Source of the DNA: Ferrigenium straubiae
GTDB taxonomy: Bacteria; Pseudomonadota; Gammaproteobacteria; Burkholderiales; Gallionellaceae
Reading direction: 5' to 3'
NCBI GenBank assembly: GCA_019449655.1
Contig: JAHQXD010000001.1
Span: forward strand, 585,562-649,561
Length of the DNA stretch: 64,000 nt
Position 1 is the stretch's first letter. Every line of letters starts with the position of its first letter. This document shows, in pieces, positions 1 to 64,000 of this stretch. Below the pieces are notes generated by a model. It ran no database searches, was not told where the DNA came from, and saw nothing but the letters and a program-made list of their open reading frames with translations. Made by a program: the position numbers and the translations under genes.

Positions 1-77
1 TACGGTGCATTCCCTTCGACAACGTGGGAATATCATGTAACGAATCCTGTCGATTTCAAATAGGTAGGATTACCTAG
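1..77 (-). promoter_or_regulatory. promoter/operator copy L with TAGGTA-N4-TACCTA palindrome
   Basis: Read on the minus strand, this block is a diverged copy of 9134-9210. The shared blocks, in the same order, are the palindrome TAGGTA-N4-TACCTA (61-76), TTACATGAT, TCCCACGTTGT and AATGCAC-GTA. CATGAT (32-37) could serve as a -10 box, with the palindrome about 34 bases upstream, a position typical for an activator of the FixJ/NarL type. It would drive a leftward gene outside the window. The role is inferred; the repeat itself is directly visible. Confidence 0.5.
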
Positions 78-214
78 CGGCAGTAGGGAAATATCGTTGC
101 AACCCGGCAGAACGGGTAAATGGTTTTGTTAGCCCACATAGAATGACGTGTAAGAACGCCGCACGAAACCAGCGTAGCGTGCGCTGCGCAACACGACATA
201 ATTTTTGAATTGCT

Positions 215-835
215 TCAGGAATCCTGCAGGTCCAACCGGAGTTGGGCGATTTCGACGACGCTACCGACATTGAGTTTTCTCATGATGTTGGCACGATGGA
301 TATCCACTGTTTTCGGGCTGATTTGAAGTTTCTGCGCAATGACTTTGCTTGAATTTCCGGCCACCAGCAGTTCCACCACCTCAGTCTCGCGCTCGGTCAG
401 CGAAGCAAAATAGGCGCGCCGCCGCTCGACTTCGCCGGATCGCTGGCGATTCTTTCTGTCCAGTTCGAGAGCGGCATTAACCCGATCCAGCAACTCCTGC
501 GCGTTGAATGGCTTCTGGATAAAATCGAATGCGCCGTGTTTCAAGGCGCGAACGGCCATGGGCACGTCGCCGTGGCCGGTAATGATAATGACGGGCAGAG
601 TAATGCCGCTGTATTTGAGCGCCTCGAGAAGCTCCATGCCGCTCATACCCGGCATCCGTACATCCAGCAGCAGGCAGCCTTCCTCATCGGGATCGCAGGA
701 AGCCACGAAATCACTCGTGCTGGCGAACATCCTGGTTTCAAGATTCACCGATTCCAGCAGCCAGTGAATCGAGTCGCGCATGGCCTCGTCGTCGTCCACC
801 ACGAATATCATCGGCTGTCTGTTGCTTTCATTCAT
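215..835 (-). CDS. FixJ-family two-component response regulator
   Basis: A 206-residue response regulator. The N-terminal receiver domain (about residues 8-120) has the acidic pocket VVDDDE, the phosphoacceptor Asp58 in LLLDVRMPG, and the conserved Thr and Lys (ITGHGD, QKPF). A LuxR/FixJ-type helix-turn-helix follows at about 142-200 (LTERETEVVELL, SPKTVDIHRANIM). The start MNESN at 835 was chosen because it directly precedes the receiver fold and overlaps the kinase stop by 8 bases, which implies translational coupling. The cognate kinase is the upstream gene. The family activates transcription when phosphorylated. A palindromic element just downstream (61-76) and its copy near 9.1 kb are plausible targets, but that is inference. 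Confidence 0.93.
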   Translation of the reverse strand: MNESNRQPMIFVVDDDEAMRDSIHWLLESVNLETRMFASTSDFVASCDPDEEGCLLLDVRMPGMSGMELLEALKYSGITLPVIIITGHGDVPMAVRALKHGAFDFIQKPFNAQELLDRVNAALELDRKNRQRSGEVERRRAYFASLTERETEVVELLVAGNSSKVIAQKLQISPKTVDIHRANIMRKLNVGSVVEIAQLRLDLQDS

Positions 836-3800
836 GTTCTGCTCCGATAGGAAGAGTGAAATAGAATTCGGCGCCGAATTCGCGTTGCGTATCCGCCCAG
901 ATCCGGCCACCGTGATTTTCGACAAAGCTGCGGCAAATGGCCAATCCGAGACCAAGCCCATCCCGTTTCGAGGACTGGAAGGGGTTGAACAGGCTCTCCA
1001 TCCCACCCGCCGGAATACCACTTCCACTGTCGCTTACCGTAACCAATATCTCACCGGATTCAACAACGCCGGTAGACAGGCGCAGTTCACGCTGCGGGCA
1101 GGAATGCATCGATTCAATGGCATTTTTGCACAGGTTCAGCAATACCTGCTCGATCTCCACCTTGCATGCCATGACTTTGGGCAAGGGAAACAAAGCCATG
1201 TGTACGGAAATACCCTGGCGCTTGATCTCGTCCTCCAGAAACGTTACGACATCCCTGGCCAACTGGTTGACGTCAATCAAAACGCGTTCGTGACCCTGCT
1301 TTCTCACCATTTCCTTCAGATGGTTGATGATCTTGCCGGCCCGCTCGGACTGTTTATGTGCAAGCTGTACTGCCCTATGGAGCTTTTCCCTGTTCCAGTC
1401 GTTTTCCTCCATGCGCCGCAGGCAGCCATCCAGGTAATTGCTGCATGCGGTCAAGGGCTGGCTCAGTTCGTGCGCCATGCTGGAAGCCATTTCCCCGGCA
1501 ATGTTAAGGCGGCCAACATGCTCCATCTTCTCCCGCATATTCTCGAATTGTTTCTGCTCGGTTATATCGACGCAGGTTCCAATATAACCGGAAAAATCTC
1601 CCTCTTCCGTAAAACGGGGAATGCCGGAATCCAGCATCCAGCGGTATATGCCGTCCTGGCGCCGCAGACGGTATTCCAGCTTGAACGGCTGTATTTGCCC
1701 GATGGCTTTGCTGTAAACATCGAGGCAGCGCTCCGCATCATCGGGGTGGACATATCTTACCCAGTCGCGCACCTGAGTTTCTTCCCGTGCATGCCCGGTA
1801 AAATCGTGCCACCGCTGGTTGAAGAAATTGCAGCCCTGATAGGCTCGTTCGTCGCTTACCTCTGCTACCCAGATGATGATCGGCGCATTGTCCACCGTAG
1901 TGCGGAACAGGTTTTCACTTTCCCGCAAGGCAACCTCCGCCAGCCTGCGCGTCGTGATATCGAACATGGTCGAACGGCTCATCACGAAATGGCCTTCCGG
2001 ATCGTAAATCGCAGTTTCCGTCAGCAGCACCGGCAGCACCGTGCCGTCCCTGCGCAACACATCCACTTCCAGCTCCTGCACGCCTCCTTCTCCCCTGTAT
2101 TTCCGGAAGTATTGCTGGAATCTGTTTCCGCTGGATGGCGTCAATATATCCTGGAAATTTCGTTGCCCGACCAATTCATTCCTGGTGTAGCCCAGCCATT
2201 TGAGTTCGGTATTATTGATCCGGGCAAAAATTCCGTCCTTATCCAGCGAGTGATAGCCGCACGGGGCATTGTCGTAAAGATCCTCGATATCCTCCGCCGA
2301 TTTGAGCAGTTTCTCCGCCGCAAGCCTGTTCTCGGTGATATCGACGGCTATGCCGAGCACATGCACCGAGCCATCCGGCTGCTCCATCGGTACTTTGGCG
2401 ACACGGAACCAGCGGTTCATGCCATCCCTGGAATCATGCTCGACGAACTCGATCGGGCTGCGCTTCTCGATCACCTCGCAGTCGGTGCGCAAGATCGCGT
2501 CGAGTTGATCCCCGGCTGGAAATAGCTCGGCGACATTCCTCCCGACCAGTTCTTGCGGCTCCATGCCATACAAGGTTGCCACGGCCTGGTTCGCCAGCAG
2601 GAATTTCCCCTTGGCATCCCTGACGGCAATCAGGTTCGGATCGGTATCGATTACCCGTCGGATAAAATTCTTTTGCTGGTGAAACAGCTGCTCGGCTTGC
2701 CTGCGCTCGGTGATATCTTCGGTAATGCTCATCAGTCTCAGCACCTTGCCGTCGGCACCCTTGATCGGGATAAAGCACGACTTGAAATACCGCGGCACAT
2801 CGCCGGTAGCGGAAAATTCGAAATGGCTAAGGCTCCCGTTGGTGATGGCATCCCACAAAAGCGTTCCGATGCGCCCGGCGTCTCGCCAACTCACCAATTC
2901 AAGATACGGCATACCACAGACCTTCCCGGCATCATCCAGGCCGAGCATGCCGAGCCCTGCCCTGTTCATGGATTGCAAGCGCCCTTCCAGATCAATCTCA
3001 TGGATGCCGAATGGCGAAGACTCGACAAGAAGCCTGTAACGGTTTTCACTCTCGCGCAATGCTTCTTCATCCAGCTTGTGCCCAGTGACATCCTGCGTCG
3101 TCCCAATGGAGCGAATCGGGCGGCCTTCCTGATCATAAATAGTTTCGCACCATTCCCGGACATATTTGACCCGTTGATCCGGAAAGAGCAGCCGGTGGAC
3201 AACATCGTATGGCGTCCGGTTTTTTACGGAGTCGGTATAGGCCCGGTTGACCATGGTCCGGTCATCCGGATGAACAATATTCAGGAAGGCTTCATAGGAA
3301 GCGCCGAACCGGGTGCGATCGATTTCGAATATGCGGTAATTTTCATCCGACCAGGAAAGGATGTTATTCACCAGATCAAGTTCCCAACTGCCGATCTGCG
3401 CCATCCGTTGCGATTCCCGCAACATGGTTTCATGCTTGCGCAGGGCGTCCTCGGCCTGTTTGCGCGCAGTGATGTCGCGCGCGATGCCATGCAGGTATTT
3501 GGTGCCTTGCACCTCGATGATGCGGGCGTTGACCTCGATGGGAAAAGTCGTGCCATCCTTGCGCCGGTTGGCGGTTTCATAACGCAGCTCACCCAACTCC
3601 CCGAGCTGTTCAAGCTGCCGCTTGAAAATCGCGGGGTCTTCGGCAGGCAGGCGCAGATCGGATATCTCCATCCGCAGGAACTCTTCCCGTGTGTAGCCAT
3701 AGGTCTCCACGGCGCGCTCATTGGCTTCCACGATCCGGCCGGCCTCGTCGGCCACGAGGATAATGTCGCTGGCATACTTGTTCAGGTATTCGAAATGCTT

Positions 3801-4871
3801 GACCAGCATTTCGCGCTCCACCGCGGCGTCGCGCTGCGCCGTAATCAGCCTCTGCCTTACCCGAATTCCCTTGAGCCAGGAAAAAAACAGGCCTCCGCCA
3901 AGCACCGCTATAACAAAACCCAGGCCTGTCGCCCATGTTTTGAGTTGATCGATCGGAGCAAACAGTTCAGCCTTATCGATCTTTGCCACCATGAACCACG
4001 GTGTACCCGGAATTTCGCGCATCGCCGCAACTACCGCTACACCGCGATAATCGATGCCGTCCGTCGTACCCGTTTCACCGCGCACCGCCATGGCAGCCGG
4101 GAAGTTCGGCTTTTCGAACGGAATACGTAAGGAAAGGGGCGTGCCTTTATTGTGGTGTAGCTCGTTGAGAAATAAAATCTCGTTACCCTCGTGCCTCACC
4201 AGCAGCGTCTCCGCGCTGCCGCGGCGGGTGGGCCATGACTGGATGAGCGGGTAAAGAAAGGTGTTGGGGTCTATTACCAGTATTGCGGCACCCACGACGC
4301 GGCCAGTTTTTCCGGACGTAATGAGCGGTATGATCAGATCGATATATATTCCCTGCCCGGCATCGTCGCCTCGGTGAAAATCCGAAAATACTGCCTTCCG
4401 GTTGCCCATCGCTTGCGCCGCCAGCCGCGCCTCCTCTGCATCCGGCGCATAATCTCCGTCGGCCGAAATCCTGGGAACGCCTTTTTTATCCAGCAACGAA
4501 AGGGCTTTATAGCCATTCGCATATTGCAGCTCGGAAAGCAATTTCCGGATGCGGTGCTTGTGTTCATTCGACGGCATGCCTTTTTCTTGCCACTGGCCGA
4601 ATTCTCCGGCCAGCAGCGAGTCATTCGAAATACTCTCCCCGGTCCGCTTTTGGACTTCGCGCCATGTGTTGATTTGCTTGACCTTGGTATCGGCAATTGC
4701 GCCGAGATCGCGAAGTTTTCCCCCTTCGATCACGCCTTCTATTTTCCAGAAGAAATAATAGGCTGTTGCGGCAACCAGAAATGCAAGTGTGACATACCCA
4801 AGGAGCGGCAGATAGGCGGCAAGGTTCTTGCGGTTGGAGGGAGGCTGATCTTCCGGGACAAGCAGGGTCAT
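828..4871 (-). CDS. multi-PAS sensor histidine kinase
   Basis: A 1347-residue membrane sensor kinase. It has an N-terminal transmembrane helix (about 18-45), a large periplasmic sensing segment of double-Cache-like size (about 46-310) and a second helix (about 311-335). Six PAS/PAC modules then lie between about 360 and 1110, several ending in the usual D[IV]T motif. The kinase core has the H-box MAHELSQPLTA with His1134, an N-box (NLCKNAIES), and G boxes DSGSGIP and GLGLGLAI. The H-box style is that of FixL/ThiS-type kinases that pair with FixJ regulators, and the adjacent gene is one. The signal is unknown. No haem-binding PAS residue could be assigned. The start at 4871 has only a weak ribosome-binding site. 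Confidence 0.92.
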   Translation of the reverse strand: MTLLVPEDQPPSNRKNLAAYLPLLGYVTLAFLVAATAYYFFWKIEGVIEGGKLRDLGAIADTKVKQINTWREVQKRTGESISNDSLLAGEFGQWQEKGMPSNEHKHRIRKLLSELQYANGYKALSLLDKKGVPRISADGDYAPDAEEARLAAQAMGNRKAVFSDFHRGDDAGQGIYIDLIIPLITSGKTGRVVGAAILVIDPNTFLYPLIQSWPTRRGSAETLLVRHEGNEILFLNELHHNKGTPLSLRIPFEKPNFPAAMAVRGETGTTDGIDYRGVAVVAAMREIPGTPWFMVAKIDKAELFAPIDQLKTWATGLGFVIAVLGGGLFFSWLKGIRVRQRLITAQRDAAVEREMLVKHFEYLNKYASDIILVADEAGRIVEANERAVETYGYTREEFLRMEISDLRLPAEDPAIFKRQLEQLGELGELRYETANRRKDGTTFPIEVNARIIEVQGTKYLHGIARDITARKQAEDALRKHETMLRESQRMAQIGSWELDLVNNILSWSDENYRIFEIDRTRFGASYEAFLNIVHPDDRTMVNRAYTDSVKNRTPYDVVHRLLFPDQRVKYVREWCETIYDQEGRPIRSIGTTQDVTGHKLDEEALRESENRYRLLVESSPFGIHEIDLEGRLQSMNRAGLGMLGLDDAGKVCGMPYLELVSWRDAGRIGTLLWDAITNGSLSHFEFSATGDVPRYFKSCFIPIKGADGKVLRLMSITEDITERRQAEQLFHQQKNFIRRVIDTDPNLIAVRDAKGKFLLANQAVATLYGMEPQELVGRNVAELFPAGDQLDAILRTDCEVIEKRSPIEFVEHDSRDGMNRWFRVAKVPMEQPDGSVHVLGIAVDITENRLAAEKLLKSAEDIEDLYDNAPCGYHSLDKDGIFARINNTELKWLGYTRNELVGQRNFQDILTPSSGNRFQQYFRKYRGEGGVQELEVDVLRRDGTVLPVLLTETAIYDPEGHFVMSRSTMFDITTRRLAEVALRESENLFRTTVDNAPIIIWVAEVSDERAYQGCNFFNQRWHDFTGHAREETQVRDWVRYVHPDDAERCLDVYSKAIGQIQPFKLEYRLRRQDGIYRWMLDSGIPRFTEEGDFSGYIGTCVDITEQKQFENMREKMEHVGRLNIAGEMASSMAHELSQPLTACSNYLDGCLRRMEENDWNREKLHRAVQLAHKQSERAGKIINHLKEMVRKQGHERVLIDVNQLARDVVTFLEDEIKRQGISVHMALFPLPKVMACKVEIEQVLLNLCKNAIESMHSCPQRELRLSTGVVESGEILVTVSDSGSGIPAGGMESLFNPFQSSKRDGLGLGLAICRSFVENHGGRIWADTQREFGAEFYFTLPIGAEHE

Positions 4872-5073
4872 CGTCGATCTCTTTTACCAAAATGCTGCTC
4901 ACATGGTTCAATTCGAGACTGCCATCGGCAACGCAATAGCGCTCCTCGGCCCACTTGGTTGGCACGGATATACTACATGTTTTTCGGATTCGGGGAAAAA
5001 GCGCAAAAATCGGCTCGCCGATGGCCGGCATGTTTCAGACCACTGAACTGGGGGCCCAAAAAGGCCAGCTTGG

Positions 5074-6081
5074 TTAAGGCATACAAAATATCCACGGCGA
5101 CCGGTTAACTTCTTTTCGCTCACCGCCGGTTTGTATCAGTACTCTTATCTCATCGCCATGCTTGAGTTGATATTCTGATGGAAGCGCGCATCTGTAGCCC
5201 GTCTTCCCATTTGGATGTTTAGCAATTGCCTGTACATCCGGCCGGTATTGATCGGCCAGCACGCTGTTCACCAATCGGCCGTTTAATTCGATATCCACTA
5301 CCACGGGTAAATCTTGAGTTTTACTGTAAGCCCAGCCTGCCACATAGCCGGCATCGACCTTGTCGATAAAACCATTGCACCGATTGTCGGTAGCTCCCAG
5401 GTAGGCGGGTTTATTGGGCTCGATGAAGGCAATGGCATTTTCCTGGCATTCATGTCCGATGCCCAAAAGCCTGCTCACCCTATCAACAAACATGCTTGGG
5501 TCGAGCATCACCTTTTCATAAGAAATCAGCATTGCAGGTACTTTATTTGACGCCAGAAATGCCCCAAGCCCCGCATAGTAATTCAGGCTGTATTTCATGG
5601 TCTCGAACAAGTCTCCATAAGCGGATATGGAATTCCTGTTCGCAATGGCAAAAACATCGCGGTAAACCGCAAGGAAATAAGGATTCCTCAGTTCAGAGGA
5701 TATTTCCGGCAGTGCTTCCAAAATGGGCTGCCCCGGAAATTTCCACCCCCAATCGGAATGGCTCCGGTTGCGATCAACAATCGCCTGTTTTAAATCTTCA
5801 TTGCGGCCTTGCAGCATCAATTTCGTTAAATACGGGTCCTCAAAGGTAGGCAACAAGTCACTTCCCATATAGACCCCAAGGTGATGCAACACACCGGCCA
5901 CCATGGAAGTTCCCCCCCGGGGGGCGCCAAGAACAATAAAAGTTCTCTGTGCTTGGGCGGTCGTTTCTTCGTTGAGCACCAACACACCATCGTTAATCAG
6001 GCTATCTGTATTGCCCAGACTCATCTTGTTCACCATTTTGGGAGATCGTGCACCAAAAGCTTTGGTACGCCGGATTTTCAC
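5074..6081 (-). CDS. sulfotransferase-family protein with C-terminal beta domain
   Basis: Up to 335 residues. A PAPS-binding 5'-phosphosulfate loop is visible as LGAPRGGTSM (about residues 52-61), followed by GVYMG, and the 3'-phosphate motif region is VYRDVFAIANRNS. This is the fold of PAPS-dependent sulfotransferases. From about residue 240 a beta-rich extension (GWAYSK, DIELNG, GDEIRVLI) resembles the tail of the sulfotransferase at 17333-18295. The annotated start is GTG at 6081. Met16 (6036) and Met20 (6024) are alternatives, and none has a convincing ribosome-binding site. A capsule sulfation role is inferred from cysC and the kps genes nearby. It stands alone, outside the main capsule operon. 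Confidence 0.75.
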   Translation of the reverse strand: MKIRRTKAFGARSPKMVNKMSLGNTDSLINDGVLVLNEETTAQAQRTFIVLGAPRGGTSMVAGVLHHLGVYMGSDLLPTFEDPYLTKLMLQGRNEDLKQAIVDRNRSHSDWGWKFPGQPILEALPEISSELRNPYFLAVYRDVFAIANRNSISAYGDLFETMKYSLNYYAGLGAFLASNKVPAMLISYEKVMLDPSMFVDRVSRLLGIGHECQENAIAFIEPNKPAYLGATDNRCNGFIDKVDAGYVAGWAYSKTQDLPVVVDIELNGRLVNSVLADQYRPDVQAIAKHPNGKTGYRCALPSEYQLKHGDEIRVLIQTGGERKEVNRSPWIFCMP

Positions 6082-6180
6082 AGATTAAACACTGCTGCCA
6101 TAATCCCTAGTGCTGGATTCGCGCAGTCAATCGGTTAAAGGAAAAACAGGCCGACCCGTGAATTTTTCCAAAAAACCAGA

Positions 6181-6525
6181 TCAGTCCATGGAGGCCGGTT
6201 TCCCTCTGCTGAATCCCAGATCGACCGTGATGGTGTCGCCGTTCTTCAGATCCTTGATAGAAGAAGGCGGGAAATGCAGCGCCATATCCGTCGCGCCGCT
6301 TCTCAGGGTCAGCATACCTCTGGAATGATCGATCCTATCGACGGTGCCGGTCATTTTGTGCCAACCCATCATCATGCAATCACCTCTCGTCTTGTCCATC
6401 CCCATGCATTCGCCTCTCATCTTGCCCATCCCCGCCACAGGTTCGCCATAGCTCCCCGCCTGAGCAGATATTGAAAAGCTTGCAGCAAGCAATACGCCAG
6501 CCAGCACAAGTAAAAATCTCTTCAT
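6181..6525 (-). CDS. small periplasmic Met/Cys-rich protein, possible copper binder
   Basis: A 114-residue protein with a clear signal peptide (MKRFLLVLAG through SAQA). A Met/Cys-rich stretch follows (about 30-56; MGKMRGECMGMD, GDCMMMG), then a small OB-like beta domain (MTGTVDRID, LTLRSG, GDTITVDLGF) that resembles CusF-type copper proteins. It sits 132 bases downstream of a SCO1/SenC gene on the same strand and could be cotranscribed with it. Copper binding is inferred from methionine and cysteine content and neighbourhood. The start at 6525 was chosen because it opens the signal peptide. Confidence 0.7.
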   Translation of the reverse strand: MKRFLLVLAGVLLAASFSISAQAGSYGEPVAGMGKMRGECMGMDKTRGDCMMMGWHKMTGTVDRIDHSRGMLTLRSGATDMALHFPPSSIKDLKNGDTITVDLGFSRGKPASMD

Positions 6526-6657
6526 GATCGTTCTCCCGGTTTGGACAGAAACCCGCCTGCGGCGGGAATTAAAAGGCTGGCAAAGCCAGCCCGTTTCGCC
6601 CCTCCCACTGCGTGCGGAAAGGGTATCCGATGCGGTTTGATCCATATCCATACCGGC

Positions 6658-7278
6658 TTAATTCAACGCAAGTTTCCGGTATTCCTGCAACAGATCGTCG
6701 GCGCTGGCAAATCCGTCAATACGCAGCCAGGGTTTGCCCGGGCCTTTACGCATGAAAGTCACCGGCCGATGATTCATCTTGTCGCCAGAATAGACATCAA
6801 AAGCGCGCTGCACAGCAATGCTGTCCTTTGCGCTTCCGGTCAACATGCTCCATTGAGCCCCTGCACCGAATTTTTTCGCATAGTCATTCAACCTGGCAGG
6901 CGTATCGTGCTCGGGGTCTATTGAAATCGAAACGAAGTGCACCTTGCCCTGCTCCGGCCCGAGCTTTTCCTGCACTATGGAAAAGGTCGCACTCGTTACC
7001 GGGCAGATCGTGGTGCAGGTAGTGAAAATAAAATTCAACATGACCGGCTTGTCTCCATCAAGGCGGCTGTGGAGCGAAACCGGCTTGCCGTTTTTATCCA
7101 CCAGTTTCACGTCGGGCGTCTGGTAGGACACGATGGCGCGCTTGTAACCGGTGCCTGGCGCAGCCATGCCGTGATGATGATGTTCGGCTTCGCTGGCCAT
7201 GGCCATGCTGTCGCGATGCGCCACACCGACGCCCGCCGACAATATCGTAAGAAGAAGAAGCATCTCATGGTATTTCAT
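6658..7278 (-). CDS. SCO1/SenC copper chaperone
   Basis: A 206-residue exported thioredoxin-fold protein. Members of the SCO family deliver copper to the CuA site of cytochrome c oxidase or act as thiol reductases. The N-terminal signal or anchor segment is followed by a His-rich run (EHHHHGM). The copper site is complete: CxxxC in TTCTTICPV and the distal His in KMNHRPVTF. The redox fold segments FIFTTC and VSISIDPEHDTP are present. The Met/Cys-rich neighbour supports a copper role. A repeat element (7350-7394) lies upstream and is shared with the upstream region of kpsS. Confidence 0.93.
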   Translation of the reverse strand: MKYHEMLLLLTILSAGVGVAHRDSMAMASEAEHHHHGMAAPGTGYKRAIVSYQTPDVKLVDKNGKPVSLHSRLDGDKPVMLNFIFTTCTTICPVTSATFSIVQEKLGPEQGKVHFVSISIDPEHDTPARLNDYAKKFGAGAQWSMLTGSAKDSIAVQRAFDVYSGDKMNHRPVTFMRKGPGKPWLRIDGFASADDLLQEYRKLALN

Positions 7279-7349
7279 CGCGCACTCCCTTCACAGTTGA
7301 TTCAGGAATTACCCGGATGGGACATGGTTGCCAGTATCGGTTAAAGCAC

Positions 7350-7394
7350 GCATGAATACACTGAGGCCAAGCCAGTATTCAGCTACGGTCGAAC
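7350..7394. repeat. copy A of a 45-bp non-coding repeat upstream of the SCO gene
   Basis: Aligns with 8824-8870 in the same orientation. Shared words are GCAT-GAATACA, GAGGC, GTATT and GCTACGG, followed by AAC. The arms GAATAC and GTATTC form an inverted repeat with a spacer of about 15 bases, which suggests a protein-binding site. This copy lies about 70-115 bases upstream of the SCO start. Confidence 0.5.
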
Positions 7395-7442
7395 CCCTGT
7401 TTCCCGGGTGGGAATAGACTGTAGTAGCGGCGTTGAACCCAT

Positions 7443-8714
7443 TCAACTTACGGCGCTCTCGAGATAACGGGGCCGGGCATCGGGCTGCCCCGCGACCGGA
7501 CTCGAAGCCCAACGCATTCCTGCCACAGATGCCACAATCGGAAGGCGCTTGTAGAAACTGCCGTTCAATTGCGTATACCGAACCAGATAACTGTGAAAAC
7601 GCTCGAACAGGAGCCGATCCGGTTTGGCTTGCTGTGCATTACGCCAGAAATCGGCCAGCGAACCGCCGAAAGTCAGCCCCTTCATGTCGTATATTGCGCT
7701 GCCGCAAACCTTGACCGGCGCGCCATGAAAAAGGGCTGATAAACCAACCGTGCTATTGACCACAATTACGCCGCGGGCGCGCCGCAGCAGCGTGGGCAGA
7801 TGCTGGTCATGAATGTAGAAGCATCTTCCTTCCAGCCCGAGCAGCCTGATCCGCCTGGCAATGAATCTTGTGTAATCGTAATAACCGCGGTCCATGGGAT
7901 GGTGCTTGATAACCAGAACGGCATTTCGGGGCGCACTCCCGGCAAACGATGTCATCGCTTTGTCGATAAACTGGGTCATCGAATCGAAATCCGAATGGGC
8001 ATGGATCTGTGCATCGTTGTGCACCTGCAACGGCACCAGGAAATAACGTCCGGCAAACTCGCTCATCAACCTTGCAGACACATGGCGCTCCTTGAGCGCG
8101 TAATACCCCTTGCGCCATATGGAACGCAGCCATGGAAGGCATTCCAGCCAGGTCAACGGCCGATGATGCCGGTAACGTGAAAAAGCCGGCTTCAGCAAGC
8201 CGGCTGCCAGGTAATACAGCACCGCCCACAGCGCAGCCATCCAGAAGGCGTTGCCTACCGGCAGCGGCTGCTCGACGGATGGCATCGGGTTGTTCAGGTA
8301 GAAAATCGGGTTACGCGGGATCAGCGAATTGCCATTGGCCCCGAACCTTTCGAGCGTGATGTAATCCGGCCTGGCATAGCCCTCCTCGAACACGCCTATT
8401 TCCAGCCCGCGCCGGTGAACTATTCCATGCGCCATGCGGTGATGCGGGCGGCAATCGCCGAACAGCAACACCGCATCGATATTCAACTGATCGAGCAAGG
8501 CTTCCAGATACGCCGGCCAGTCTTCCATGCCGCCACGAAAGTTGAACGCTCTGAACGGGTAGAAGAGCAAGTCGCCGCCGTTGAAATTCACCTTGAACAC
8601 CTGCGCGCCGGCCTGCTCCAGGTCCGAGGCAAATCTCCGGAAAAATGGCCCAACCGGACCTTGCAGCAACAGTACCCGCTTGCCCCTGAACTGATTTAGG
8701 TTCGACCTCAACAT
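7443..8714 (-). CDS. kpsS: capsule polysaccharide protein KpsS (beta-Kdo transferase)
   Basis: A 423-residue cytoplasmic protein. KpsS, with KpsC, builds the poly-Kdo linker on the lipid anchor of ABC-exported (group 2/3) capsules. Family features visible are the start FRGKRVLLLQGPVGPFF, the segment VFKVNFNGGD, FEEGYARPDYITLE near residue 120, and the C-terminal block RGVIVVNSTVGLSALFHGAPVKV. The ATG at 8714 is preferred over a GTG at 8726 because GAGGTGA lies at good distance before it. The gene is separated from the main kps operon by about 1.8 kb that holds two plus-strand genes, so it has its own promoter region (see 8824-8870). Confidence 0.9.
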   Translation of the reverse strand: MLRSNLNQFRGKRVLLLQGPVGPFFRRFASDLEQAGAQVFKVNFNGGDLLFYPFRAFNFRGGMEDWPAYLEALLDQLNIDAVLLFGDCRPHHRMAHGIVHRRGLEIGVFEEGYARPDYITLERFGANGNSLIPRNPIFYLNNPMPSVEQPLPVGNAFWMAALWAVLYYLAAGLLKPAFSRYRHHRPLTWLECLPWLRSIWRKGYYALKERHVSARLMSEFAGRYFLVPLQVHNDAQIHAHSDFDSMTQFIDKAMTSFAGSAPRNAVLVIKHHPMDRGYYDYTRFIARRIRLLGLEGRCFYIHDQHLPTLLRRARGVIVVNSTVGLSALFHGAPVKVCGSAIYDMKGLTFGGSLADFWRNAQQAKPDRLLFERFHSYLVRYTQLNGSFYKRLPIVASVAGMRWASSPVAGQPDARPRYLESAVS

Positions 8715-8823
8715 GACTATTGTCACCTCGCTTGAATCGGTACACTCAGGCTTGATCCGGATTCACCAATGGAGCTTTCCGTTCATACCGAGCCAAACCA
8801 CGGCACAAGTGTCAGTTGAATGC

Positions 8824-8870
8824 GCATCGAATACAGCGAGGCGAAATGTGTATTTCGCTACGGCAGGAAC
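8824..8870. repeat. copy B of the 45-bp non-coding repeat upstream of kpsS
   Basis: Partner of 7350-7394. It keeps the core words GAATACA, GAGGC, GTATT and GCTACGG. It lies about 110-155 bases upstream of the kpsS start, on the same side as copy A relative to SCO, as expected if it were a shared regulatory site. Confidence 0.5.
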
Positions 8871-8929
8871 TTAAATCAAAGAGAGTGAGTTACTGCAGGA
8901 AAGAGGTGCCCTGTAGGAGGTTGCTACAT

Positions 8930-9124
8930 ATGCAAAACAAGGACTACCGGTTCAGCTCGGCAACGACACGCGTTCAGCCAACGCTGCCTCTGACATCGAT
9001 AGCAATCAGGCTTGAGAGCTGCCACAAAATATCATGGAATGGCTATGGCAATAGCCATTCGGCCAATACGGCCGTTGATGGAAATTATTTTTCCCGCCAA
9101 TTGAAATCCACCATTGCGGAGTAA
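8930..9124 (+). CDS. possible small protein, 64 residues
   Basis: An ATG preceded by a strong Shine-Dalgarno AGGAGG at 8915-8920 (spacing 9) opens a 64-codon frame starting MQNKDYRFSS. The product is polar, has no signal peptide or membrane helix, and matches no family I recognise. It ends just before the promoter-like copy R. It may be a real small protein, a leader peptide or chance; the ribosome-binding site is the only positive evidence. Confidence 0.3.
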   Translation: MQNKDYRFSSATTRVQPTLPLTSIAIRLESCHKISWNGYGNSHSANTAVDGNYFSRQLKSTIAE

Positions 9125-9133
9125 TGCCTTTAT

Positions 9134-9210
9134 CTAGGTAATTCTACCTATTTAAAAACCATCGGAATCATTACATGATGCTCCCACGTTGTGAAAAAAA
9201 TGCACTGTAG
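9134..9210 (+). promoter_or_regulatory. promoter/operator copy R with TAGGTA-N4-TACCTA palindrome
   Basis: The palindrome TAGGTA (9135-9140) and TACCTA (9145-9150) is followed 23 bases later by a possible -10 box CATGAT (9174-9179). The whole block is repeated in inverted orientation at 1-77. The half-site resembles NarL/FixJ-class heptamers (TACYYMT) but is arranged everted. It would drive the PAS gene at 9418 through a leader of about 230 bases. The nearby FixJ-type regulator (215-835) is the natural candidate to bind it; this is inference. Confidence 0.5.
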
Positions 9211-9417
9211 GCAGCAGGTAATTCGCAGCATGGACCTAAAGGGTTTACACCGGCAAAAAATCAGAGGTTGTGCATAACAGCCTGCATGGCAGGCCGCCTG
9301 GTTTTTCCGATGCCATGATTTGCTATTACGTCAGAAGCTACACAAGTTGGATGCCTTGCGACATCACACAAAGGGGATGCGGCATCTTTATAGTGAAATG
9401 GCATTTAGGGACAAGAT

Positions 9418-10068
9418 ATGACTCATCTCTCGCAAACCAATTCAGTAATATCAGCTTCTGCAAAACATGAACCACTGCCTTTCACCCAGACCACCCCCGG
9501 CAAACTACCGCCAGCTTTCATGTATGTCCTGTCCTGTCATCAGGACAATTGCATGACATACGCAAGTCCGCAAATAGCGAGCTTGGGATTTGCCATGGAA
9601 GACTGGATAGGCAAACCCGATTTGCGCCTGCAGCATATCCATGAGGACGATCTGGAAAAATTTGCTCAAGCCATGCTGCACAGCCGCAGCACTGCGGAAG
9701 CATTCAGTTGCCAATATCGCCTTTATGACGGTTTCGGAAGGCTGCGCTGGTTTCACGATGAAGCCAACGTCGTGCGCGATAAATCAGGCACTCCACTGTT
9801 CTTCAGCGGGGTCATGCTGGATATTTCGGACAAGAAAGCGATGGAAGCAGAACTGAACGAACACCGTTACTACCTCGAGCGGAATGTGGAACGCAGAACC
9901 GAGCAACTGGTAAAAAACATGACATTGCTGGAATCCTGTAATGCGTCATTGTGCGACAAGCTGGCCCTGACCCAGAAAGAACTTGCAGCGTTAAAGCAAC
10001 AAATGGCTGGCCCCATGTTCGGTGCGGCATCGAACGATTGCACTGAATCGTTATGCGTTCAGCTTTAA
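9418..10068 (+). CDS. orphan PAS-domain protein with C-terminal coiled coil
   Basis: A 216-residue soluble protein. One PAS/PAC domain of the PAS_3 type spans about residues 35-145 (ASPQIASLGF, HIHEDDLEKF, CQYRLYDGFGRLRWFHDEA, VMLDISDKK). A signalling coiled coil follows (about 145-200; RRTEQLVKN, LTQKELAALKQQM). There is no kinase, GGDEF or other output domain, so it is either a stand-alone adaptor or a truncated sensor. A short AGGGA sits before the ATG. The upstream palindrome suggests control by the FixJ-type system encoded at the left edge. Confidence 0.8.
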   Translation: MTHLSQTNSVISASAKHEPLPFTQTTPGKLPPAFMYVLSCHQDNCMTYASPQIASLGFAMEDWIGKPDLRLQHIHEDDLEKFAQAMLHSRSTAEAFSCQYRLYDGFGRLRWFHDEANVVRDKSGTPLFFSGVMLDISDKKAMEAELNEHRYYLERNVERRTEQLVKNMTLLESCNASLCDKLALTQKELAALKQQMAGPMFGAASNDCTESLCVQL

Positions 10069-10157
10069 TCGCTTGATGCGTAATCGCCCCGACTGCGGCA
10101 TGAAACGGAATGTGTGGAACAAGAAAAAATTTGGATGGAAATAGCAGGATCGTTTTG

Positions 10158-10176
10158 CGGGGGTACCCGTTTTTTT
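10158..10176 (+). terminator. weak intrinsic terminator before the cold-shock gene
   Basis: CGGG-GGTA-CCCG followed by seven T residues. The stem is only four base pairs, so it may act as a weak or conditional terminator between the PAS gene and the cold-shock gene, whose ribosome-binding site follows at once. Confidence 0.4.
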
Positions 10177-10193
10177 AAGGAAGGAAATAGAAA

Positions 10194-10400
10194 ATGGCAA
10201 CTGGTATAGTCAAATGGTTCAACGATGCTAAGGGTTTTGGTTTTATCTCTTCCGATGACGGAAGCGGGGATTTGTTCGCGCACTTTTCCGCCATCAACAT
10301 GAATGGTTTCAAGACCCTCCAGGAAGGCCAGAAGGTTACCTTTGAGATAGTACAAGGTCCCAAAGGCAAGCAGGCTTCCAACATCCAGGTTCCCTGTTAG
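10194..10400 (+). CDS. cold-shock domain protein (CspA family)
   Basis: A 68-residue single cold-shock domain, the normal family length. RNP1 is intact (KGFGFI) and RNP2 reads DLFAHF, with Ala in place of the more usual Val. The start [11 protein letters not shown] is typical. A strong ribosome-binding site (AAGGAAGG) lies just upstream, in an A-rich leader. The protein binds single-stranded RNA/DNA and acts as an RNA chaperone. Whether it is cold-inducible cannot be read from the sequence. Confidence 0.96.
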
Positions 10401-10421
10401 GCCTGTTTCAACAGTTTTCCT

Positions 10422-10464
10422 GCGCCGTGCAACTTGCCTGCTGAAAGCAGTGCAAGGCATGGCG
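10422..10464. terminator. imperfect hairpin between cold-shock gene and kpsC
   Basis: Arms CGCCGTGC-aa-CTTGC and GCAAGGCATGGCG pair imperfectly around CTGCTGAAAGCAG. It lies between convergent genes and could end both transcripts, but there is no T-run. Confidence 0.3.
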
Positions 10465-10515
10465 CGGATGTGAACACCCCTTCTGGATGCTCGCAACCAC
10501 GCCCTTCGCGCCTGC

Positions 10516-12537
10516 TCAGTTTGCCATCAGGCGCAACACCTGGCGCATTCCCTTGCGCCACCACGACAAACCGGCCGCATGCTGCTTCCGCCAGGCTAGC
10601 AGTTCATCGAGCGCCTGTTCTGGCGTCGTAAAATTGCCCGTCTTCCGGCTCACGTAAACAGGATAGAGAATCAATACTCCGGCCACCAGTTCGTCCAGCG
10701 AAAGACAGAGTGTGCGGCGAGCGAGTGGCAACATGTCCTCGGTCAGCCCCCAGCCGGCATAAAAAGGCTGGCCGTAGCACACCACCCTCTTGCCGCGCAG
10801 CAGCGCCTCAAACCCGGTCAGCGAGGTCAGCGTGTGGACTTCATCCACTTGCGGCAACAGTTCTCCCATCGGGACATCCGCCACCATCTCATCACAGCAG
10901 CGGGCGGCGTCTTCCTCGCAAACCCCTTTGCGGCGCAACCCGGCCACCACATCCGGGTGCGGCTTATAGATCAGGTGCGCTTCCGGATTGGCCGCACGCA
11001 CCGAGCGCAGCAGGTCAAGATTGCGGCGGATGCCGGAAGCCCCATAAGATAACGAGGCATCCGATTCCACCTGCCCCGGCACCAGGATCACCCTTGTTCC
11101 AGCCACCCCGGATGAGGGGTGAAATTGCGGTCGCTGCCACCGTGTCGTCCCCACGTTGTACTTGCTTAGCCCCTCCGCCACCAGACGCTCCCGCAGTGCG
11201 CGGGCACGGCCGAGCAACGCCGCATCGAAGCAGGCTGTTTGCAGAAGATACTCAAGACCGGAAGGCTTTGCTGCGTCGTAATAGATGCCGCACCCATCCA
11301 TGACCCACGACAAGGGGCGTACCAGATCAGCCCCCAGCCCCACCGAACGGATGAACCCGTCTTCCAGACGGATGATTTTTGCTTCCGTTGCATGGATGGA
11401 AGCATGCTCATTCCTCCCCCACACCGCGAGTGTGGCACCCTGCGGCACGGCGTCTGCCTTGCGTATGAAACGCACGGTGCTGCCCTGGAAAAATCTGCGC
11501 ACGATGGGTCTCTTGTAGATCGAAAACCCCAGCGCATAAATATGGGCAGAAAACCGCTCGCGCATCCGCCGCTGCAGCCCCATCCATTCGATCACGCGCT
11601 CCGCCTCGCAGCGCCGACCAGTCTCCGGGTCGATATAGCGCGGATATTCCAGCAGCGCCGCATGCGCCAGGTTTTCCACCTGCACTGGATGACGCCGGTC
11701 CGGGGCCGGCAGTTCATCCTGCGTAAGCCCCCAGCCGGCATAAAACGGCATACCGAAGCAGCGCACCCGCTTGCCCCGCAACAGCCCCTCGAAGCCTATC
11801 TGCGAGGTGACCGCATAGACGGCCTCCGCATGCTCGATCAGCGATGCCGGATGCGCATCTTCCGCAAGCACCCGCACACGCCGGTCTTGCGCAAGCGCCG
11901 CGAGATCGAAATAACCGCGCTTGCGCCCAGCCATCACCTCCGGATGGGTCTTGAGCAATACGATGCAATCCGGGTTTTCCGCCAACGCCGCAGCCAGCAT
12001 GTGTTGAAAGCTGGAGGCGTCGGCAAAGCCATGGCGTATCGAGGCGTCGCCCTGCGTCTGGTCCGCCACCAGCACGTAGCACGCCGGAAGCTCGCCTGCA
12101 TACTCGCGCGCATGGTTGTATTTGGACACTCTCGCTGCCCGCCATGCAGCGATCAGCGCCTGGGCGCGGATGCGCTGCGCCTCCACGAGCGGGTGGGCGA
12201 TCAGCATTTCGAGGCGGGAAGGTGCAGAGGCATCGTAGTAGATGCCCAGGTCGTCGACAACAACGGAGAGCGGTGAAGCACCCATGTGCATCGAGCGAAG
12301 AAAACCGTCCTCGATGCGCAGCAACGCCAGCCCTTGCCGGTCGGCATAGGCCTCGGCCGCTACGGCGCTGGGTTTACGCCCCCAGGCAATCACTCCTGCG
12401 CAGGCAGCCGCATCCCGCACAGTCCAACGGTGCACTACCGGCGCTCCGAGCAGCTCGCCTAGCCTCGGCAGGTTTGCCAGTGCGCGCGCGGTTGCGATCA
12501 GCGGAGCCTGCTCGGCCTGAAAAAATAATTCCCGCAA
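10516..12537 (-). CDS. kpsC: capsule polysaccharide protein KpsC (beta-Kdo transferase)
   Basis: KpsC carries two homologous Kdo-transferase halves that add the first Kdo residues to the capsule lipid anchor. Both halves are visible. The first has IAWGRKPSA, RIEDGFLRSM, DDLGIYYDAS, SKYN and KTHPEVMAG; the second has AVWGRNEHA, RLEDGFIRSVGLG, CGIYYDA, SKYN and KPHPDVVAG. Each ends in a GFEALLRGKRV/FYAGWGL block. No ATG lies near the expected N-terminus. A TTG at 12537, 28 bases after the cysC stop, gives 673 residues, close to the 675 of the E. coli protein, so it is preferred. The frame is open further upstream inside cysC. It is the last gene of the capsule operon. Confidence 0.9.
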   Translation of the reverse strand: MRELFFQAEQAPLIATARALANLPRLGELLGAPVVHRWTVRDAAACAGVIAWGRKPSAVAAEAYADRQGLALLRIEDGFLRSMHMGASPLSVVVDDLGIYYDASAPSRLEMLIAHPLVEAQRIRAQALIAAWRAARVSKYNHAREYAGELPACYVLVADQTQGDASIRHGFADASSFQHMLAAALAENPDCIVLLKTHPEVMAGRKRGYFDLAALAQDRRVRVLAEDAHPASLIEHAEAVYAVTSQIGFEGLLRGKRVRCFGMPFYAGWGLTQDELPAPDRRHPVQVENLAHAALLEYPRYIDPETGRRCEAERVIEWMGLQRRMRERFSAHIYALGFSIYKRPIVRRFFQGSTVRFIRKADAVPQGATLAVWGRNEHASIHATEAKIIRLEDGFIRSVGLGADLVRPLSWVMDGCGIYYDAAKPSGLEYLLQTACFDAALLGRARALRERLVAEGLSKYNVGTTRWQRPQFHPSSGVAGTRVILVPGQVESDASLSYGASGIRRNLDLLRSVRAANPEAHLIYKPHPDVVAGLRRKGVCEEDAARCCDEMVADVPMGELLPQVDEVHTLTSLTGFEALLRGKRVVCYGQPFYAGWGLTEDMLPLARRTLCLSLDELVAGVLILYPVYVSRKTGNFTTPEQALDELLAWRKQHAAGLSWWRKGMRQVLRLMAN

Positions 12538-12565
12538 AGCTTCATCACCCGCAAACCGGCGCAGG

Positions 12566-13216
12566 TCAGGCGCTAGCCCAAACCAACTCGGGCCGCCTGC
12601 TGCCAGCCTGCCCGATGATGCCGCGCTCGCACAGCAGGTCGACGACCCTGGCCACAGATTCCTCCACGGACTGGCTGCCGGTGTCCACCACCAGCTCAGC
12701 CTTCTCCGGCTCCTCATAGGGCGAGGAAATGCCGGTGAACTCCTTGATCTCCCCTGTGCGCGCCCGCTTGTACAGCCCTTTCACATCCCGCCGCTCGCAT
12801 ACTTCCAGCGGGCAGCGGCAATAGATTTCGAGGAATTCGCCGTGCGGCACCAGCGAACGCACCCGCGCGCGGTCGGAACAGAACGGGGAAATGAAAGCAG
12901 TCAGCGCAATGACCCCAGCCTCCAGATACAGCTTGGCCATCTCCCCTGCACGGCGGATATTCTCGACGCGGTCTTCGGCGGAAAACCCGAGGTCGGAGCA
13001 AAGCCCGTGCCGCACGTTGTCTCCATCGAAAGTAAAAGTTCGGCAGCCTAACTGGTGAAGATGCTTCTCGACGGCATGCGCCAAGGTGGATTTGCCCGCA
13101 CCGGAAAGCCCCGTGAACCATAAAATCACGCTGCGGTGGCCATTCAGCGCCTCCCGCGCCGCGCGGGTCACTGTGGCGTGATGCCAGACAACGTTATCCG
13201 ATTTGCTCTGTTTCAT
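12566..13216 (-). CDS. cysC: adenylylsulfate (APS) kinase CysC
   Basis: A 216-residue kinase that phosphorylates APS to PAPS, the sulfate donor of sulfotransferases. It has the P-loop GLSGAGKST (about 36-44), [10 protein letters not shown], the ENIRR segment, AFISPF and KGLYKRA. The ATG at 13216 follows GGGAGG. It is a free-standing CysC, not fused to CysN, and sits in the capsule operon with two sulfotransferase genes, with a third sulfotransferase near 5 kb. Its likely job here is PAPS supply for polysaccharide sulfation, although assimilatory use is also possible. Confidence 0.95.
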
Positions 13217-13339
13217 AGCGCCTCCCTTGTCATGAATGAACCTGAAAACCTCAGTTGATCCTTTACATTTCAATGAAAACTGCGTGGTGCTTGATTCTTT
13301 CGCGCTTGATGCCGCTCACCTTTTGGGTGATTAATTCAT

Positions 13340-13394
13340 GTAGGAGCGGGCCTTGCCCGCGATTAAGCTGCTCGCGGGCAAGGCCCGCTCCTGC
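13340..13394. repeat. REP-like inverted repeat inside the capsule operon
   Basis: Two 23-base arms (13340-13362 and 13372-13394; left arm begins GTAGGAGCGGGCC) pair with a single mismatch around a 9-base loop. The arm resembles the REP palindromes common in Pseudomonas (TAGGAGCGGG ... CCCGCGA). It lies in the 234-base gap between cysC and the glycosyltransferase, where a stable RNA hairpin could protect or attenuate the operon transcript. Confidence 0.8.
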
Positions 13395-13450
13395 AGTTTC
13401 AACTGCGTTATTCAGGATGAATATGGATTTCCGCTCCTGTCACATCTCCG

Positions 13451-14449
13451 CTACATCAATTCCGCATAACCGTGCCGCGCCCTGTCCGCGAGGCTGCTCA
13501 TCTTTTTCGCCGCGTTACTCAACAGGGAATGCCGCAGAGGCTCGTCCCGAGCCAGGTGCAGAATCGCCTCCACCCAGGCTTGCTGTTTCTGCACCACGAC
13601 CAGCCCGTCCACGCCGTGGTTGACCACCTTGGCGCAGGCGCTGTCCGGCGCATAAATCCCCACCGCGCCGCAACGGGTGATGTCGAAGAACTTCGTGTAC
13701 GAGCGCGCGCGATTGAATGGTATGTCCAGCAACGGAACCAGCCCCACATGCCGCCCCGGCATGGTCATGTATGCCTGATAGGCTGGCCATTTCATCGGAT
13801 GTGCCACCGTCACCCGCTGCATCCCCCGGTACAGGCGATGCACATCCCGTCCGCCGGCAATCTCGAAGGCGAGCCGTTCCTCGCGATGCAAGGCTTCTTC
13901 CATCACCGGGCGCAGCCAGCGAATTTCCGCCGCATGAGAAGCCGAGCCGTGATAAAAGACCCGGCACACATCCGTGCGCCCGGCCGCAGGCGCAGGCAAC
14001 ACCAGCCGGGGGTGCCAAGCCGCATATTTCTGCTGCAAATAAGGCGTCGATACCCACAACTCCGCCGCTTGCCGTTGCAGCCACCCCGACCGCCATGCCG
14101 CCGATCTCGCCAGCTTGAAGCGGTATCGCCACGGCAACCCGGCGGATGCGCCCACTTCCAGCACGTCGTCGTCCATGAAAAACGCCAGCGTGCGCAGCCG
14201 GTGGCGCACCGCCGCCACCAGTTTCGCCCAGGCCGGCGGCACATAACGAACAAACACCACCGAAGCGCCGTCCAGATCGGAGGGAGCCGGTAAATCGGCA
14301 AAGCCGCAGCGCGCCACCCTGCGCCCGCTGGCGGAAACAGCCGGGAGCACAAAGTAATCCGTCGAAGGATTGCATTGCTCTTCGACGAGGTAAACCGTGC
14401 TCCCGGCATCTATTGTCCGGGGAGAGTCATGTGAAATCAGGCAAACCAT
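13451..14449 (-). CDS. putative glycosyltransferase
   Basis: About 332 residues from ATG 14449, which has GGAGGGG before it and overlaps the upstream glycosyltransferase stop by 13 bases. The protein looks like a GT-B glycosyltransferase. It has an N-terminal segment with RYVPPAW and FFMDDD, a mid-region VFYHGSASH, and a C-terminal part with GLVPLLDIPFNRARSYTKF and the donor-pocket-like GAVGIYA. I do not recognise the exact family or sugar. Its position between GT2 and cysC places it in assembly of the capsule repeat unit. Confidence 0.7.
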   Translation of the reverse strand: MVCLISHDSPRTIDAGSTVYLVEEQCNPSTDYFVLPAVSASGRRVARCGFADLPAPSDLDGASVVFVRYVPPAWAKLVAAVRHRLRTLAFFMDDDVLEVGASAGLPWRYRFKLARSAAWRSGWLQRQAAELWVSTPYLQQKYAAWHPRLVLPAPAAGRTDVCRVFYHGSASHAAEIRWLRPVMEEALHREERLAFEIAGGRDVHRLYRGMQRVTVAHPMKWPAYQAYMTMPGRHVGLVPLLDIPFNRARSYTKFFDITRCGAVGIYAPDSACAKVVNHGVDGLVVVQKQQAWVEAILHLARDEPLRHSLLSNAAKKMSSLADRARHGYAELM

Positions 14450-16302
14450 GACCCCTCCGCCGGCGTCGCATTGCCCGGGGGGCAACGGGGTCGTTCATAG
14501 CTCAAATTCGGGTTATAGAACGGGTCGTGCCGCAGCATATGTTTCCAGCGCTTGCGCATGTACGCCGCTTCATACCTGGCCTGCCGCACCCTTTCGGGAC
14601 TCCGGTCCTTGCCGCGCGACGCCGACTCGCGGTGATACAGCTCCGCATGCGGCGTCCATACCACCCGATAGCCGGCCTCGCGCACCCGCAAGCAAAAATC
14701 CACATCGTTAAAAGCCACCGGAAGATGCTGCTCATCCAGCCCACCCAGTTTTTCATACAGCGATTTCCAGACCATCAGGCATGCCCCGGTGACTGCCGAC
14801 ATATCCTGCGCCAGCAGGGCGCGCCCCTGATAACCTGGATCGCCGCGCCGCAAAAAAGCATGGGCATGGTTCGCCACGCCGCCGACGCCGACCCAATCCC
14901 CGCCGTGCTGCACCGTGCCATCCGGGTAAAGCAGCTTGGCGCCGACAACGCCCACATCTTTCTGGTAAAGCAAACCGAGCATTTCCTCCAGCCATCCCGG
15001 GGTGATGACTTCGGTATCGTTGTTGAGCAGGCAGAACACCTTGCCGCGCGCATGCCGTGCCGCAAAATTATTGATTGCCGGATAATTGAACGGCCGGTCG
15101 TAACACAGGACTGTCGCATCCCCCCTCGCCGCAAGCACGTCCAGATAGGCAAGCATGGCCGGATCGCGGGACTGGTTATCCACGACCAGGATTTCGTAGC
15201 GCGGGTAGCTGCATATCTTGCGGATACTTTCGATGCAATGCCGCAGCAAATCCAGCCCATCGCGGGTCGGGATAATGATGCTGACCAACGGCATTCCGGG
15301 AGGAATCGCATAGCGTATCCGGTAGCCACCGGCCGCAGGCATGCCCAGAACCTCGCCCCGGATTCCGTTGCGCGCCAGGTATGCTTTCAGCATTTGCCGT
15401 CCAGCCTCGCAAGGCGCTTTATCAGCCGGCTCCGGCGCGGCTCCGCCCCAAGGTAAGCGGCGATGGTAAAGCACACGGGGAAGGTGGCGGATTTGCCGCG
15501 CGTTTACCGTCTCGCTCACGCGTAGCGCCAGGTCGTAGCTCCCGGCAGCATCGAGCCCATTCCGGAAACTGCCCGCCGCGGCCACCGCATCGGCCCGAAA
15601 AACACAGAGTCCGCCCAGGTAGTTTTGTGACAGCAACAACTGGGGATTCCAGTCCGGTTTGAAATTGGGCGTACATCGCGCTCCCGCGTCGTCGATGCCG
15701 TCTTCATCGGTATACAGCAGCGCCGCATCGGGGTGTGCCACCGCCTCCGCCGCGACACCATATAAAGCCCGCGGCGCCAGCAAATCGCCCTCGCCCACTA
15801 TCCCCACGTAGGCGCTGCCGGTACGCACGGCATCCTCCGCAACGGCGCCAATCCGGTGTGCTTGCAGGAATCTGACGCTGACTCGCGTGTCGTTCCGGGC
15901 GAAGTCCCCGAGAACTTCCCTGACCGCCGGATCGCAGCCGGACGCAGCCATGACGCGCAACTCCCAATGCGGATAAATCTGGGCGCGCACCGACTCGATG
16001 GTCGCGGAAAGGCGCCGGGCGCAGCCTGCCTGCACACTCAGCAACAGGGAAATTTTTGGTTGCGCCGTCATGCCCGGGGTGCGTCTCTCGGCGCCTGGCC
16101 GAATCATCTCGAAAAACGCGCTTGCCACCTCATCCGTGCTCCGGCGTACCTTGCTGCACAAGCCACCGAGCATGAGCCGAGGCAGCGCCATGTTGGCGAG
16201 AGGCCGTTCGCCATGGGCCATCCCCGAGCCAAACCGGAAAATAACCCGCTTAACAAGCATATCGAAGGGTTTGAATTTGCCGATTGCGTTTTTCAGGCTC
16301 AT
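14437..16302 (-). CDS. double-domain family 2 glycosyltransferase
   Basis: A 621-residue protein with two GT2-like GT-A folds. The N-terminal one (about 82-300) is partly degenerate but keeps YTDEDG and FKPDWNPQLLLSQNY. The second (about 335-600) is intact, with SIIIPTRDG, VVDNQS, NNDTEV, GDWVGVGGVANHAH and FNDVDFCLRVREAGYR. The second domain is closely similar to the C-terminal GT2 of the fusion protein at 19362-23954, so the two are paralogues. The acceptor and donor are unknown; rhamnosyl- and other transferases share this architecture. It acts in the cytoplasm on the growing capsule chain. Confidence 0.85.
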   Translation of the reverse strand: MSLKNAIGKFKPFDMLVKRVIFRFGSGMAHGERPLANMALPRLMLGGLCSKVRRSTDEVASAFFEMIRPGAERRTPGMTAQPKISLLLSVQAGCARRLSATIESVRAQIYPHWELRVMAASGCDPAVREVLGDFARNDTRVSVRFLQAHRIGAVAEDAVRTGSAYVGIVGEGDLLAPRALYGVAAEAVAHPDAALLYTDEDGIDDAGARCTPNFKPDWNPQLLLSQNYLGGLCVFRADAVAAAGSFRNGLDAAGSYDLALRVSETVNARQIRHLPRVLYHRRLPWGGAAPEPADKAPCEAGRQMLKAYLARNGIRGEVLGMPAAGGYRIRYAIPPGMPLVSIIIPTRDGLDLLRHCIESIRKICSYPRYEILVVDNQSRDPAMLAYLDVLAARGDATVLCYDRPFNYPAINNFAARHARGKVFCLLNNDTEVITPGWLEEMLGLLYQKDVGVVGAKLLYPDGTVQHGGDWVGVGGVANHAHAFLRRGDPGYQGRALLAQDMSAVTGACLMVWKSLYEKLGGLDEQHLPVAFNDVDFCLRVREAGYRVVWTPHAELYHRESASRGKDRSPERVRQARYEAAYMRKRWKHMLRHDPFYNPNLSYERPRCPPGNATPAEGSWFA

Positions 16303-16324
16303 CGTTCGCCTCCACCAAGAATCG

Positions 16325-17260
16325 TCAATTGCGGCCGAAAATCAGGACAGCGTAAAACTCGTTGCTGTTTCTCACTGTCGGATAGACCCTTGCAACGCGC
16401 AGCCTGGTCAGCTTCAAGGAATACAGATTGTCGAACAACATCCTGAAGGTTGCCGGAGTGAATTTCCACGCATGCACATCTGTGTATTCGTCCGTGGAAC
16501 ACAGCCTTTCAAGTTCGGCCATGAACGAAACATTCTGCCTGTCGTCGAGCGGCAGCACCCCACGGTTTACGCCATGAGCTCCCTGCCAGTGCATGACCGG
16601 CTCGTTGTGCGTGGCAAAAAAGCGATGTTCCAGTATATCTTTCAGGCGATGCCGCTTTTTCCCCTCCGCCCAAGCCTCGACGACATCCGCAAGATTCGTC
16701 TCGGTGAAAAAATGGTCGAAGCAGTAACGTTTGTCCGGAACAGTCAGGAAAACCGCTCCCTCGTCCTCCAATACGGATTCGAGGTCATGCAGATGCGTGA
16801 CCAGGCAGAGTTGATGTTCTATGTTGTGCGATGAATAGATGGCCGAAAATTTTCGCCCGATGAGCTCGGCATAGCGCTGTCCCGACCAGACATAATCTAT
16901 CTCGGGAATGTTGTCGATAGCCGCTTCCTTTATTTTTTCCGCCTTTTTTCTCAACGATTCCGCAGGAAGGCAATCGAGGTAAAACACATTCGCTTCCGGC
17001 CGCCTGAATGCGGGCGAAAAGAATGGGCCGATTTCGAGAATGGGCTGTCCGGTTGGCACCAGGCCGATGAAATATTTTCTCCCCTTTACCTCGCTGCATA
17101 TCCGGCCTTCGGCCATGCCATGTTTTTTGTAGTGAAGCTGTGCCGTTCTCTTGTCAAATCTGGCAAGGTCGCCGCTTCCGGCATGATTCACATAGACCTC
17201 GCCATCGAATTCCAGAGGAAGGCGGTTTTCCCAATCCCATGAATGAATAGTGTCTGCCAT
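16325..17260 (-). CDS. SAM-dependent methyltransferase-like protein
   Basis: A 311-residue soluble protein with a class I methyltransferase core. It has LEIGPFFSPAF as the SAM-binding glycine loop (about 75-85), YLDCLP as the acidic loop, SSHNIEHQL, and FLTVPDKRYCFDHF. Similar proteins in polysaccharide loci methylate sugars or chain ends. A very strong ribosome-binding site (GAGGAGG) precedes the start. It sits between a glycosyltransferase and a sulfotransferase in the same transcription unit, so capsule methylation is the likely role. The substrate is unknown. Confidence 0.75.
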   Translation of the reverse strand: MADTIHSWDWENRLPLEFDGEVYVNHAGSGDLARFDKRTAQLHYKKHGMAEGRICSEVKGRKYFIGLVPTGQPILEIGPFFSPAFRRPEANVFYLDCLPAESLRKKAEKIKEAAIDNIPEIDYVWSGQRYAELIGRKFSAIYSSHNIEHQLCLVTHLHDLESVLEDEGAVFLTVPDKRYCFDHFFTETNLADVVEAWAEGKKRHRLKDILEHRFFATHNEPVMHWQGAHGVNRGVLPLDDRQNVSFMAELERLCSTDEYTDVHAWKFTPATFRMLFDNLYSLKLTRLRVARVYPTVRNSNEFYAVLIFGRN

Positions 17261-17332
17261 GATCGCGCCTCCTCACAACATGCAACGATTGCGGAAGATC
17301 GGGCTTGCTCCTCCCGCGCAGCATCCGTTCTG

Positions 17333-18295
17333 TCAATGCTCCCAATCCAGGTGCAATGTCCTGGCGAATCCGGGCGCACCGAGCACTCCGACGGTTACCT
17401 TGTCGCCGGCCTCGGTGCCGAGCAGCGCAAGCGGATAGCTAAAGCCGCATACCGGGCTCTCGGATAATCCCAGGCTGCAAATGTCATTCCTGTCCTTATC
17501 CAGCGAGATGACGGCGCGCCTTTCGCCGTTGACGCCGATCTCCAGGAAATAGCAGTCCGTTTCGGCGCAGGACAACCAGCCGACGATCCGTTTTCCCCCG
17601 GCAATCAGGCAATTCCAGTTGGTGTCCCTTGTCGGGGCGGTGTTATAGCCGGCATCCCGCACCCGCTCCGAAAAAACGCCTACTTTCTCGAAAAAAAACC
17701 CGATATCCTGCTGGTTGTAGAGATATGCGGCCTTTATTTCGGCGGGCGGAATATTGATCCTGTCCTCTGCGTCGGAATCAGGCGCTCGATTCGCCAATAT
17801 CGATTCCACCGGCAGTCCAAACCTGGTTGAAAAAATCCCGACAAAATATCTGTAATGACTCGTCAGGCCAATCAATGCGCCGGATTCGCTGCCTAGCTCC
17901 CCGAGCATTTTCCACTGCACGTTCCGGTTGTCCGGAGCCGAGGAAAAATCCGCGAAACTGCGCGCATACCCATAATGCCTCTTGACATGCTGATACGCCG
18001 AAACGATCCGCTCCACCGGGTTTCTGACAATGGACACCACCGCATCCGGCGGAACGCAATGCGCATATCCGCTATAAGGGACATGCCCGCAAATGAAATT
18101 GAATTTGTCGGCATCGAAAATTTCGCTCTCGGGCGTCATTTCCATGGGGTTTATCCCTGCCAGCTCGCAGGCAGACTCATGGAATTCTTTTCCGTAGCCA
18201 TAAAGCATGCGGACCTGTTCGTTCCCATGAAGCGCACGACGAAAGCTGGTTCCCGCGGTTTTGGGGACATGAACAATGAAGTTGATTTTCTTCAT
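17333..18295 (-). CDS. carbohydrate sulfotransferase with C-terminal beta domain
   Basis: A 320-residue protein. The PAPS 5'-phosphosulfate loop is HVPKTAGTSFR near the N-terminus, and the 3'-phosphate motif is SIVRNPVERIVSAYQH. Both are hallmarks of the Sulfotransfer_2 family of carbohydrate sulfotransferases. A beta-rich tail (about 230-320; LEIGVNGE, GDKVTVGVLG) resembles that of the sulfotransferase at 5074-6081. The ATG at 18295 was chosen because it opens the P-loop domain; Met at 18340 is an alternative. With CysC in the same operon, capsule sulfation is the probable function. Confidence 0.87.
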   Translation of the reverse strand: MKKINFIVHVPKTAGTSFRRALHGNEQVRMLYGYGKEFHESACELAGINPMEMTPESEIFDADKFNFICGHVPYSGYAHCVPPDAVVSIVRNPVERIVSAYQHVKRHYGYARSFADFSSAPDNRNVQWKMLGELGSESGALIGLTSHYRYFVGIFSTRFGLPVESILANRAPDSDAEDRINIPPAEIKAAYLYNQQDIGFFFEKVGVFSERVRDAGYNTAPTRDTNWNCLIAGGKRIVGWLSCAETDCYFLEIGVNGERRAVISLDKDRNDICSLGLSESPVCGFSYPLALLGTEAGDKVTVGVLGAPGFARTLHLDWEH

Positions 18296-18336
18296 GGCAG
18301 CTTCAGTTCGTTCGTTGGGTTCATGGGCCAGCAAAT

Positions 18337-19365
18337 TCATTGTGTGGTGCACTTGGCGCGCCAAGCGGCCTGATTCGTGGCTTGCGCTCCTGCTTTTTCG
18401 ATGTGGTCGAGCTGGCGGCCAAATTCCAGCACCGTACGCATCGCCGGGTAATCGTCGCCGGCGGCGGTTTCGGGAATGGTCGTCCGCGGGTAGGGAAACC
18501 AGCTTGCTACGATGAAATCGCCTGGCGTGCCCCCGGCGCCCATATAGCACTCCTGGGCAGCCAGAGTCCGCTCGTGGATTGCCTTTCCGGAAATCTCCCC
18601 TCCCTTCCTCGATGTGGCCAAAAGGCCGAACCGCAACCCCAGTTCATCCTCCACATAGCTTTCGACTGCCCTGGCTTGTTGCCACGTAACGCCATGCCGC
18701 TGCTCCCTGGGGATATCGAAGGGCATATCCAGATGGATATATGAAAGCGGAATGCCTTCCTGTGCCAGGGCATCCTTGAGCATGAGATAAGGCTGCCGGT
18801 AGTCTTGGTTATAAGACGGAAGCGCATCGATGATGCCGATCTGGGCCTGCGGATAAACCGCGCGGGCTGCCTTGGCATAGGCGACGACATCTTCGATCCT
18901 CTTGCTCAAGGGGTAATCCACCGTTGTGCCCCCGAGCACCAGAGGCTGGGACAGAACGCTTTGCAGGCTGATGTAATCGACCTGTATGCCCAGCCGCTTG
19001 AGGCGTTCAAGCAGGCGAATTTCACCGGAAGCGATTTTTTTCCTTCCCGATGTCTGCGTCCAGGTTGCGCCGGTTGCATCTATGGCCAGCTTGATGCGGT
19101 TTCTGTTCAGGTAGGGGTAAAACGCGCCGGCCAGAAACCTGTCGTCCATGACATCGAGCACGTTGGCTCTCACCATGTACACATGAATGTAACGGCTTGC
19201 ATGGTTGAACGTCTCCGGATGCTGGAATTTTTCGGCGAAATCCGGCGGCATGCCGCCGGGCCTGCCGAGGTTGTTGTCTTCGTACCATATGTCCGCGGCC
19301 GCGGCCGCGGCGGAGATCGCCGAAAACGCCAAGACCATCATGATTCTTGCTTGAGTGCGCATCAT
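18337..19365 (-). CDS. secreted protein of unknown function in capsule operon
   Basis: A 342-residue protein with a signal peptide (RTQARIMMVLAFSAISAAAAAA). The mature part has a regular alternation of strands and helices suggestive of a TIM barrel (RYIHVYMVRA, IKLAIDATG, IQVDYISLQS, AQIGIIDALPSYN, YIHLDMPFD, DFIVASWFPYP). Acidic residues at strand ends would fit a glycoside hydrolase, but no catalytic motif is recognised. Its start overlaps the stop of the fusion gene, so they are translationally coupled. A periplasmic capsule-trimming or chain-processing enzyme is one possibility; this is speculation. Confidence 0.7.
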   Translation of the reverse strand: MMRTQARIMMVLAFSAISAAAAAADIWYEDNNLGRPGGMPPDFAEKFQHPETFNHASRYIHVYMVRANVLDVMDDRFLAGAFYPYLNRNRIKLAIDATGATWTQTSGRKKIASGEIRLLERLKRLGIQVDYISLQSVLSQPLVLGGTTVDYPLSKRIEDVVAYAKAARAVYPQAQIGIIDALPSYNQDYRQPYLMLKDALAQEGIPLSYIHLDMPFDIPREQRHGVTWQQARAVESYVEDELGLRFGLLATSRKGGEISGKAIHERTLAAQECYMGAGGTPGDFIVASWFPYPRTTIPETAAGDDYPAMRTVLEFGRQLDHIEKAGAQATNQAAWRAKCTTQ

Positions 19366-22300
19366 GACACCTCCAGGGAGAAATCCTCTCTCGCCAAGGT
19401 CAGATTCGGGCTGTAGCAGGGATCGCTCTGCAACAGCTCGCCCCATTTAGTCTTAACGAACGCTATTTCCTTGTGGAATCGCTTGACCTTTTCCGGCGTA
19501 TCCTCTGCGCCGCGCGACTTCGATTCGTAATGGAACAGTTCCGCATAGGGGGTCCAGAGATTTCGATATCCCGCCTCGCGCACCTTGAGGCAGAAATCCA
19601 CATCGTTGAAGGCAATACGCAAGCCGTCTTCCTCCAGCCCCCCCACCTGTTCATAAACAGACTTGCGCACGACCAGGCAGGCCGCCGTCACCGCCGACAG
19701 GTTCTGGATTACCTTCAGACGGTGAAAATATCCCGATGATTCGCGCGGAAAGTATTTGTGCGAATGTCCCGCCACGCCTCCCAGCCCGACGATCACCCCG
19801 GCATGCTGGATGGTTTCGTCCTCGTAATACAGCTTGGCGCCCACGCAGCCTATCTCGGGGCGCAGGGCATGGCTGGCCATCTCGTCCAGCCATTCCGGAC
19901 TGATGACTTCGATGTCGTTGTTGACGAGGCCGATCAGTTCGCCTCTGGCTTGTTGCACCCCGTAATTGTTGATGGCGGAGTAGTTGAACGGCCGGTGGTA
20001 GGCCAGCACCCTCACCCTGCTGTCCTCTGCCTGGATGCGCTCAAAGAATTCCAGCGTGGCGGGCTCGGAGCTTTCGTTGTCCAGGATGACGATTTCGTAA
20101 TTCCGGTAAGTCGTTTTGTCGAGGATGCTGCGCACGCAAGGTTCGAGCAACTCCCGCTTGTCCCGGGTTGGGATGAGCAGGCTGACTGGCGGCTCCGGTT
20201 GCGGAACGGGATAACGAACCCGGTAAGTGTTAGGCCCCAGCCCATTTTCCACCTTCACATCGTCCCGGCCCTGCGCGCTGAAAAAGTTCTCCAGGGCTTT
20301 GATGCCTGCTTCAGCGGTGTAGCTCTTCTCCCCGCTGTTGAGAGCGGTAGACCCTTCCGCCATGCGCCAGTGATAGAGCACTTTGGGGATATGCACGATC
20401 CCGGCAGGCTTCACATGCGGCAGGCAGCGCAGCAACAGGTCATGATCCTGGCTGCCCTCCACGCCGTCGCGGAACCCACCGATGCGTTGCAGCAACTCGC
20501 GGCGGTAAACACCCAGATGCGAGACATAGTTCTGCGACAGAAACAAGTCGGGGTTCCACTCCGGTTTGAAATGCGGATCTGAACGATTGCCCTGCTCGCC
20601 GATTTTATCCTCGTCGCTGTAGAGTATCTGTGCAGACGGTTTCCGGTTGATCGCTTCCACCACAAAATGCAGGGCATGGCGCGCCAATTCGTCGTCGTGA
20701 TCCAGCAGGGCCACATACTCACCGGTCGCCAGCGCCAGCGCGCTGTTGCTGGCTGCGGAAATGTGGCCGTTCTCCTCGCGGAACACTACCTTGATGCGCG
20801 GATCGCGCCGCATGTATTCCTCAAGCACGGCTTTGACATGCGGCTCGGTCGATGCATCGTCCGCGATGCACAGTTCCCAGCAGGAATAGCCCTGTGCCAG
20901 CACCGATTCCAGGGCTTGCCGCAGGAATTTTTCTGCAGTGTTGTAGACAGGGATGACTATCGAAACAGTTGGCCGGAGCTTGAACGGCTCAGGCGATGCC
21001 GCAAGCGCGTCCAGCCTGGAAAACTCCGGGGTTTCGACGCCGGCGATCCATCTTTCGTAGATGTCACTGATACCGGCCTTAACGCTATCAACAAGAAAAG
21101 TGTGGGTATAGCATTGGAAAAGCAGCTCCCTTGCGGCGACTTTCCCGGATTCTTCCTGTGCCTGCAAATCCCGCCAAATCTGCAACAGCGACATATTCTT
21201 GTAAGGCGCATAACGATTGCACAGGCGCTGCAATATGCGGTGATACGCAAACACAGCCATCACCGGCGCAAAATTAAGGCGTTCTACGGAAAACCTGGCC
21301 ACTCCTTCGAGAGGGTCGAAACGGACTTGTTTGGGTACGCCAGGCAAATGGCACAACCGCTTGGACTCCTGGCCGCTCCTGAACGGCAAGACCACCGAAG
21401 TCCGTTCGCTATAGCCTTCGCCATAATCGAAATACAGCTTCGCGTTGCCGCGCTCGATATCCGAACGAATCTGCAATTCGATCATGTACCAGCCGGGGCG
21501 CAGCTTCCGGCTGATACCCTGCAGCACAAACCACGGGTCGCCTCCCCGCGAACGCCAGCAGTAATCGGCCTCGTCATGGCGATGAACGCCATTTGCAGGC
21601 TCAAGCGCCGTAACGTTGCCTTTGCGCCATCCGAGGGCCTCATATATGCCGGACTGTGCAAGGAACTCCCCAGGCAAATCCGGTGCCTCCCTCAATTTAT
21701 TCAGACGCGGCGCAGACAAGCCGAACTTTTCGGGCATATCAAAGAGATCGAGGCGGATGTCGCAGCATCCGGAGGGAACCAAAAGCGGGATCCGCTGTGC
21801 ACCTCTACCGGCAAGCAGCAGCTTGATGGCCAGCGACGGATCGAACCCTGCACCGGTATCGAAACATAGCCGCGCCTCGATTGGCCGCTCGGCCGCCATA
21901 TCCACATCCAGCCAGTACCAGCCTGCCAAGCCATGCCAGGCGCGCTCGGCCATCAACAGGAATTGGCCATCGCGCCCGGCCGGCAGCCACTCGCATCCGT
22001 TCCGTTTCAGGTGTTCGAGCGGGAGCAGATCGATGCCAAGCTTGCGGCCAAGGATGGGTAGCAGGCCTTTGACCATCCGCACCGGCCTGAAAAGCTTCCA
22101 TCCAAAGGAAGATCGCGCCTGTTCAAGGCGGTAACCGTCCCGGATTGCGCCGATGCGCAATTGCCGGATAGCCGCGCCTTGCCTGGCGCTGTCTTGCAGC
22201 AGCGCTTCGATCCGCCCATCGCGCCCGGTCATATCCTGGCTAAGCGCATTCATCTGCGCTTCGCGTTCCTCTGCTGTCTGCATCAGCTCCGCAATCCGCT

Positions 22301-23954
22301 CATCCCGCTCAGCCATGGCCTGGCTGAGCGCATCTGTCTGCGCTTCGCGTTCCCATGCCGTTTTCATCAGCTCCGCAATCTGCCCCTCGCGCCCCGCCAT
22401 GCCCTGTGTCAGCGCAGCCATAAGCGCATTTCGCTCTTCAACCGTTTTCAGCAGCGTTTCAATCCGGTCGTCGCGCTCGGCAATGCCTTGGGTGAGTCCG
22501 GCCATATGGGTTCTGCACTGCCTTACTGTTTCAATCAGCGCTTCGATCCGTTTATCCCGTTCGGCAATATCCTGGCTAAGCGACACTATTTGAGCCTTAT
22601 GCTCCTTGTCCGTTTGCGCCTGCGCGATAATCCAGCCATCGCGCTCGGCTATATCCCGATTGAGCAGAGAAATTTGCGCTTTGTGCTCCTTGGCTGTTTG
22701 TGTCAGCGCAGCAATCGAGCCCTCGCGCTCAGTCATATCCCGGTCGAGTGCAGCTATCCGGGCTTCACGCGCCTCGGCTGTTTGTGCCAAGGCGGCCATC
22801 TCTCCGTCGCGCCCGGCAATGCCTTGGCTGAGCTCAACTATCCTGGCTTCCCGTTCCCCAATCGTTTGCGCCAAGGCCGCAATCTGCGCATCGTGCTCGG
22901 CCATGCCCTGACTGAGTGCAGCCATCCGCACCTCACTCTCTGCTGCCGTTTGCTTCAGCGCGGCGATCTGGCTGTCGCGCGCAGTAACGCCCTGCCCCAA
23001 CATGCCAACGCGATTGCTCCGGTCCGCCAATTCGCGGTTCGCGCCGGCAATGATGCCATCCAGCTGCAAGAGATAATTCATGGCTTGCGCCATGCCTGCC
23101 ATCTGCCCGGCAAGATTCCCGAATACTCCGGCAACTTCCTCCGAATCCAAGCTTAGCCGGTCTGCCGCAACTTCGGCCAACAGCATGACCGCCGTTCTGA
23201 CCGGGACCGGAACCGATGGGGATTCAAGGACATCTTCGGGCTCGTAACGGGCATGCCGCAGGCGGGCATCCAGAAATTCACTGCTGAATTCGGCCAGTCG
23301 ATCGGAATCCGGCGTTTTATCCGGACACAGGGCTGCAGCCATTCTGGAAAACTCTTGCTGCGGGTTGTCCAGCAGAAGATCGAAGTCGACCAGCACCCGG
23401 CGCGCGCCTTGCGTGAGAAGCACGCAGGGCAGCATGTGCTGAAGCCAGAGATAATGGCTCTTCTCGTGGGGAAGCCTGTATTTCGCTTCCAGGGACTTGG
23501 CCACGCTGAGCGGGTTCCTGACGGCTATTACATAAGAGATGTCCAGCCGCAGATGCTCGAAAACCCTTTTCCAGAACGGTAGCAGGCGGCTCAGGCGCGG
23601 ATCCTTGAGGCCGAAATGATCCGCATCCTGCAATCGCGACCTGAGCAGTTCGATTGCCCGCAACCGGAGGCCGGCATATTTCTCGTGCAGCAGTTCGCCG
23701 GCCGGCACCGGGGCAAGGGTATGCCATTCCCGGCCGAGAGCGTTGAGCAATTCGATATTGATGGCTTTTACATCGGCATCCTCAAATACCGCCATCTCGT
23801 CATTGTCCGCTGCCGGCGGTACGAGGCGTTCACCCAGATCGACGCCCAGCGTCTGAAGCCCCCGGGTAATGGCACTGGTGCCGCCCCTGTGCATCCCCAG
23901 GACGACAGTGATGGATTTTTTTCCGCTGCGCATTTTCGGTTCTCTGGAACACAT
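19362..23954 (-). CDS. sulfotransferase / coiled-coil repeat / double GT2 fusion protein
   Basis: About 1530 residues combining several functions. The N-terminus is a sulfotransferase-like domain (LGMHRGGTS near residue 20, and AVRNPLSVAKS near 145). A long coiled coil (about 314-591) is built of some twenty 14-residue repeats. Two similar beta-sandwich modules follow (each starting GWY, near 678 and 821), then two GT2 domains (about 995-1230 with SIVIPVYN, DHDDEL and YSDEDK; about 1255-1525 with SLLIPTRD, NNDIEV and FNDVDFCL). It could sulfate and extend the capsule chain on one scaffold. The ATG at 23954 is annotated; a TTG at 23972 overlaps the rfbA stop and an ATG at 23933 also exists. 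Confidence 0.85.
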   Translation of the reverse strand: MCSREPKMRSGKKSITVVLGMHRGGTSAITRGLQTLGVDLGERLVPPAADNDEMAVFEDADVKAINIELLNALGREWHTLAPVPAGELLHEKYAGLRLRAIELLRSRLQDADHFGLKDPRLSRLLPFWKRVFEHLRLDISYVIAVRNPLSVAKSLEAKYRLPHEKSHYLWLQHMLPCVLLTQGARRVLVDFDLLLDNPQQEFSRMAAALCPDKTPDSDRLAEFSSEFLDARLRHARYEPEDVLESPSVPVPVRTAVMLLAEVAADRLSLDSEEVAGVFGNLAGQMAGMAQAMNYLLQLDGIIAGANRELADRSNRVGMLGQGVTARDSQIAALKQTAAESEVRMAALSQGMAEHDAQIAALAQTIGEREARIVELSQGIAGRDGEMAALAQTAEAREARIAALDRDMTEREGSIAALTQTAKEHKAQISLLNRDIAERDGWIIAQAQTDKEHKAQIVSLSQDIAERDKRIEALIETVRQCRTHMAGLTQGIAERDDRIETLLKTVEERNALMAALTQGMAGREGQIAELMKTAWEREAQTDALSQAMAERDERIAELMQTAEEREAQMNALSQDMTGRDGRIEALLQDSARQGAAIRQLRIGAIRDGYRLEQARSSFGWKLFRPVRMVKGLLPILGRKLGIDLLPLEHLKRNGCEWLPAGRDGQFLLMAERAWHGLAGWYWLDVDMAAERPIEARLCFDTGAGFDPSLAIKLLLAGRGAQRIPLLVPSGCCDIRLDLFDMPEKFGLSAPRLNKLREAPDLPGEFLAQSGIYEALGWRKGNVTALEPANGVHRHDEADYCWRSRGGDPWFVLQGISRKLRPGWYMIELQIRSDIERGNAKLYFDYGEGYSERTSVVLPFRSGQESKRLCHLPGVPKQVRFDPLEGVARFSVERLNFAPVMAVFAYHRILQRLCNRYAPYKNMSLLQIWRDLQAQEESGKVAARELLFQCYTHTFLVDSVKAGISDIYERWIAGVETPEFSRLDALAASPEPFKLRPTVSIVIPVYNTAEKFLRQALESVLAQGYSCWELCIADDASTEPHVKAVLEEYMRRDPRIKVVFREENGHISAASNSALALATGEYVALLDHDDELARHALHFVVEAINRKPSAQILYSDEDKIGEQGNRSDPHFKPEWNPDLFLSQNYVSHLGVYRRELLQRIGGFRDGVEGSQDHDLLLRCLPHVKPAGIVHIPKVLYHWRMAEGSTALNSGEKSYTAEAGIKALENFFSAQGRDDVKVENGLGPNTYRVRYPVPQPEPPVSLLIPTRDKRELLEPCVRSILDKTTYRNYEIVILDNESSEPATLEFFERIQAEDSRVRVLAYHRPFNYSAINNYGVQQARGELIGLVNNDIEVISPEWLDEMASHALRPEIGCVGAKLYYEDETIQHAGVIVGLGGVAGHSHKYFPRESSGYFHRLKVIQNLSAVTAACLVVRKSVYEQVGGLEEDGLRIAFNDVDFCLKVREAGYRNLWTPYAELFHYESKSRGAEDTPEKVKRFHKEIAFVKTKWGELLQSDPCYSPNLTLAREDFSLEVS
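22182..23015 (-). repeat. coding tandem repeat, 42-bp units in an 84-bp super-period
   Basis: Encodes about twenty 14-residue units that alternate between two types, roughly IAALxQTxxEREAQ and IxxLSQDIAERDxR, giving a 28-residue super-repeat. Each unit is two heptads, as expected for a continuous coiled coil. The alternation of two unit types points to growth by duplication of the 84-bp double unit. Confidence 0.88.
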
Positions 23955-23968
23955 GTCGGATGCCTGGA

Positions 23969-24862
23969 TCAACGTATGGTCTCGGTAAGAATCGAGGCCA
24001 GGTACCGGCCATAACCGTTCTTGGACAGGGGTTGCGCCAGTTTTTCCAGCTGCTCCGCGGCAATGAATCCCTTGCGGAAGGCGATCTCCTCGGGACAGGC
24101 GATTTTCAGACCCTGCCGGTGTTCGATCGTTTCGATGAAGCTGCTGGCCTCGATCAGGCTCTCGTGGGTGCCGGTGTCCAGCCAGGCGTAGCCGCGGCTC
24201 ATGATTTCGACGGAGAGCTGCCGGCGCTCCAGGTAGATGCGGTTGATGTCGGTAATCTCGAGCTCGCCGCGCGCCGACGGCTTGAGACTGGCGGCGATGT
24301 CGGCGACCCGGTTGTCGTAGAAATACAGGCCGGTTACCGCATAGTTCGATTTTGGCCGCGCCGGCTTTTCTTCCAGCGAGACGACGCGCCCCTCATCGTC
24401 GAAGGCCACCACGCCGTAGCGCTGCGGATCATGCACATGGTAGGCGAACACCGTCGCCCCATCGATCCTTTCCATCGCGTGCTCCAGCGCAGTGTGCAGG
24501 CTGTGCCCGTAAAAGATGTTGTCGCCCAGGATCAGCGCGGAGGGATGGTTGCCGATGAATTCCCGCCCGATGATGAAGGCCTGCGCCAGCCCGTCCGGCG
24601 AGGGCTGCACGGCATACTGCAGGTTCAGCCCCCACTCGCTGCCGTCACCCAGCAGTTGTTCGAAGCGCGGCGTATCCTGCGGCGTGGAGATGATCAATAT
24701 GTCGCGTATCCCGGCCAGCATCAAGGTGGACAGGGGGTAGTAGATCATCGGCTTGTCGTAAACCGGCAGGAGCTGCTTGGACATCACCAGCGTCAACGGA
24801 TGCAAACGCGAACCGGAGCCACCGGCCAGGATAATTCCCTTGCGAGAGATAGAGGTCGTCAT
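23969..24862 (-). CDS. rfbA: glucose-1-phosphate thymidylyltransferase RfbA/RmlA
   Basis: A 297-residue enzyme making dTDP-glucose from dTTP and glucose-1-phosphate, the first step of dTDP-rhamnose synthesis. It has the nucleotidyltransferase signature [34 protein letters not shown], and LGDNIFYGH with the metal-binding Asp. Its length matches the family. Ribosome-binding sequence GGAAGGTG precedes the ATG. It follows rfbC directly in the operon; rfbB and rfbD are not in the window. Confidence 0.97.
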
Positions 24863-24871
24863 GGCAAATAT

Positions 24872-25429
24872 TCACCTTCCATATTGGGGTAAACGGCTTG
24901 TCTGGATGTCGGCCAACCTGATGCCCTGTGCATCCTTGCCGGACAGCTCCGGATTGCTTACCGGCCACGGAATGCCAAGGTCCGGATCGCTCCACAGCAC
25001 GCTACCTTCCGCCTGCGGGTTGTATTTGTCGTTGCATTTGTAGGCAAACAGCGCCATGTCCGAGGTGACGCAGAAGCCGTGGGCGAAGCCGGGCGGAATG
25101 TAGAACTGACGCTTGTTTTCGGCCGAAAGCACGGCGCTGGCCCACTGACCAAAGGTGGGCGAGCCAAGGCGGATATCCACGGCGACATCGAATACCTCGC
25201 CCTGCAGCACATAGACCAGCTTGCCTTGGGAATTCGGCTTCTGGAAATGCAGGCCGCGCAGCACCCCCTTCCTGGAGCAGGAAAGATTGTCCTGCACGAA
25301 GGTCTCAGGCAGCCCGGCTACGGCATAGCCGGCCTGGTTCCATGTTTCCATGAAGAAGCCCCGCTGATCGCCGAACACTTTAGGCTCGATGATCAACACC
25401 CCCGGAAGAGCGGTCTCATGAATTTGCAT
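24872..25429 (-). CDS. rfbC: dTDP-4-dehydrorhamnose 3,5-epimerase RfbC/RmlC
   Basis: A 185-residue cupin epimerase of the dTDP-L-rhamnose pathway. It has the family core GDQRGFFMETWN, VLRGLHFQ with the catalytic His, YVLQGEVFDVAVDIR, and PPGFAHGF. The ATG at 25429 follows GGAGA and is preferred to an upstream GTG at 25441. The 9-base gap to rfbA indicates cotranscription. It suggests a rhamnose-type sugar in the capsule. Confidence 0.96.
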   Translation of the reverse strand: MQIHETALPGVLIIEPKVFGDQRGFFMETWNQAGYAVAGLPETFVQDNLSCSRKGVLRGLHFQKPNSQGKLVYVLQGEVFDVAVDIRLGSPTFGQWASAVLSAENKRQFYIPPGFAHGFCVTSDMALFAYKCNDKYNPQAEGSVLWSDPDLGIPWPVSNPELSGKDAQGIRLADIQTSRLPQYGR

Positions 25430-25456
25430 GTTTGTCTCCACTGGCCATGGAATATT

Positions 25457-27268
25457 TCATAACTTGAAAATGATCTTTGCGCTCACCGCGATCTGGTAGA
25501 TGATCTGGGTCATTTCCTTCCAGAACTGCCGCGTCTTCACGTCGATCTTCGGTAACACCAGCACTTCGTCTCCCGCGCGTATCGCGGTCCCGCCGCCTGA
25601 GCCGAAAAATCCGCCCCCACCCGCGGCCTCGTCGAAGCTGCCGTCGCGGTGGGCGACGATGACGCGCGAGGCATCGGCGCTCTGCGTGTAGCCGCCGGCG
25701 CGGCGGATGTAACCTTCCAGCCCCAGGGCCGCATCGAAGGCGATTGCATTGGGGAAGAGCACTTCGCCGCTCACCAGTACCAGGCCGTCCCTGGCGGGGA
25801 TGCGCAGGATGTCGCCGTTTTCCAGAATCAGCTCGTCGCGGTTGGCAGCCTGCGCGATGAGCACCTGACCCGATGGCTCGATTTGTTTGGCGCGCTCCAC
25901 CCATTGCAGGATCAGGTCGGCCTCGTCCTTGCGCAGGCGCGCTTCCTCGCCGGTGCCCGAGCGTGCGGTCAGCGCCGCGGCCTCCAGGCTTTTCAGCGAT
26001 ATCTGCAACATTTGTTTTTGGCGTTTTTTTACGCTCGTGCGGAAAAGCTGCAGGCTGACAGCGTCGGATCGGTCGGAAAGCTGGATTTGCCTGATGAGTT
26101 CGCCCAGCCTTGCCCCGTCGCGCAGCACATATTCCTGCGCGCTTTCGTGTTCGCCTTCCACACGCACGGCGATGGTGCCGGGTTTCTTGTCGGCGGTGAA
26201 TTCGAGCTCGTCGCCGTTTTGCAGAACCACCCGTGTGGCATCGGCCAGCGGGTAATACTCGGTGTTCTTCACCGTGCCGGTGTTGCGCACCACCCGCACA
26301 TGGGTGGCCTGGGCGCCGGGTTTGGCGATCTTGAGCAGGTCGGCCATCGCATAGGTGGCGCCGCCAAACTCGAAACGCCTGGCGTTTTCTGCCAGGCCGC
26401 TTACCTTGAGCGTGTTCTGGCGCGGCGCAACAAAAATGACATCGCCGTCGGCCAACTGGGTGAGCGGCATGCGCCCTTGAAGCAGGAAGTCGTACAGGCT
26501 GACGGTGGCGCGGACCTGGCTGCCGCGCTTGACCTGGACATCGAGGAAGGAGCCGCGCTCCGGGTCGATGCCGCCGGCCTGGTCGAGGTAGTGCAGCAGG
26601 CTGTCCATGCTGGTGCCGCTGTAAAGGCCGGGGCGGTAAACGAAGCCGCCCACGAAAATGCGCACCGGCTGGGCGGCGGCAAGGCTGGCGTAGCCATAGA
26701 CGTTGGTGCGGAACACCTTGCCGATGGCGGCTTCCACCAGTCCCTGGATATCCTGATTACGCACGCCCAATACCTGCACCGGACCTACATGGGGAAGGAA
26801 AATGTTGCCCTTGGGATCGACGGTAAGCACGGCGTCGTATTCGAAGGCGCCCCACAACCTCACCTGGATGTTGTCGCCTACCGCCACGGCGTAGTCGGGG
26901 TTGAACTGGGTGGCGCCCTGGCGGGCGAAGGCGCCGGTGAAGAGATTGGCCCCGAACACATCACTATTCAGATTGGCGGAATAGTCGAGGCGCTGCGGAG
27001 GCAGGGGGGGGATCTCCGCAACGGGGGCCAAAGGGGAGGCCGGTGCGGCAGGCCGCACGGCTGATTCGGGACGATCCAGGCGCAAGCTGAGCGCCTGATC
27101 CACGCTGAACGGGTCGCCACTGGCGGCAAATGCGCCTGGCGCGGACATGAAAAGAAACAGCGCGCATAGGCCGCTGATGAACACGGATTGACCCGGATGA
27201 ACAATGGGCAGGGTTTTATCCGTGCTCATCCGTCTGAATCCGTGGCTAACTGAGGTTAGCAGGATCAT
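25457..27268 (-). CDS. kpsD: polysaccharide export protein, KpsD/Wza-type with SLBB domains
   Basis: A 603-residue exported protein. The signal sequence (about 27-49) is followed by a Pro-rich linker. A polysaccharide-export (Poly_export) domain with YAVAVGDNIQVRLWG and DPKGNIFLPHVGPV comes next, and then several SLBB-like beta-grasp segments (IFVGGFVYRPGLY, LKVSGLAEN, VLVSGEVLFPNAI). A C-terminal helix follows. KpsD proteins carry ABC-exported capsule across periplasm and outer membrane together with KpsE. No lipobox Cys is seen. The ATG lies a few bases after the kpsE stop, within AAGGACTGAGCC. Confidence 0.92.
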   Translation of the reverse strand: MILLTSVSHGFRRMSTDKTLPIVHPGQSVFISGLCALFLFMSAPGAFAASGDPFSVDQALSLRLDRPESAVRPAAPASPLAPVAEIPPLPPQRLDYSANLNSDVFGANLFTGAFARQGATQFNPDYAVAVGDNIQVRLWGAFEYDAVLTVDPKGNIFLPHVGPVQVLGVRNQDIQGLVEAAIGKVFRTNVYGYASLAAAQPVRIFVGGFVYRPGLYSGTSMDSLLHYLDQAGGIDPERGSFLDVQVKRGSQVRATVSLYDFLLQGRMPLTQLADGDVIFVAPRQNTLKVSGLAENARRFEFGGATYAMADLLKIAKPGAQATHVRVVRNTGTVKNTEYYPLADATRVVLQNGDELEFTADKKPGTIAVRVEGEHESAQEYVLRDGARLGELIRQIQLSDRSDAVSLQLFRTSVKKRQKQMLQISLKSLEAAALTARSGTGEEARLRKDEADLILQWVERAKQIEPSGQVLIAQAANRDELILENGDILRIPARDGLVLVSGEVLFPNAIAFDAALGLEGYIRRAGGYTQSADASRVIVAHRDGSFDEAAGGGGFFGSGGGTAIRAGDEVLVLPKIDVKTRQFWKEMTQIIYQIAVSAKIIFKL

Positions 27269-27271
27269 GGC

Positions 27272-28435
27272 TCAGTCCTTGTGGTCGCGGATGATGGCGT
27301 CGAGCAATTGCACGACGCCTGCCAGCAACAGGGCAATCAGGGTGAAAACAACGGTGTTGTACAGCCGGCGCGGTTCGAGCGGATATTGCGGCTCGGTGGG
27401 CGCCTGCAGTACGGACACCTTCTTCAATGTGCGCGTCGCCTCGATGCGCCCCTTTTCCAGCGCGACCAGGGCGGTCTTGTATACGTCCTGTGCGAAATCG
27501 GCATTCATTTGCAGGCGCTGGAATTCTTCCACGACGCTGTTGAGCATCTTGCCGTTGGGTGAAACCAGCCGCGCCTGTTCCTGCCTGATCTGTTTCTCAA
27601 TCGCGCCGATCTGCAAATTAAGCTCGGCGATGTTGGGGCTGTCGGGCATCAGATAACCCAGCATGCCGGTGCGCCGGGTTTGCAGGTCGGCGAGCTGCGC
27701 CTCGAGGCGCCCGATGATGGCGGCGAGGTTTTCCACCGTGCCCTGCGGAGAAACCAGCCCCTTGCGATTCTGGTAATCCAGCACCTCCCGCCGTGTGCGG
27801 AGGGTGCGCGCGCTCATGTCGCCGGCCTGTTTTTCGAGAAAGGCCACCTGATCCCGCGCAAGGTCGTGTGCCATGGCATTCATGTAATGCTCACCCTCTT
27901 CCACCAGCATGGCGGCAAGCGCATGGGCCATTTGGGGATCGTAACCCTGCGCCTTGATGACCAGCACCCCCGCGTAATCGTCGAATTCCACACTGGTCAT
28001 CGAAAGGAAATGGCGGTGAAACAGTTCCAGCGGCGCATCTTCGAACCACATGCGCGACAGCGGGTCGCGATACCAGCCGCTGTAATGGCCGCGCAGGTTC
28101 AGCCTGGCATCGAGCTTCTTGAGCATATCGATGGAAAGCAGGTAATCGCGCAGCAGCAACTGGTCGGCCCGCCCGGAGCCAAGGTTCCCGAATGGCCCGG
28201 CAAAGTCCATGGCCTGCCCGCCTGCCAGATCGGTGCGCTGGATGACGACATGCGCTTCGGAAACGTAGCGGTCCGAAGCGACGATCCCCCAGTAAAAAGC
28301 CGCAGCCAGCGAGGCAAGGAAGGCGGCGCCAAAGGCGCGATTCCGCAGCAACGCGGGAGCCAGCCGGCCGCGAATCCACCCCGCCAGCCATACTGCAGCC
28401 TGTGCGAACCTGCCTGATTTGAGATGATTTATCAT
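27272..28435 (-). CDS. kpsE: capsule export inner-membrane protein KpsE
   Basis: A 387-residue polysaccharide co-polymerase/membrane-fusion type protein. It has an N-terminal transmembrane helix (about 33-52; AAFLASLAAAFYWGIV), a long periplasmic region with predicted coiled coils (about 190-300), the PxxP-type segment APTEPQYPLEPRR, and a C-terminal transmembrane helix. KpsE connects the KpsMT transporter to KpsD. The start overlaps the kpsT stop as ATGA. Confidence 0.93.
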   Translation of the reverse strand: MINHLKSGRFAQAAVWLAGWIRGRLAPALLRNRAFGAAFLASLAAAFYWGIVASDRYVSEAHVVIQRTDLAGGQAMDFAGPFGNLGSGRADQLLLRDYLLSIDMLKKLDARLNLRGHYSGWYRDPLSRMWFEDAPLELFHRHFLSMTSVEFDDYAGVLVIKAQGYDPQMAHALAAMLVEEGEHYMNAMAHDLARDQVAFLEKQAGDMSARTLRTRREVLDYQNRKGLVSPQGTVENLAAIIGRLEAQLADLQTRRTGMLGYLMPDSPNIAELNLQIGAIEKQIRQEQARLVSPNGKMLNSVVEEFQRLQMNADFAQDVYKTALVALEKGRIEATRTLKKVSVLQAPTEPQYPLEPRRLYNTVVFTLIALLLAGVVQLLDAIIRDHKD

Positions 28436-29097
28436 GCACGCAGGCTCTCCCTGTAGTTCTTGAGTGCGTCGTTTATGTCGTCGAACCAGTGCGCGCACCC
28501 CTCGTGCAGCCAGATACCGGCCGTGCAAAACTCCTTCAACGTCGCCTCCTGATGGGAAACCATGACCAAACCGGCACGATCGGCCAATTTCTGGAATGCC
28601 TGCCCGGCCTTTTTCTTGAAGACGGCATCCCCCACCGCGGTGAGTTCGTCGGAAATGTAGGTGTCGAAGTCGAAGGCCAGCGAGGCGGCAAATTTCAGCC
28701 TCGCCTGCATCCCCGAGGAGTAAGTCTTGACCGGTGCATCGAAGGCGTCGCCGATCTCGGCGAAGTCCTGGATGAAAGCCATGTGTCCGGGAATGTCTTC
28801 CTCGCGGCCGTGAATGCGGCAGATGAATTTTGCGTTTTGCCTGCCGGTAAGCGAGCCTTGCAGGCCGCCGCCGATCCCCATCGGCCACGAGACACGGCAG
28901 CGGCGCTCGATGCGCCCGCGCGAGGGCATATCGGTCCCGCCGATCAGGTTCAACAGGGTGGATTTGCCCGCGCCGTTGCACCCGACCAGCCCCACGTTGA
29001 CCCTGGGCGGGATAACGAACGAGACATCCCGCAAAACCCATTTACCCGGCCCGCGGTCGGTCTGGTAGCGTTTATGGACACCCTCGACCAGTATCAT
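28432..29097 (-). CDS. kpsT: capsule ABC transporter ATP-binding protein KpsT
   Basis: A 221-residue ATPase energising capsule export. It has Walker A GCNGAGKSTL, the signature motif YSSGMQARL, and Walker B FDTYISDEL followed by TAVGDAVF, plus the switch His in VMVSHQ. The length is the family norm. Four-base overlaps with kpsM upstream and kpsE downstream indicate translational coupling across the export genes. Confidence 0.96.
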   Translation of the reverse strand: MILVEGVHKRYQTDRGPGKWVLRDVSFVIPPRVNVGLVGCNGAGKSTLLNLIGGTDMPSRGRIERRCRVSWPMGIGGGLQGSLTGRQNAKFICRIHGREEDIPGHMAFIQDFAEIGDAFDAPVKTYSSGMQARLKFAASLAFDFDTYISDELTAVGDAVFKKKAGQAFQKLADRAGLVMVSHQEATLKEFCTAGIWLHEGCAHWFDDINDALKNYRESLRA

Positions 29098-29903
29098 TTT
29101 GCTATCAACCTCGCGGCAAAACGAACATGCAACGCCAGCCCGAGAAAAATACCCGCCAGTGCAAAGCTGTAGGCATAGGTCATGCTCAATCCGGGCACGG
29201 CATAGTAATACGGCGCAAACCCCAGCCGGGCGGCTTCCAGGCTATGCACCACCGGATTGAGCAGGAGCCAGTCACGGTAAGGCTGCGGTACACTGGAAAC
29301 AGGAAAAACGACGCCGGAAAAAAAATACATGGGGGTCATGGCAAACCCGAGAAATTTGCCCAACTCCGGTACAAGCTCAATCGCCACCGAGGCCGTCAAC
29401 CCGAAGCCCAACCCCATCAGCCACAGGCTGGCCAAAGCCTCCAGCACGGCCAGTGGATCGGCGGGAACGATGCCCAGCCCGAATAAACCCGCACCGCCGA
29501 AGAGAACGATCGCCACCAGCACCATCAGGAATCCCTCGAGAGCGGCGCGCACCAGCACAGTGTCGACCGGCTTGACCTGACGATAGGCAAACAGCGCCTG
29601 ATTGGCATCCACGGCATTCTGGGCCTGGATGGCAGTCCGCTTGAACATGAAGAAGGCCATCAGCCCAACCATCAGCCAAACGGCGGCATCGACGCCCCCC
29701 ACCACATGCATGCGGATAATGGTAAAAATGGACATCAGGAAAACGACATGGGCCACCGGCTCCAACAACAGCCACAACCAGGCGGCCCGGCCTGCCGACA
29801 GGCGGCTGAGCGCCTCGCGCAGGAAGAGCGCCTTCCAGACGGAAAGCATGATGGCGGCAGGAGTGCGCGTGGTATCCATGGACATCACCACCGCACCCGC
29901 CAT
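29094..29903 (-). CDS. kpsM: capsule ABC transporter permease KpsM
   Basis: A 269-residue ABC-2 type permease with six hydrophobic segments and family features such as LWLLLEPVAHV, the cytoplasmic loop around RTAIQAQNAVDANQALF, and PMYFFSGVVFPVSSVP. With KpsT it moves the lipid-linked capsule across the inner membrane. It is the first gene of the operon. Three in-frame ATGs lie within the first nine codons (29903, 29885, 29879) and the true start is uncertain. Confidence 0.94.
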   Translation of the reverse strand: MAGAVVMSMDTTRTPAAIMLSVWKALFLREALSRLSAGRAAWLWLLLEPVAHVVFLMSIFTIIRMHVVGGVDAAVWLMVGLMAFFMFKRTAIQAQNAVDANQALFAYRQVKPVDTVLVRAALEGFLMVLVAIVLFGGAGLFGLGIVPADPLAVLEALASLWLMGLGFGLTASVAIELVPELGKFLGFAMTPMYFFSGVVFPVSSVPQPYRDWLLLNPVVHSLEAARLGFAPYYYAVPGLSMTYAYSFALAGIFLGLALHVRFAARLIAK

Positions 29904-30292
29904 GCTTCAGACAAACCCATTGCTCCGGAACATCCGGCGCATGCTACCTGCATAACCATTTTCAACCTCGCACTAAAGGTTTTCCCTCAAAGCGCATGGG
30001 GGGCATTTACTTAGTTGATGCGAATGCCGTTGCTTATCCCGGATCCAACTGGCCGTCCCATGCAAATTCATGGATGCAAGTTTTGGCTAAACACCGGCTT
30101 AACGCACTAAGGTGGAATCCGCATTTGACTAAGGCGGAGGCTTTACTTAAAAGGTAGGGGTTAACCGTAGGAAGCGGCCGGGCCTACAGGCTTGGCGCTG
30201 ATTTTTTTCAGGTTTCGCCCCTCGGGAGCAGTGCAAAAATAAACTCTATGCCGCATATTGCCGAGGCGGACGCCTGCGCCGGGAAAATATCG
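29904..30292. other. intergenic region upstream of the capsule operon
   Basis: This 389-base stretch separates kpsM and rhlE, which diverge, and must contain the capsule promoter. I could not fix a convincing -35/-10 pair on the minus strand. No RNA gene or mobile element was recognised. Confidence 0.4.
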
Positions 30293-30359
30293 CTGGCTTT
30301 TATTTTTTCCATCCGTATAATGCGCGCCTTGCCGTCATTCAGGAAATTTCCTGACGGCA
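30293..30359 (+). promoter_or_regulatory. rhlE: candidate rhlE promoter and leader hairpin
   Basis: A perfect -10 hexamer TATAAT lies at 30316-30321, with a weak -35 (CTGGCT, 30293-30298) at 17-base spacing. Just downstream, GCCGTCA (30331-30337) pairs with TGACGGC (30352-30358), enclosing a nested palindrome CAGGAAATTTCCTG. Transcription from here would give a 5' leader of about 210 bases before the rhlE start, typical of cold-shock helicase genes. The -10 box is visible; its use is inferred. Confidence 0.5.
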
Positions 30360-30537
30360 TTGGTTCATCGTTTCCTGACCTATCTCTCGCGCGCATGCAA
30401 ATCGCGCCTGTCTAAAAAACTCATCAAGAAATTCTGGGTTTTCCGGTTAGCGACGATGTTTTATGCGCCGGTCTATCTGCCGCACCTTCCCTGGGTGTTG
30501 TTTTCCGCCTGCGCTTGCCTTTTTTCTAGGAAGCACC

Positions 30538-32106
30538 ATGACATTTGAAGAATTGAATTTACATCCCGCCATCCTCAAGGCGATTGCCGACACCGGCTAT
30601 ACCGAGCCTACGCCCATCCAGGCGCAGGCCATTCCCGAAGTCATCGCTGGCCACGACCTGATGGCCTCGGCACAGACCGGCAGCGGCAAGACCGCCGCCT
30701 TCATCCTGCCCGCGCTGAACCGCCTGGCCACGCCTTCCGCGCTGCCCGGCAAAGGCCCGCGCGTGCTGGTGCTGACCCCGACCCGTGAACTGGCGCAACA
30801 GGTGTGCGATGCCGCAACCAAGTACGGCAAGAACATGCGTTTCAAGATCATCAGCATCCTGGGCGGCATGCCTTACCCGGTGCAGAACCGTTTGCTGTCC
30901 GGCCATGTCGATATCCTGGTCGCGACGCCGGGACGCCTCATCGACCATCTGGAGCGCGGGCGCATCGATTTCTCGCGCCTGGAAATGCTGATTCTCGACG
31001 AAGCGGACCGCATGCTGGACATGGGTTTCGTTGATGACGTGGAGCGCATCGCCGCAGCCACGCCCAAGACACGCCAGACCCTGCTGTTCTCCGCGACGCT
31101 GGAAGGCGTGGTCGGCAACCTCGCTTCGCGCCTGCTCAAGGAACCGAAGAAAATTTCCGTCTCGGCCGCCAAAGATAAGCACGAAAATATCGAGCAACGC
31201 ATGATGTTCGCCGACGACGTGGCGCACAAGAACAAGCTGCTCAGCCACCTGCTGACCGGCGTAGATATCAACCAAGCTCTGGTGTTCACCGCCACCAAGC
31301 GCGACGCCGACGGCCTCGCCGACCAACTGTCCGCACAGGGACACTCCGTTGCGGCATTGCACGGCGACATGAGCCAGCGCGAACGCAACCGCACCCTGCT
31401 CAACATGCGCAACGGCAACCTGCGCGTGCTGGTCGCCACCGACGTGGCGGCGCGCGGACTCGACGTCGCCGGGATTTCGCACGTGATCAACTTCGATCTG
31501 CCCAAGCAGGCCGAGGACTATGTGCACCGCATCGGGCGCACGGGCCGCGGCGGCGCATCCGGCATCGCCATCTCGTTCGCATCGAACCGCGACGCGCTGT
31601 TGCTGAAGCGCATCGAACGCTACACCGAGCAGCGCATCCAGATGCACACCATCGAAGGGCTGGAGCCGAAATACAAGCTGCGCACCGGCCCGTCCTCGGA
31701 TCGCCCGCGCGGCAACGGCGGCCCGCGTGGCGGCGGCTTCGGCGGAAATCGCGGCAACGGCAACAGCCAAGGCTATGGTGGTAACCGCAACGGCGGTTTT
31801 GGCGGCAACCGCAGCACGGCCTTCACCGGCAACGACAAACCTTCCTCCTTTGGTACCTCAGGAGGCCCAGGACAGCCTCGCGGCACGGGTTTCCATCACA
31901 GCGCACCGGACAGCCGCCACAACCATGCCGGCCGCAAGGAAGGTCATGCCCAAGGTGCCGGACAAGGTTTCGGTGGCCAGGGTCGCAGCCAGGAACGCAG
32001 CTTCGGCAACGCCAACCGCGGCAGCAACAACAGCGCCCCGCGCCGCAACGGCGACCGCCCAAGCTTCTCGCTGGGGCGCGGCCACAACAGTGGCAACAAG
32101 TGGTAG
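30538..32106 (+). CDS. rhlE: DEAD-box ATP-dependent RNA helicase RhlE
   Basis: A 522-residue RNA helicase. It has a Q motif (GYTEPTPIQ), Walker A (AQTGSGKT), DEAD (ILDEADRMLDMGF), the SAT motif (FSATL) and motif VI (HRIGRTGRGG), followed by a long Gly/Asn/Arg-rich tail (about 400-522) that binds RNA non-specifically. The RhlE subfamily acts in ribosome assembly and RNA decay, often in the cold. The ATG at 30538 follows AGGAAG. A cold-shock protein gene lies about 20 kb to the left, not linked. Confidence 0.96.
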   Translation: MTFEELNLHPAILKAIADTGYTEPTPIQAQAIPEVIAGHDLMASAQTGSGKTAAFILPALNRLATPSALPGKGPRVLVLTPTRELAQQVCDAATKYGKNMRFKIISILGGMPYPVQNRLLSGHVDILVATPGRLIDHLERGRIDFSRLEMLILDEADRMLDMGFVDDVERIAAATPKTRQTLLFSATLEGVVGNLASRLLKEPKKISVSAAKDKHENIEQRMMFADDVAHKNKLLSHLLTGVDINQALVFTATKRDADGLADQLSAQGHSVAALHGDMSQRERNRTLLNMRNGNLRVLVATDVAARGLDVAGISHVINFDLPKQAEDYVHRIGRTGRGGASGIAISFASNRDALLLKRIERYTEQRIQMHTIEGLEPKYKLRTGPSSDRPRGNGGPRGGGFGGNRGNGNSQGYGGNRNGGFGGNRSTAFTGNDKPSSFGTSGGPGQPRGTGFHHSAPDSRHNHAGRKEGHAQGAGQGFGGQGRSQERSFGNANRGSNNSAPRRNGDRPSFSLGRGHNSGNKW

Positions 32107-32125
32107 GGGTTAATACCCGGTAAAC

Positions 32126-32155
32126 AAAAAAGGCACGCCTCGGCGTGCCTTTTTC
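32126..32155. terminator. bidirectional intrinsic terminator between rhlE and exbD
   Basis: A run of A, then GGCACGCC-TC-GGCGTGCC, then TTTTT. The symmetrical hairpin with A-run and T-run can end both the rhlE and the exbD transcripts, which converge here. Confidence 0.93.
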
Positions 32156-32184
32156 ATTATTGAACTACAGGCTAAGAAAACCGC

Positions 32185-32592
32185 CTATTGCCCCGCCATC
32201 GTCATGAACGACAGCTTGCTCACCCCGGCGTGTTGCGCGATCGCCATGACCTGCGCCACGCGCCCGTAATTGACAGCCTCGTCGGCGTGGACATGCAATT
32301 CGAAATCGTCCTTACCCGCCGCCGCCTCGGCAAGCTGCTCGGCCAGTTTCTTGTCGTCCAGCGCAATGCTCTCGAGCGTGATCTTGCCTTCCGCATCAAT
32401 GGTGACCACCTGCTGCTTGGAGTCCATGCGCGTATCCACCGCGGCCGTCTTGGGCAGCTTCACTTCCAGCGACTGCGACAGCAGCGGCGCGGTAACAATG
32501 AACACCACCAGCAACACCAGCATCACGTCCACCAGCGGCGTGACGTTGATCTCGCTCATCATTTCCTGATCGGACTGAGTATGGAAGGCCAT
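32185..32592 (-). CDS. exbD: biopolymer transport protein ExbD/TolR
   Basis: A 135-residue single-pass membrane protein. The transmembrane helix (about 18-38; VMLVLLVVFIVTAPLL) contains the conserved Asp of PLVDVMLVLLV that carries protons with ExbB, and the C-terminal periplasmic domain is normal. It energises TonB. It is the last gene of a six-gene minus-strand operon that starts with a TonB-dependent receptor, and abuts exbB with one base between stop and start. Confidence 0.93.
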   Translation of the reverse strand: MAFHTQSDQEMMSEINVTPLVDVMLVLLVVFIVTAPLLSQSLEVKLPKTAAVDTRMDSKQQVVTIDAEGKITLESIALDDKKLAEQLAEAAAGKDDFELHVHADEAVNYGRVAQVMAIAQHAGVSKLSFMTMAGQ

Positions 32593-32593
32593 G

Positions 32594-33250
32594 TCACACC
32601 TTGTAGTCGTATTTGCGCGCCAGCCTCGCGAAGTCGTCCGCGAAATTCTCGAAATCCGTGAGGTTCAGCCGCAGGCGGCGCAGGAAATAGTTGTAGGCCA
32701 GCACCGCGGGCAACGCGGCCGCGATGCCGAAGGCCGTCGCGATCAGCGCCTCGCCGATCGGCCCCGCCACCACGTCCAGGCTAGCCGATCCGGTTTTGCC
32801 GATTTCCTGCAACGCATGCATGATGCCCCACACCGTGCCGAACAGCCCGATGAAGGGCGAGGTGGATCCGATGCCGGCCAGTTCGGCCAAACCGCTCTCC
32901 CCCTTGCGCTGCAGGTTGCGGATCTGCTGGCGCAGGGCGTTTTCCATTAGTTCCTGCGGGGCACCCGCATGCTTGAGATCGGTCTTGCCGCTGGCCATTT
33001 CCCTCAAGGCGGTGAAAGCTGAACGCGCAAGGCTGGCAAGCTGCCCTTCATGCTGTTCGCTCACCCGCTCGGCGCTCTTCCAGTCGGGCGAGTCCCAGAA
33101 TTGCTGCGCAAAAGCGCTGTCCTGTTTGTTGTTGCGGCTGCGCTGCAGCAATTTGTACCCCACGATAGACCAGGTGGTCACCGAACAGAGCAGCAGCACG
33201 AGAAGCGTGGCGCCGACAACAATCGAATCACTGCTGAATAACTGCATCAT
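32594..33250 (-). CDS. exbB: biopolymer transport protein ExbB/TolQ
   Basis: A 218-residue MotA/TolQ/ExbB proton-channel protein. Three transmembrane helices are seen, with the conserved blocks GLFGTVWGIMHA and ALIATAFGIAAALPAVLAYN. It forms the proton-driven motor with ExbD. The ATG at 33250 overlaps the tonB stop as TGATG. The sequence LLQRSRNN lies after the first helix, as in TolQ-like members, but linkage to tonB and receptors argues for the Exb role. Confidence 0.94.
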   Translation of the reverse strand: MMQLFSSDSIVVGATLLVLLLCSVTTWSIVGYKLLQRSRNNKQDSAFAQQFWDSPDWKSAERVSEQHEGQLASLARSAFTALREMASGKTDLKHAGAPQELMENALRQQIRNLQRKGESGLAELAGIGSTSPFIGLFGTVWGIMHALQEIGKTGSASLDVVAGPIGEALIATAFGIAAALPAVLAYNYFLRRLRLNLTDFENFADDFARLARKYDYKV

Positions 33251-33927
33251 CAATCCTCTTTCAAAATAAACGGAATCGGAACCAGAAACCACTTGGTAAT
33301 CACCTGCCCGCCCTGGCGCGCCGGAGCAAATTTCCAGCCGCGCACCGCCTGCATCGCAGCCTTGTCCAGCACGTCATGCCCGCTGCTCTGGTGCAGCCTG
33401 ACTTCGCCGGGCAGGCCGCTTGCCAGCACCTCGACATTCAACACCACCTTGCCCTGCCAGCCCATGCGCCGCGCCACCATCGGATAGGCGGGAACCGGGT
33501 TTTTCAGGTACGCCGCCTGGTAGTCCGGTTCGCGATCCGGCAGGCCGGGCGGCGTGGCCACTGGCTGCGGGGGCGCGCTGCTGACTTCGGTCGGCACCGG
33601 CGTCTGCTCAGGCACGATGGGCGTCGTAACCTCCGGCGAGGGCTGAGCACGCTTTTCCACCGGCCTGGGTTTCTCGGCCGGCTTGGGCTCGGGTTTGGGT
33701 TGCGGCTTCGGCTCCGCTGCAACGGGTTGCGGCGGGCTGGGCATGGCCGCAAAGCTGACCGACATTTCCTGATGCCTCGACGTGGGAAGGCTGGGGGCAG
33801 CCATCAGAAACCACAGCACCAGGACATGCGCGAGCACCACCAATGCCACGATCAGCGAGCGGTCGCGCAATTGCAAATCTGCCGGATTCATCATGGTCAT
33901 CAGGGGTGGGTAGGCCAGCGAGCTCAT
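33250..33927 (-). CDS. tonB: energy transducer TonB
   Basis: A 225-residue TonB. It has an N-terminal anchor (about 25-42; VALVVLAHVLVLWFLM), a Pro/Lys/Glu-rich periplasmic spacer (about 65-125; KPQPKPEPKPAEKP) and a C-terminal TonB domain with NPVPAYPMVARRMGWQGKV and SSGHDVLDKAAM. It links ExbBD to outer-membrane receptors. It is encoded in the same operon as a receptor, so it is probably dedicated to this uptake system. In-frame Met11-13 are alternative starts. Confidence 0.95.
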   Translation of the reverse strand: MSSLAYPPLMTMMNPADLQLRDRSLIVALVVLAHVLVLWFLMAAPSLPTSRHQEMSVSFAAMPSPPQPVAAEPKPQPKPEPKPAEKPRPVEKRAQPSPEVTTPIVPEQTPVPTEVSSAPPQPVATPPGLPDREPDYQAAYLKNPVPAYPMVARRMGWQGKVVLNVEVLASGLPGEVRLHQSSGHDVLDKAAMQAVRGWKFAPARQGGQVITKWFLVPIPFILKED

Positions 33928-33931
33928 GGCG

Positions 33932-34423
33932 TCATCTCACAGCATATTGTTCTTTGACCCATTGCTCCACTTCCCTGTATTCGAGCTTGCCGCTGATGCC
34001 TGCTGCTTCCTTTCCAGGGCTGAAGAAATAGGTGCGCGGCAATTCACCCTGCCACTTCCTGTCCACCTCGAAACGCAGGCGCTCGGTATAGTCGTCGGCA
34101 AATACCCAGGCCTCCGCCTTCTTCAGAGAAAACTTTGCGAGTGTGGCGGCAATCTCTTTTTCTTCTTCCGGCGTATCGGTGGAGACCAGCACCAGATCGA
34201 GCTTTGGATATTTTTTCACCAGCTTCTTGAGCATGGCCAGTTCGACCATGCAGTAATTGCAGGTCAGCGACCAGAAGTTGACGATGAAGGGCTTGCCCTG
34301 CTGCGCGGCAACAATCTGCTGGTAACTGCCGCGGACGAACGGCTTGATTTCCTGCGCGGCCTGCGCCGGAGCGGAAGAGAATAAAGCGGAGCACAGCGCT
34401 ACCAGAAAGCCAAGCCGCCTCAC
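33932..34423 (-). CDS. exported thioredoxin-fold (TlpA/ResA-like) protein
   Basis: A 163-residue protein from a GTG that overlaps the preceding stop as GTGA. It has a signal peptide (LGFLVALCSALFSSAPAQAA), then a thioredoxin fold with active site SLTCNYCMVE and KLDLVLVSTDTPEEE. It is a periplasmic thiol-disulfide oxidoreductase. Its place between a Cys-rich BNR protein and tonB suggests that it keeps cysteines of a neighbour reduced, or works with the CcdA-like protein at 38091-38750. Partner and direction of electron flow are inferred. Confidence 0.87.
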   Translation of the reverse strand: MRRLGFLVALCSALFSSAPAQAAQEIKPFVRGSYQQIVAAQQGKPFIVNFWSLTCNYCMVELAMLKKLVKKYPKLDLVLVSTDTPEEEKEIAATLAKFSLKKAEAWVFADDYTERLRFEVDRKWQGELPRTYFFSPGKEAAGISGKLEYREVEQWVKEQYAVR

Positions 34424-35667
34424 TTGTGCCCGCCGCCTATTTCGATCAGGCGGTAGCCTTCGTTCCTGGTGTTCCAGGACAAATAAGCCCTGCCGCTCTC
34501 GCCGATCAGCATCGGCCAGTCCGATACCTCGGAGGTGCCCGCCAGTTTTTCCGGTGCGGACCACGACTTCCCTCCATCCTCTGAATGCATCCCGAGGATG
34601 GCGGTGTTCTCGCCGTCGAATTCCTTCCACGCGAGATAGACGCGGCCACCGAGGCTCAATACGTAAGGGTGCGCCGGCTGCGCCTCGGGATTGCCGAAGT
34701 GCAACGGAGCAGAAAAAGTCTTGCCCCGGTCGTCCGAGTGCGCATAGAACAGGCCTTGGTACCCCGGCGCATTGCTGAACCAGGTGGCGTGATAAATGCC
34801 GTCCGCAGCGATGGAGAGCGATGGCCCGTGATGCGGGCACGCAGCGATGTTCCAGTTTTCGTGGCTGACTCGCACGGGAGCCATCTTACCGTCCAGCTTG
34901 ACCAGCGCATGGTCGCGGATGTTGGTGTCGTAGATGTGGCGCCATGCGACCACGGGATAATCGTCGGTGTCCACGACCATGGCCGTGCGGCAGCATTCGC
35001 AGACGTGATCGGCGATCTTGACGTTGCGCCGGAAGCTCGCCCCGCCGCCGTCCGACATCGCATAGTAGATGGCCGAGCCGTTGTATTTCTCCCCTCTTTT
35101 CTCCGCAGCACCCTGGTCGCGCTTGTCGAGCCAGGCGATGTAAACATGTCCCTTGCCATTCACCGCCATGGAATCGAAGCGATGGCTGATGATGTCGCGG
35201 TTATCGTTGACGGTGATCGGCGCGGAAAAGCTTTTCCCGCCATCGGTCGAGCGGCTGAAACGGATATCGCCGGTCATGGGCTTCGCCAATCCCTGCGTGT
35301 AGGAGATGTAAATCACCCCTTTGCGCACGATGATCTTGGGACGATTCTCGCCGTCGCCGAGGATGCTCTCGGGCTCGGCATTGACCTTGACCGGGACGCT
35401 CTGGGTGGCGCCATGGTCGTCGGAATAACTGACGTACACATGCTGCCCGCGGATCGCGGCCAGCCACAGGCGCCCCTTCTCGTCGAAAGCCCCGGTAACG
35501 GCGAGCGACGGTTTGGCGAGCGCCTCTTTCCAACGTTTTTCCATGTCGACAGGCGCAGCCGCCGGGGCCGCCACGCCGGGCTTGGCATGGCTGGCGTGCT
35601 CGGCAGCCGATGCCGGACAGGCGGCCAGCGCAGCGGCAAAGAGAAGTGCAATGGTTAACTTGTTCAT
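34420..35667 (-). CDS. exported BNR/sialidase-like beta-propeller with CxCC motif
   Basis: A 415-residue exported protein with a signal peptide (MNKLTIALLFAAALAACPASA). At least four Asp-box repeats (SDDHGAT, STDGGKS, SDDRGKT, SEDGGKS) mark a six-bladed sialidase-type propeller. The usual sialidase catalytic Arg triad was not recognised, so a sialidase name would be misleading. Unusual motifs are CECCRTA near residue 228 and NIAACPHHGPS near 282, a cysteine/histidine set that could bind metal or a cofactor. It lies directly after a TonB receptor and before a thioredoxin, which supports a periplasmic or surface binding role in that system. Confidence 0.8.
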   Translation of the reverse strand: MNKLTIALLFAAALAACPASAAEHASHAKPGVAAPAAAPVDMEKRWKEALAKPSLAVTGAFDEKGRLWLAAIRGQHVYVSYSDDHGATQSVPVKVNAEPESILGDGENRPKIIVRKGVIYISYTQGLAKPMTGDIRFSRSTDGGKSFSAPITVNDNRDIISHRFDSMAVNGKGHVYIAWLDKRDQGAAEKRGEKYNGSAIYYAMSDGGGASFRRNVKIADHVCECCRTAMVVDTDDYPVVAWRHIYDTNIRDHALVKLDGKMAPVRVSHENWNIAACPHHGPSLSIAADGIYHATWFSNAPGYQGLFYAHSDDRGKTFSAPLHFGNPEAQPAHPYVLSLGGRVYLAWKEFDGENTAILGMHSEDGGKSWSAPEKLAGTSEVSDWPMLIGESGRAYLSWNTRNEGYRLIEIGGGHK

Positions 35668-35724
35668 ACCCGCATCATATAACAGGATCGAAGGCGGCAA
35701 CCCGGAGGCCGCCGCCACGCTTAT

Positions 35725-37887
35725 TTACCACTTAATCTCGATGCCGGCATAAATGGTGCGCGGCAACCCCGGAGAGAGGGTGGGCGCGGCACCTGTGCCG
35801 GCCGCACTATCAGCGTAGCGCGTGTTGGACAGATTGATGATTCTGCCGAACAGCGAGAGGTCCTTCTCCACCTTGTAATCGGCACGCAGGTTGTACAAGT
35901 CATGCCCGTTGTATTTGCCGGTGTTGGCCGCGTCAAGCCAGTAGGCACCCGTCTTTACCCATTCGAACTGGGCAGTAGCGGCCGCCGTCGGACTCCATGT
36001 CAGTCGTGTGTTGGCAATCAGGTGCGGTGCCGATTCGATATCCTTACCATTGTTGTTTGCGCCGGTAAACTGGTTGGTAATCCAGCTGACATAGGTATGC
36101 TGCGCATACGAATAGGCAATATCGAGGCGCAATTGATCCGCCAGGGACTTGCCCAGACCCAGCTCGATGCCGCGATGTTCGGTGCTGCCGTTATTGCTGG
36201 AAATAGTAGTCTGGTTGAGGGCGTCGCGCTGATTGAGGATGTCGTCGCGTTTTTTGAGGACGTAGTAGATCAGGTCATAATTCCAGCCGATTGCATCGCC
36301 GCGCACGCCGACTTCATACTGATCCGCCTTGATGGGTTTGAGCTGCAGCGCGTCTGCTGCCTTGGTCCTGCCCAAGGCCAGCGTCGTATCGTGGCCGACC
36401 CTGAACAGGTTGCTTTCACCCGGTGCGCGGAACCCCTGATTATAGGAAGCATGAAGATGGGTCGAGGGCGTCAGAGCAAAGGCCAATCCGATCTTCGGGG
36501 TAGCCTTCGAGAATGACCGCGAACCGCTTGCGTTCTGCCAATAATGCTTGGCGCCGTTGGCTAGGTCGCCCGCTGCCAGATTGTTGGTCATCTTGTAGCT
36601 CATCGTGTCATAGCGTACCGCAGCCGTCACGCGCAGCTTCTCGACAGGGGAAAATTCGGTGTGGACATAGGGCGATGCGCTCTGGTAAATCACCTCGTAA
36701 TCGTAAATACGCGGCCCCACCGTGTAGCAATTAAACTGCTGGCTCCTCGTTGCCGTGCCGGCCACCGTGCAGCCCGGAGCGGCGAAGCTGATGGCATCCT
36801 CGGTGCGCTTTCCCGGGCTGTAGTCGTAATCGAAACCGGCGACGACGCGCGTGCGCATTGAACCGGGAAGATCCTTGCGCCATTTTGTCAGCAGCCCCAG
36901 CGAGGTGACCGTGGTCTTTTCAACCCGCGGATCGCCGGTCGCGGCGGTACTGAAGTTGTATGAGCCGTTGAGGTTCATGGAGTTGTAGCGGAAATAGGGA
37001 GTAATGGAAACCAGCGTGTTATCGCCGATATCCTTGTCCAGATTGGTCGAAAGCCGCAACGCATCGACCTTGCGGTAGGCGACGGAACGCGCGTTCACGG
37101 TCGGGGTGTTCTGGTATTCAAACGGAGTCAACGCCGAATTTGCCCCGGTCTGCTGATCGATCTTGCTGAACCCCAGGATGGTCTTGAACACCGATTCTCC
37201 ATCAGGCGCATAATCCCAGCGCAGGTTGCCGCTCAGCCGGTCATATGCGGTTTTCACGCGCCAGCCGTCGGTGTGCGAGACATTCACGTCGGCGCGCAGT
37301 GCGCCCATTTCCTTCTGCCCTGTATTGGCATTCCCCAGCAAACGATACCAGCCGTAGTTTCCCGCCTCGACGGAAAGCCCGGCACCGCTCTGCCGAGTGG
37401 GCTGGTTGCTCAGAATGTTTATGGTTCCGCCGATTGCATCGGAACCGTAAAGCGCCGAACCGATGCCCTTGACTACCTCTACGCCGCCAGCCGACGGGAT
37501 ATTGACCTCATACAGGGCGTTGTGGTTGAAAAAGCCGGTGGCGCGGATGGGAATGCCGTCCTCCAAATAGAGGTATACTGGGTCTGTCCCGATTTTCTGG
37601 CGGATACCGGTCGTGTGGCCTTCGCCATTCGTGACGTTGATGGCCACGCCCGGAATTTGCCCGAGGATCTGCTGAGGATGGGACGGACCGGTAAGCTTGA
37701 TGTCCTTCTGCTTGATGATGCCGATCGCAGCCGACGTTTCCGTCAAGGGCGTCGCTTCGCGGGTTCCGGTGACGGTCACCTCGCCGAGTTGCGAAGGTTC
37801 ATCCGCAGCAAACGCCGCATTGGCGATGCTCACGTAAATACAACTCAACGCGAATAGTTTTCCGCGGCCGATTTTCTGCCTTTTCAT
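35725..37887 (-). CDS. TonB-dependent outer-membrane receptor 1
   Basis: A 720-residue receptor. It has a signal peptide (ends NAAFAADEPS), a TonB box-like segment (LGEVTVTGTRE), a plug domain (about 45-165; PGVAINVTN, GSALYGSDAIGGTINIL) and a 22-strand-type barrel ending IYAGIEIKW with the terminal aromatic. The substrate cannot be told from sequence; cobalamin, copper and siderophore receptors share this layout. GGGAGAGGG precedes the ATG. It heads an operon with the BNR protein, thioredoxin, TonB, ExbB and ExbD. Its upstream region carries near-palindromes shared with receptor 2. Confidence 0.93.
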   Translation of the reverse strand: MKRQKIGRGKLFALSCIYVSIANAAFAADEPSQLGEVTVTGTREATPLTETSAAIGIIKQKDIKLTGPSHPQQILGQIPGVAINVTNGEGHTTGIRQKIGTDPVYLYLEDGIPIRATGFFNHNALYEVNIPSAGGVEVVKGIGSALYGSDAIGGTINILSNQPTRQSGAGLSVEAGNYGWYRLLGNANTGQKEMGALRADVNVSHTDGWRVKTAYDRLSGNLRWDYAPDGESVFKTILGFSKIDQQTGANSALTPFEYQNTPTVNARSVAYRKVDALRLSTNLDKDIGDNTLVSITPYFRYNSMNLNGSYNFSTAATGDPRVEKTTVTSLGLLTKWRKDLPGSMRTRVVAGFDYDYSPGKRTEDAISFAAPGCTVAGTATRSQQFNCYTVGPRIYDYEVIYQSASPYVHTEFSPVEKLRVTAAVRYDTMSYKMTNNLAAGDLANGAKHYWQNASGSRSFSKATPKIGLAFALTPSTHLHASYNQGFRAPGESNLFRVGHDTTLALGRTKAADALQLKPIKADQYEVGVRGDAIGWNYDLIYYVLKKRDDILNQRDALNQTTISSNNGSTEHRGIELGLGKSLADQLRLDIAYSYAQHTYVSWITNQFTGANNNGKDIESAPHLIANTRLTWSPTAAATAQFEWVKTGAYWLDAANTGKYNGHDLYNLRADYKVEKDLSLFGRIINLSNTRYADSAAGTGAAPTLSPGLPRTIYAGIEIKW

Positions 37888-37976
37888 GCTTACCCTCTCC
37901 CAAGTTGCCTAGATAATAATTTTTATGGACTTCAAACAGCCATGGGAATACTACAGACAAAAAGCCCGCTTGGGGA

Positions 37977-38060
37977 TGCGACAAAATGCCGCACCCTCTG
38001 GTGCGGCATTTTGCGGTGGAGGCTAACCTTCAGGTTATGCCGTAGCCACAAAATGCCGCA
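37977..38060. promoter_or_regulatory. cluster of TGYGRCA-N3-TGYCGCA elements upstream of receptor 1
   Basis: Three related sites lie 90-175 bases before the receptor start: TGCGACA-AAA-TGCCGCA (37977-37993), TGCGGCA-TTT-TGCGGTG (38002-38018) and AGCCACA-AAA-TGCCGCA (38044-38060). Similar sites occur at 43155-43186 upstream of receptor 2. The 7-3-7 near-palindrome suggests a dimeric repressor or activator. The first two also form the hairpin listed at 37982-38013, so the two roles are not exclusive. Confidence 0.5.
37982..38013 (-). terminator. 14-bp perfect inverted repeat downstream of the CcdA-like gene
   Basis: Left arm 37982-37995 and right arm 38000-38013 pair perfectly around a 4-base loop, flanked by A and T runs of four. 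It lies after the stop at 38091 and can terminate that operon on the minus strand, although it also contains operator-like sequence. Confidence 0.55.
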
Positions 38061-38090
38061 ATCCCTCGAAAAGCCCGCAATCGCGCCATC

Positions 38091-38750
38091 TCAGAGCACC
38101 AGCAGCAGTCTCCGCAACCCGAGCAGGATCAGCACCGCCGCCGCGCCCCAGCGGATCCAGCGCGTGATCCATTCGCGGTTGTCGCGCAGGTTCTTGCCGA
38201 GCAGGCTGATCAGCGGCAGCAGGATCAGGAGCGGGGTCAGCGCCGCACCCAGGCCGAACATCATGCCGTTGGTCATGCCCATCCTCACGCTCCCCGCCGC
38301 GGCGCACACCGCAAGCAGCGAGGCCAGCGGCGCGCAGGGGGTGAGGCTCAGCGAGAAGCCCATAAGCAGCGGCGGCGTGGTACCCGCACGGCGCACCGTG
38401 CCGCACGGGGAGTGCGGCTTTTCGGCGCGCAGCAGCCAGATGCCTGCCGCGATGGAAGCGAGCCCGATCACCAGGTTGCCGGTTCCGCCGCGCATCGCTT
38501 CGGACAGCCACACCCCAGCCCCGCCGGCGATCGCGCCGAGCATGGTGTAGGCGACGATGCGCCCCGCCACGAACATGGCCGTGTCATACAGCGCCTGGGT
38601 TTGCGAACCGCCGCGCCCCAGCACCCAGGTGCCCATGAACGGCAGGCAGGTAACGGTGCAGGCCGTCAGCCCGAGCGACAGGCCGAGCAGCCAGACGGCG
38701 AACAGCGTGGTCTCCTGCGGGATCAGCGCCGGGTTGAAGAAATCATCCAT
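38091..38750 (-). CDS. CcdA/DsbD-like (TauE/SafE-type) membrane protein
   Basis: A 219-residue protein with about six transmembrane helices. Cysteines in the first helix (LTACTVTCLPFMGTW) and a second pair-like site before a later helix (SLSLTPCAPL) match the transmembrane thiol-electron carriers CcdA and DsbD-beta, although automatic pipelines would call it a TauE/SafE exporter. It overlaps the polyferredoxin gene by 8 bases and probably passes electrons to periplasmic thiols. A third gene cluster member, the thioredoxin at 33932, is a candidate acceptor. Confidence 0.78.
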   Translation of the reverse strand: MDDFFNPALIPQETTLFAVWLLGLSLGLTACTVTCLPFMGTWVLGRGGSQTQALYDTAMFVAGRIVAYTMLGAIAGGAGVWLSEAMRGGTGNLVIGLASIAAGIWLLRAEKPHSPCGTVRRAGTTPPLLMGFSLSLTPCAPLASLLAVCAAAGSVRMGMTNGMMFGLGAALTPLLILLPLISLLGKNLRDNREWITRWIRWGAAAVLILLGLRRLLLVL

Positions 38751-39795
38751 GCGGGTTCTCCTTCGACTGCGCCAGCCAGATCACCTTGTTCTTCGGCAAG
38801 CCTTCCGGGGTCTCCAGCTTCACGCGCTGCTTGTAAGCCTCGCGTGATGACTTGAACAGGGGGACGCCGAAGAACTTGATCTGGATCACGTCGTCGTCCG
38901 GGCAGTATTCGACGCAGCGGCCGCACATGGTGCAGTCCTCGTGGAATGCTTTTTTGCCGTGCTCCCGGCCGATCTCGTGGATGTCCATCGGGCAGGCCTT
39001 TTCGCAGACGCTGCATTTGTCGCATTTGTCATTCTGCTTCTTCACCAGTTGCATCGGCGAGAGCCTCTGGAACAGCGCATTCCACGACAGCAGCGGACAG
39101 ATGCGGCAGAACGGCTGGCGCACCGCGAGCGCGGCGATGATGACGAAACCGAACAACGCATTGCCCAGCGCACCGAGGAAGAAGTTGACGCCCGTCGAAG
39201 TGCGCAGCGCGATCTGCTCGGTGTCGGCGGTCAGCAGCGTGGTGGCGATGCGCGAGGGGCATACCTGGCAATAGGGATCGCCCAGTTCATTGGGTACGGT
39301 ACCCATGCCGGCCAGCAGCGGCAGGCCGAGCACCAGTACCAGCAGCATCAGCCACTTCACCGGGCGCACCCGGCCGACATTGCCCGGCGAGAAGCGGTGC
39401 AGCGGCCTGCCCAGCCTCCTGCCGATGCGGTAGACGATCTCCTGCACCGTGCCCATCGGGCAGACCCAGCCGCAGAACGCCTTGTTGAGGAAAAAGAAGA
39501 AGGCAAAGAAGGTGGCCACCGAGACCAGCGTCGGGATGAATACCGTATAGGTTAGCTCCTGTGCCTTGACCAGCGCCTCGCCGATGCGGTGATGCAACTG
39601 GTGCTGGTTGACGATCAGGATGCATTGGTCGCCGGTCTGTTTGTCGAATGCGCAGGCCAGCGAGGGCAGCGCCTGCGAAACGCGGTCGCTGACATAGCTG
39701 CCCAGCAGCACGCCGCCGTAAACGGTGACGAACAGCATGAGGAGCTGGATGGTGAAGCGGAAACGCGTCAGCGTCGGAAAAATGGATTTCAACAT
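38743..39795 (-). CDS. NapH/NosR-like membrane polyferredoxin
   Basis: A 350-residue membrane protein with several transmembrane helices, the CxxxCP motifs typical of this family (FCGWVCPMG, FCRICPLLSW) and two [4Fe-4S] ferredoxin motifs (CDKCSVCEKACP, CTMCGRCVEYCP). NapH, NosR, CcoG and FtrD proteins of this type move electrons from the quinone or cytoplasmic side to periplasmic partners. The ATG at 39795 follows AAGGA at good spacing and lies just past the DUF4198 stop. Neighbouring receptors and a CcdA-like protein suggest that it powers a periplasmic reduction linked to uptake. Confidence 0.85.
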   Translation of the reverse strand: MLKSIFPTLTRFRFTIQLLMLFVTVYGGVLLGSYVSDRVSQALPSLACAFDKQTGDQCILIVNQHQLHHRIGEALVKAQELTYTVFIPTLVSVATFFAFFFFLNKAFCGWVCPMGTVQEIVYRIGRRLGRPLHRFSPGNVGRVRPVKWLMLLVLVLGLPLLAGMGTVPNELGDPYCQVCPSRIATTLLTADTEQIALRTSTGVNFFLGALGNALFGFVIIAALAVRQPFCRICPLLSWNALFQRLSPMQLVKKQNDKCDKCSVCEKACPMDIHEIGREHGKKAFHEDCTMCGRCVEYCPDDDVIQIKFFGVPLFKSSREAYKQRVKLETPEGLPKNKVIWLAQSKENPHG

Positions 39796-39796
39796 G

Positions 39797-40789
39797 TCAG
39801 GCATCCTTGTTGTTGGCGGTTTCAGTCGCTGCCGGTTTGGCGTCGGCCTTCTGCTTCGCATCCTTGCGCTGCCGCAGCAGCGGCACGGCACCAATCATGC
39901 CAAGCAAGGTGAACCCCAACCCCATCGCAAGATCGCGCTGGTAGAACGCATCCGTGCCGTAACCGGCGTTGAAGGCGGTCAGGTAGGTCTTGCCGCTCTC
40001 CGCGTGCTCAGTTGCCAGCACGAAATCCGAACCACGCCGCCCGTAACTGCCCGCAGTTTTTTGCGGGGCTTCCGCCTTGAAGTCATCCGGAACGCGAACC
40101 GTGATCATACCCTGCGCATCGCTGAGCAACTCGGCCCTGGTGCCATTCGCGGTTTCCAGATTCACCTTCTGGCTCGCCAGCGGCTTGCCGTTGAAGCGCA
40201 CCAGGAACTTCCAGTCCTCGTTGGCGCGATAGCGTGAATGCTCGCGCGGGAAAGGCCGCGGAATGATCTCCAGCTCATGCTTCGGCTGCATGAACATCGC
40301 CGTCGGAGTCTTGGCGCCGGAGCCGGTGAAGAAATGCACGGTGGAAGCCACCTTCACCTGTCCGCCCTGCTCCTCGCGTGCGGCCAGCCAGTGGAAGCCG
40401 CCGGCCGCAGGTTTGTCCAGCCTCGCGCCCGCCATCTCCAGCGGAAGCCGGCGGTGCCCCTTTTCATCCTTGGTGTTGTTGGAGTAGGCATCGATGCTGC
40501 TTGCAACGATGTTCTGCGGAATGATCGTAACCATCCTGCGGTCGCGGCCTTCGCCGCCCATCCTGGCTTTCAAGGTGGGGAACGACGTCCACGATGCGGG
40601 CCTGCCCGCCCCTCCCGCCATGCCGCCCCTGCCCGCCGCCACTCCGGCAGGCTCCCCATGTCCGGCGTGTTCCCCGGCCGCCATGCCCTGCTGCGTTGCC
40701 GCCGGCGCGCTTGCCGCGGCAAGCGCCCATGACGGGAGTGCCAGCGATGCGGCCAGGAGCATCGCATTCAGTAAAGTTTTTTTCTGCAT
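39797..40789 (-). CDS. exported DUF4198-like protein with C-terminal anchor
   Basis: A 330-residue protein with a signal peptide (LLAASLALPSWALAA), a Gly/His-rich low-complexity region, and a beta-rich domain (WKFLVRFNGKPLASQKVNLETANGT, AQGMITVRVPDDF) similar to DUF4198 proteins found with nickel/cobalt or other metal transporters. A C-terminal membrane helix (about 280-300; AMGLGFTLLGMIGAVPLL) has a Lys-rich tail. GGGAGA precedes the start, 11 bases after the receptor 2 stop. A metal-linked role is inferred from family and context. The family assignment is by motif style only. Confidence 0.7.
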   Translation of the reverse strand: MQKKTLLNAMLLAASLALPSWALAAASAPAATQQGMAAGEHAGHGEPAGVAAGRGGMAGGAGRPASWTSFPTLKARMGGEGRDRRMVTIIPQNIVASSIDAYSNNTKDEKGHRRLPLEMAGARLDKPAAGGFHWLAAREEQGGQVKVASTVHFFTGSGAKTPTAMFMQPKHELEIIPRPFPREHSRYRANEDWKFLVRFNGKPLASQKVNLETANGTRAELLSDAQGMITVRVPDDFKAEAPQKTAGSYGRRGSDFVLATEHAESGKTYLTAFNAGYGTDAFYQRDLAMGLGFTLLGMIGAVPLLRQRKDAKQKADAKPAATETANNKDA

Positions 40790-40800
40790 GACATTCTCCC

Positions 40801-43074
40801 TTAGAAGCTCAACGTCAGGCCGGCGGTATAGCTCCTCGGTTTGCCGACGATGATAGACAAATCTTCGGTGTCATAGGTGCCACTGTAGGCGCCAGTGCGG
40901 TAATTCGCAGAATCGCCTGTGCCTCGTGCGGCCGACCAGTAACGCTTGTCGAGTAAATTGTTCACGCGCGCGAACAGCGACCACTTCGCGCCCAGCAGCC
41001 CCTTTTCCCGGATATCGTAGTTGGCGGCCAAGTTAAAAAGGGTGCGTCCTGCCCATTTCTCCTGGTTGATCTCGTCGGCCCATGACCAGGATTTCGCATC
41101 CATTTCCAGCGCCAGGCGGAAAGGCTCGGCCGGCTGCCAGCCGAAGCTCATGTTCAACTGATGATGCGGCACGCGCGGCACATCCTTGCCGGTGTTGTTG
41201 TAGTACCTGATATTTGGATTCGGTGCATATGGACTGCCAAGCGTCAGGCCGAAATTGTCGTACCTCGTGAATTCCGCCTTGATATAGCTGTAGGCCGTAT
41301 CCAGGGTGAAGATGCGCTTGCGGTCTGTTTTCAGCGACAGTTCGAAGCCACGATTCCTGACGCCACCGATGTTGTCGTACATCTGCTGCGCTGCCGCTGT
41401 GTTGGTGCTGTATTGACCATTAACATCGAGAATGAAATTCTTGCGCTCGATCTGGAAAATAGCCGTTTCAATATCTGCCGCTACGCCGAAAAATGTACTC
41501 TTTGCCCGCGCCCCAAGTTCGAGGTTCAGAGACTCTTCCGGCTTCAGGTTTTCGTTGTTGAGCGTCTTGCCGCCAGCAGGCGAGAGGGTTCCGTTAAAGA
41601 GTTGGTCCGCGGTTGGCGCACGAAAACCGGTCGAAATGTTGCCAAAGAGATTTGTATTCTCGTTGACGGCATAATTCGCGCCACCACGCCAGGAGGAAAC
41701 ACCAAAGCCCTTGCTACGACTGAATGGAACTGTAATTTCATTCGTCCTCCCTGAGGTGAAATCCAATTTGATATCGTCGTAACGCCCGTTCATGGTCAAC
41801 GTCCATTGCGACGTAGGCTGGAACTTGAATTCGCCGTAGAGTGCATTCACTGCCTCCTTGGTTTTATTATCAGTAAACGTAGTCCCGGCTGTAACCAAAA
41901 GCGTAGGGTTGGCTCCAGTTTTCGGGCATTGTCCTGTTTTTGAGCAGTAAGTCACCTTTGCGCTGGTAAAATTGACATATTCGTTCTGGCGCATATCCAA
42001 GCCAGCCAGCCAGCCAACATTATCCGCAGACGACCGCCATTCTCCTTTCACACCGCGCTGGGTTTGACGGTAGTCGTTGTTTAATGTGTAGAGCTCTTGA
42101 TACCCAGGAGTGTTAGGGGAAAGCTGTATCGCCGGATTGGTGCCAGTCACGTTCTGCGGGGCAGACCAGAAAATCGTATGATCACGGTATTCATATACCG
42201 TCGCCAGAACGTTGCTGCGCTCGGAAAGGTCATTCGAGTAGGTTGCATATATTTTTTGCAGGTTAACATCGTACTTGCGCGTATAGTCACGACCAATGGT
42301 GCCTTGTGGATCCAGCGCGGCCTGCGTTGCGCCCTTCACGTTGCCATGTTTGTCCTTAATACGGTCGGATTTTTCAAAACCCAAAGTCAAATCTGAAGCG
42401 TCGCTGAGGAAAATACGCGCATTACCATCGACGGCGTCTGTTTTGTAGTTCGATTGCCAGTAGTAATCATCACCTGCCCGATGTGATGCCTGTATGTGAC
42501 CACTGCCCCAATCACCCGCAAAGCCGGCGCGCGCCAGCTGACGAGTGTAATTCCATGAACCGGCGTCGGCAGCAACGGTGAACCCCTTGTATTTCGCGCC
42601 ACGCTTGGTGGTGATGATGACAGCCCCGGCGAGCCCATCGTCGCCAAACAGATACGATGCACCACCCTTGATGACCTTGATCGATTGAATATTATCGAGA
42701 TCGATGTTGACCTTACCGGTGCGCTCGAATACCGGCACACCGTCAATCACGATGGCCACACCGGGCTTTTCACCCATGTAGCGCTGATTCTCGACGCCGC
42801 GCAGCTTGATCTTGATTTCGTCACCGGACGAAAGATCAGCAGTAACGCCTGGAATCGTGCGGAGAAGCTCTATCATATTTTCGGGGCGTTTTTCATCTAC
42901 CACCTGCGCACTGATGTCATGAACACTTGCTGGTTCGCTGCGCTTGCTGGTGAAACGATCATCGATCGTCGTGGAAGTCACGCTGACCTCCGGCAACACG
43001 CCTGGCTCGGCATACACCGCCTGGCTGACTGCCAGCGAGATCACGCTTAATGCAAATACCTGTTTGCCTTTCAT
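40801..43074 (-). CDS. TonB-dependent outer-membrane receptor 2
   Basis: A 757-residue receptor with signal peptide (ends AVYAEPG), TonB-box region (LPEVSVTSTTID), plug (about 45-165; IPGVTADLSSGD, IKVIKGGASYLFGDDGLAGAVIITTKRG) and barrel ending TAGLTLSF. A barrel loop carries a cysteine pair (YCSKTGQCPKTG) that could form a disulfide. The substrate is unknown. AGGAGAGGG precedes the ATG. It leads an operon with DUF4198-like, polyferredoxin and CcdA-like genes, and it diverges from tolC-macA-macB. Confidence 0.93.
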   Translation of the reverse strand: MKGKQVFALSVISLAVSQAVYAEPGVLPEVSVTSTTIDDRFTSKRSEPASVHDISAQVVDEKRPENMIELLRTIPGVTADLSSGDEIKIKLRGVENQRYMGEKPGVAIVIDGVPVFERTGKVNIDLDNIQSIKVIKGGASYLFGDDGLAGAVIITTKRGAKYKGFTVAADAGSWNYTRQLARAGFAGDWGSGHIQASHRAGDDYYWQSNYKTDAVDGNARIFLSDASDLTLGFEKSDRIKDKHGNVKGATQAALDPQGTIGRDYTRKYDVNLQKIYATYSNDLSERSNVLATVYEYRDHTIFWSAPQNVTGTNPAIQLSPNTPGYQELYTLNNDYRQTQRGVKGEWRSSADNVGWLAGLDMRQNEYVNFTSAKVTYCSKTGQCPKTGANPTLLVTAGTTFTDNKTKEAVNALYGEFKFQPTSQWTLTMNGRYDDIKLDFTSGRTNEITVPFSRSKGFGVSSWRGGANYAVNENTNLFGNISTGFRAPTADQLFNGTLSPAGGKTLNNENLKPEESLNLELGARAKSTFFGVAADIETAIFQIERKNFILDVNGQYSTNTAAAQQMYDNIGGVRNRGFELSLKTDRKRIFTLDTAYSYIKAEFTRYDNFGLTLGSPYAPNPNIRYYNNTGKDVPRVPHHQLNMSFGWQPAEPFRLALEMDAKSWSWADEINQEKWAGRTLFNLAANYDIREKGLLGAKWSLFARVNNLLDKRYWSAARGTGDSANYRTGAYSGTYDTEDLSIIVGKPRSYTAGLTLSF

Positions 43075-43131
43075 CCTGCCCTCTCCTCGAATCGATCGTT
43101 ATTGTGAAAAACTTGAAGCGGGCGAATTCTA

Positions 43132-43186
43132 AAGTTGAGTAATCAACTTGGGAATGTGACATATTGCCGCGCGTCAAAATGTCGCA
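43132..43186. promoter_or_regulatory. operator-like palindromes between receptor 2 and tolC
   Basis: AAGTTGA-GTAA-TCAACTT (43132-43149) is a perfect 7-bp-arm palindrome. TGTGACA-TAT-TGCCGCG (43155-43171) and CGCGTCA-AAA-TGTCGCA (43170-43186) are two adjacent near-palindromes, centres 15 bases apart, of the class seen at 37977-38060. The position between divergent genes suggests control of both receptor 2 and the TolC-MacAB exporter. Confidence 0.5.
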
Positions 43187-43292
43187 CCCCTGTATCCACG
43201 TGGCTTATGGCGAATACAATTTCTTACAAAAAATCCGGTAGAGGCAATGCTGAGCCGCTATACTGGAAAAAAGAAAATCCAATTTCCCGTTC

Positions 43293-44705
43293 ATGCGCCC
43301 TCATCCGATACCTTACGCTTGCGCCCTGCTCTGTCTGTGGAGCAATCTGGCGCTGGCCGAAACAGCTCTCGATCCGTTCGACACGGAAGCGATGTTGCCG
43401 CTCAAGCCCGCGTTGCGCCCGGGCGGCGCAGCCGGCGATCCCTGCGCGGAGGCCACGCCGGCCGGCGCGCTCGGCTTGCTGGAGGTGGTCAATCTCGCGC
43501 TGTGCAACAACCCGCAGACCCGCGAGGTATGGGCGAGCGCGCGTGCGCAGGCGGCGCAGGTCGGCGTGAGCAAGGGGAGCTATCTGCCCGGCCTCAGCCT
43601 GAGCGCTTCCGGCAATCGCATTTCGCCCGGCACGAGCCAGCGTAGCTATGGCCTGACCCTTTCCTATTTGTTGTATGACTTCGGTGCGCGCGCCGCCAGT
43701 CTGGAAAATGCGCGCCAGTTGCTCTCCGCCGCCAATGCCACGCAGGACAGCACGGTACAGACCGTCTTTCTGCAGGCGGTGCAATCCTTCTACCAGGTGC
43801 AGGCAACACAGGCCGCGCTGAATGCCGCTCTCGAATCGGAACGCGCATCGAAAGAAAGCTTCACCGCCGCCGAGGCGCGCTATACCACCGGCGTCGCCAC
43901 GCCTGCCGACAAGCTGCAGGCGCAGACCGCCTACTCGCAGTCCACCCTGAACCGCATCACCGCGGACGGCGGCCTGAAAAACGCGAGGGGCAGCTTGGCG
44001 AACATCATCGGGCTGGATGCCCACAGGAATATCGCATTGGAGACGGCGAATATTGCGACCACCCCTGCAAGCTTCGACCGCGACGTGAATATGCTGATCG
44101 AGGAGGCCAGGCTGCGCCGCCCCGATCTGCAGGCCGCCGAAGCACAGGTAAAAGCCGCCGAGGCCAGCGCCGATGCGGCACGCTCGGCAGGCAAACCGTC
44201 GATCTCGCTGACCGCATCAAAAAACCAAACAGACAGTTCGGGCATCACTTCCCGGGGCTCGACGGTCGGCCTGAGCGCGAGCGTGCCGTTATTCACAGGA
44301 TTTGCGCCGACCTACCGGATACGCGCCGCCGAAGCCCAAGTGGAAACCCAGAAGGCACGCATGGAGCGCGTGCGTCTGCAGGTGGCCATGGATGTATGGA
44401 CGGCCTACCAGAACCTCGTCACCGCTACGCAATCCCTGCGCACCACTGCCGATCTGCTGAACAGCGCCGAGCAATCGGAACGCGTCGCGCTCGGCCGCTA
44501 CAAGGCCGGCGTGGGCAACATCCTGGATGTGCTGAATGCGCAAAGCGCCCTGGCCAGCGCGCGCCAGCAGCGCATACAGTCCACGTATAACTGGAACATC
44601 AACCGCGCCGCGCTCGCCCAAGCCATGGGCAGCCTGGATGCAGGCCTGCTGCAGGAACTGTCCGATGGCAGCCGGCAGGCCGGCGCGAATCCCCAACAGA
44701 AATAA
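43293..44705 (+). CDS. TolC-family outer-membrane efflux protein
   Basis: A 470-residue protein with a signal peptide (ALLCLWSNLALA) and the two repeated OEP domains of TolC (LLEVVNLALCNNPQTREV near 65 and VNMLIEEARLRRPDLQAAEAQ near 265) that form the trimeric barrel and tunnel. The segment LYDFGARAASLENA is typical. It is the exit duct for the MacA/MacB-type pump encoded just downstream, with an 8-base gap. The ribosome-binding site is weak. Confidence 0.94.
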   Translation: MRPHPIPYACALLCLWSNLALAETALDPFDTEAMLPLKPALRPGGAAGDPCAEATPAGALGLLEVVNLALCNNPQTREVWASARAQAAQVGVSKGSYLPGLSLSASGNRISPGTSQRSYGLTLSYLLYDFGARAASLENARQLLSAANATQDSTVQTVFLQAVQSFYQVQATQAALNAALESERASKESFTAAEARYTTGVATPADKLQAQTAYSQSTLNRITADGGLKNARGSLANIIGLDAHRNIALETANIATTPASFDRDVNMLIEEARLRRPDLQAAEAQVKAAEASADAARSAGKPSISLTASKNQTDSSGITSRGSTVGLSASVPLFTGFAPTYRIRAAEAQVETQKARMERVRLQVAMDVWTAYQNLVTATQSLRTTADLLNSAEQSERVALGRYKAGVGNILDVLNAQSALASARQQRIQSTYNWNINRAALAQAMGSLDAGLLQELSDGSRQAGANPQQK

Positions 44706-44713
44706 AACCAGCC

Positions 44714-45913
44714 ATGAAAAAAATATTGCGTTCTCCCATCGCCCTGTTCTTCATTGCCATTGCCGTCGCCACCGCAGGTATCGCCACCTACCGGCAGGTA
44801 GCCCTGGTTGCGCCGGAACAGCAATACCGCCTGCAGACCGTGGAAAAAGGCGACATCACCCAGACCGTTTCCGCCAACGGCACAATCAATCCGGTAACGC
44901 TGGTCAATGTCGGCACACAAGTCTCCGGCACGGTGAAAAAGCTGTATGTGGACTTCAACAGCAAGGTGGAAAAAGGCCAGGTATTGCTGGAACTGGACGA
45001 CGCCCTGCTCGCCGCACAACAGAAGCAGAGCCAGGCCAACGTGCAGAGCGCCACCGCCTCGCTGGAACTGGCTACGGCCAACGAGGCGCGCATGCGCAGC
45101 CTCTTCGCGCAGGAATATGTTTCGCGGCAGGAACTGGACACTGCGGTGCAGACCAAAAAGGCTGCCGAGGCGCAACTGCATCTGACGCGCGCAGCGGTGG
45201 AAAAAGACAGCGCCAACCTCGCCTATTCGGTGATCCGCTCGCCGGTATCCGGCGTCGTGGTGGACCGTGCAGTGGATATCGGCCAGACCGTCGCAGCCAG
45301 CCTGCAGACCCCGACGTTGTTCAAGATCGCGCAGGATTTGTCCAAGATGCAGATTCACGCCAACTTCGCCGAGGCGGATGTCGGCAGCATCCGCGTCGGC
45401 CAGGCGGTGCGCTTCACCGTGGATGCCTTCGCGGGGCGCAACTTCCAGGGCGAGGTCATGCAGATACGCCTCAACCCGACCACGCAGCAGAATGTGGTTA
45501 CCTACGATGTGGTAGTCAATGTAGACAATCCCGAGCAGATCCTGCTGCCCGGCATGACCGCCTATGTCAGCATCGCGGTGGCCGAACGCAAGGATGCGTT
45601 GCTGGTACCCAATGCCGCGCTGCGCTTCAAGCCGGCCAACGGCAACACCCCAAAGCGCGGCAACGGCCACCCCGGCGGCTTACCGAAAGGTAATGCGGCG
45701 TCCAGGCAAGATGCTTTTACCGGCAAGGTGTACGTGCTGGAACAAGGTGAACTCGTTCCCGTCAATGTCTCGCTCGGCATCACCGATGGCCGCAATACCG
45801 AAATCACCGGCGGCGACCTCAAGGCCGGCGATCAGGTCGTGACCGGCGAAATACAGGCGGCGGGCAGCGCTCCGGCGGCCAGCGGCACGCCGATGCGCAT
45901 GAGAATGTTCTGA
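44714..45913 (+). CDS. macA: MacA-like periplasmic adaptor (membrane fusion protein)
   Basis: A 399-residue adaptor. It has an N-terminal membrane anchor (about 7-25), lipoyl/hairpin (about 60-200; GTVKKLYVDFNSKVEKGQVLLELDD, YSVIRSPVSGVVVDRAVDIGQTV), beta-barrel (ANFAEADVGSIRVGQ) and C-terminal domains. A Gly/Pro/Lys-rich insertion (about 310-330) interrupts the last part. It bridges the ABC pump and TolC. Export substrates of the family include macrolides, peptides and siderophore-like compounds; here it is unknown. Confidence 0.92.
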   Translation: MKKILRSPIALFFIAIAVATAGIATYRQVALVAPEQQYRLQTVEKGDITQTVSANGTINPVTLVNVGTQVSGTVKKLYVDFNSKVEKGQVLLELDDALLAAQQKQSQANVQSATASLELATANEARMRSLFAQEYVSRQELDTAVQTKKAAEAQLHLTRAAVEKDSANLAYSVIRSPVSGVVVDRAVDIGQTVAASLQTPTLFKIAQDLSKMQIHANFAEADVGSIRVGQAVRFTVDAFAGRNFQGEVMQIRLNPTTQQNVVTYDVVVNVDNPEQILLPGMTAYVSIAVAERKDALLVPNAALRFKPANGNTPKRGNGHPGGLPKGNAASRQDAFTGKVYVLEQGELVPVNVSLGITDGRNTEITGGDLKAGDQVVTGEIQAAGSAPAASGTPMRMRMF

Positions 45914-46620
45914 TGGCGGATTCCGTCATCCGTATCGAAAACCTGCACAAGTCCTACGAGACTTCTGCCGGTTTGTTCCCTGCGCTGAAAGACGTCAGCC
46001 TCGACATCTCTGCCGGCGAATTCGTCGCGATCATGGGCCCGTCCGGCTCGGGAAAATCCACTTTCATGAACATCCTCGGCTGCCTCGACAAGCCTACTGC
46101 CGGACGCTACACGCTGGATGGCCGCAGCGTTGCGGAACTGAGCAAGGATGAGCTGGCCCTGCTGCGCAATCGCACCATCGGTTTCGTGTTCCAGGGCTTC
46201 AACCTGCTGCCGCGCATGTCGCTGCTGGACAATGTCGCCTTGCCGCTGATCTATTGCGGGGTGGAGCGCGAAGAACGCCAGCGGCGCGCCCGCGACCTGC
46301 TCGCCAGGGTCGGGCTGGGAGACAAGGCAGACTCCATGCCCAACAAGATTTCCGGCGGCCAGCAGCAGCGTGTCGCAATCGCCCGCGCGCTGGTCAATCG
46401 CCCGCGCCTGCTGCTTGCCGACGAGCCGACCGGCAATCTCGACAGCCACACCAGCGAGGAAATCATGGCTTTATTCGAGGCGCTCAACCGCGAAGGCATC
46501 ACCATCGTGCTGGTCACCCACGAAGCGGATATCGCGCATCATGCAAAGCGCCAGGTGAGGTTCCATGATGGCCGCATCGTCAGCGACCAGCCGACGCCGC
46601 AACTGGAACACTCAGCATGA
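45913..46620 (+). CDS. MacB-type ABC transporter ATP-binding protein
   Basis: A 235-residue ATPase with Walker [11 protein letters not shown]-loop [12 protein letters not shown], signature [14 protein letters not shown], Walker [13 protein letters not shown] and the switch His (VTHEAD). This is the LolD/MacB subfamily. In classical MacB the ATPase is fused to the permease; here they are separate, as in many betaproteobacteria. It overlaps both neighbours by 1-4 bases. Confidence 0.96.
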
Positions 46621-47843
46621 GCATGGTGTTTACCATGCTCGGCGAAGCCTGGCGCGCGATGGGCGCCAACCGGCTGCGTACCATGCTGACCATGCTCGGC
46701 ATGGTGATCGGCGTCGGCGCGGTGGTACTGATGATGTCCATCGGGCAAGGCGCGCAATATGCCATCAAGCAGACCATCAGCGCGATGGGCAGCAACCTGT
46801 TCGTCCTGCTCTCCGGCAGCCGCTCGGTAGGCGGCGTGCGCACTGGCGGCGGCGGTAACTACACGCTGACGGTCGGCGATGCCGAGGCCATCGCCGAACT
46901 GCCCGGCGTGCAAACAGCGGCGCCGATCCACCCCGGCAACGCGCAGGTCGTGTACGGGCCGAACAACTGGAATACCTCCATCATCGGCACCACGCCCAAC
47001 TATCTTGAGGCGCGTGCCTGGCAAGTGACTGCGGGGGCGGCTTTCACCTCATCCGACGTGCGCTCCGCCACGCGCGTCGCGCTGATCGGCAAGACCGCCG
47101 CGCAGAACCTGTTCGGCGACGAGGACCCGGTCGGCAAGACCATCCGCATCCGCCAAAGCCCCTTCGTCATCCTCGGCACCCTGGCGGTCAAGGGCCAGGG
47201 CATGGACGGGCGCGATCAGGACGACAGCATCATCATCCCGCTCACCACCGCGCAGCGCCAGGTGTTCGGCACCCAGTTTCCGGGGTCGGTGCGCATGATG
47301 ATGGTGCAGACCACCACCCAGGAGTCCATGCCGGCGGTGGAAAAATCCATGACCGAGCTGTTGCGCCAGCGGCACCGCATCCGCGAGGGCATGGATGACG
47401 ACTTCTTTCTGCGCAACCTTACCGCCGCCGCCGATTCGGCCGCAGAAAGCACGCGCACCATGTCGCTGCTGCTCGGCGCGATCGCCTCGGTCTCGCTGCT
47501 GGTAGGCGGCATCGGCATCATGAACATCATGCTGGTTTCGGTGACCGAGCGCACCCGCGAGATCGGCATCCGCATGGCGATCGGCGCGCGTGAAAAGGAC
47601 ATCCTGCTGCAATTCCTGCTGGAGGCCATCATCATCTCGCTGGCCGGCTGCTTCATCGGCCTGCTGCTGGGAATCGGCGGCGCGCTGCTGGTCAACGCGC
47701 TGACCGGCACGATGGTCATCATCTCGGGCAGTTCGGCCGTCGTGGCTTTCGGCGTGGCCGCGACGGTAGGCATCTTCTTCGGCTTCTATCCGGCGAAAAA
47801 GGCCGCGCAGCTCGACCCGATCGAAGCCTTGCGCTACCAATAA
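46617..47843 (+). CDS. MacB-type ABC transporter permease
   Basis: A 408-residue permease with one N-terminal transmembrane helix (about 18-40), a large periplasmic MacB_PCD domain (about 45-280) and three C-terminal helices in an FtsX domain (SLLVGGIGIMNIMLVSVTERTREIGIRMAIGA). It is a mechanotransmission pump that pushes periplasmic substrates into TolC through MacA. The start overlaps the ATPase stop as ATGA. Confidence 0.95.
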   Translation: MSMVFTMLGEAWRAMGANRLRTMLTMLGMVIGVGAVVLMMSIGQGAQYAIKQTISAMGSNLFVLLSGSRSVGGVRTGGGGNYTLTVGDAEAIAELPGVQTAAPIHPGNAQVVYGPNNWNTSIIGTTPNYLEARAWQVTAGAAFTSSDVRSATRVALIGKTAAQNLFGDEDPVGKTIRIRQSPFVILGTLAVKGQGMDGRDQDDSIIIPLTTAQRQVFGTQFPGSVRMMMVQTTTQESMPAVEKSMTELLRQRHRIREGMDDDFFLRNLTAAADSAAESTRTMSLLLGAIASVSLLVGGIGIMNIMLVSVTERTREIGIRMAIGAREKDILLQFLLEAIIISLAGCFIGLLLGIGGALLVNALTGTMVIISGSSAVVAFGVAATVGIFFGFYPAKKAAQLDPIEALRYQ

Positions 47844-47847
47844 AAAA

Positions 47848-47877
47848 AACGAGAGGCACGTTGCCGTGCCTCTCGTT
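47848..47877 (+). terminator. intrinsic terminator of the tolC-macAB operon
   Basis: Thirteen-base stem AACGAGAGGCACG with loop TTGC and its complement ending in CGTTT, just 5 bases after the permease stop. It may also serve the convergent gene at 47904. Confidence 0.93.
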
Positions 47878-47903
47878 TACCCGGAATCAGGTCAGCCGAT
47901 CAA

Positions 47904-48254
47904 TCAGTCTTCGCTACGCCGTTCGCGTTTTTTCTTGTGCTTATCCTTCTGCTGCCCCAGATGCAGCCCGTTGTCGTGACGCCGGTGTTCATCGTCATCC
48001 TCCACGCTGCGTGTAGATACCGGCCGCACCGGAGCCGTTTGAACTGCGGGCGCACTGTTGCTGCTGCCGACCGCCGCCCCGGTCGCCCCCCCGATTGCCG
48101 CGCCTATGATCGCGCCATCCCTGCCGCCCATGTTATGGCCGATTGCCGCACCGGCCGCGCCGCCGACTGCGCCGCCGACCACCGCGCCGCCATCCACGGC
48201 ATAGGCGTTTACGCTGGCAGAAAGAAACAGGACGATTGCTAACGATTTTTTCAT
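47904..48254 (-). CDS. exported glycine-zipper protein
   Basis: A 116-residue protein with a signal peptide (MKKSLAIVLFLSASVNAYA), a glycine-zipper segment (GGAVVGGAVGGAAGAAIG and GAIIGAAIGGATGAAVG) that likely inserts in or spans a membrane, and a basic tail (KDKHKKKRERR). Such proteins include outer-membrane lipoprotein-like SlyB/YMGG members. The ATG at 48254 follows GGAGGC. No lipobox Cys is seen. The function is unknown. It diverges from map. Confidence 0.8.
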   Translation of the reverse strand: MKKSLAIVLFLSASVNAYAVDGGAVVGGAVGGAAGAAIGHNMGGRDGAIIGAAIGGATGAAVGSSNSAPAVQTAPVRPVSTRSVEDDDEHRRHDNGLHLGQQKDKHKKKRERRSED

Positions 48255-48347
48255 GTTGCCTCCAATGTGAGATTGTCCGGTTTGACCCTTGCATAAGAAT
48301 TGCTGCACTGCTTGGTCAAACGCGGCGCTAGTTTAGTTCCAGTTCGC

Positions 48348-48377
48348 GATTGCCTGCAATCCCGATTGTCGGCAATC
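48348..48377. promoter_or_regulatory. two tandem GATTG-N4-CAATC palindromes upstream of map
   Basis: GATTGCCTGCAATC (48348-48361) and GATTGTCGGCAATC (48364-48377) follow each other with centres 16 bases apart. The second overlaps a possible -35 (TTGTCG, 48366-48371) that pairs with TATTCT (48390-48395) at 18-base spacing. Two helical-phase sites over a promoter look like a repressor operator. Confidence 0.45.
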
Positions 48378-48435
48378 CGGACCGCATGATATTCTCGGTC
48401 ATCCCGAAAGCCGTACCAAAAACAGCACAAACCAC

Positions 48436-49230
48436 ATGCCCATAACCATCAAAACCCTGCAGGAAATCGAAAAAATGCGCGTCGCCGGCCGCCTGACCAG
48501 CGAGGTGCTTGACTACATCACGCCGTTCGTCAAGGCGGGCGTGACGACCAACGAACTGGACAGGCTGTGCCACGACTATATCGTCAACGTGCAGCATGGC
48601 ATTCCCGCCCCGCTCGATTACGCACCGCATGGGCATGCGCCCTACCCCAAATCGATCTGCGCCTCGGTCAACCACCAGGTCTGCCACGGCGTGCCGGGCG
48701 ACAAGGCGCTCAAGAACGGCGACATCGTCAACCTGGACATCACCGTCATCAAGGACGATTACCACGGCGACAGCAGCCGGATGTTCTATGTCGGCGAGCC
48801 GTCGATCCAGGCCAGGCGTCTATGTGAAGCCACTTACGAGGCGCTGTGGCGCGGCATCCGCGCGGTCAGGCCGGGCGCATACCTTGGCGACATCGGCCAT
48901 GCCATCCAGAGCTACGTCGAGCCGCTCGGCTACAGCGTGGTGCGCGAATTCTGCGGCCACGGCATCGGCAGGCTCTTCCACGAAGAGCCGCAGGTATTGC
49001 ATTACGGCCGCCCCCGCACGGGCGCGCGGCTCGAAGCCGGCATGATCTTCACCATCGAGCCGATGGTCAACGCCGGCAAGGCGGCCATCAAGCAGCTCGG
49101 CGACGGCTGGACGGTAGTCACCAAGGATCACAGCCTGTCGGCGCAATACGAACACACCATCCTCGTCACCGAAACCGGCTTCGAAGTGCTGACCGTTTCC
49201 GATGGCTGCCCTCCCCCGCCATCCCCGTGA
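48436..49230 (+). CDS. map: methionine aminopeptidase, type I
   Basis: A 264-residue cytosolic metalloenzyme that removes N-terminal Met from new proteins. The five metal ligands are present: Asp in NLDITV, Asp in YHGDSSRMF, His in CGHGIG, Glu in IEPMV, and Glu in YEHTILV. The substrate-site His is in YAPHGHAPYPKS. No good ribosome-binding site precedes the ATG. It overlaps glnD by 29 bases, the common map-glnD arrangement. Confidence 0.97.
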   Translation: MPITIKTLQEIEKMRVAGRLTSEVLDYITPFVKAGVTTNELDRLCHDYIVNVQHGIPAPLDYAPHGHAPYPKSICASVNHQVCHGVPGDKALKNGDIVNLDITVIKDDYHGDSSRMFYVGEPSIQARRLCEATYEALWRGIRAVRPGAYLGDIGHAIQSYVEPLGYSVVREFCGHGIGRLFHEEPQVLHYGRPRTGARLEAGMIFTIEPMVNAGKAAIKQLGDGWTVVTKDHSLSAQYEHTILVTETGFEVLTVSDGCPPPPSP

Positions 49231-51757
49231 CGAAATCGCCGCGCTGCGCGAGTCGTTGCGCGGCGACCGCGCGGCACTCGAGCAGAGCTTCCTGGAGCAC
49301 AACAATGCGGCGCGCCTGCTCGCCGCGCACACCCGGCTGATCGACCGCTACCTGCGCCGCGTCTGGCGGCAGCTCGCCATGCCGCAACATATCGCGCTGG
49401 CGGCGGTGGGCGGCTACGCGCGCTGCAGGCTCTACCCCAGATCGGACATCGACCTGCTGATCCTGCTGGATGCCGATCCGGATGACGCCTTGCGGCAACA
49501 GTTGCACGAACTGGTCGGAATATTGTGGGACATCGGGCTCGAAGTCGGGCACAGCGTCCGCACCGTGGCGCAGTGTCTGATCGAATCAGCCGACGTCACC
49601 GTGCAGACCAATCTTCTTGAAGCGCGCCTGCTCTGCGGCAACAAGGAATTGTTCAATGAGTTGGGCGACAGCGTGCGACAGCGCCTCGACCTGCGCGCCT
49701 TCTATCTAGCCAAGCTGCAGGAGCAGCAGCGGCGCCACGCGCGTTATACCGAGGCGGACTACAACCTCGAACCCAACCTCAAGGAAAGCCCGGGCGGCCT
49801 GCGCGACTTGCAGACCGTCACCTGGATCGCGCGCGCGGCCGGCTTGGGCACACACTGGAGCGAGCTCGCACAAATCGGGCTGCTCACTGCCGCCGAGGCA
49901 CGCCAGGTCGCGCGCCACAGCGCGCTGCTCGCGACCCTGCGCATCCGCCTGCATTACCTCGCCAAGCGGCATGAGGACCGCCTGCTGTTCGACTTCCAGA
50001 CGCCGCTCGCCGAACAGATGGACATCCGCGCCTCGGCCAACCGCCGCGCGAGCGAGCACCTGATGCAGAGCTATTACCGCACCAAGCTCGCGGTGCGCCA
50101 GTTCAACACCATCATGCTGCAGAACCTGCACGACTACCTGTTCGGCGAAACGCCGGTGCGGCGCATCCTGAACGACCGGTTCAGGATGGTCGGCACGCGG
50201 CTGGATATCCGCGATGAGCAACTCTTCGAACATACGCCCGAGGCGGTCTTCGAACTGTTCCTGCTGATGGAGCAGCATGGCGAGCTGAGCGATCCGAGTG
50301 CGAGAACGCTGCGCGCGCTGTGGCGCGCGCAGCGGCGCATCGATGCGGAATTCCGCCGCAGCCCGGCGAACCGCTCGTGCTTCATGGAAATTCTGCGCCA
50401 GCCGCATGGGGTGCTGCACGCGCTGCGGCGCATGAACCAGTACGGCATCCTCGGCCGCTACCTCCCCGCCTTCGGGCGCATTGTCGGGCAGATGCAGCAC
50501 GACCTGTTCCACGTCTACACGGTGGACGAACATATCCTGATGGTGGTGCGCAACCTGCGCCGCTTCACCGCACCGGAATACGCCGGGGAAATTCCGCTGT
50601 GCAGCAGGCTGATGGGCGAATTCGCGCGCCCGGAGGTGCTGTATATCGCCGGGCTGTTCCACGACATCGCCAAGGGGCGCGGCGGCGACCATTCGCAGCT
50701 CGGCAGGAAGGATGCGCACGCGTTCTGCGTGCAGCACCAGATCAACAATGCCGACACCCGCCTCATCGTGTGGCTGGTGGAAAACCACCTCATCCTTTCC
50801 GCCACCGCACAGAAGCAGGACCTCTCCGATCCCGACGTGATCGCGGATTTCGCCGCGAGGATCAGGAACGACCGCTACCTCGTCGCGCTGTACCTGCTGA
50901 CCGTCGCGGACGTGCGCGCCACCAACCCGGAAATCTGGAACGCATGGAAGGCCAAGCTGCTGGAGGAGCTGTTCTGGCAGACGCGCCGCTACCTGAGCGA
51001 CGGCAAGGTCGCCGACCGGCTCGGCGAAATCCGCCGCGCGGCGGCCGACGCGCTCAACCTCTATGCGCTGACGCCCGATGCCTACCAGCTGCTGTGGGCG
51101 CAGCTCGACGACAGCTATTTCCTCGATCACGACCCGCAGGAAATCGCCTGGCACACCCGCCTGCTGGCCTTCAAGGTCAACCCCGCCGCGCCCATCGTGA
51201 AGGCGCGCATCAGCCGCGCCGGCGAAGGTCTGCAGGTCATGGTGTACTGCCCCGACCAGCGCGCGCTGTTCGCGCGCATCTGTAATTTTTTCGCACGCAT
51301 GAACTACACCATCGTCGAGGCCAAGATCCACACCACGCGGCACGGCTACGCGCTGGACAGTTTCCAGATCATGGAGGCCGCGCGCGGCGAGACGGCCTAC
51401 CGCGACATCATGACCTACATCGAATTCGAGTTGGCGCAGCAGATCGCGCAGGCCAAACCGGTCGTGCACGCCGCATCGGGGCGCGTGAGCCGGCAGCTCA
51501 AGCACTTCCCGATCGAAACCGAGGTCGAGATCAAACCGGACAACAAGGGCATGCACGTGCTGTCGCTGATTGCCGGGGATCGTCCCGGCCTGCTCGCGCG
51601 CATCGCGCTGGTGCTGGACCGGCACAACATCCGCCTGCACCGCGCCAAGATCAACACGTTAGGGAGCCGGGCGGAGGACGTGTTCTGGATCAGCGGCGCG
51701 GCGCTTGCTCAACCTGAGCAGGCGGAGGCGCTGCGCAACGCCCTGCTGAAAGACTGA
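49202..51757 (+). CDS. glnD: bifunctional uridylyltransferase / uridylyl-removing enzyme GlnD
   Basis: An 851-residue nitrogen sensor that adds or removes UMP on PII (GlnB/GlnK) in response to glutamine. The nucleotidyltransferase site is GGYAR with SDIDLL (about 70-85). The HD hydrolase domain has LFHDIAKG with HSQLG and ARED-type continuations (about 485-600). Two C-terminal ACT domains bind glutamine (about 675-750; MVYCPDQRALFARI, and 785-850; SLIAGDRPGLLARI). The length is normal. Confidence 0.97.
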   Translation: MAALPRHPRDEIAALRESLRGDRAALEQSFLEHNNAARLLAAHTRLIDRYLRRVWRQLAMPQHIALAAVGGYARCRLYPRSDIDLLILLDADPDDALRQQLHELVGILWDIGLEVGHSVRTVAQCLIESADVTVQTNLLEARLLCGNKELFNELGDSVRQRLDLRAFYLAKLQEQQRRHARYTEADYNLEPNLKESPGGLRDLQTVTWIARAAGLGTHWSELAQIGLLTAAEARQVARHSALLATLRIRLHYLAKRHEDRLLFDFQTPLAEQMDIRASANRRASEHLMQSYYRTKLAVRQFNTIMLQNLHDYLFGETPVRRILNDRFRMVGTRLDIRDEQLFEHTPEAVFELFLLMEQHGELSDPSARTLRALWRAQRRIDAEFRRSPANRSCFMEILRQPHGVLHALRRMNQYGILGRYLPAFGRIVGQMQHDLFHVYTVDEHILMVVRNLRRFTAPEYAGEIPLCSRLMGEFARPEVLYIAGLFHDIAKGRGGDHSQLGRKDAHAFCVQHQINNADTRLIVWLVENHLILSATAQKQDLSDPDVIADFAARIRNDRYLVALYLLTVADVRATNPEIWNAWKAKLLEELFWQTRRYLSDGKVADRLGEIRRAAADALNLYALTPDAYQLLWAQLDDSYFLDHDPQEIAWHTRLLAFKVNPAAPIVKARISRAGEGLQVMVYCPDQRALFARICNFFARMNYTIVEAKIHTTRHGYALDSFQIMEAARGETAYRDIMTYIEFELAQQIAQAKPVVHAASGRVSRQLKHFPIETEVEIKPDNKGMHVLSLIAGDRPGLLARIALVLDRHNIRLHRAKINTLGSRAEDVFWISGAALAQPEQAEALRNALLKD

Positions 51758-51772
51758 GAAACCGCCGAGGCG

Positions 51773-54391
51773 TTACTGCCCGGCTGCTTCTTTCTGTGCG
51801 AGGCTATCGGTCATCTTCAGGCCGCCCAGTACCAGATAGGTCTCCGGCTTGTCCTCACCAATTGCCGCTTCGGCCGGAGCGGCATTTTCCTCTGCCTGCA
51901 CCGTGACGCCCGGCTGCATGGCTACCGGCTGTGCGGCAATAATTGGCTGGGTGAGGGAAGTTTCCTGCGGCTGCAGCACCGACAGCGTAAGCCCTAGCGC
52001 TGCCACGGCCGAAACCAGCCCCGCGCCTATCGCCAGCCAGCCGATTCTCTGGTTTCTGCGCGAACCTGCCGCCGCTTGAAGCACGGCCGCTTCGGCGCTC
52101 GACTGCTCCGCTTGCGCGCGCAGACGCGCGCTTTCCTTCTCTTCCAGTTCGGCGCGTAGCCCCGCGGCCTGCGCCGCTTTCTGCGCTTGTCTTGCCTTGG
52201 TCTGCGCCGCTTCGCGGGCGCGCTGTTCGGCGGCTTCGCGTTCTTCCAGAATCGCATTCGCCTGCGTCTCGGCCTTCACGCGCATTTCGATCTCGGCCAG
52301 CAGCCGCTGCTCGTTTTCCAGTTTTACCCGCTGCTGCTCCAGCAGTTTTTGCCCTTCCTCATGCTGGCGCTGCGCAAGCTGTCCGGCACGCTCCGCCATG
52401 GCCGCCTGTTCCGACGCCGTCTGCCGTGCAACCTCCTCGGCTTGCAGGCGTTCCCGCTCCGCTGCCGCGGCCTTGCGTGCCTCTTCGACATGCAGCCTCG
52501 CCATTTCCTCCGCATGCTGCGTCGCGGTGTCGCGCGCCAGTTCCGCATCGGCGATCTGCTTGCGGAAGGCCACGGCGGCATGCGCCTCGGCGCGGATTCT
52601 TTCCTCCGTCGCCTGGAGCGCCCGGCTTTCCTCATCCGCGCGGACTTTGGCCATGTTCATGAGGCGCACCGCCGCCAGCTCCTTCTCCCGCGCGACCTGC
52701 GCGGCCTGCTCATTCAGCCTGCCAGTCGCCTCGGCGGCCTCAATGGCGCGCGTCTCGAGCTTGATGCACTCGTTATACGCCTCGATGGAGCGCAGCTCGG
52801 CCGCCATGCGCGCCTCGATTGTGGCGAGGGCCTGCTTCTCGGCCTCGATGTTCTGCTCGGCCATCCGCAGCGCCTCGCGCGCCGTGGTGATGCGCTCATT
52901 TGCCGCATCGATCTCGCGCTTTTCGGCCTGCAGTCTGGCGTCCATCTCCCGTGCGGCAAGCAGCTCCGCCTCTGCATGCTGCTGGGCGAGCATGGCCAGA
53001 TCCTGCTCCGCCTGGAGCTTGTGCGCGGCAGCCTGTTTGGCCGTGGCCTCGGCATTCAGCCGATCCCGCGCCTCCTGCTCGGCGCGGCGCAGCAGGGTGT
53101 TGGCTTCCTCGCGCTGCTGCAATACCTTCTTGTCGGCTTCGGTCTGAGCCTGCAGCAGCGCAGCCGCCTCCTGCTCGGCCTTGAGCTTGCGCTCCGCCGT
53201 CACCCGCGCGGCGGCTTCCGCTTCGGCGCGCTGACGGGCCATCTCGTGGGCGAGGCGCTCGTCGCGCTCGCGCGACTCGGCATCGACCCTTGCCTGCTCC
53301 TCGGCGAGCTTGCGCTGGGCGGCAAGCGCCGCGGCAGTCTGCTCCGCCGCCATCCGCGCCTTCGCGGCCTGCTCGGCGTCGCGGAATGCGGCCAGCCGCT
53401 GCTCGATTTCCTGCAGCACCATCGCCTCGGCGCGCGCGCGCGAATCCGCAGCCTCGGCGGCGGCCCGCTCGGTCTGGAGCTTGGAGGCCGCGAGTTCGAC
53501 GGTCAGCTGCTCCTTGCCGATCTTTTCCTCGATGGCGCGCGCGATCGCCTGATCCGTCGATTCCTTTTCCTGGGCAAGCTTTGCAAGCTCCTGCTCCAGC
53601 TTCGCGCGGTTCTCCGCCGCCTGGGTGGCGCGCTGCTCGGCCTCGGCGCGCTGGCCGATCTTCTCCAGCTCGGCCAGTTCGGCGTCGGTCCGCACCTTGG
53701 CAAGGCGCGCCTCCTCGGCTTCCGCTTCCGCGCGCTGCAAGGCTGCTTCGCGCAGGCGCGACTCCAGCCGCAGCTTTTCTTCGGCATGCTCCTTCTGCGC
53801 CTGCTCCGCCGCAAGGCGCTCCGCAACCGCATGCTCGGTACGTGCCAATATCTCAGAAATGCTGATGCGGATGGAATGGATTTCGGCCTCGGCGCGCTGC
53901 TTGGCATCCTGCTCCGCCTTGCGCTGCTGCTCGATCAGCACCGCAAGTTCGCGCTCCGCCTTGGTCCGGCTCTCGGCGGCAGTACGCGCGAACAGCTCGT
54001 GCTGGAGGCGCTGGTTCATCTCGTCCTGCGCCTCCTGCTCGGCGCGCAGCCGCGCCTGGTTTTCTTCCTGGATGCGCAGCTCGCAGGACAGCTTCTCCTG
54101 CAGCTCGCGGGCCAGCTTCTTCTCGGCATCGAGCTTGGCCTGAGTGATCTCCCCGAGGCGTACCTCGTCCTTGCTGTTGGCCTCGATCAGCGCGGCCAGC
54201 TCCGCCTCGGTACGCGCGCGCGCCTGGGCCACTGCGCGCGCGTGCGCCTCGGCGCGGGCGCGCGCCTGCGCGGAAATGTCCGCCTGCGCCTCGGCCTCGA
54301 TGCGCGCGCGTGCCTCCTGGATGGCCTGCGATTCGGCGATGTATTCCTCGCTGTCGTTGTTGACGAGTCGGATGATGGCTGGTTTCGACAT
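51773..54391 (-). CDS. large Ala/Glu/Arg-rich coiled-coil protein with C-terminal membrane helix
   Basis: An 872-residue protein. A short N-terminal part (MSKPAIIRLVNNDSEEYI) is followed by about 720 residues of nearly uninterrupted heptad coiled coil rich in Ala, Glu, Arg, Gln (repeating RAEAEA, REKELA, QKAEQDA). A single transmembrane helix lies near 770-792 (IGWLAIGAGLVSAVAALGL), and a short Pro/Glu-rich tail follows. The basic RRNQR before the helix suggests that the coil faces the cytoplasm. Length and composition recall structural or scaffold proteins. No family is recognised. AGGGAGC precedes the ATG at 54391. Codon use is like that of its neighbours. Confidence 0.8.
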   Translation of the reverse strand: MSKPAIIRLVNNDSEEYIAESQAIQEARARIEAEAQADISAQARARAEAHARAVAQARARTEAELAALIEANSKDEVRLGEITQAKLDAEKKLARELQEKLSCELRIQEENQARLRAEQEAQDEMNQRLQHELFARTAAESRTKAERELAVLIEQQRKAEQDAKQRAEAEIHSIRISISEILARTEHAVAERLAAEQAQKEHAEEKLRLESRLREAALQRAEAEAEEARLAKVRTDAELAELEKIGQRAEAEQRATQAAENRAKLEQELAKLAQEKESTDQAIARAIEEKIGKEQLTVELAASKLQTERAAAEAADSRARAEAMVLQEIEQRLAAFRDAEQAAKARMAAEQTAAALAAQRKLAEEQARVDAESRERDERLAHEMARQRAEAEAAARVTAERKLKAEQEAAALLQAQTEADKKVLQQREEANTLLRRAEQEARDRLNAEATAKQAAAHKLQAEQDLAMLAQQHAEAELLAAREMDARLQAEKREIDAANERITTAREALRMAEQNIEAEKQALATIEARMAAELRSIEAYNECIKLETRAIEAAEATGRLNEQAAQVAREKELAAVRLMNMAKVRADEESRALQATEERIRAEAHAAVAFRKQIADAELARDTATQHAEEMARLHVEEARKAAAAERERLQAEEVARQTASEQAAMAERAGQLAQRQHEEGQKLLEQQRVKLENEQRLLAEIEMRVKAETQANAILEEREAAEQRAREAAQTKARQAQKAAQAAGLRAELEEKESARLRAQAEQSSAEAAVLQAAAGSRRNQRIGWLAIGAGLVSAVAALGLTLSVLQPQETSLTQPIIAAQPVAMQPGVTVQAEENAAPAEAAIGEDKPETYLVLGGLKMTDSLAQKEAAGQ

Positions 54392-54515
54392 GGCGCTGCT
54401 CCCTTGTGCTGGCCGGTGCGCGATTGCACCCATTACCACACCGTCAAGATAGCAGTTCGGACGGCAGGCAAAGCGGGAAACAGAACGGAAAAACCGGGTT
54501 ATTTCGAGGAGAAAA

Positions 54516-55439
54516 TCAAAGGCCGCTGAGCACCTTGAGATGAGCCAGCGCGCTGCGCCCCAGCGCGGGCAGTTCGTAGCCGCCTTCGAGCACCGAAACG
54601 ATGCGGCGCTGCGCATATTCCTCGGCGATTCGCTTGACCTCCGCCGTCACCCAGGCGTAGTCCGCCTCGGTAAGGCGCAGCCCCGCCATGTCGTCGTCGC
54701 GGTGCGCGTCGAAGCCTGCCGAGACCAGCAGCAACTCGGGCCGGAATCGCTCCAGCGCGGGCAGCCAGTGTTGCGTGACCGCGGCGCGGAAACCGGCCCC
54801 ATCGGTTCCGGCGGGAAGCGGCACGTTGATGATGTGGTCGTTGCCACTGTCCGCCCCCTTGTAGGGATAGTACGGATGCTGAAAGGTGGAGCACAGCATC
54901 ACGCGCGGATCGTCGTGGAAGATGTCCTCGGTGCCGTTGCCGTGGTGCACGTCGAAGTCCGCGATCGCGACGCGCTTGAGGCCATGCTGCGCGAACGCAT
55001 GCGCCACGCCGACCGCGACGTTGTTGAAGATGCAGAAGCCCATCGCGCGCCCGCGTTCGGCGTGGTGGCCGGGCGGGCGGATGTTGCAGAAGGCGTTCTC
55101 GACCCTGCCCGCCATCACGAGATCCACGCCCAGCACCGCCGCACCCGCCGCACGCAGGGCGGCCGGATAGCTGAACGGGTTCATCGCGGTGTCCGGGTCG
55201 AGCTGCACCATGCCGTGCTGTGGCGCGGCAGCCGCAATAGCATCGACATAGTCTACGTCATGCACGCGCAGCAACTGTTCGCGCGTCGCCTCCGGCGCCT
55301 CGTGGCGCTGCAGGTAATCCATCAGCCCGGCGGCGATCAGCCGGTCCTCAATGGCATGGATGCGCGCCGGCGATTCCGGATGGTATTCGCCCATGTCGTG
55401 CTTGAGGCAGAGGGGATGAGTGATGTAAGCAGTCTGCAT
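54516..55439 (-). CDS. histone deacetylase family protein (AcuC/acetylpolyamine amidohydrolase type)
   Basis: A 307-residue zinc hydrolase with intact HDAC signatures: RPPGHHAERGRAMGFCIFNN (the His pair), ADFDVHHGNGT (Asp/His zinc ligands), SAGFDAHRDDDMAGL (Asp ligand), and EGGYEL. It removes acetyl groups from lysine or polyamines. The start MQTAYITHP is fixed by family alignment. It is divergent from a Pat-type acetyltransferase with only 66 bases between starts, which suggests that the two act on the same protein targets. Confidence 0.92.
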   Translation of the reverse strand: MQTAYITHPLCLKHDMGEYHPESPARIHAIEDRLIAAGLMDYLQRHEAPEATREQLLRVHDVDYVDAIAAAAPQHGMVQLDPDTAMNPFSYPAALRAAGAAVLGVDLVMAGRVENAFCNIRPPGHHAERGRAMGFCIFNNVAVGVAHAFAQHGLKRVAIADFDVHHGNGTEDIFHDDPRVMLCSTFQHPYYPYKGADSGNDHIINVPLPAGTDGAGFRAAVTQHWLPALERFRPELLLVSAGFDAHRDDDMAGLRLTEADYAWVTAEVKRIAEEYAQRRIVSVLEGGYELPALGRSALAHLKVLSGL

Positions 55440-55505
55440 AATGGCGCCCCGGCGATGGCTCGGTGCTATCATACCCAACATCCCCATCCCCTGAGGAAAG
55501 ATGTC

Positions 55506-58184
55506 ATGGGCAAACATTACCTCAGCACCCTGTTCGCCCCCAAGTCGGTCGCGGTGTTCGGCGCGAGCGACCGGCCCGACTCGGTCGGCCAGATCGTGTT
55601 CAAGAACATGCTGGAGAGCGGCTTCCAGGGCGCGCTCTACCCGATCAACCCGAAGCATCCCGAGGTGCAGGGCAGCCCCGCCTACGCGCGCATCGCCGAC
55701 ATCAATGAATCCGTGGAACTCGCGGTGATCGCCACGCCGCCGCAGACCGTGCCGGGGCTCATCGAGGAGTGCGGTATCCACGGCGTGAAGGCGGCGGTCA
55801 TCATCACCGCGGGCTTCGCCGAGGCCGGCGCGGAGGGCGCGGCGCTGGAGCGCCAGCTTCTGGAGACCGCGCGCCGCTACGGCATCCGCCTCATCGGGCC
55901 GAATTGCCTCGGCATCATGCGCCCCTCCATCGGCCTGAACGCCACCTTCAACAAGGGCGGCGCAAACCCCGGCAACATCGCCTTCGTCTCGCAGTCCGGC
56001 GCGCTGTGCACCGCAATCCTCGACTGGGCGCAGGTCAACGACGTCGGCTTTTCCAGCGTGGTGTCGATGGGCTCCTCGACCGACGTGGACTTCGGCGAGA
56101 TCCTCGACTACCTGGTGTCCGACGCGAGCACCTCCAGCATCCTGATGTACATCGAGGGCATCCGCAACGCGCGCCGCTTCATGAGCGCGATGCGCGCCGC
56201 CGCGCGCATCAAGCCGGTGATCCTCATCAAGGTCGGCCGCCACGCGGCGGGCTCGAAGGCGGCACTGTCGCACACCGCCTCGCTGGTCGGCGCGGACGAC
56301 GTATTCGATGCGGCGGTGAGCCGCGTCGGCGTGGTGCGCGTGCAGTCCGTCACGCAGCTCTTCACCGCCGCCAAGGCGCTCTCCTGCGGCTTCCGCCCCG
56401 TCGGCAACCGCCTCGCCATCGTCACCAACGGCGGCGGCCCCGGCGTGATGGCCGCCGACCGCGCCGCTGACCTCGGGCTTGCGATGGCCACGCTGTCGGA
56501 CGCCACCATCGAATACCTCAACCAGCACCTGCCGCCGAACTGGTCGCACGGCAACCCGGTGGACGTGATCGGCGATGCGCCCGCGGAGCGCTACCATCAC
56601 GCCGTGAAGGCCTGCCTCGAGGACGATAACGTGGACGGCGTGCTCGCAATCCTCACGCCGCAGGCGATGACCCGTCCGCTCGAATCGGCGCAGGCGCTGA
56701 TCGCCCTCGCCGACACCCACAGCAAGCCGCTGCTGACCTGCTGGATGGGCGAGACGCAGGTCGCCCCGGCGCGCGAGGTTTTCTCGAAGGCGCGCCGGCC
56801 GCACTTCCGCACACCGGAACCCGCGGTCGAGGTGTTCTCGCACCTTTCCGCCTACTACCGCAACCAGAAGCTCCTGATGCAGATGCCCGGCCCGCTCTCG
56901 CACCACGCAGAGCCGGACGTGGAAAGCGCGCGCCTCATCATCGAGGGCGCGATGCAGGAGCACCGCAAGGTACTCACCGAGATGGAATCCAAGGCGCTGC
57001 TCTCCGCCTTCCGCATCCCTGTCGCGCGCACCATGGTCGCGCACTCACCCAACGAAGCGCTGCTGATCGCACAACAGATCGGCTTCCCGGTCGCGATGAA
57101 GGTCAACTCACCCGACATCACGCACAAGAGCGATGCCGGCGGCGTGGTGCTCAACCTCAACAACGCCCACGAGGTGCGCGCCGCCTACCAGCACATCATC
57201 GACAACGTACAGCATAACCGCCCCGGCGCAAAGGTGGACGGCATCTCCATCGAGCCGATGGTCGTCAAGCCGAACGGGCGCGAGCTGATGATCGGCGTGA
57301 CCAGCGACCCGGCGTTCGGCCCGGTGATCACCTTCGGCGCGGGCGGCACTGCGGTCGAGGTCATGGGCGACCGCGCCGTCGCGCTGCCGCCGCTCAACGG
57401 CTTCCTGGTGAACGAGTTGATCCGCGGGACGCGCATCTCGAAGATGCTCGGCGCGTTCCGCCACATGGCGCCCGCCAGCATCGAGGCGCTCGAAGACGTG
57501 CTGCTGCGCGTCTCGGAAATGGTCTGCGAACTGCCGCTGCTCAAGGAGATGGACATCAACCCGCTGATCCTCGACGAGCATGGCGCGCTTGCCGCCGATG
57601 CGCGCGTAGTGGTCGAATACCGCCAGCCCAGCGCCGACCGCTACGCGCACATGGCGATCTACCCCTACCCCACGCAGCTCGTCAGCCAGTGGCAGCTCGC
57701 CGACGGCACCGACATCACCATCCGCCCGATCCGCCCGGAAGACGCCGACCTGGAGATACGCTTCGTACACGGCCTGTCGGACGAATCCAAGTATTTCCGC
57801 TTCATGAGCAGCGTCCAGGAACTCACCGAGACCATGGCGGTGCGCTTCACCCAGCTCGACTACAGCCGCGAGCTCGCGCTGGTCGCCGTGACCGGCGAAG
57901 AGGGCAAGGAAGTCGAGCTCGGCGTGACGCGCTACGCCATCAACCCGGACGGTGACACCTGCGAATTCGCGCTGGTGGTCGCGGACAGCATGCAGGGCAA
58001 GGGACTCGGGCAGAAGCTCATGGTCGCCCTCATGGAAGCCGCGCGCGACCGGGGACTGTCGGTGATCGAAGGCGAAGTGCTGGTCAACAACCACAAGATG
58101 CTCAAGCTCATGACCCGCCTCGGCTTCGCGATCAAGCCGAGCGAGGAGGACCCGGGCATCGTGAAGGTGAGCAAGGCGCTTTAG
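55506..58184 (+). CDS. Pat-type protein acetyltransferase: ADP-forming acyl-CoA synthetase + GNAT
   Basis: An 892-residue protein in the order CoA-binding (FAPKSVAVFGASDR), CoA-ligase (SGALCTAILDWA, and SHTASLVG with the conserved His), ATP-grasp (about 500-700; VAMKVNSPDITHKSDAGGV, DINPLIL) and a C-terminal GNAT domain (about 725-890; ADSMQGKGLGQKLM as the acetyl-CoA loop). This matches Pat/YfiQ acetyltransferases, which acetylate and inactivate acyl-CoA synthetases. The ligase-domain His is retained, so residual synthetase activity is possible. GAGGAAAG precedes the ATG. Confidence 0.92.
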   Translation: MGKHYLSTLFAPKSVAVFGASDRPDSVGQIVFKNMLESGFQGALYPINPKHPEVQGSPAYARIADINESVELAVIATPPQTVPGLIEECGIHGVKAAVIITAGFAEAGAEGAALERQLLETARRYGIRLIGPNCLGIMRPSIGLNATFNKGGANPGNIAFVSQSGALCTAILDWAQVNDVGFSSVVSMGSSTDVDFGEILDYLVSDASTSSILMYIEGIRNARRFMSAMRAAARIKPVILIKVGRHAAGSKAALSHTASLVGADDVFDAAVSRVGVVRVQSVTQLFTAAKALSCGFRPVGNRLAIVTNGGGPGVMAADRAADLGLAMATLSDATIEYLNQHLPPNWSHGNPVDVIGDAPAERYHHAVKACLEDDNVDGVLAILTPQAMTRPLESAQALIALADTHSKPLLTCWMGETQVAPAREVFSKARRPHFRTPEPAVEVFSHLSAYYRNQKLLMQMPGPLSHHAEPDVESARLIIEGAMQEHRKVLTEMESKALLSAFRIPVARTMVAHSPNEALLIAQQIGFPVAMKVNSPDITHKSDAGGVVLNLNNAHEVRAAYQHIIDNVQHNRPGAKVDGISIEPMVVKPNGRELMIGVTSDPAFGPVITFGAGGTAVEVMGDRAVALPPLNGFLVNELIRGTRISKMLGAFRHMAPASIEALEDVLLRVSEMVCELPLLKEMDINPLILDEHGALAADARVVVEYRQPSADRYAHMAIYPYPTQLVSQWQLADGTDITIRPIRPEDADLEIRFVHGLSDESKYFRFMSSVQELTETMAVRFTQLDYSRELALVAVTGEEGKEVELGVTRYAINPDGDTCEFALVVADSMQGKGLGQKLMVALMEAARDRGLSVIEGEVLVNNHKMLKLMTRLGFAIKPSEEDPGIVKVSKAL

Positions 58185-58220
58185 GGCTTCCCCGGCAGGA
58201 CTTTGCCATTACGGAAAACA

Positions 58221-58251
58221 AAAACGGGCCTCGATTCGAGGCCCGTTTTTT
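58221..58251 (+). terminator. intrinsic terminator after the Pat-type gene
   Basis: AAAAACGGGCCTCGA and its complement (15-base near-perfect palindrome) ending in TTTTT. It is symmetrical and can also stop the convergent SDR transcript from the right. Confidence 0.94.
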
Positions 58252-58306
58252 GCCGGGAGATAAAATTTGGGCACGGAAACAGGTATTCAACCAGGATACA
58301 AATAAA

Positions 58307-59416
58307 TTACTTGAAATCCCATTTCATCTGCTCCTGGACACTGATGTTTTCTGATGTTTTTGCACACAGGCCGACATAACTCGTAAAGCGCGGCGGTTGC
58401 GCTATGCCTTCGGCAAGCAGCCTTTCATTGTCGAAAACATAATTCAATTCGGCAAATCCCCCATACAAGCGAAGCGCCTGCAAAACAAGCCGCCTGTTGC
58501 ATGGCCCGACACGCTCCTTGAACTCGTCGGCGAGTTCCATGATTTCATCCTGGCTCACCTTTTGATAGTGGGTGCTGCATGGCTCCACTCCGCGTGCCCT
58601 CGCCATCGGGATGTCTATTTCTTCGATCGTGCAACTGCTCCCCACGCCAGCCGAAACATGGTAGAGGTCATGAGCAAGCTGCTCTTTCAGGGCAAGCTTC
58701 ACCAATGCATCCGCACAATAATCGACAGGAATGATATCGACTTTCTCGTCCAGCCCGCATGTGAACTTTCCAAGCATCTGCACCATGCGGAGCACCCAGA
58801 AAATACTGCCCGAGGGCTTGCAGCCCAAACGGGTATGGCCAACCACGATCGATGGGCGGGCGACCACGAATGGCAACTCCGGCAGTTCGCTCCTGATCTT
58901 GTGCTCGATTTCGGCTTTCGATGCAGTGTAGGGCACAAGGTGCTCTTCTTCCGGCGCAATATCCCAAGATTCCCTGATCGGCGACTGATGATTGGTGCCG
59001 CAAGCCATCGCGGTGCCCACATGCAGGAAGCGCTTCAACTTCTGCGATTTCGCCATTCTTTGCGCAAACGCAAAAGTGCCAACCACATTGACGGGTCGGA
59101 TAAGCGGGTTATTGGCAAAAGAAGCGATTGCCGCGCAATTGATCACATGGGTAACATCATCAAGGCGCCGGTCGCCCGTAAATGCAATGACATCGTTGAA
59201 ATCGCCGAGCAGGATCTGGCCTTCGGTCAATCCATTTAACTGCGAGGCTGGAACCTCGAACAACTGAAGCTGCTGCCGGATTCGTTCGAGACCTTCCCCG
59301 GCATTCGCAGCGCGGACCAACAACAGCAATGAGGAAGCCAAACCGCGCTGAATCAGGTTCGCAACAACGGCGCCACCAAGAAAACCGGTTGCGCCCGTAA
59401 CAAGAATATATGACAT
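58307..59416 (-). CDS. thioester-reductase-like SDR (NAD_binding_4) protein
   Basis: A 369-residue extended SDR. The Rossmann loop is VTGATGFLGG (N-terminus), the catalytic pair is YTASK (about residue 164), and there is THVINCAAIASF. Sequence style matches the reductase domains of fatty acyl-CoA/thioester reductases (FAR-type, male-sterility family) rather than sugar epimerases. It may reduce an acyl-thioester to aldehyde or alcohol. The start lies 8 or so bases from an IS256 remnant end, and no Shine-Dalgarno is visible there, so expression may be altered. Confidence 0.8.
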   Translation of the reverse strand: MSYILVTGATGFLGGAVVANLIQRGLASSLLLLVRAANAGEGLERIRQQLQLFEVPASQLNGLTEGQILLGDFNDVIAFTGDRRLDDVTHVINCAAIASFANNPLIRPVNVVGTFAFAQRMAKSQKLKRFLHVGTAMACGTNHQSPIRESWDIAPEEEHLVPYTASKAEIEHKIRSELPELPFVVARPSIVVGHTRLGCKPSGSIFWVLRMVQMLGKFTCGLDEKVDIIPVDYCADALVKLALKEQLAHDLYHVSAGVGSSCTIEEIDIPMARARGVEPCSTHYQKVSQDEIMELADEFKERVGPCNRRLVLQALRLYGGFAELNYVFDNERLLAEGIAQPPRFTSYVGLCAKTSENISVQEQMKWDFK

Positions 59417-59453
59417 TATGAGGGGGGCCTGAATTTTGTGTAAACGGAATTCG
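59417..59453 (-). mobile_element. right-end remnant of an IS256-family element
   Basis: The sequence after the transposase stop (minus strand) reads CCGTTTACACAAAATTC, the usual form of an IS256-family terminal inverted repeat. No matching left end is present upstream, so the element is truncated. The exact boundary was not fixed. Confidence 0.5.
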
Positions 59454-59838
59454 TCAATGCTGCGGCATCCTGTCGCCGAGCTGGATAGTAACCCAGTTGA
59501 GTGCGGCCTTCCAGTCCCTTATCGGCATCGTCCATTTCCGGCTGATATTTTGCTGGGCGAGATAGAACAGCTTTAACAGCGCCTCGTCGGGCGGAAACGA
59601 GCTTCGGTTCTTGGTGATCTTCCTCAGGCTCATGTTGAGCAACTCGATGGCATTGGTGGTGTAAACCTTCCTGATCTCCGGCGGGTAATCGAAGAACAGA
59701 ATGACGCACGCCCAGTTGCGCCGCCAGGACTGCGCGATAGTCGGCTCCCCATTTTGCCTCGAATTCATCCAGCTGCTGTTCGGCTTCTTCGACCATGGCG
59801 GCACTGTTTGTCGCCCAGTCGCTCAATATCGACCTCAC
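59454..59838 (-). pseudogene. truncated, frameshifted IS256-family transposase
   Basis: Only the C-terminal third remains. One frame gives EAEQQLDEFEAKWGADY; near 59740 the reading continues in another frame as SWRRNW, FFDYPPEIRKV, YTTNAIELLN and SLRKITKNR, all typical of IS256 transposases. The N-terminal two thirds and the catalytic Asp are absent. It is a decayed insertion between the SDR gene and the methyltransferase. Confidence 0.85.
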
Positions 59839-59885
59839 ACTGGGGCAGCAACTGACCCTCCTCAGCGTTGCTGATGCTGACCTTA

Positions 59886-59910
59886 CGAAGTCAAAGGTAC
59901 CGAAGTCAAA
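59886..59910. repeat. 10-bp direct repeat next to the IS remnant
   Basis: CGAAGTCAAA occurs twice (59886-59895 and 59901-59910), separated by GGTAC. It lies at the truncated left side of the IS256 remnant and may mark a junction or a small repeat unit. No function is assigned. Confidence 0.45.
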
Positions 59911-59925
59911 TTTGTTTTTAGTGAT

Positions 59926-60876
59926 TTAGGGCAAGGCTGAAGCCAAGCGCCGCCGGAACACATAGACGGCAGATTCCAGTTCGGGCGGTAGCACCAGCGC
60001 CGCCAATCCCCTGTCCTCCTCCAGCTCGAAGGTCGATTGCTGCCGGTAGTCTTTCCAGTTACCGAAGGCGAATTGGTGGCGGCTGCCGATGACAATGTAG
60101 AGCTGCACGCTGGGCGTGGCGAACACGTGGCGCTCGAAATCATTCTGCGACGGCGGCCATGAGCAGATGACCACCTCTGGGGAGTAGGTTGCTAGTGCCT
60201 CGCGCGCATCGAGTTTGACGACCCAGTCGGGGTATTCCACGGATTGGCTCCAGCCGTGACTGTCTGTTGCGGCGATCTCTACCCCCCTACCCCTCAGGAA
60301 GCGCGTCAGCGTGCCGTCGCCCGCGCCGATCTCCAGGCAGCTTCGGGAGGCGATCATTCCGGCCAGCGCCTCGACCAGTTCGCGCGAATAGAAGCAGTAG
60401 ATGCCCTTCGGTTGCACCAGCGGCATGAGGCGTTTCTTCTGCCAGACCATCGGCCAGAGCAGGCGGAACCAGAACAGCGACACCGGCTTGCGCGCCAGCC
60501 CCCTTGAAAACAGCAGCTTCTGCGCGACGAAGCCGTTGAACCAGTTGAAGCGCAGCCTGCCTTTGGTCGCGCCTGCATCGGCGGCCAGCGTGGAGAGGCA
60601 GAGCTTCCTGACGGACTCGTGCGCCATGCGGCTGCGGATGAATTGCGACAGAGCGGCTTCCCGGTTTTGCTGTGATTTTTTGGGCGGCGCGGCGAGGCGC
60701 TCGAGGTAGGCCTTGAGTTCCTCCGCCGCGCCGCGCTCGACGATGGCGGAAATCTCCCGCTGCACCGCCGCCCATTCTGCGGGGTACCGGGCGCATAGCT
60801 CATCCAGTGAGGGGTTGGCCTTCAGCCACTCCAGGGTTTTCGTGTAGCCCTCTTGCTTCATGAAAATATTCGACAC
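59926..60876 (-). CDS. SAM-dependent methyltransferase-like protein downstream of hox genes
   Basis: A 316-residue protein. A helical N-terminal region (about 1-130) precedes a class I methyltransferase core with CLEIGAGDGTLTRFL (about 182-196) and IAATDSHGW, then VVICSWPPSQND. The start is a GTG at 60876, with an ATG at 60861 as alternative; neither has a clear ribosome-binding site. It follows hoxW by 26 bases in the same direction and may be the last gene of the hydrogenase operon. The substrate is unknown. Confidence 0.75.
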   Translation of the reverse strand: MSNIFMKQEGYTKTLEWLKANPSLDELCARYPAEWAAVQREISAIVERGAAEELKAYLERLAAPPKKSQQNREAALSQFIRSRMAHESVRKLCLSTLAADAGATKGRLRFNWFNGFVAQKLLFSRGLARKPVSLFWFRLLWPMVWQKKRLMPLVQPKGIYCFYSRELVEALAGMIASRSCLEIGAGDGTLTRFLRGRGVEIAATDSHGWSQSVEYPDWVVKLDAREALATYSPEVVICSWPPSQNDFERHVFATPSVQLYIVIGSRHQFAFGNWKDYRQQSTFELEEDRGLAALVLPPELESAVYVFRRRLASALP

Positions 60877-60902
60877 TGCAGGAATGAGTGGGGCGAAGCT
60901 TA

Positions 60903-61364
60903 CTACCCCACCGCTGGAATGTCAGCCAGCCAGGTGCGAACCCTGGCCTGCGCTTGTTCCAGATTGACCGCCGCGTTGTGGCTCAACGGGTCGCCCAGCT
61001 CGAAACCGTAACCGCGGATACGCAGCAGGAAAGCGGGCGGCGCATCCTCTCCATACACCTGCCGGTAGCTATGCAGCAGCGCAAACGGCGTCATCGCATG
61101 ACTGGTGTAGCTGTGGTCATGCGCGGCAGCGATCTCCGAAAAGTGAAACGGCTCAACACAGGACATATCCGCATCGACGAACAGCACCGCGCTGCGCCCG
61201 GCCAGGTCGGTGACATGCTCGACCTGCAACTGGTAATCCTCGATCAGCTCGACCCGCCCTACCGTACCTTCCAAGCCTTCAAGGCTGCGCACCAGCAGCG
61301 GAGCCAGTGCATCGTCACCGCGCGATTCGTTGCCGATGGCGAAGACCAGGATGGGCGCTGCCAT
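60903..61364 (-). CDS. hoxW: hydrogenase maturation protease HoxW
   Basis: A 153-residue endopeptidase of the HyaD/HybD/HoxW family. It has the metal-binding GNESRGDDALAP with the conserved Glu and Asp, and VDADMSC. Proteases of this family cut the C-terminal extension of the [NiFe] large subunit after nickel insertion. The ATG overlaps the hoxH stop as TGATG. It should process the HoxH encoded immediately upstream. Confidence 0.9.
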   Translation of the reverse strand: MAAPILVFAIGNESRGDDALAPLLVRSLEGLEGTVGRVELIEDYQLQVEHVTDLAGRSAVLFVDADMSCVEPFHFSEIAAAHDHSYTSHAMTPFALLHSYRQVYGEDAPPAFLLRIRGYGFELGDPLSHNAAVNLEQAQARVRTWLADIPAVG

Positions 61365-62851
61365 CAGCACTGTGCGCAGAACGTTCCATCCGACGAGCGC
61401 GTCAGCACATCGACCCACCCCCCTCCGGCATCCAGCAGCTCCACCTCCAGCGGCATCTTGCCCAGCGCATGGGTCGCGCAGGACAGGCAGGGATCGAAGG
61501 CGCGGATCGCCACTTCTATATGGTTCAGTAGTCCCTCGGTGAGTTTGCGCCCGTCGAGATATTGCCGCGCCACCTGGCGGATCGCCTCGTTCATCGCCTG
61601 GTTGTTGTGCGTGGTGGAGACGATCAGGTTGCAGCGCGTAATCTGGTCGTGCTCGTCCACCTTGTAGTGGTGGATCAGCGTGCCGCGCGGCGCTTCGATC
61701 ACACCGACGCCGCGCTCCTGGCGCTCCCCAATGTTGACCAGATCATTGCCCTGCAGGTCGGGATCGTGCAGCAGCTCCTGGATGACCTCGGCGGCATGCA
61801 GCATCTCGATCATGCGCGCCCAGTGGAAGCCCAGCGTCGCGCCCGCCGCACGGCCGGCATCGAAGGCGAGGAACTCCTTGCGCTGCGCTTCGGCCAGCAG
61901 CGTCGGGATGAAGTCGCACTGCGCCACGCGGCTCAAGGGCCCGACACGGTACCAGCCCTGCTCCGGCCCGAGGCTGCGCAGGAACGGGAATTTCATGTAC
62001 GACCACGGCTTCACGTCCTCGAAGATCACGTCCCAGTAGTGGCGGTAGTCGTAGTGGTCGAACAGCGTGTTGCCGTCCCTGTCGCGCGCACGCAGCCCGC
62101 CGTGATACAGGTCCAGCGCGCCGTCACTGCGCACCAGGTTGAGCGTGTGCGCCGCGAAGCGCCCGAAGCCGTTGTACAGGTCGAGGTTCTGCTCGAACAA
62201 CTGCCGCGCCATCGCCACCGCGTCGCGGCTCCATGCGATCATCTGCTCTATATCTTTCAGGAGGTAGTCGCGCTCCTCGGTGCTCACGTTTTTGTTCACC
62301 CCGCCGGGAATAGAGCCGGTGCCGTGCACGCGTTTGCCCGCTGTGACGCGAATCACCTCCTGCCCATATTTGCGCAGCAGCACGCCCTGTCTGGCGATCT
62401 CGGGATGGGCGGCCGCGATGCCGACGATGTTGCGCTGCGCGACATCCGAATCGAAACCGAACAGCAGATCGGGCGCGGAGAGATGGAAGAAATGCAGTGC
62501 GTGCGATTGCAGGATCTGGCCGTAGTGCATCAGCCGCCGCACCTTCTCCGCAGTCGGCGTGAGCGTCGCCCCGACGATCATGTCCATCGCCTTGGATGCC
62601 GCGATATGGTGGCTCACCGGGCAGATGCCGCAAAGCCGCTGCACCATCACCGGCGCCTCCCAATAGGGCCGCCCCTGCACGAATTTCTCGAAGCCGCGAA
62701 ACTCGACGATATGCAGCCGCACCTGGTGCACGCGGTCGTTCTCGTCGAGCAACAGCGTGACCTTGCCATGACCCTCGACGCGCGATACCGGGTCGATGGC
62801 GACGCGGCGCAGGTTCTCCGGGTGTTTAGCGGTTTCGAGGTCAGAGTTCAT
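61364..62851 (-). CDS. hoxH: NAD-reducing [NiFe] hydrogenase large subunit HoxH
   Basis: A 495-residue large subunit that holds the NiFe active site. The N-terminal cysteine motif RLCGICPVSHH (about 72-82) and the C-terminal DPCLSCATH (453-461) provide the four Cys ligands. A 34-residue extension after His461 awaits cleavage by HoxW. The sequence RVAIDPVSRVEGHGKV is the usual N-terminus of group 3d enzymes. GGGTGGGT precedes the ATG. Together with HoxY, HoxU and presumably HoxF it forms the soluble NAD-linked enzyme. Confidence 0.97.
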   Translation of the reverse strand: MNSDLETAKHPENLRRVAIDPVSRVEGHGKVTLLLDENDRVHQVRLHIVEFRGFEKFVQGRPYWEAPVMVQRLCGICPVSHHIAASKAMDMIVGATLTPTAEKVRRLMHYGQILQSHALHFFHLSAPDLLFGFDSDVAQRNIVGIAAAHPEIARQGVLLRKYGQEVIRVTAGKRVHGTGSIPGGVNKNVSTEERDYLLKDIEQMIAWSRDAVAMARQLFEQNLDLYNGFGRFAAHTLNLVRSDGALDLYHGGLRARDRDGNTLFDHYDYRHYWDVIFEDVKPWSYMKFPFLRSLGPEQGWYRVGPLSRVAQCDFIPTLLAEAQRKEFLAFDAGRAAGATLGFHWARMIEMLHAAEVIQELLHDPDLQGNDLVNIGERQERGVGVIEAPRGTLIHHYKVDEHDQITRCNLIVSTTHNNQAMNEAIRQVARQYLDGRKLTEGLLNHIEVAIRAFDPCLSCATHALGKMPLEVELLDAGGGWVDVLTRSSDGTFCAQC

Positions 62852-62890
62852 TTACCCACCCATTTCGTGTCTTTCATGGACAAGAATTTT

Positions 62891-63430
62891 TCAATCATAT
62901 TTGATAAGCCCATGCCCCAGTTCCGGCGTCCTGCCCGCGATCAGGTCGGTGAGGAACTTCCAAATCGCGTCGCCCGAGGGCGGGCAGCCGGGGATGAAGT
63001 AGTCGATCTTCACCACTTCGTGCAGCGGATGCACCTTGTCGAGCGGCAGCGGCAGCTCCGGGTCGTTCGGGATATGGCCGTGCGCCAGCCCCGGTTCGGT
63101 GAGGTACACCTCGGTCAGGCAGGAGCCGAGGTCAAGGTGGTTGCGCTGCGCGGGCAGGCCGCCTGTGACGGCGCAGGCGCCGATGGAGATCAGTATCTTG
63201 CAGTTCTTCCGGAACTCGCGCAGCACATGCACGTTTTCCGCGTTGCAGATGCCGCCCTCGATGATGCCGATATCGCATGGCCCGCAATGCTTGATATCGG
63301 TGAGCGGCGAACGGTCGAATTCGACGAGGTCGAGCAGCGGGAACAACCGCTCGTCGATGTCGAGCAGCGACATGTGGCAGCCGAAGCAGCCCGCGAGCGA
63401 GGTGGTGGCGATGCGCAGTTTCTTGCTCAT
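62891..63430 (-). CDS. hoxY: NAD-reducing [NiFe] hydrogenase small subunit HoxY
   Basis: A 179-residue small subunit carrying one [4Fe-4S] cluster proximal to the active site. Ligand motifs are CFGCH, EGGICN, GACAVTGG and IPGCPPSGD. The short form without further clusters is normal for Hox-type enzymes. The start overlaps the hoxU stop as ATGA. Confidence 0.96.
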   Translation of the reverse strand: MSKKLRIATTSLAGCFGCHMSLLDIDERLFPLLDLVEFDRSPLTDIKHCGPCDIGIIEGGICNAENVHVLREFRKNCKILISIGACAVTGGLPAQRNHLDLGSCLTEVYLTEPGLAHGHIPNDPELPLPLDKVHPLHEVVKIDYFIPGCPPSGDAIWKFLTDLIAGRTPELGHGLIKYD

Positions 63431-64000
63431 GATCTCCCCTCGCAGGCGGGGCAGTCGCCGCCATCCGGGTGGCGCGGCGCGTCGTCCAGTGCCTGCGCGC
63501 TGACCGGGCGCTGGTCGTAGCGGCGCTTGCCGATCGGCACGCTGAAGCCCCTGCCCTTCCTCAGGATCACCCCGACCGGGCAGACCTGCATCGCCTTGTC
63601 GGTCAGCGCCATATCGGTATCCACGAGCTTGCCCGACTCGGCGTTGACGATGAGGTGCTTCCCGATGCCGCGCCCGGAGAAGGCGAACACGTTCTTCTTG
63701 TCCACCTCGCTCGATGCGCGCACGCACAGCTCGCAGAGGATGCAGCGGTTGTAGTCGAGCAGGATGTCCGGGTGCGAGGCATCCAGTGGACGGCTCGGGA
63801 ACAACTGGTCGAAGCGCGGCGTCATCATCTGCAGTTCGTAGGCGGTGGCCTGGAGTTGGCAGTTGCCGCTGGCCTCGCACGACGGACAGAAGTGGTTGCC
63901 CTCGACGAACAGCATCTGCACCAGCGTGCGGCGCAGGCCGTTCAGTTCCTCGATGTTGCTTTGCACTTCCAGCCCGGCCTCGGCTGGCAGGGTGCAGGAG
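63427..64000 (-). CDS. hoxU: hydrogenase diaphorase subunit HoxU (partial)
   Basis: About 190 C-terminal residues of HoxU; the gene continues past the right edge. Visible motifs are HFCPSCEASGNCQLQ, a [4Fe-4S]-type set CILCELC with a later CPVG, and the preceding SCTLPAEAGLEV typical just before the first cysteine cluster. HoxU passes electrons between HoxY and the NAD-binding HoxF. The 2Fe-2S N-terminal part lies outside the window. A frame-internal GTG at the edge is not taken as the start. Confidence 0.93.
   Translation of the reverse strand, partial: SCTLPAEAGLEVQSNIEELNGLRRTLVQMLFVEGNHFCPSCEASGNCQLQATAYELQMMTPRFDQLFPSRPLDASHPDILLDYNRCILCELCVRASSEVDKKNVFAFSGRGIGKHLIVNAESGKLVDTDMALTDKAMQVCPVGVILRKGRGFSVPIGKRRYDQRPVSAQALDDAPRHPDGGDCPACEGRS

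Follow-up and report, generated by a model that had tools for sequence, protein, structure and literature searches.

Gene content of the locus

The window, that is, the whole 64,000-nucleotide stretch of DNA analysed here, comes from Ferrigenium straubiae, a relative of Gallionella, and carries two minus-strand operons that adjoin a divergent tolC-macA-macB group. Operon A has the order tbdr2-DUF4198-NapH-like-DsbD_2 and operon B the order tbdr1-BNR(CxCC)-thioredoxin-tonB-exbB-exbD. The internal gaps of both operons range from -43 to 11 nt and 203 nt separate A from B; the NapH-like gene more likely starts at 39795 than at 39792, the position used for the gap figures. Domain profile matches were found for all the genes named in the original prediction, each at its expected place:

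30463..32106, plus strand, DEAD-box helicase, marking the other edge of the site and a common flank in many relatives (PF00270, 174 bits)
32185..32592, minus strand, ExbD (PF02472, 100 bits)
32594..33292, minus strand, ExbB (PF01618, 113.8 bits)
33250..33927, minus strand, TonB (PF03544, 79.7 bits)
33932..34423, minus strand, TlpA-like thioredoxin with a CNYC motif (AhpC-TSA/Thioredoxin matches on the longer frame 33932-34840)
34420..35718, minus strand, BNR/Asp-box protein with CxCC (CECC) and CP cysteines (PF02012, 29.7 bits)
35725..37887, minus strand, TBDR1, TonB-dependent receptor, first gene of operon B (PF00593, 151.2 bits)
37977..37993, no strand, 17-bp palindromic control site TGCGACAAAATGCCGCA upstream of operon B (exact match)
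38091..38750, minus strand, DsbD_2/CcdA-like membrane electron carrier (PF13386, 66.2 bits)
38743..39795, minus strand, NapH-like polyferredoxin (PF12801 (Fer4_5) and Fer4 matches; napH_ 68.9 bits, cut-off 213)
39797..40789, minus strand, DUF4198-like protein, kept beside the NapH-like gene (PF10670, 30.2 bits, below the cut-off of 34)
40801..43074, minus strand, TBDR2, TonB-dependent receptor, first gene of operon A (PF00593, 168.6 bits; PF07715, 64.3; not TIGR01778)
43155..43186, no strand, control site in two overlapping copies (1 and 2 mismatches) between TBDR2 and tolC
43293..44705, plus strand, TolC-like outer membrane channel (OEP), a flank here and in relatives (PF02321, 216 bits)
44714..45913, plus strand, MacA-like (HlyD-type) adaptor, flank (TIGR01730, 194 bits, cut-off 94.9)
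45913..46620, plus strand, MacB ATPase part, a separate gene, flank (PF00005, 124.5 bits)
46617..47843, plus strand, MacB permease part, a separate gene, flank (PF12704 (MacB_PCD) and PF02687 (FtsX))

The syntenic block extends beyond the set first proposed, as far as the DEAD-box helicase. The DUF4198-like protein has, by sequence, a signal-like N terminus, an N-terminal stretch containing His and Met and a C-terminal hydrophobic stretch. In the NapH-like polyferredoxin, C46, C56, H63, H66, H67 and the Fe-S cysteines are invariant in an alignment of 17 orthologues, and so are C240, C242, C243 and C294 of the BNR protein among 18 sequences. The thioredoxin scored 25 bits against the dsbE model (cut-off 123), and the TonB of the island is one of two TonB_C matches genome-wide.

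The exporter genes comprise a MacA-type adaptor, a MacB permease and TolC, although the E. coli MacA and MacB equivalog cut-offs were not reached by the window proteins. The predicted macB is present, not as one fused protein but as separate genes for the ATPase and the permease. The same macAB-tolC genes, with 79-83% macB identity, flank the site in two relatives (L268 and L282) where no receptor cassette was detected. MacAB-TolC, which had been regarded as the export arm of the module, therefore probably lies outside the uptake system, and this assignment was dropped.

Conservation and co-occurrence of the two cassettes

The contig scan confirmed at least 474 relatives and kept at least 79 loci, of which the first 64 (42-92% identity) were taken and 15 at 23-32% left out. 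In these best 64 of at least 79 loci, DUF4198 was detected together with the NapH-like gene in 63 and DsbD_2 in 61. Carriers of cassette A include the non-pathogenic denitrifiers Azonexus and Parazoarcus. Because identical gene orders recur in relatives, the gene set stands above chance, and the analysis bears out the view that the locus has two conserved receptor modules, each energised and each with redox proteins of its own. The further expectation that the two blocks occur together held in part. In a class-wide sample of 321 genomes, the NapH-like gene was found in 11 and the BNR gene in 21, both being present only in F. straubiae (1/321), whereas among 150 relatives A and B were found together in 12 genomes, above expectation (Fisher p 3e-5, kinship ignored), and within 11 kb of each other in nine of these. 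A and B are thus each a conserved cassette, independent across the class sample and co-located in relatives.

The cassettes at the site vary among relatives, which may carry either A or B alone, the two together, or a third cassette. This variation, and the class-wide co-occurrence of A and B in F. straubiae alone, would fit a neutral landing place beside the TonB genes, where unrelated receptor cassettes without a common cargo were inserted. We consider this very improbable, since A and B are side by side, in other arrangements, in four more distant loci (L168, L169 of Denitromonas halophila, L204 and L213), a TBDR1-type receptor (44.5%) stands before DUF4198-NapH in the Magnetococcales locus L206, and one palindrome precedes both A-only and B-only receptors, including those of Rhodocyclaceae and Thiobacillus.

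A shared palindromic site and the evidence on copper

Each of the two operons is preceded by the 17-bp palindrome. The exact 17-mer occurs at three places genome-wide: before operon B, between a PCuAC gene (PF04314, 105 bits) and RegB/RegA-like genes, and between a cytochrome c gene and the copper nitrite reductase gene nirK (TIGR02376, 307.9, cut-off 296.3). Double sites precede operon A, an OprC/NosA copper receptor gene (G000:C5; TIGR01778, 710, cut-off 472) and a NirS-like gene followed by a receptor; the promoter of the OprC/NosA gene is identical to that of tbdr2 at 38 of 41 bases. Across relatives, TGYGRCA-N3-TGYCRCA with at most one mismatch was found near the starts of 52 of the 108 distinct cassette receptors, whereas random windows drawn from these loci predict 2.7. 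The 108 were counted after removal of duplicate loci and of one mis-picked frame (L202, with GGDEF/EAL-type motifs and no receptor), and their starts were picked mechanically, so that some upstream windows are misplaced (e.g., L182, a 1230 aa frame). The site precedes 26/34 BNR-linked and 26/74 DUF4198-linked receptors and is missing, within one mismatch, at 48/74 cassette A receptors. At 37977 it overlaps a 14-bp inverted repeat, possibly the terminator of operon A. The palindrome was rejected as a mere terminator part, as the hairpin is absent at four other genomic places and at 43155 and present in only 2/52 relatives; the terminator scan did not flag the 37977 site.

The consensus of RegB/RegA (PrrBA, RegSR) sites is the palindromic GCGRC-N5-GYCGC, and the likeness of the island to this regulon lies in the palindromic site at its operons. 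GCGGCATTTTGTCGC at 37977 fits the RegR-box, which we take to be GNGRCRTTNNGNCGC. The most likely binder is the RegA-type regulator that has an exact copy of the palindrome in its own promoter region. The RegB-like and RegA-like proteins scored 249 of 350 and 202 of 250 bits, both under the curated cut-offs, and RegA exceeded its cut-off in none of the 43 named genomes. At E 1e-35, RegA-like proteins were found in 15/15 genomes with the palindrome (at most two mismatches) and 11/28 without it, a difference confounded by kinship. RegBA-like genes lie beside cassette B in L142 and, by clustering, in L145, and a RegA-like gene was found in L076. RegR of Bradyrhizobium is reported to control nor, nos and copCAB (PMC4064962), copper is reported to be bound by RegA (PMC9147068), and the literature searched, as far as its text was available, held no TonB receptor cassettes of the A or B kind as RegA targets.

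Of the 43 relatives with Csp1 copper-storage genes, 26 have them close to a cassette or to TonB genes: within 10 kb of a cassette in 11/19 relatives having both, and within 7 kb of tonB/exbBD in 15/24 relatives that have Csp1 and neither A nor B. The identity of Csp1 was confirmed by TIGR04401, above cut-off in 4/4 tested, and by the PDB Csp1 (E 3e-17). No Csp1 was found in the F. straubiae genome, and within the genus alone the association of Csp1 with the cassettes was not significant (p 0.22). Outside Gallionellaceae, Csp1 exceeded its cut-off in 7/44 cassette-A genomes and was detected in the retrieved cassette-A flanks in L206 only. The palindrome was found at 7/47 Csp1 genes vs 2.7 expected, which is only suggestive of Csp1 promoters as further targets. 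Distant BNR relatives sharing the cysteines are located in copper gene clusters. NosL was found near cassette A in L194 and L195; among 107 scanned flanking proteins (of 224 selected and 319 picked), NosL (2 members) was the sole copper family in the 25 families listed of 118. As the flanks were mostly unrelated genes, they were dropped as a guide to the cargo.

The ligand had been described as perhaps a metal. A metal is indeed the likely cargo, and the proposal can be narrowed: copper is likelier because the palindrome is common to nirK, the PCuAC/regBA-like genes and the OprC/NosA gene and because Csp1 lies at the site in relatives. The main rival is uptake of ferric iron or a ferric chelate, whereby the receptors would import Fe(III) and NapH-like/DsbD_2/DUF4198 and thioredoxin/BNR would reduce it to Fe(II). 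The nearest models to TBDR2 are heme and siderophore receptors, all below cut-off, and Fur-type boxes (at most three mismatches) lie near 8/108 cassette receptors vs 3.5 expected. The tbdr1 promoter has a box with three mismatches at 37911, against a chance expectation of 0.61 boxes for the whole window. The excess near the receptors is too slight to serve as a cargo clue and is small beside the palindrome's 52 vs 2.7. The sharing of the palindrome with copper genes and the Csp1 genes at the site also speak against iron, as do the named relatives, known iron oxidisers living on Fe(II). On the other hand, DUF4198, together with DUF2271 and PepSY proteins, is reported to be induced when iron is limiting in Alteromonas macleodii and in mutants of Caulobacter (PMC7190382, PMC11870441), a PepSY protein follows cassette A in the Methylomonas MAG L210, and the Rhodobacter RegA regulon is reported to include some iron transport (PMC5359404). 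Taken together, iron is an unlikely cargo.

The solved structures nearest to TBDR1 by profile are YncD/PqqU, a PQQ transporter, then the colicin I receptor and then CrtA (9rvq), a distant match; the TBDR1 group alignment shows invariant His. Neither receptor reaches the curated cut-off of any model listed, and the solved structures are distant, so family names were dropped. Another ligand (a redox cofactor, heme, cobalt or nickel), with the RegA-type site merely reflecting oxygen control, would agree with the YncD/PqqU profile and with the double site before the NirS-like gene. The NirS enzyme uses heme d1, not copper. DUF4198 is also reported from nickel/cobalt transporters (PMC7190382). The YncD match is weak (130.7 bits), however, and such a ligand would leave unexplained the sites and neighbourhoods shared with Csp1, PCuAC, OprC/NosA and NirK as well as the copper clusters of the BNR relatives; it appears less probable than iron.

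Proposed mechanism and comparison with known systems

Copper passage across the Gram-negative outer membrane is described as poorly known (PMC12914433). With somewhat better than even confidence, we propose that the locus serves copper acquisition, as an island controlled by a RegA-type regulator and equipped with reductive accessory proteins. It would be built from two interchangeable TonB receptor cassettes, both served by a single TonB-ExbB-ExbD motor and controlled through one kind of site. TBDR1 or TBDR2, energised by TonB-ExbBD, would admit copper, probably bound in an organic Cu(II) complex, and each cassette would have its own periplasmic redox handling. The DUF4198 protein of cassette A may receive electrons sent outward by the NapH-like polyferredoxin and DsbD_2, and the BNR protein of cassette B may have its CxCC/CP cysteines kept reduced by the thioredoxin. 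By either route, copper would be released, or held, as Cu(I), ready for PCuAC and similar chaperones and, in relatives, for Csp1. Transcription would be set by the 17-bp palindrome, with a RegA-type regulator as the most likely binder. A more far-reaching and tentative version, to which we give rather less than even weight, is an undescribed kind of reductive copper import in which TonB receptors are tied to electron export from the inner membrane, by the NapH-like protein and the CcdA-like carrier acting on DUF4198 or by the thioredoxin acting on the CxCC beta-propeller. Cu(II) would be captured and fixed as periplasmic Cu(I), and RegA would induce the system with the denitrification cuproenzymes; the cassette itself occurs in organisms ranging from iron oxidisers to Campylobacterota.

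One conserved site joins two unrelated receptor cassettes with nirK, the PCuAC/regBA-like genes and an OprC/NosA receptor, and it therefore defines a testable copper (or redox) regulon in iron-oxidiser relatives and denitrifiers. Candidate functions are offered for DUF4198, the CxCC BNR family and the NapH-like polyferredoxin, with a bearing on the copper supply of denitrifiers to nitrite and nitrous oxide reductases.

In the P19/FtrABCD iron systems, metal handling in the periplasm goes together with polyferredoxin, thioredoxin-like and DsbD-like proteins. The island differs from them by its TonB receptors, and membership was rejected, in agreement with the original prediction, as FTR1 (PF03239) and P19 (PF10634) had no match in the whole genome (4/14 and 1/14 control genomes were positive, respectively). 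The NapH-like protein shares with NapH and CcoG, a Cu(II) reductase, the Fer4_5 membrane polyferredoxin architecture; NapH is the nearest curated model, from which the island protein differs by its score far under the cut-off and by its gene context. As compared to OprC/NosA (TIGR01778), which also represents TonB-dependent outer-membrane copper uptake and of which F. straubiae has one member, TBDR1 and TBDR2 are non-members (no match at E 1e-3) accompanied by redox accessory genes, and none of the 62 other picked frames (one, L202, without a receptor) matched at E 1e-60. NosA is reported to be anaerobically expressed and copper-repressed (PMC8610252). CrtA (BfrG) of Bordetella pertussis is likewise a TonB receptor, which takes Cu(II) in chelated form; TonB-ExbBD and PCuAC genes sometimes accompany it (PMC12914433). 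A PepSY_TM gene is reported to follow the CrtA receptor in over 75% of loci, and the main text of that paper makes no mention of DUF4198, ferredoxin, sialidase or BNR (PMC12914433); no PepSY match was found in the island block. Conserved binding-site residues, an essential His among them, also mark the CrtA receptors. PepSY_TM is present in most CrtA operons and CruR in many (PMC12914433); the island has DUF4198-NapH-DsbD_2 or BNR-thioredoxin instead.

Two receptor cassettes and their conservation

Pfam and NCBIfam bore out the genes named in the original prediction, and macB is present, although as a separate ATPase gene and permease gene. The genome consists of five contigs (2.66 Mb) and contains two TonB_C matches, one of which is the tonB of operon B. 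The nearest named relatives of the NapH-like protein, among the matches listed, were from Gallionella, Ferrigenium and Sideroxydans, which makes the Gallionellaceae the most likely family of the host.

Features of the island in the window
to 32185, minus strand: tonB, exbB and exbD, end of operon B
33932-34423, minus strand: thioredoxin, operon B
34420-35718, minus strand: BNR protein, operon B
35725-37887, minus strand: receptor tbdr1, operon B
37977: exact palindromic site TGCGACAAAATGCCGCA, upstream of operon B
38091-38750, minus strand: DsbD_2, operon A
38743-39795, minus strand: NapH-like protein, operon A
39797-40789, minus strand: DUF4198-like protein, operon A
40801-43074, minus strand: receptor tbdr2, operon A
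43155-43186: two overlapping copies of the site, with one and two mismatches, upstream of operon A
from 43293: tolC-macA-macB, divergent from operons A and B

The gaps within operons A and B range from -43 to 11 nt, and the two operons are spaced 203 nt apart. Elsewhere in the window (27272-29903) lie an ABC ATPase and an ABC-2 membrane protein; the adjoining 589-aa frame has no Pfam match, and on visual reading its second half resembles a polysaccharide export protein.

Among 150 relatives, 29 gave strong matches to the BNR protein and 21 to the NapH-like protein; counting weak matches raises these numbers to 31 and 26. Both were found in 12, more often than chance (Fisher p 3e-5, uncorrected for kinship), and in nine of these they lay 4-11 kb apart. 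Co-occurrence of the cassettes held among relatives but not in a class-wide sample of 321 genomes, which included 11 with the NapH-like gene of cassette A, 21 with the BNR gene of cassette B and only this genome with both. The cassettes also neighbour each other, in varied arrangements, at L168 and L169 (Denitromonas), L204 and L213. Because they do not co-occur class-wide and are co-located in relatives and at distant loci, the cassettes are independent modules that were joined more than once. The survey of cassette A took in 64 named loci at 42-92% identity, which head a list of 79 retained from at least 474 confirmed, with hosts in the Beta-, Gamma- and Alphaproteobacteria, Magnetococcales, Mariprofundus and Campylobacterota. 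DUF4198 was detected in 63 and DsbD_2 in 61 of these; for either one, 60 loci have it no more than 700 nt from the NapH-like gene.

The three CxCC cysteines and one CP cysteine of the BNR protein were kept throughout the alignment of 18 sequences. Two of these are plasmid homologues of 23-24% identity, one adjoined by CopC (Methylomagnum) and the other in the vicinity of genes of copper oxidase, copper-binding and P-type ATPase type (Sulfitobacter). In the NapH-like protein, C46, C56, the HQxHH motif and the Fe-S cysteines were kept in 17 orthologues. The receptors of cassette A are TBDR2-like (42-72%), of other receptor groups or, in L206, TBDR1-like (44.5%). Since the receptor preceding a given cassette differs between loci, receptors have been swapped while the redox parts were retained.

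The shared palindrome and proposed RegA-type control

The palindrome TGYGRCA-N3-TGYCRCA precedes both operons and would fit a RegR/RegA box. With at most one mismatch, it was found around the start of 52 of 108 distinct cassette receptors (26/34 BNR-linked, 26/74 DUF4198-linked), most commonly 70-110 nt 5' of the picked start; random windows drawn from these loci gave an expectation of 2.7. Scans of three Campylobacterota loci (L209, L217, L218) and of the loci from Thiodiazotropha, Neptuniibacter and Marinobacterium found no site with up to two mismatches. A 14-bp inverted repeat overlaps the 37977 site and may be the terminator of operon A; a comparable repeat was absent at the other site copies examined in this genome and present in 2 of 52 relatives.

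The exact 17-mer has three copies genome-wide. Besides that of operon B, one separates a cytochrome c gene from a copper nitrite reductase gene (TIGR02376 307.9, cut-off 296.3). The other has a PCuAC copper chaperone gene (PF04314, 105 bits) on one side and, on the other, RegB-like and RegA-like genes, whose best models were ActS/PrrB/RegB (249 bits, below the cut-off of 350) and ActR/PrrA/RegA (202 bits, below 250); the longest RegB frame covers the 17-mer, and a later start was assumed. Double sites precede operon A, an OprC/NosA copper receptor (TIGR01778 710, cut-off 472; own-genome locus L319:4452-6629, contig C5 ~342-345 kb) and a NirS-like gene that has another receptor gene after it. 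The OprC/NosA double site falls inside the longest frame and upstream of the likely start, and shares 38 of 41 bases, counted by eye, with that of operon A. Contig C5 carries a nirK gene (L317:6390-7427) and two cytochrome cd1 (NirS-like) genes (L318:4762-6423 and 7220-8860), with palindrome copies upstream of nirK and one NirS-like gene. About half of the one-mismatch sites may be due to chance, because the reversed control pattern gave 11 genome-wide against 21.

RegA-like genes were found in all 15 named genomes with a palindrome of at most two mismatches, compared with 11 of the 28 that lack one, a comparison confounded by kinship; none exceeded the curated cut-off. RegBA-like genes adjoin cassette B in L142 and, by sequence clustering, in L145, and a RegA-like gene does so in L076. 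RegR boxes have been described, with nor, nos and copCAB under RegR control (PMC4064962), and a RegA motif could not be derived in Acidithiobacillus (PMC5506826).

Neighbours of the cassettes

In the neighbourhoods fetched from relatives, macAB-tolC recurs at one end and tonB-exbB-exbD with a helicase at the other, enclosing cassette A, cassette B, the two together or a third cassette. MacAB-TolC, proposed originally as the module's exporter, persists at L268 and L282 without a detected receptor cassette, so we take it as a neighbour of the uptake cassettes. A control region common to TBDR2 and tolC is possible, since the 43155-43186 sites fall between them.

A small protein adjoining the cassettes in relatives is the copper storage protein Csp1 (TIGR04401 above cut-off in four of four tested; E 3e-17 to the solved Csp1 5fjd). 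It exceeded the cut-off in 43 of 150 relatives: 19 of the 38 with A or B, within 10 kb of a cassette in 11, and 24 with neither, within 7 kb of tonB/exbB/exbD in 15. At L268 and L282 it lies between macAB-tolC and tonB behind a one-mismatch site; for Csp1 genes generally, only 7 of 47 had the site (2.7 expected). The genome of the window has no Csp1. Outside the family it is scarce (7/44 cassette-A genomes), and in fetched flanks it occurred only at L206.

The third cassette (L064, L090, L091, L092 and the Sulfurovum plasmid L098) comprises a receptor, a NapH-like protein (~30% identity), a DsbD_2-like protein, a dehydratase-like protein of HGD-D type and an ATPase activator of BadF/BcrA type; L090-L092 have an additional Met/His-rich protein. 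In L064 the dehydratase-like protein scored 332 bits and the activator 198 bits, whereas no activator was called in L090. Such an ATP-driven electron-activation pair next to TonB receptors is unusual. A member of the MetA-pathway phenol degradation family (PF13557; L145:5672-6850) is encoded close to cassette B and a TonB-like gene.

Copper, iron and the nearest known system

The simplest account is a redox-controlled copper-acquisition island with two receptor cassettes, each with its own reducing parts. CcdA-like proteins transfer electrons outward, and thioredoxins hold cysteines reduced. Judged from the protein types, the cassette-specific parts would carry electrons outward and reduce Cu(II) to Cu(I). 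The main competing reading takes iron as the cargo, since DUF4198 proteins of Alteromonas and Caulobacter respond to iron limitation (PMC7190382, PMC11870441) and Rhodobacter RegA controls part of iron transport (PMC5359404). Fur-type boxes at three mismatches were in only slight excess at cassette receptors (8 against 3.5 expected); one such box occurs in the tbdr1 promoter at 37911.

No description of cassette A or B as a copper system was found in the portions of literature searched. The nearest described copper system of such type is CrtA with its PepSY_TM partner (PMC12914433), a paper whose main text does not name DUF4198, ferredoxin, sialidase or BNR. PepSY_TM-type proteins and extra receptors, as in CrtA-type operons, occur at or near the site in L060, L090 and L091, and the PepSY_TM identity was confirmed for the L060 protein.
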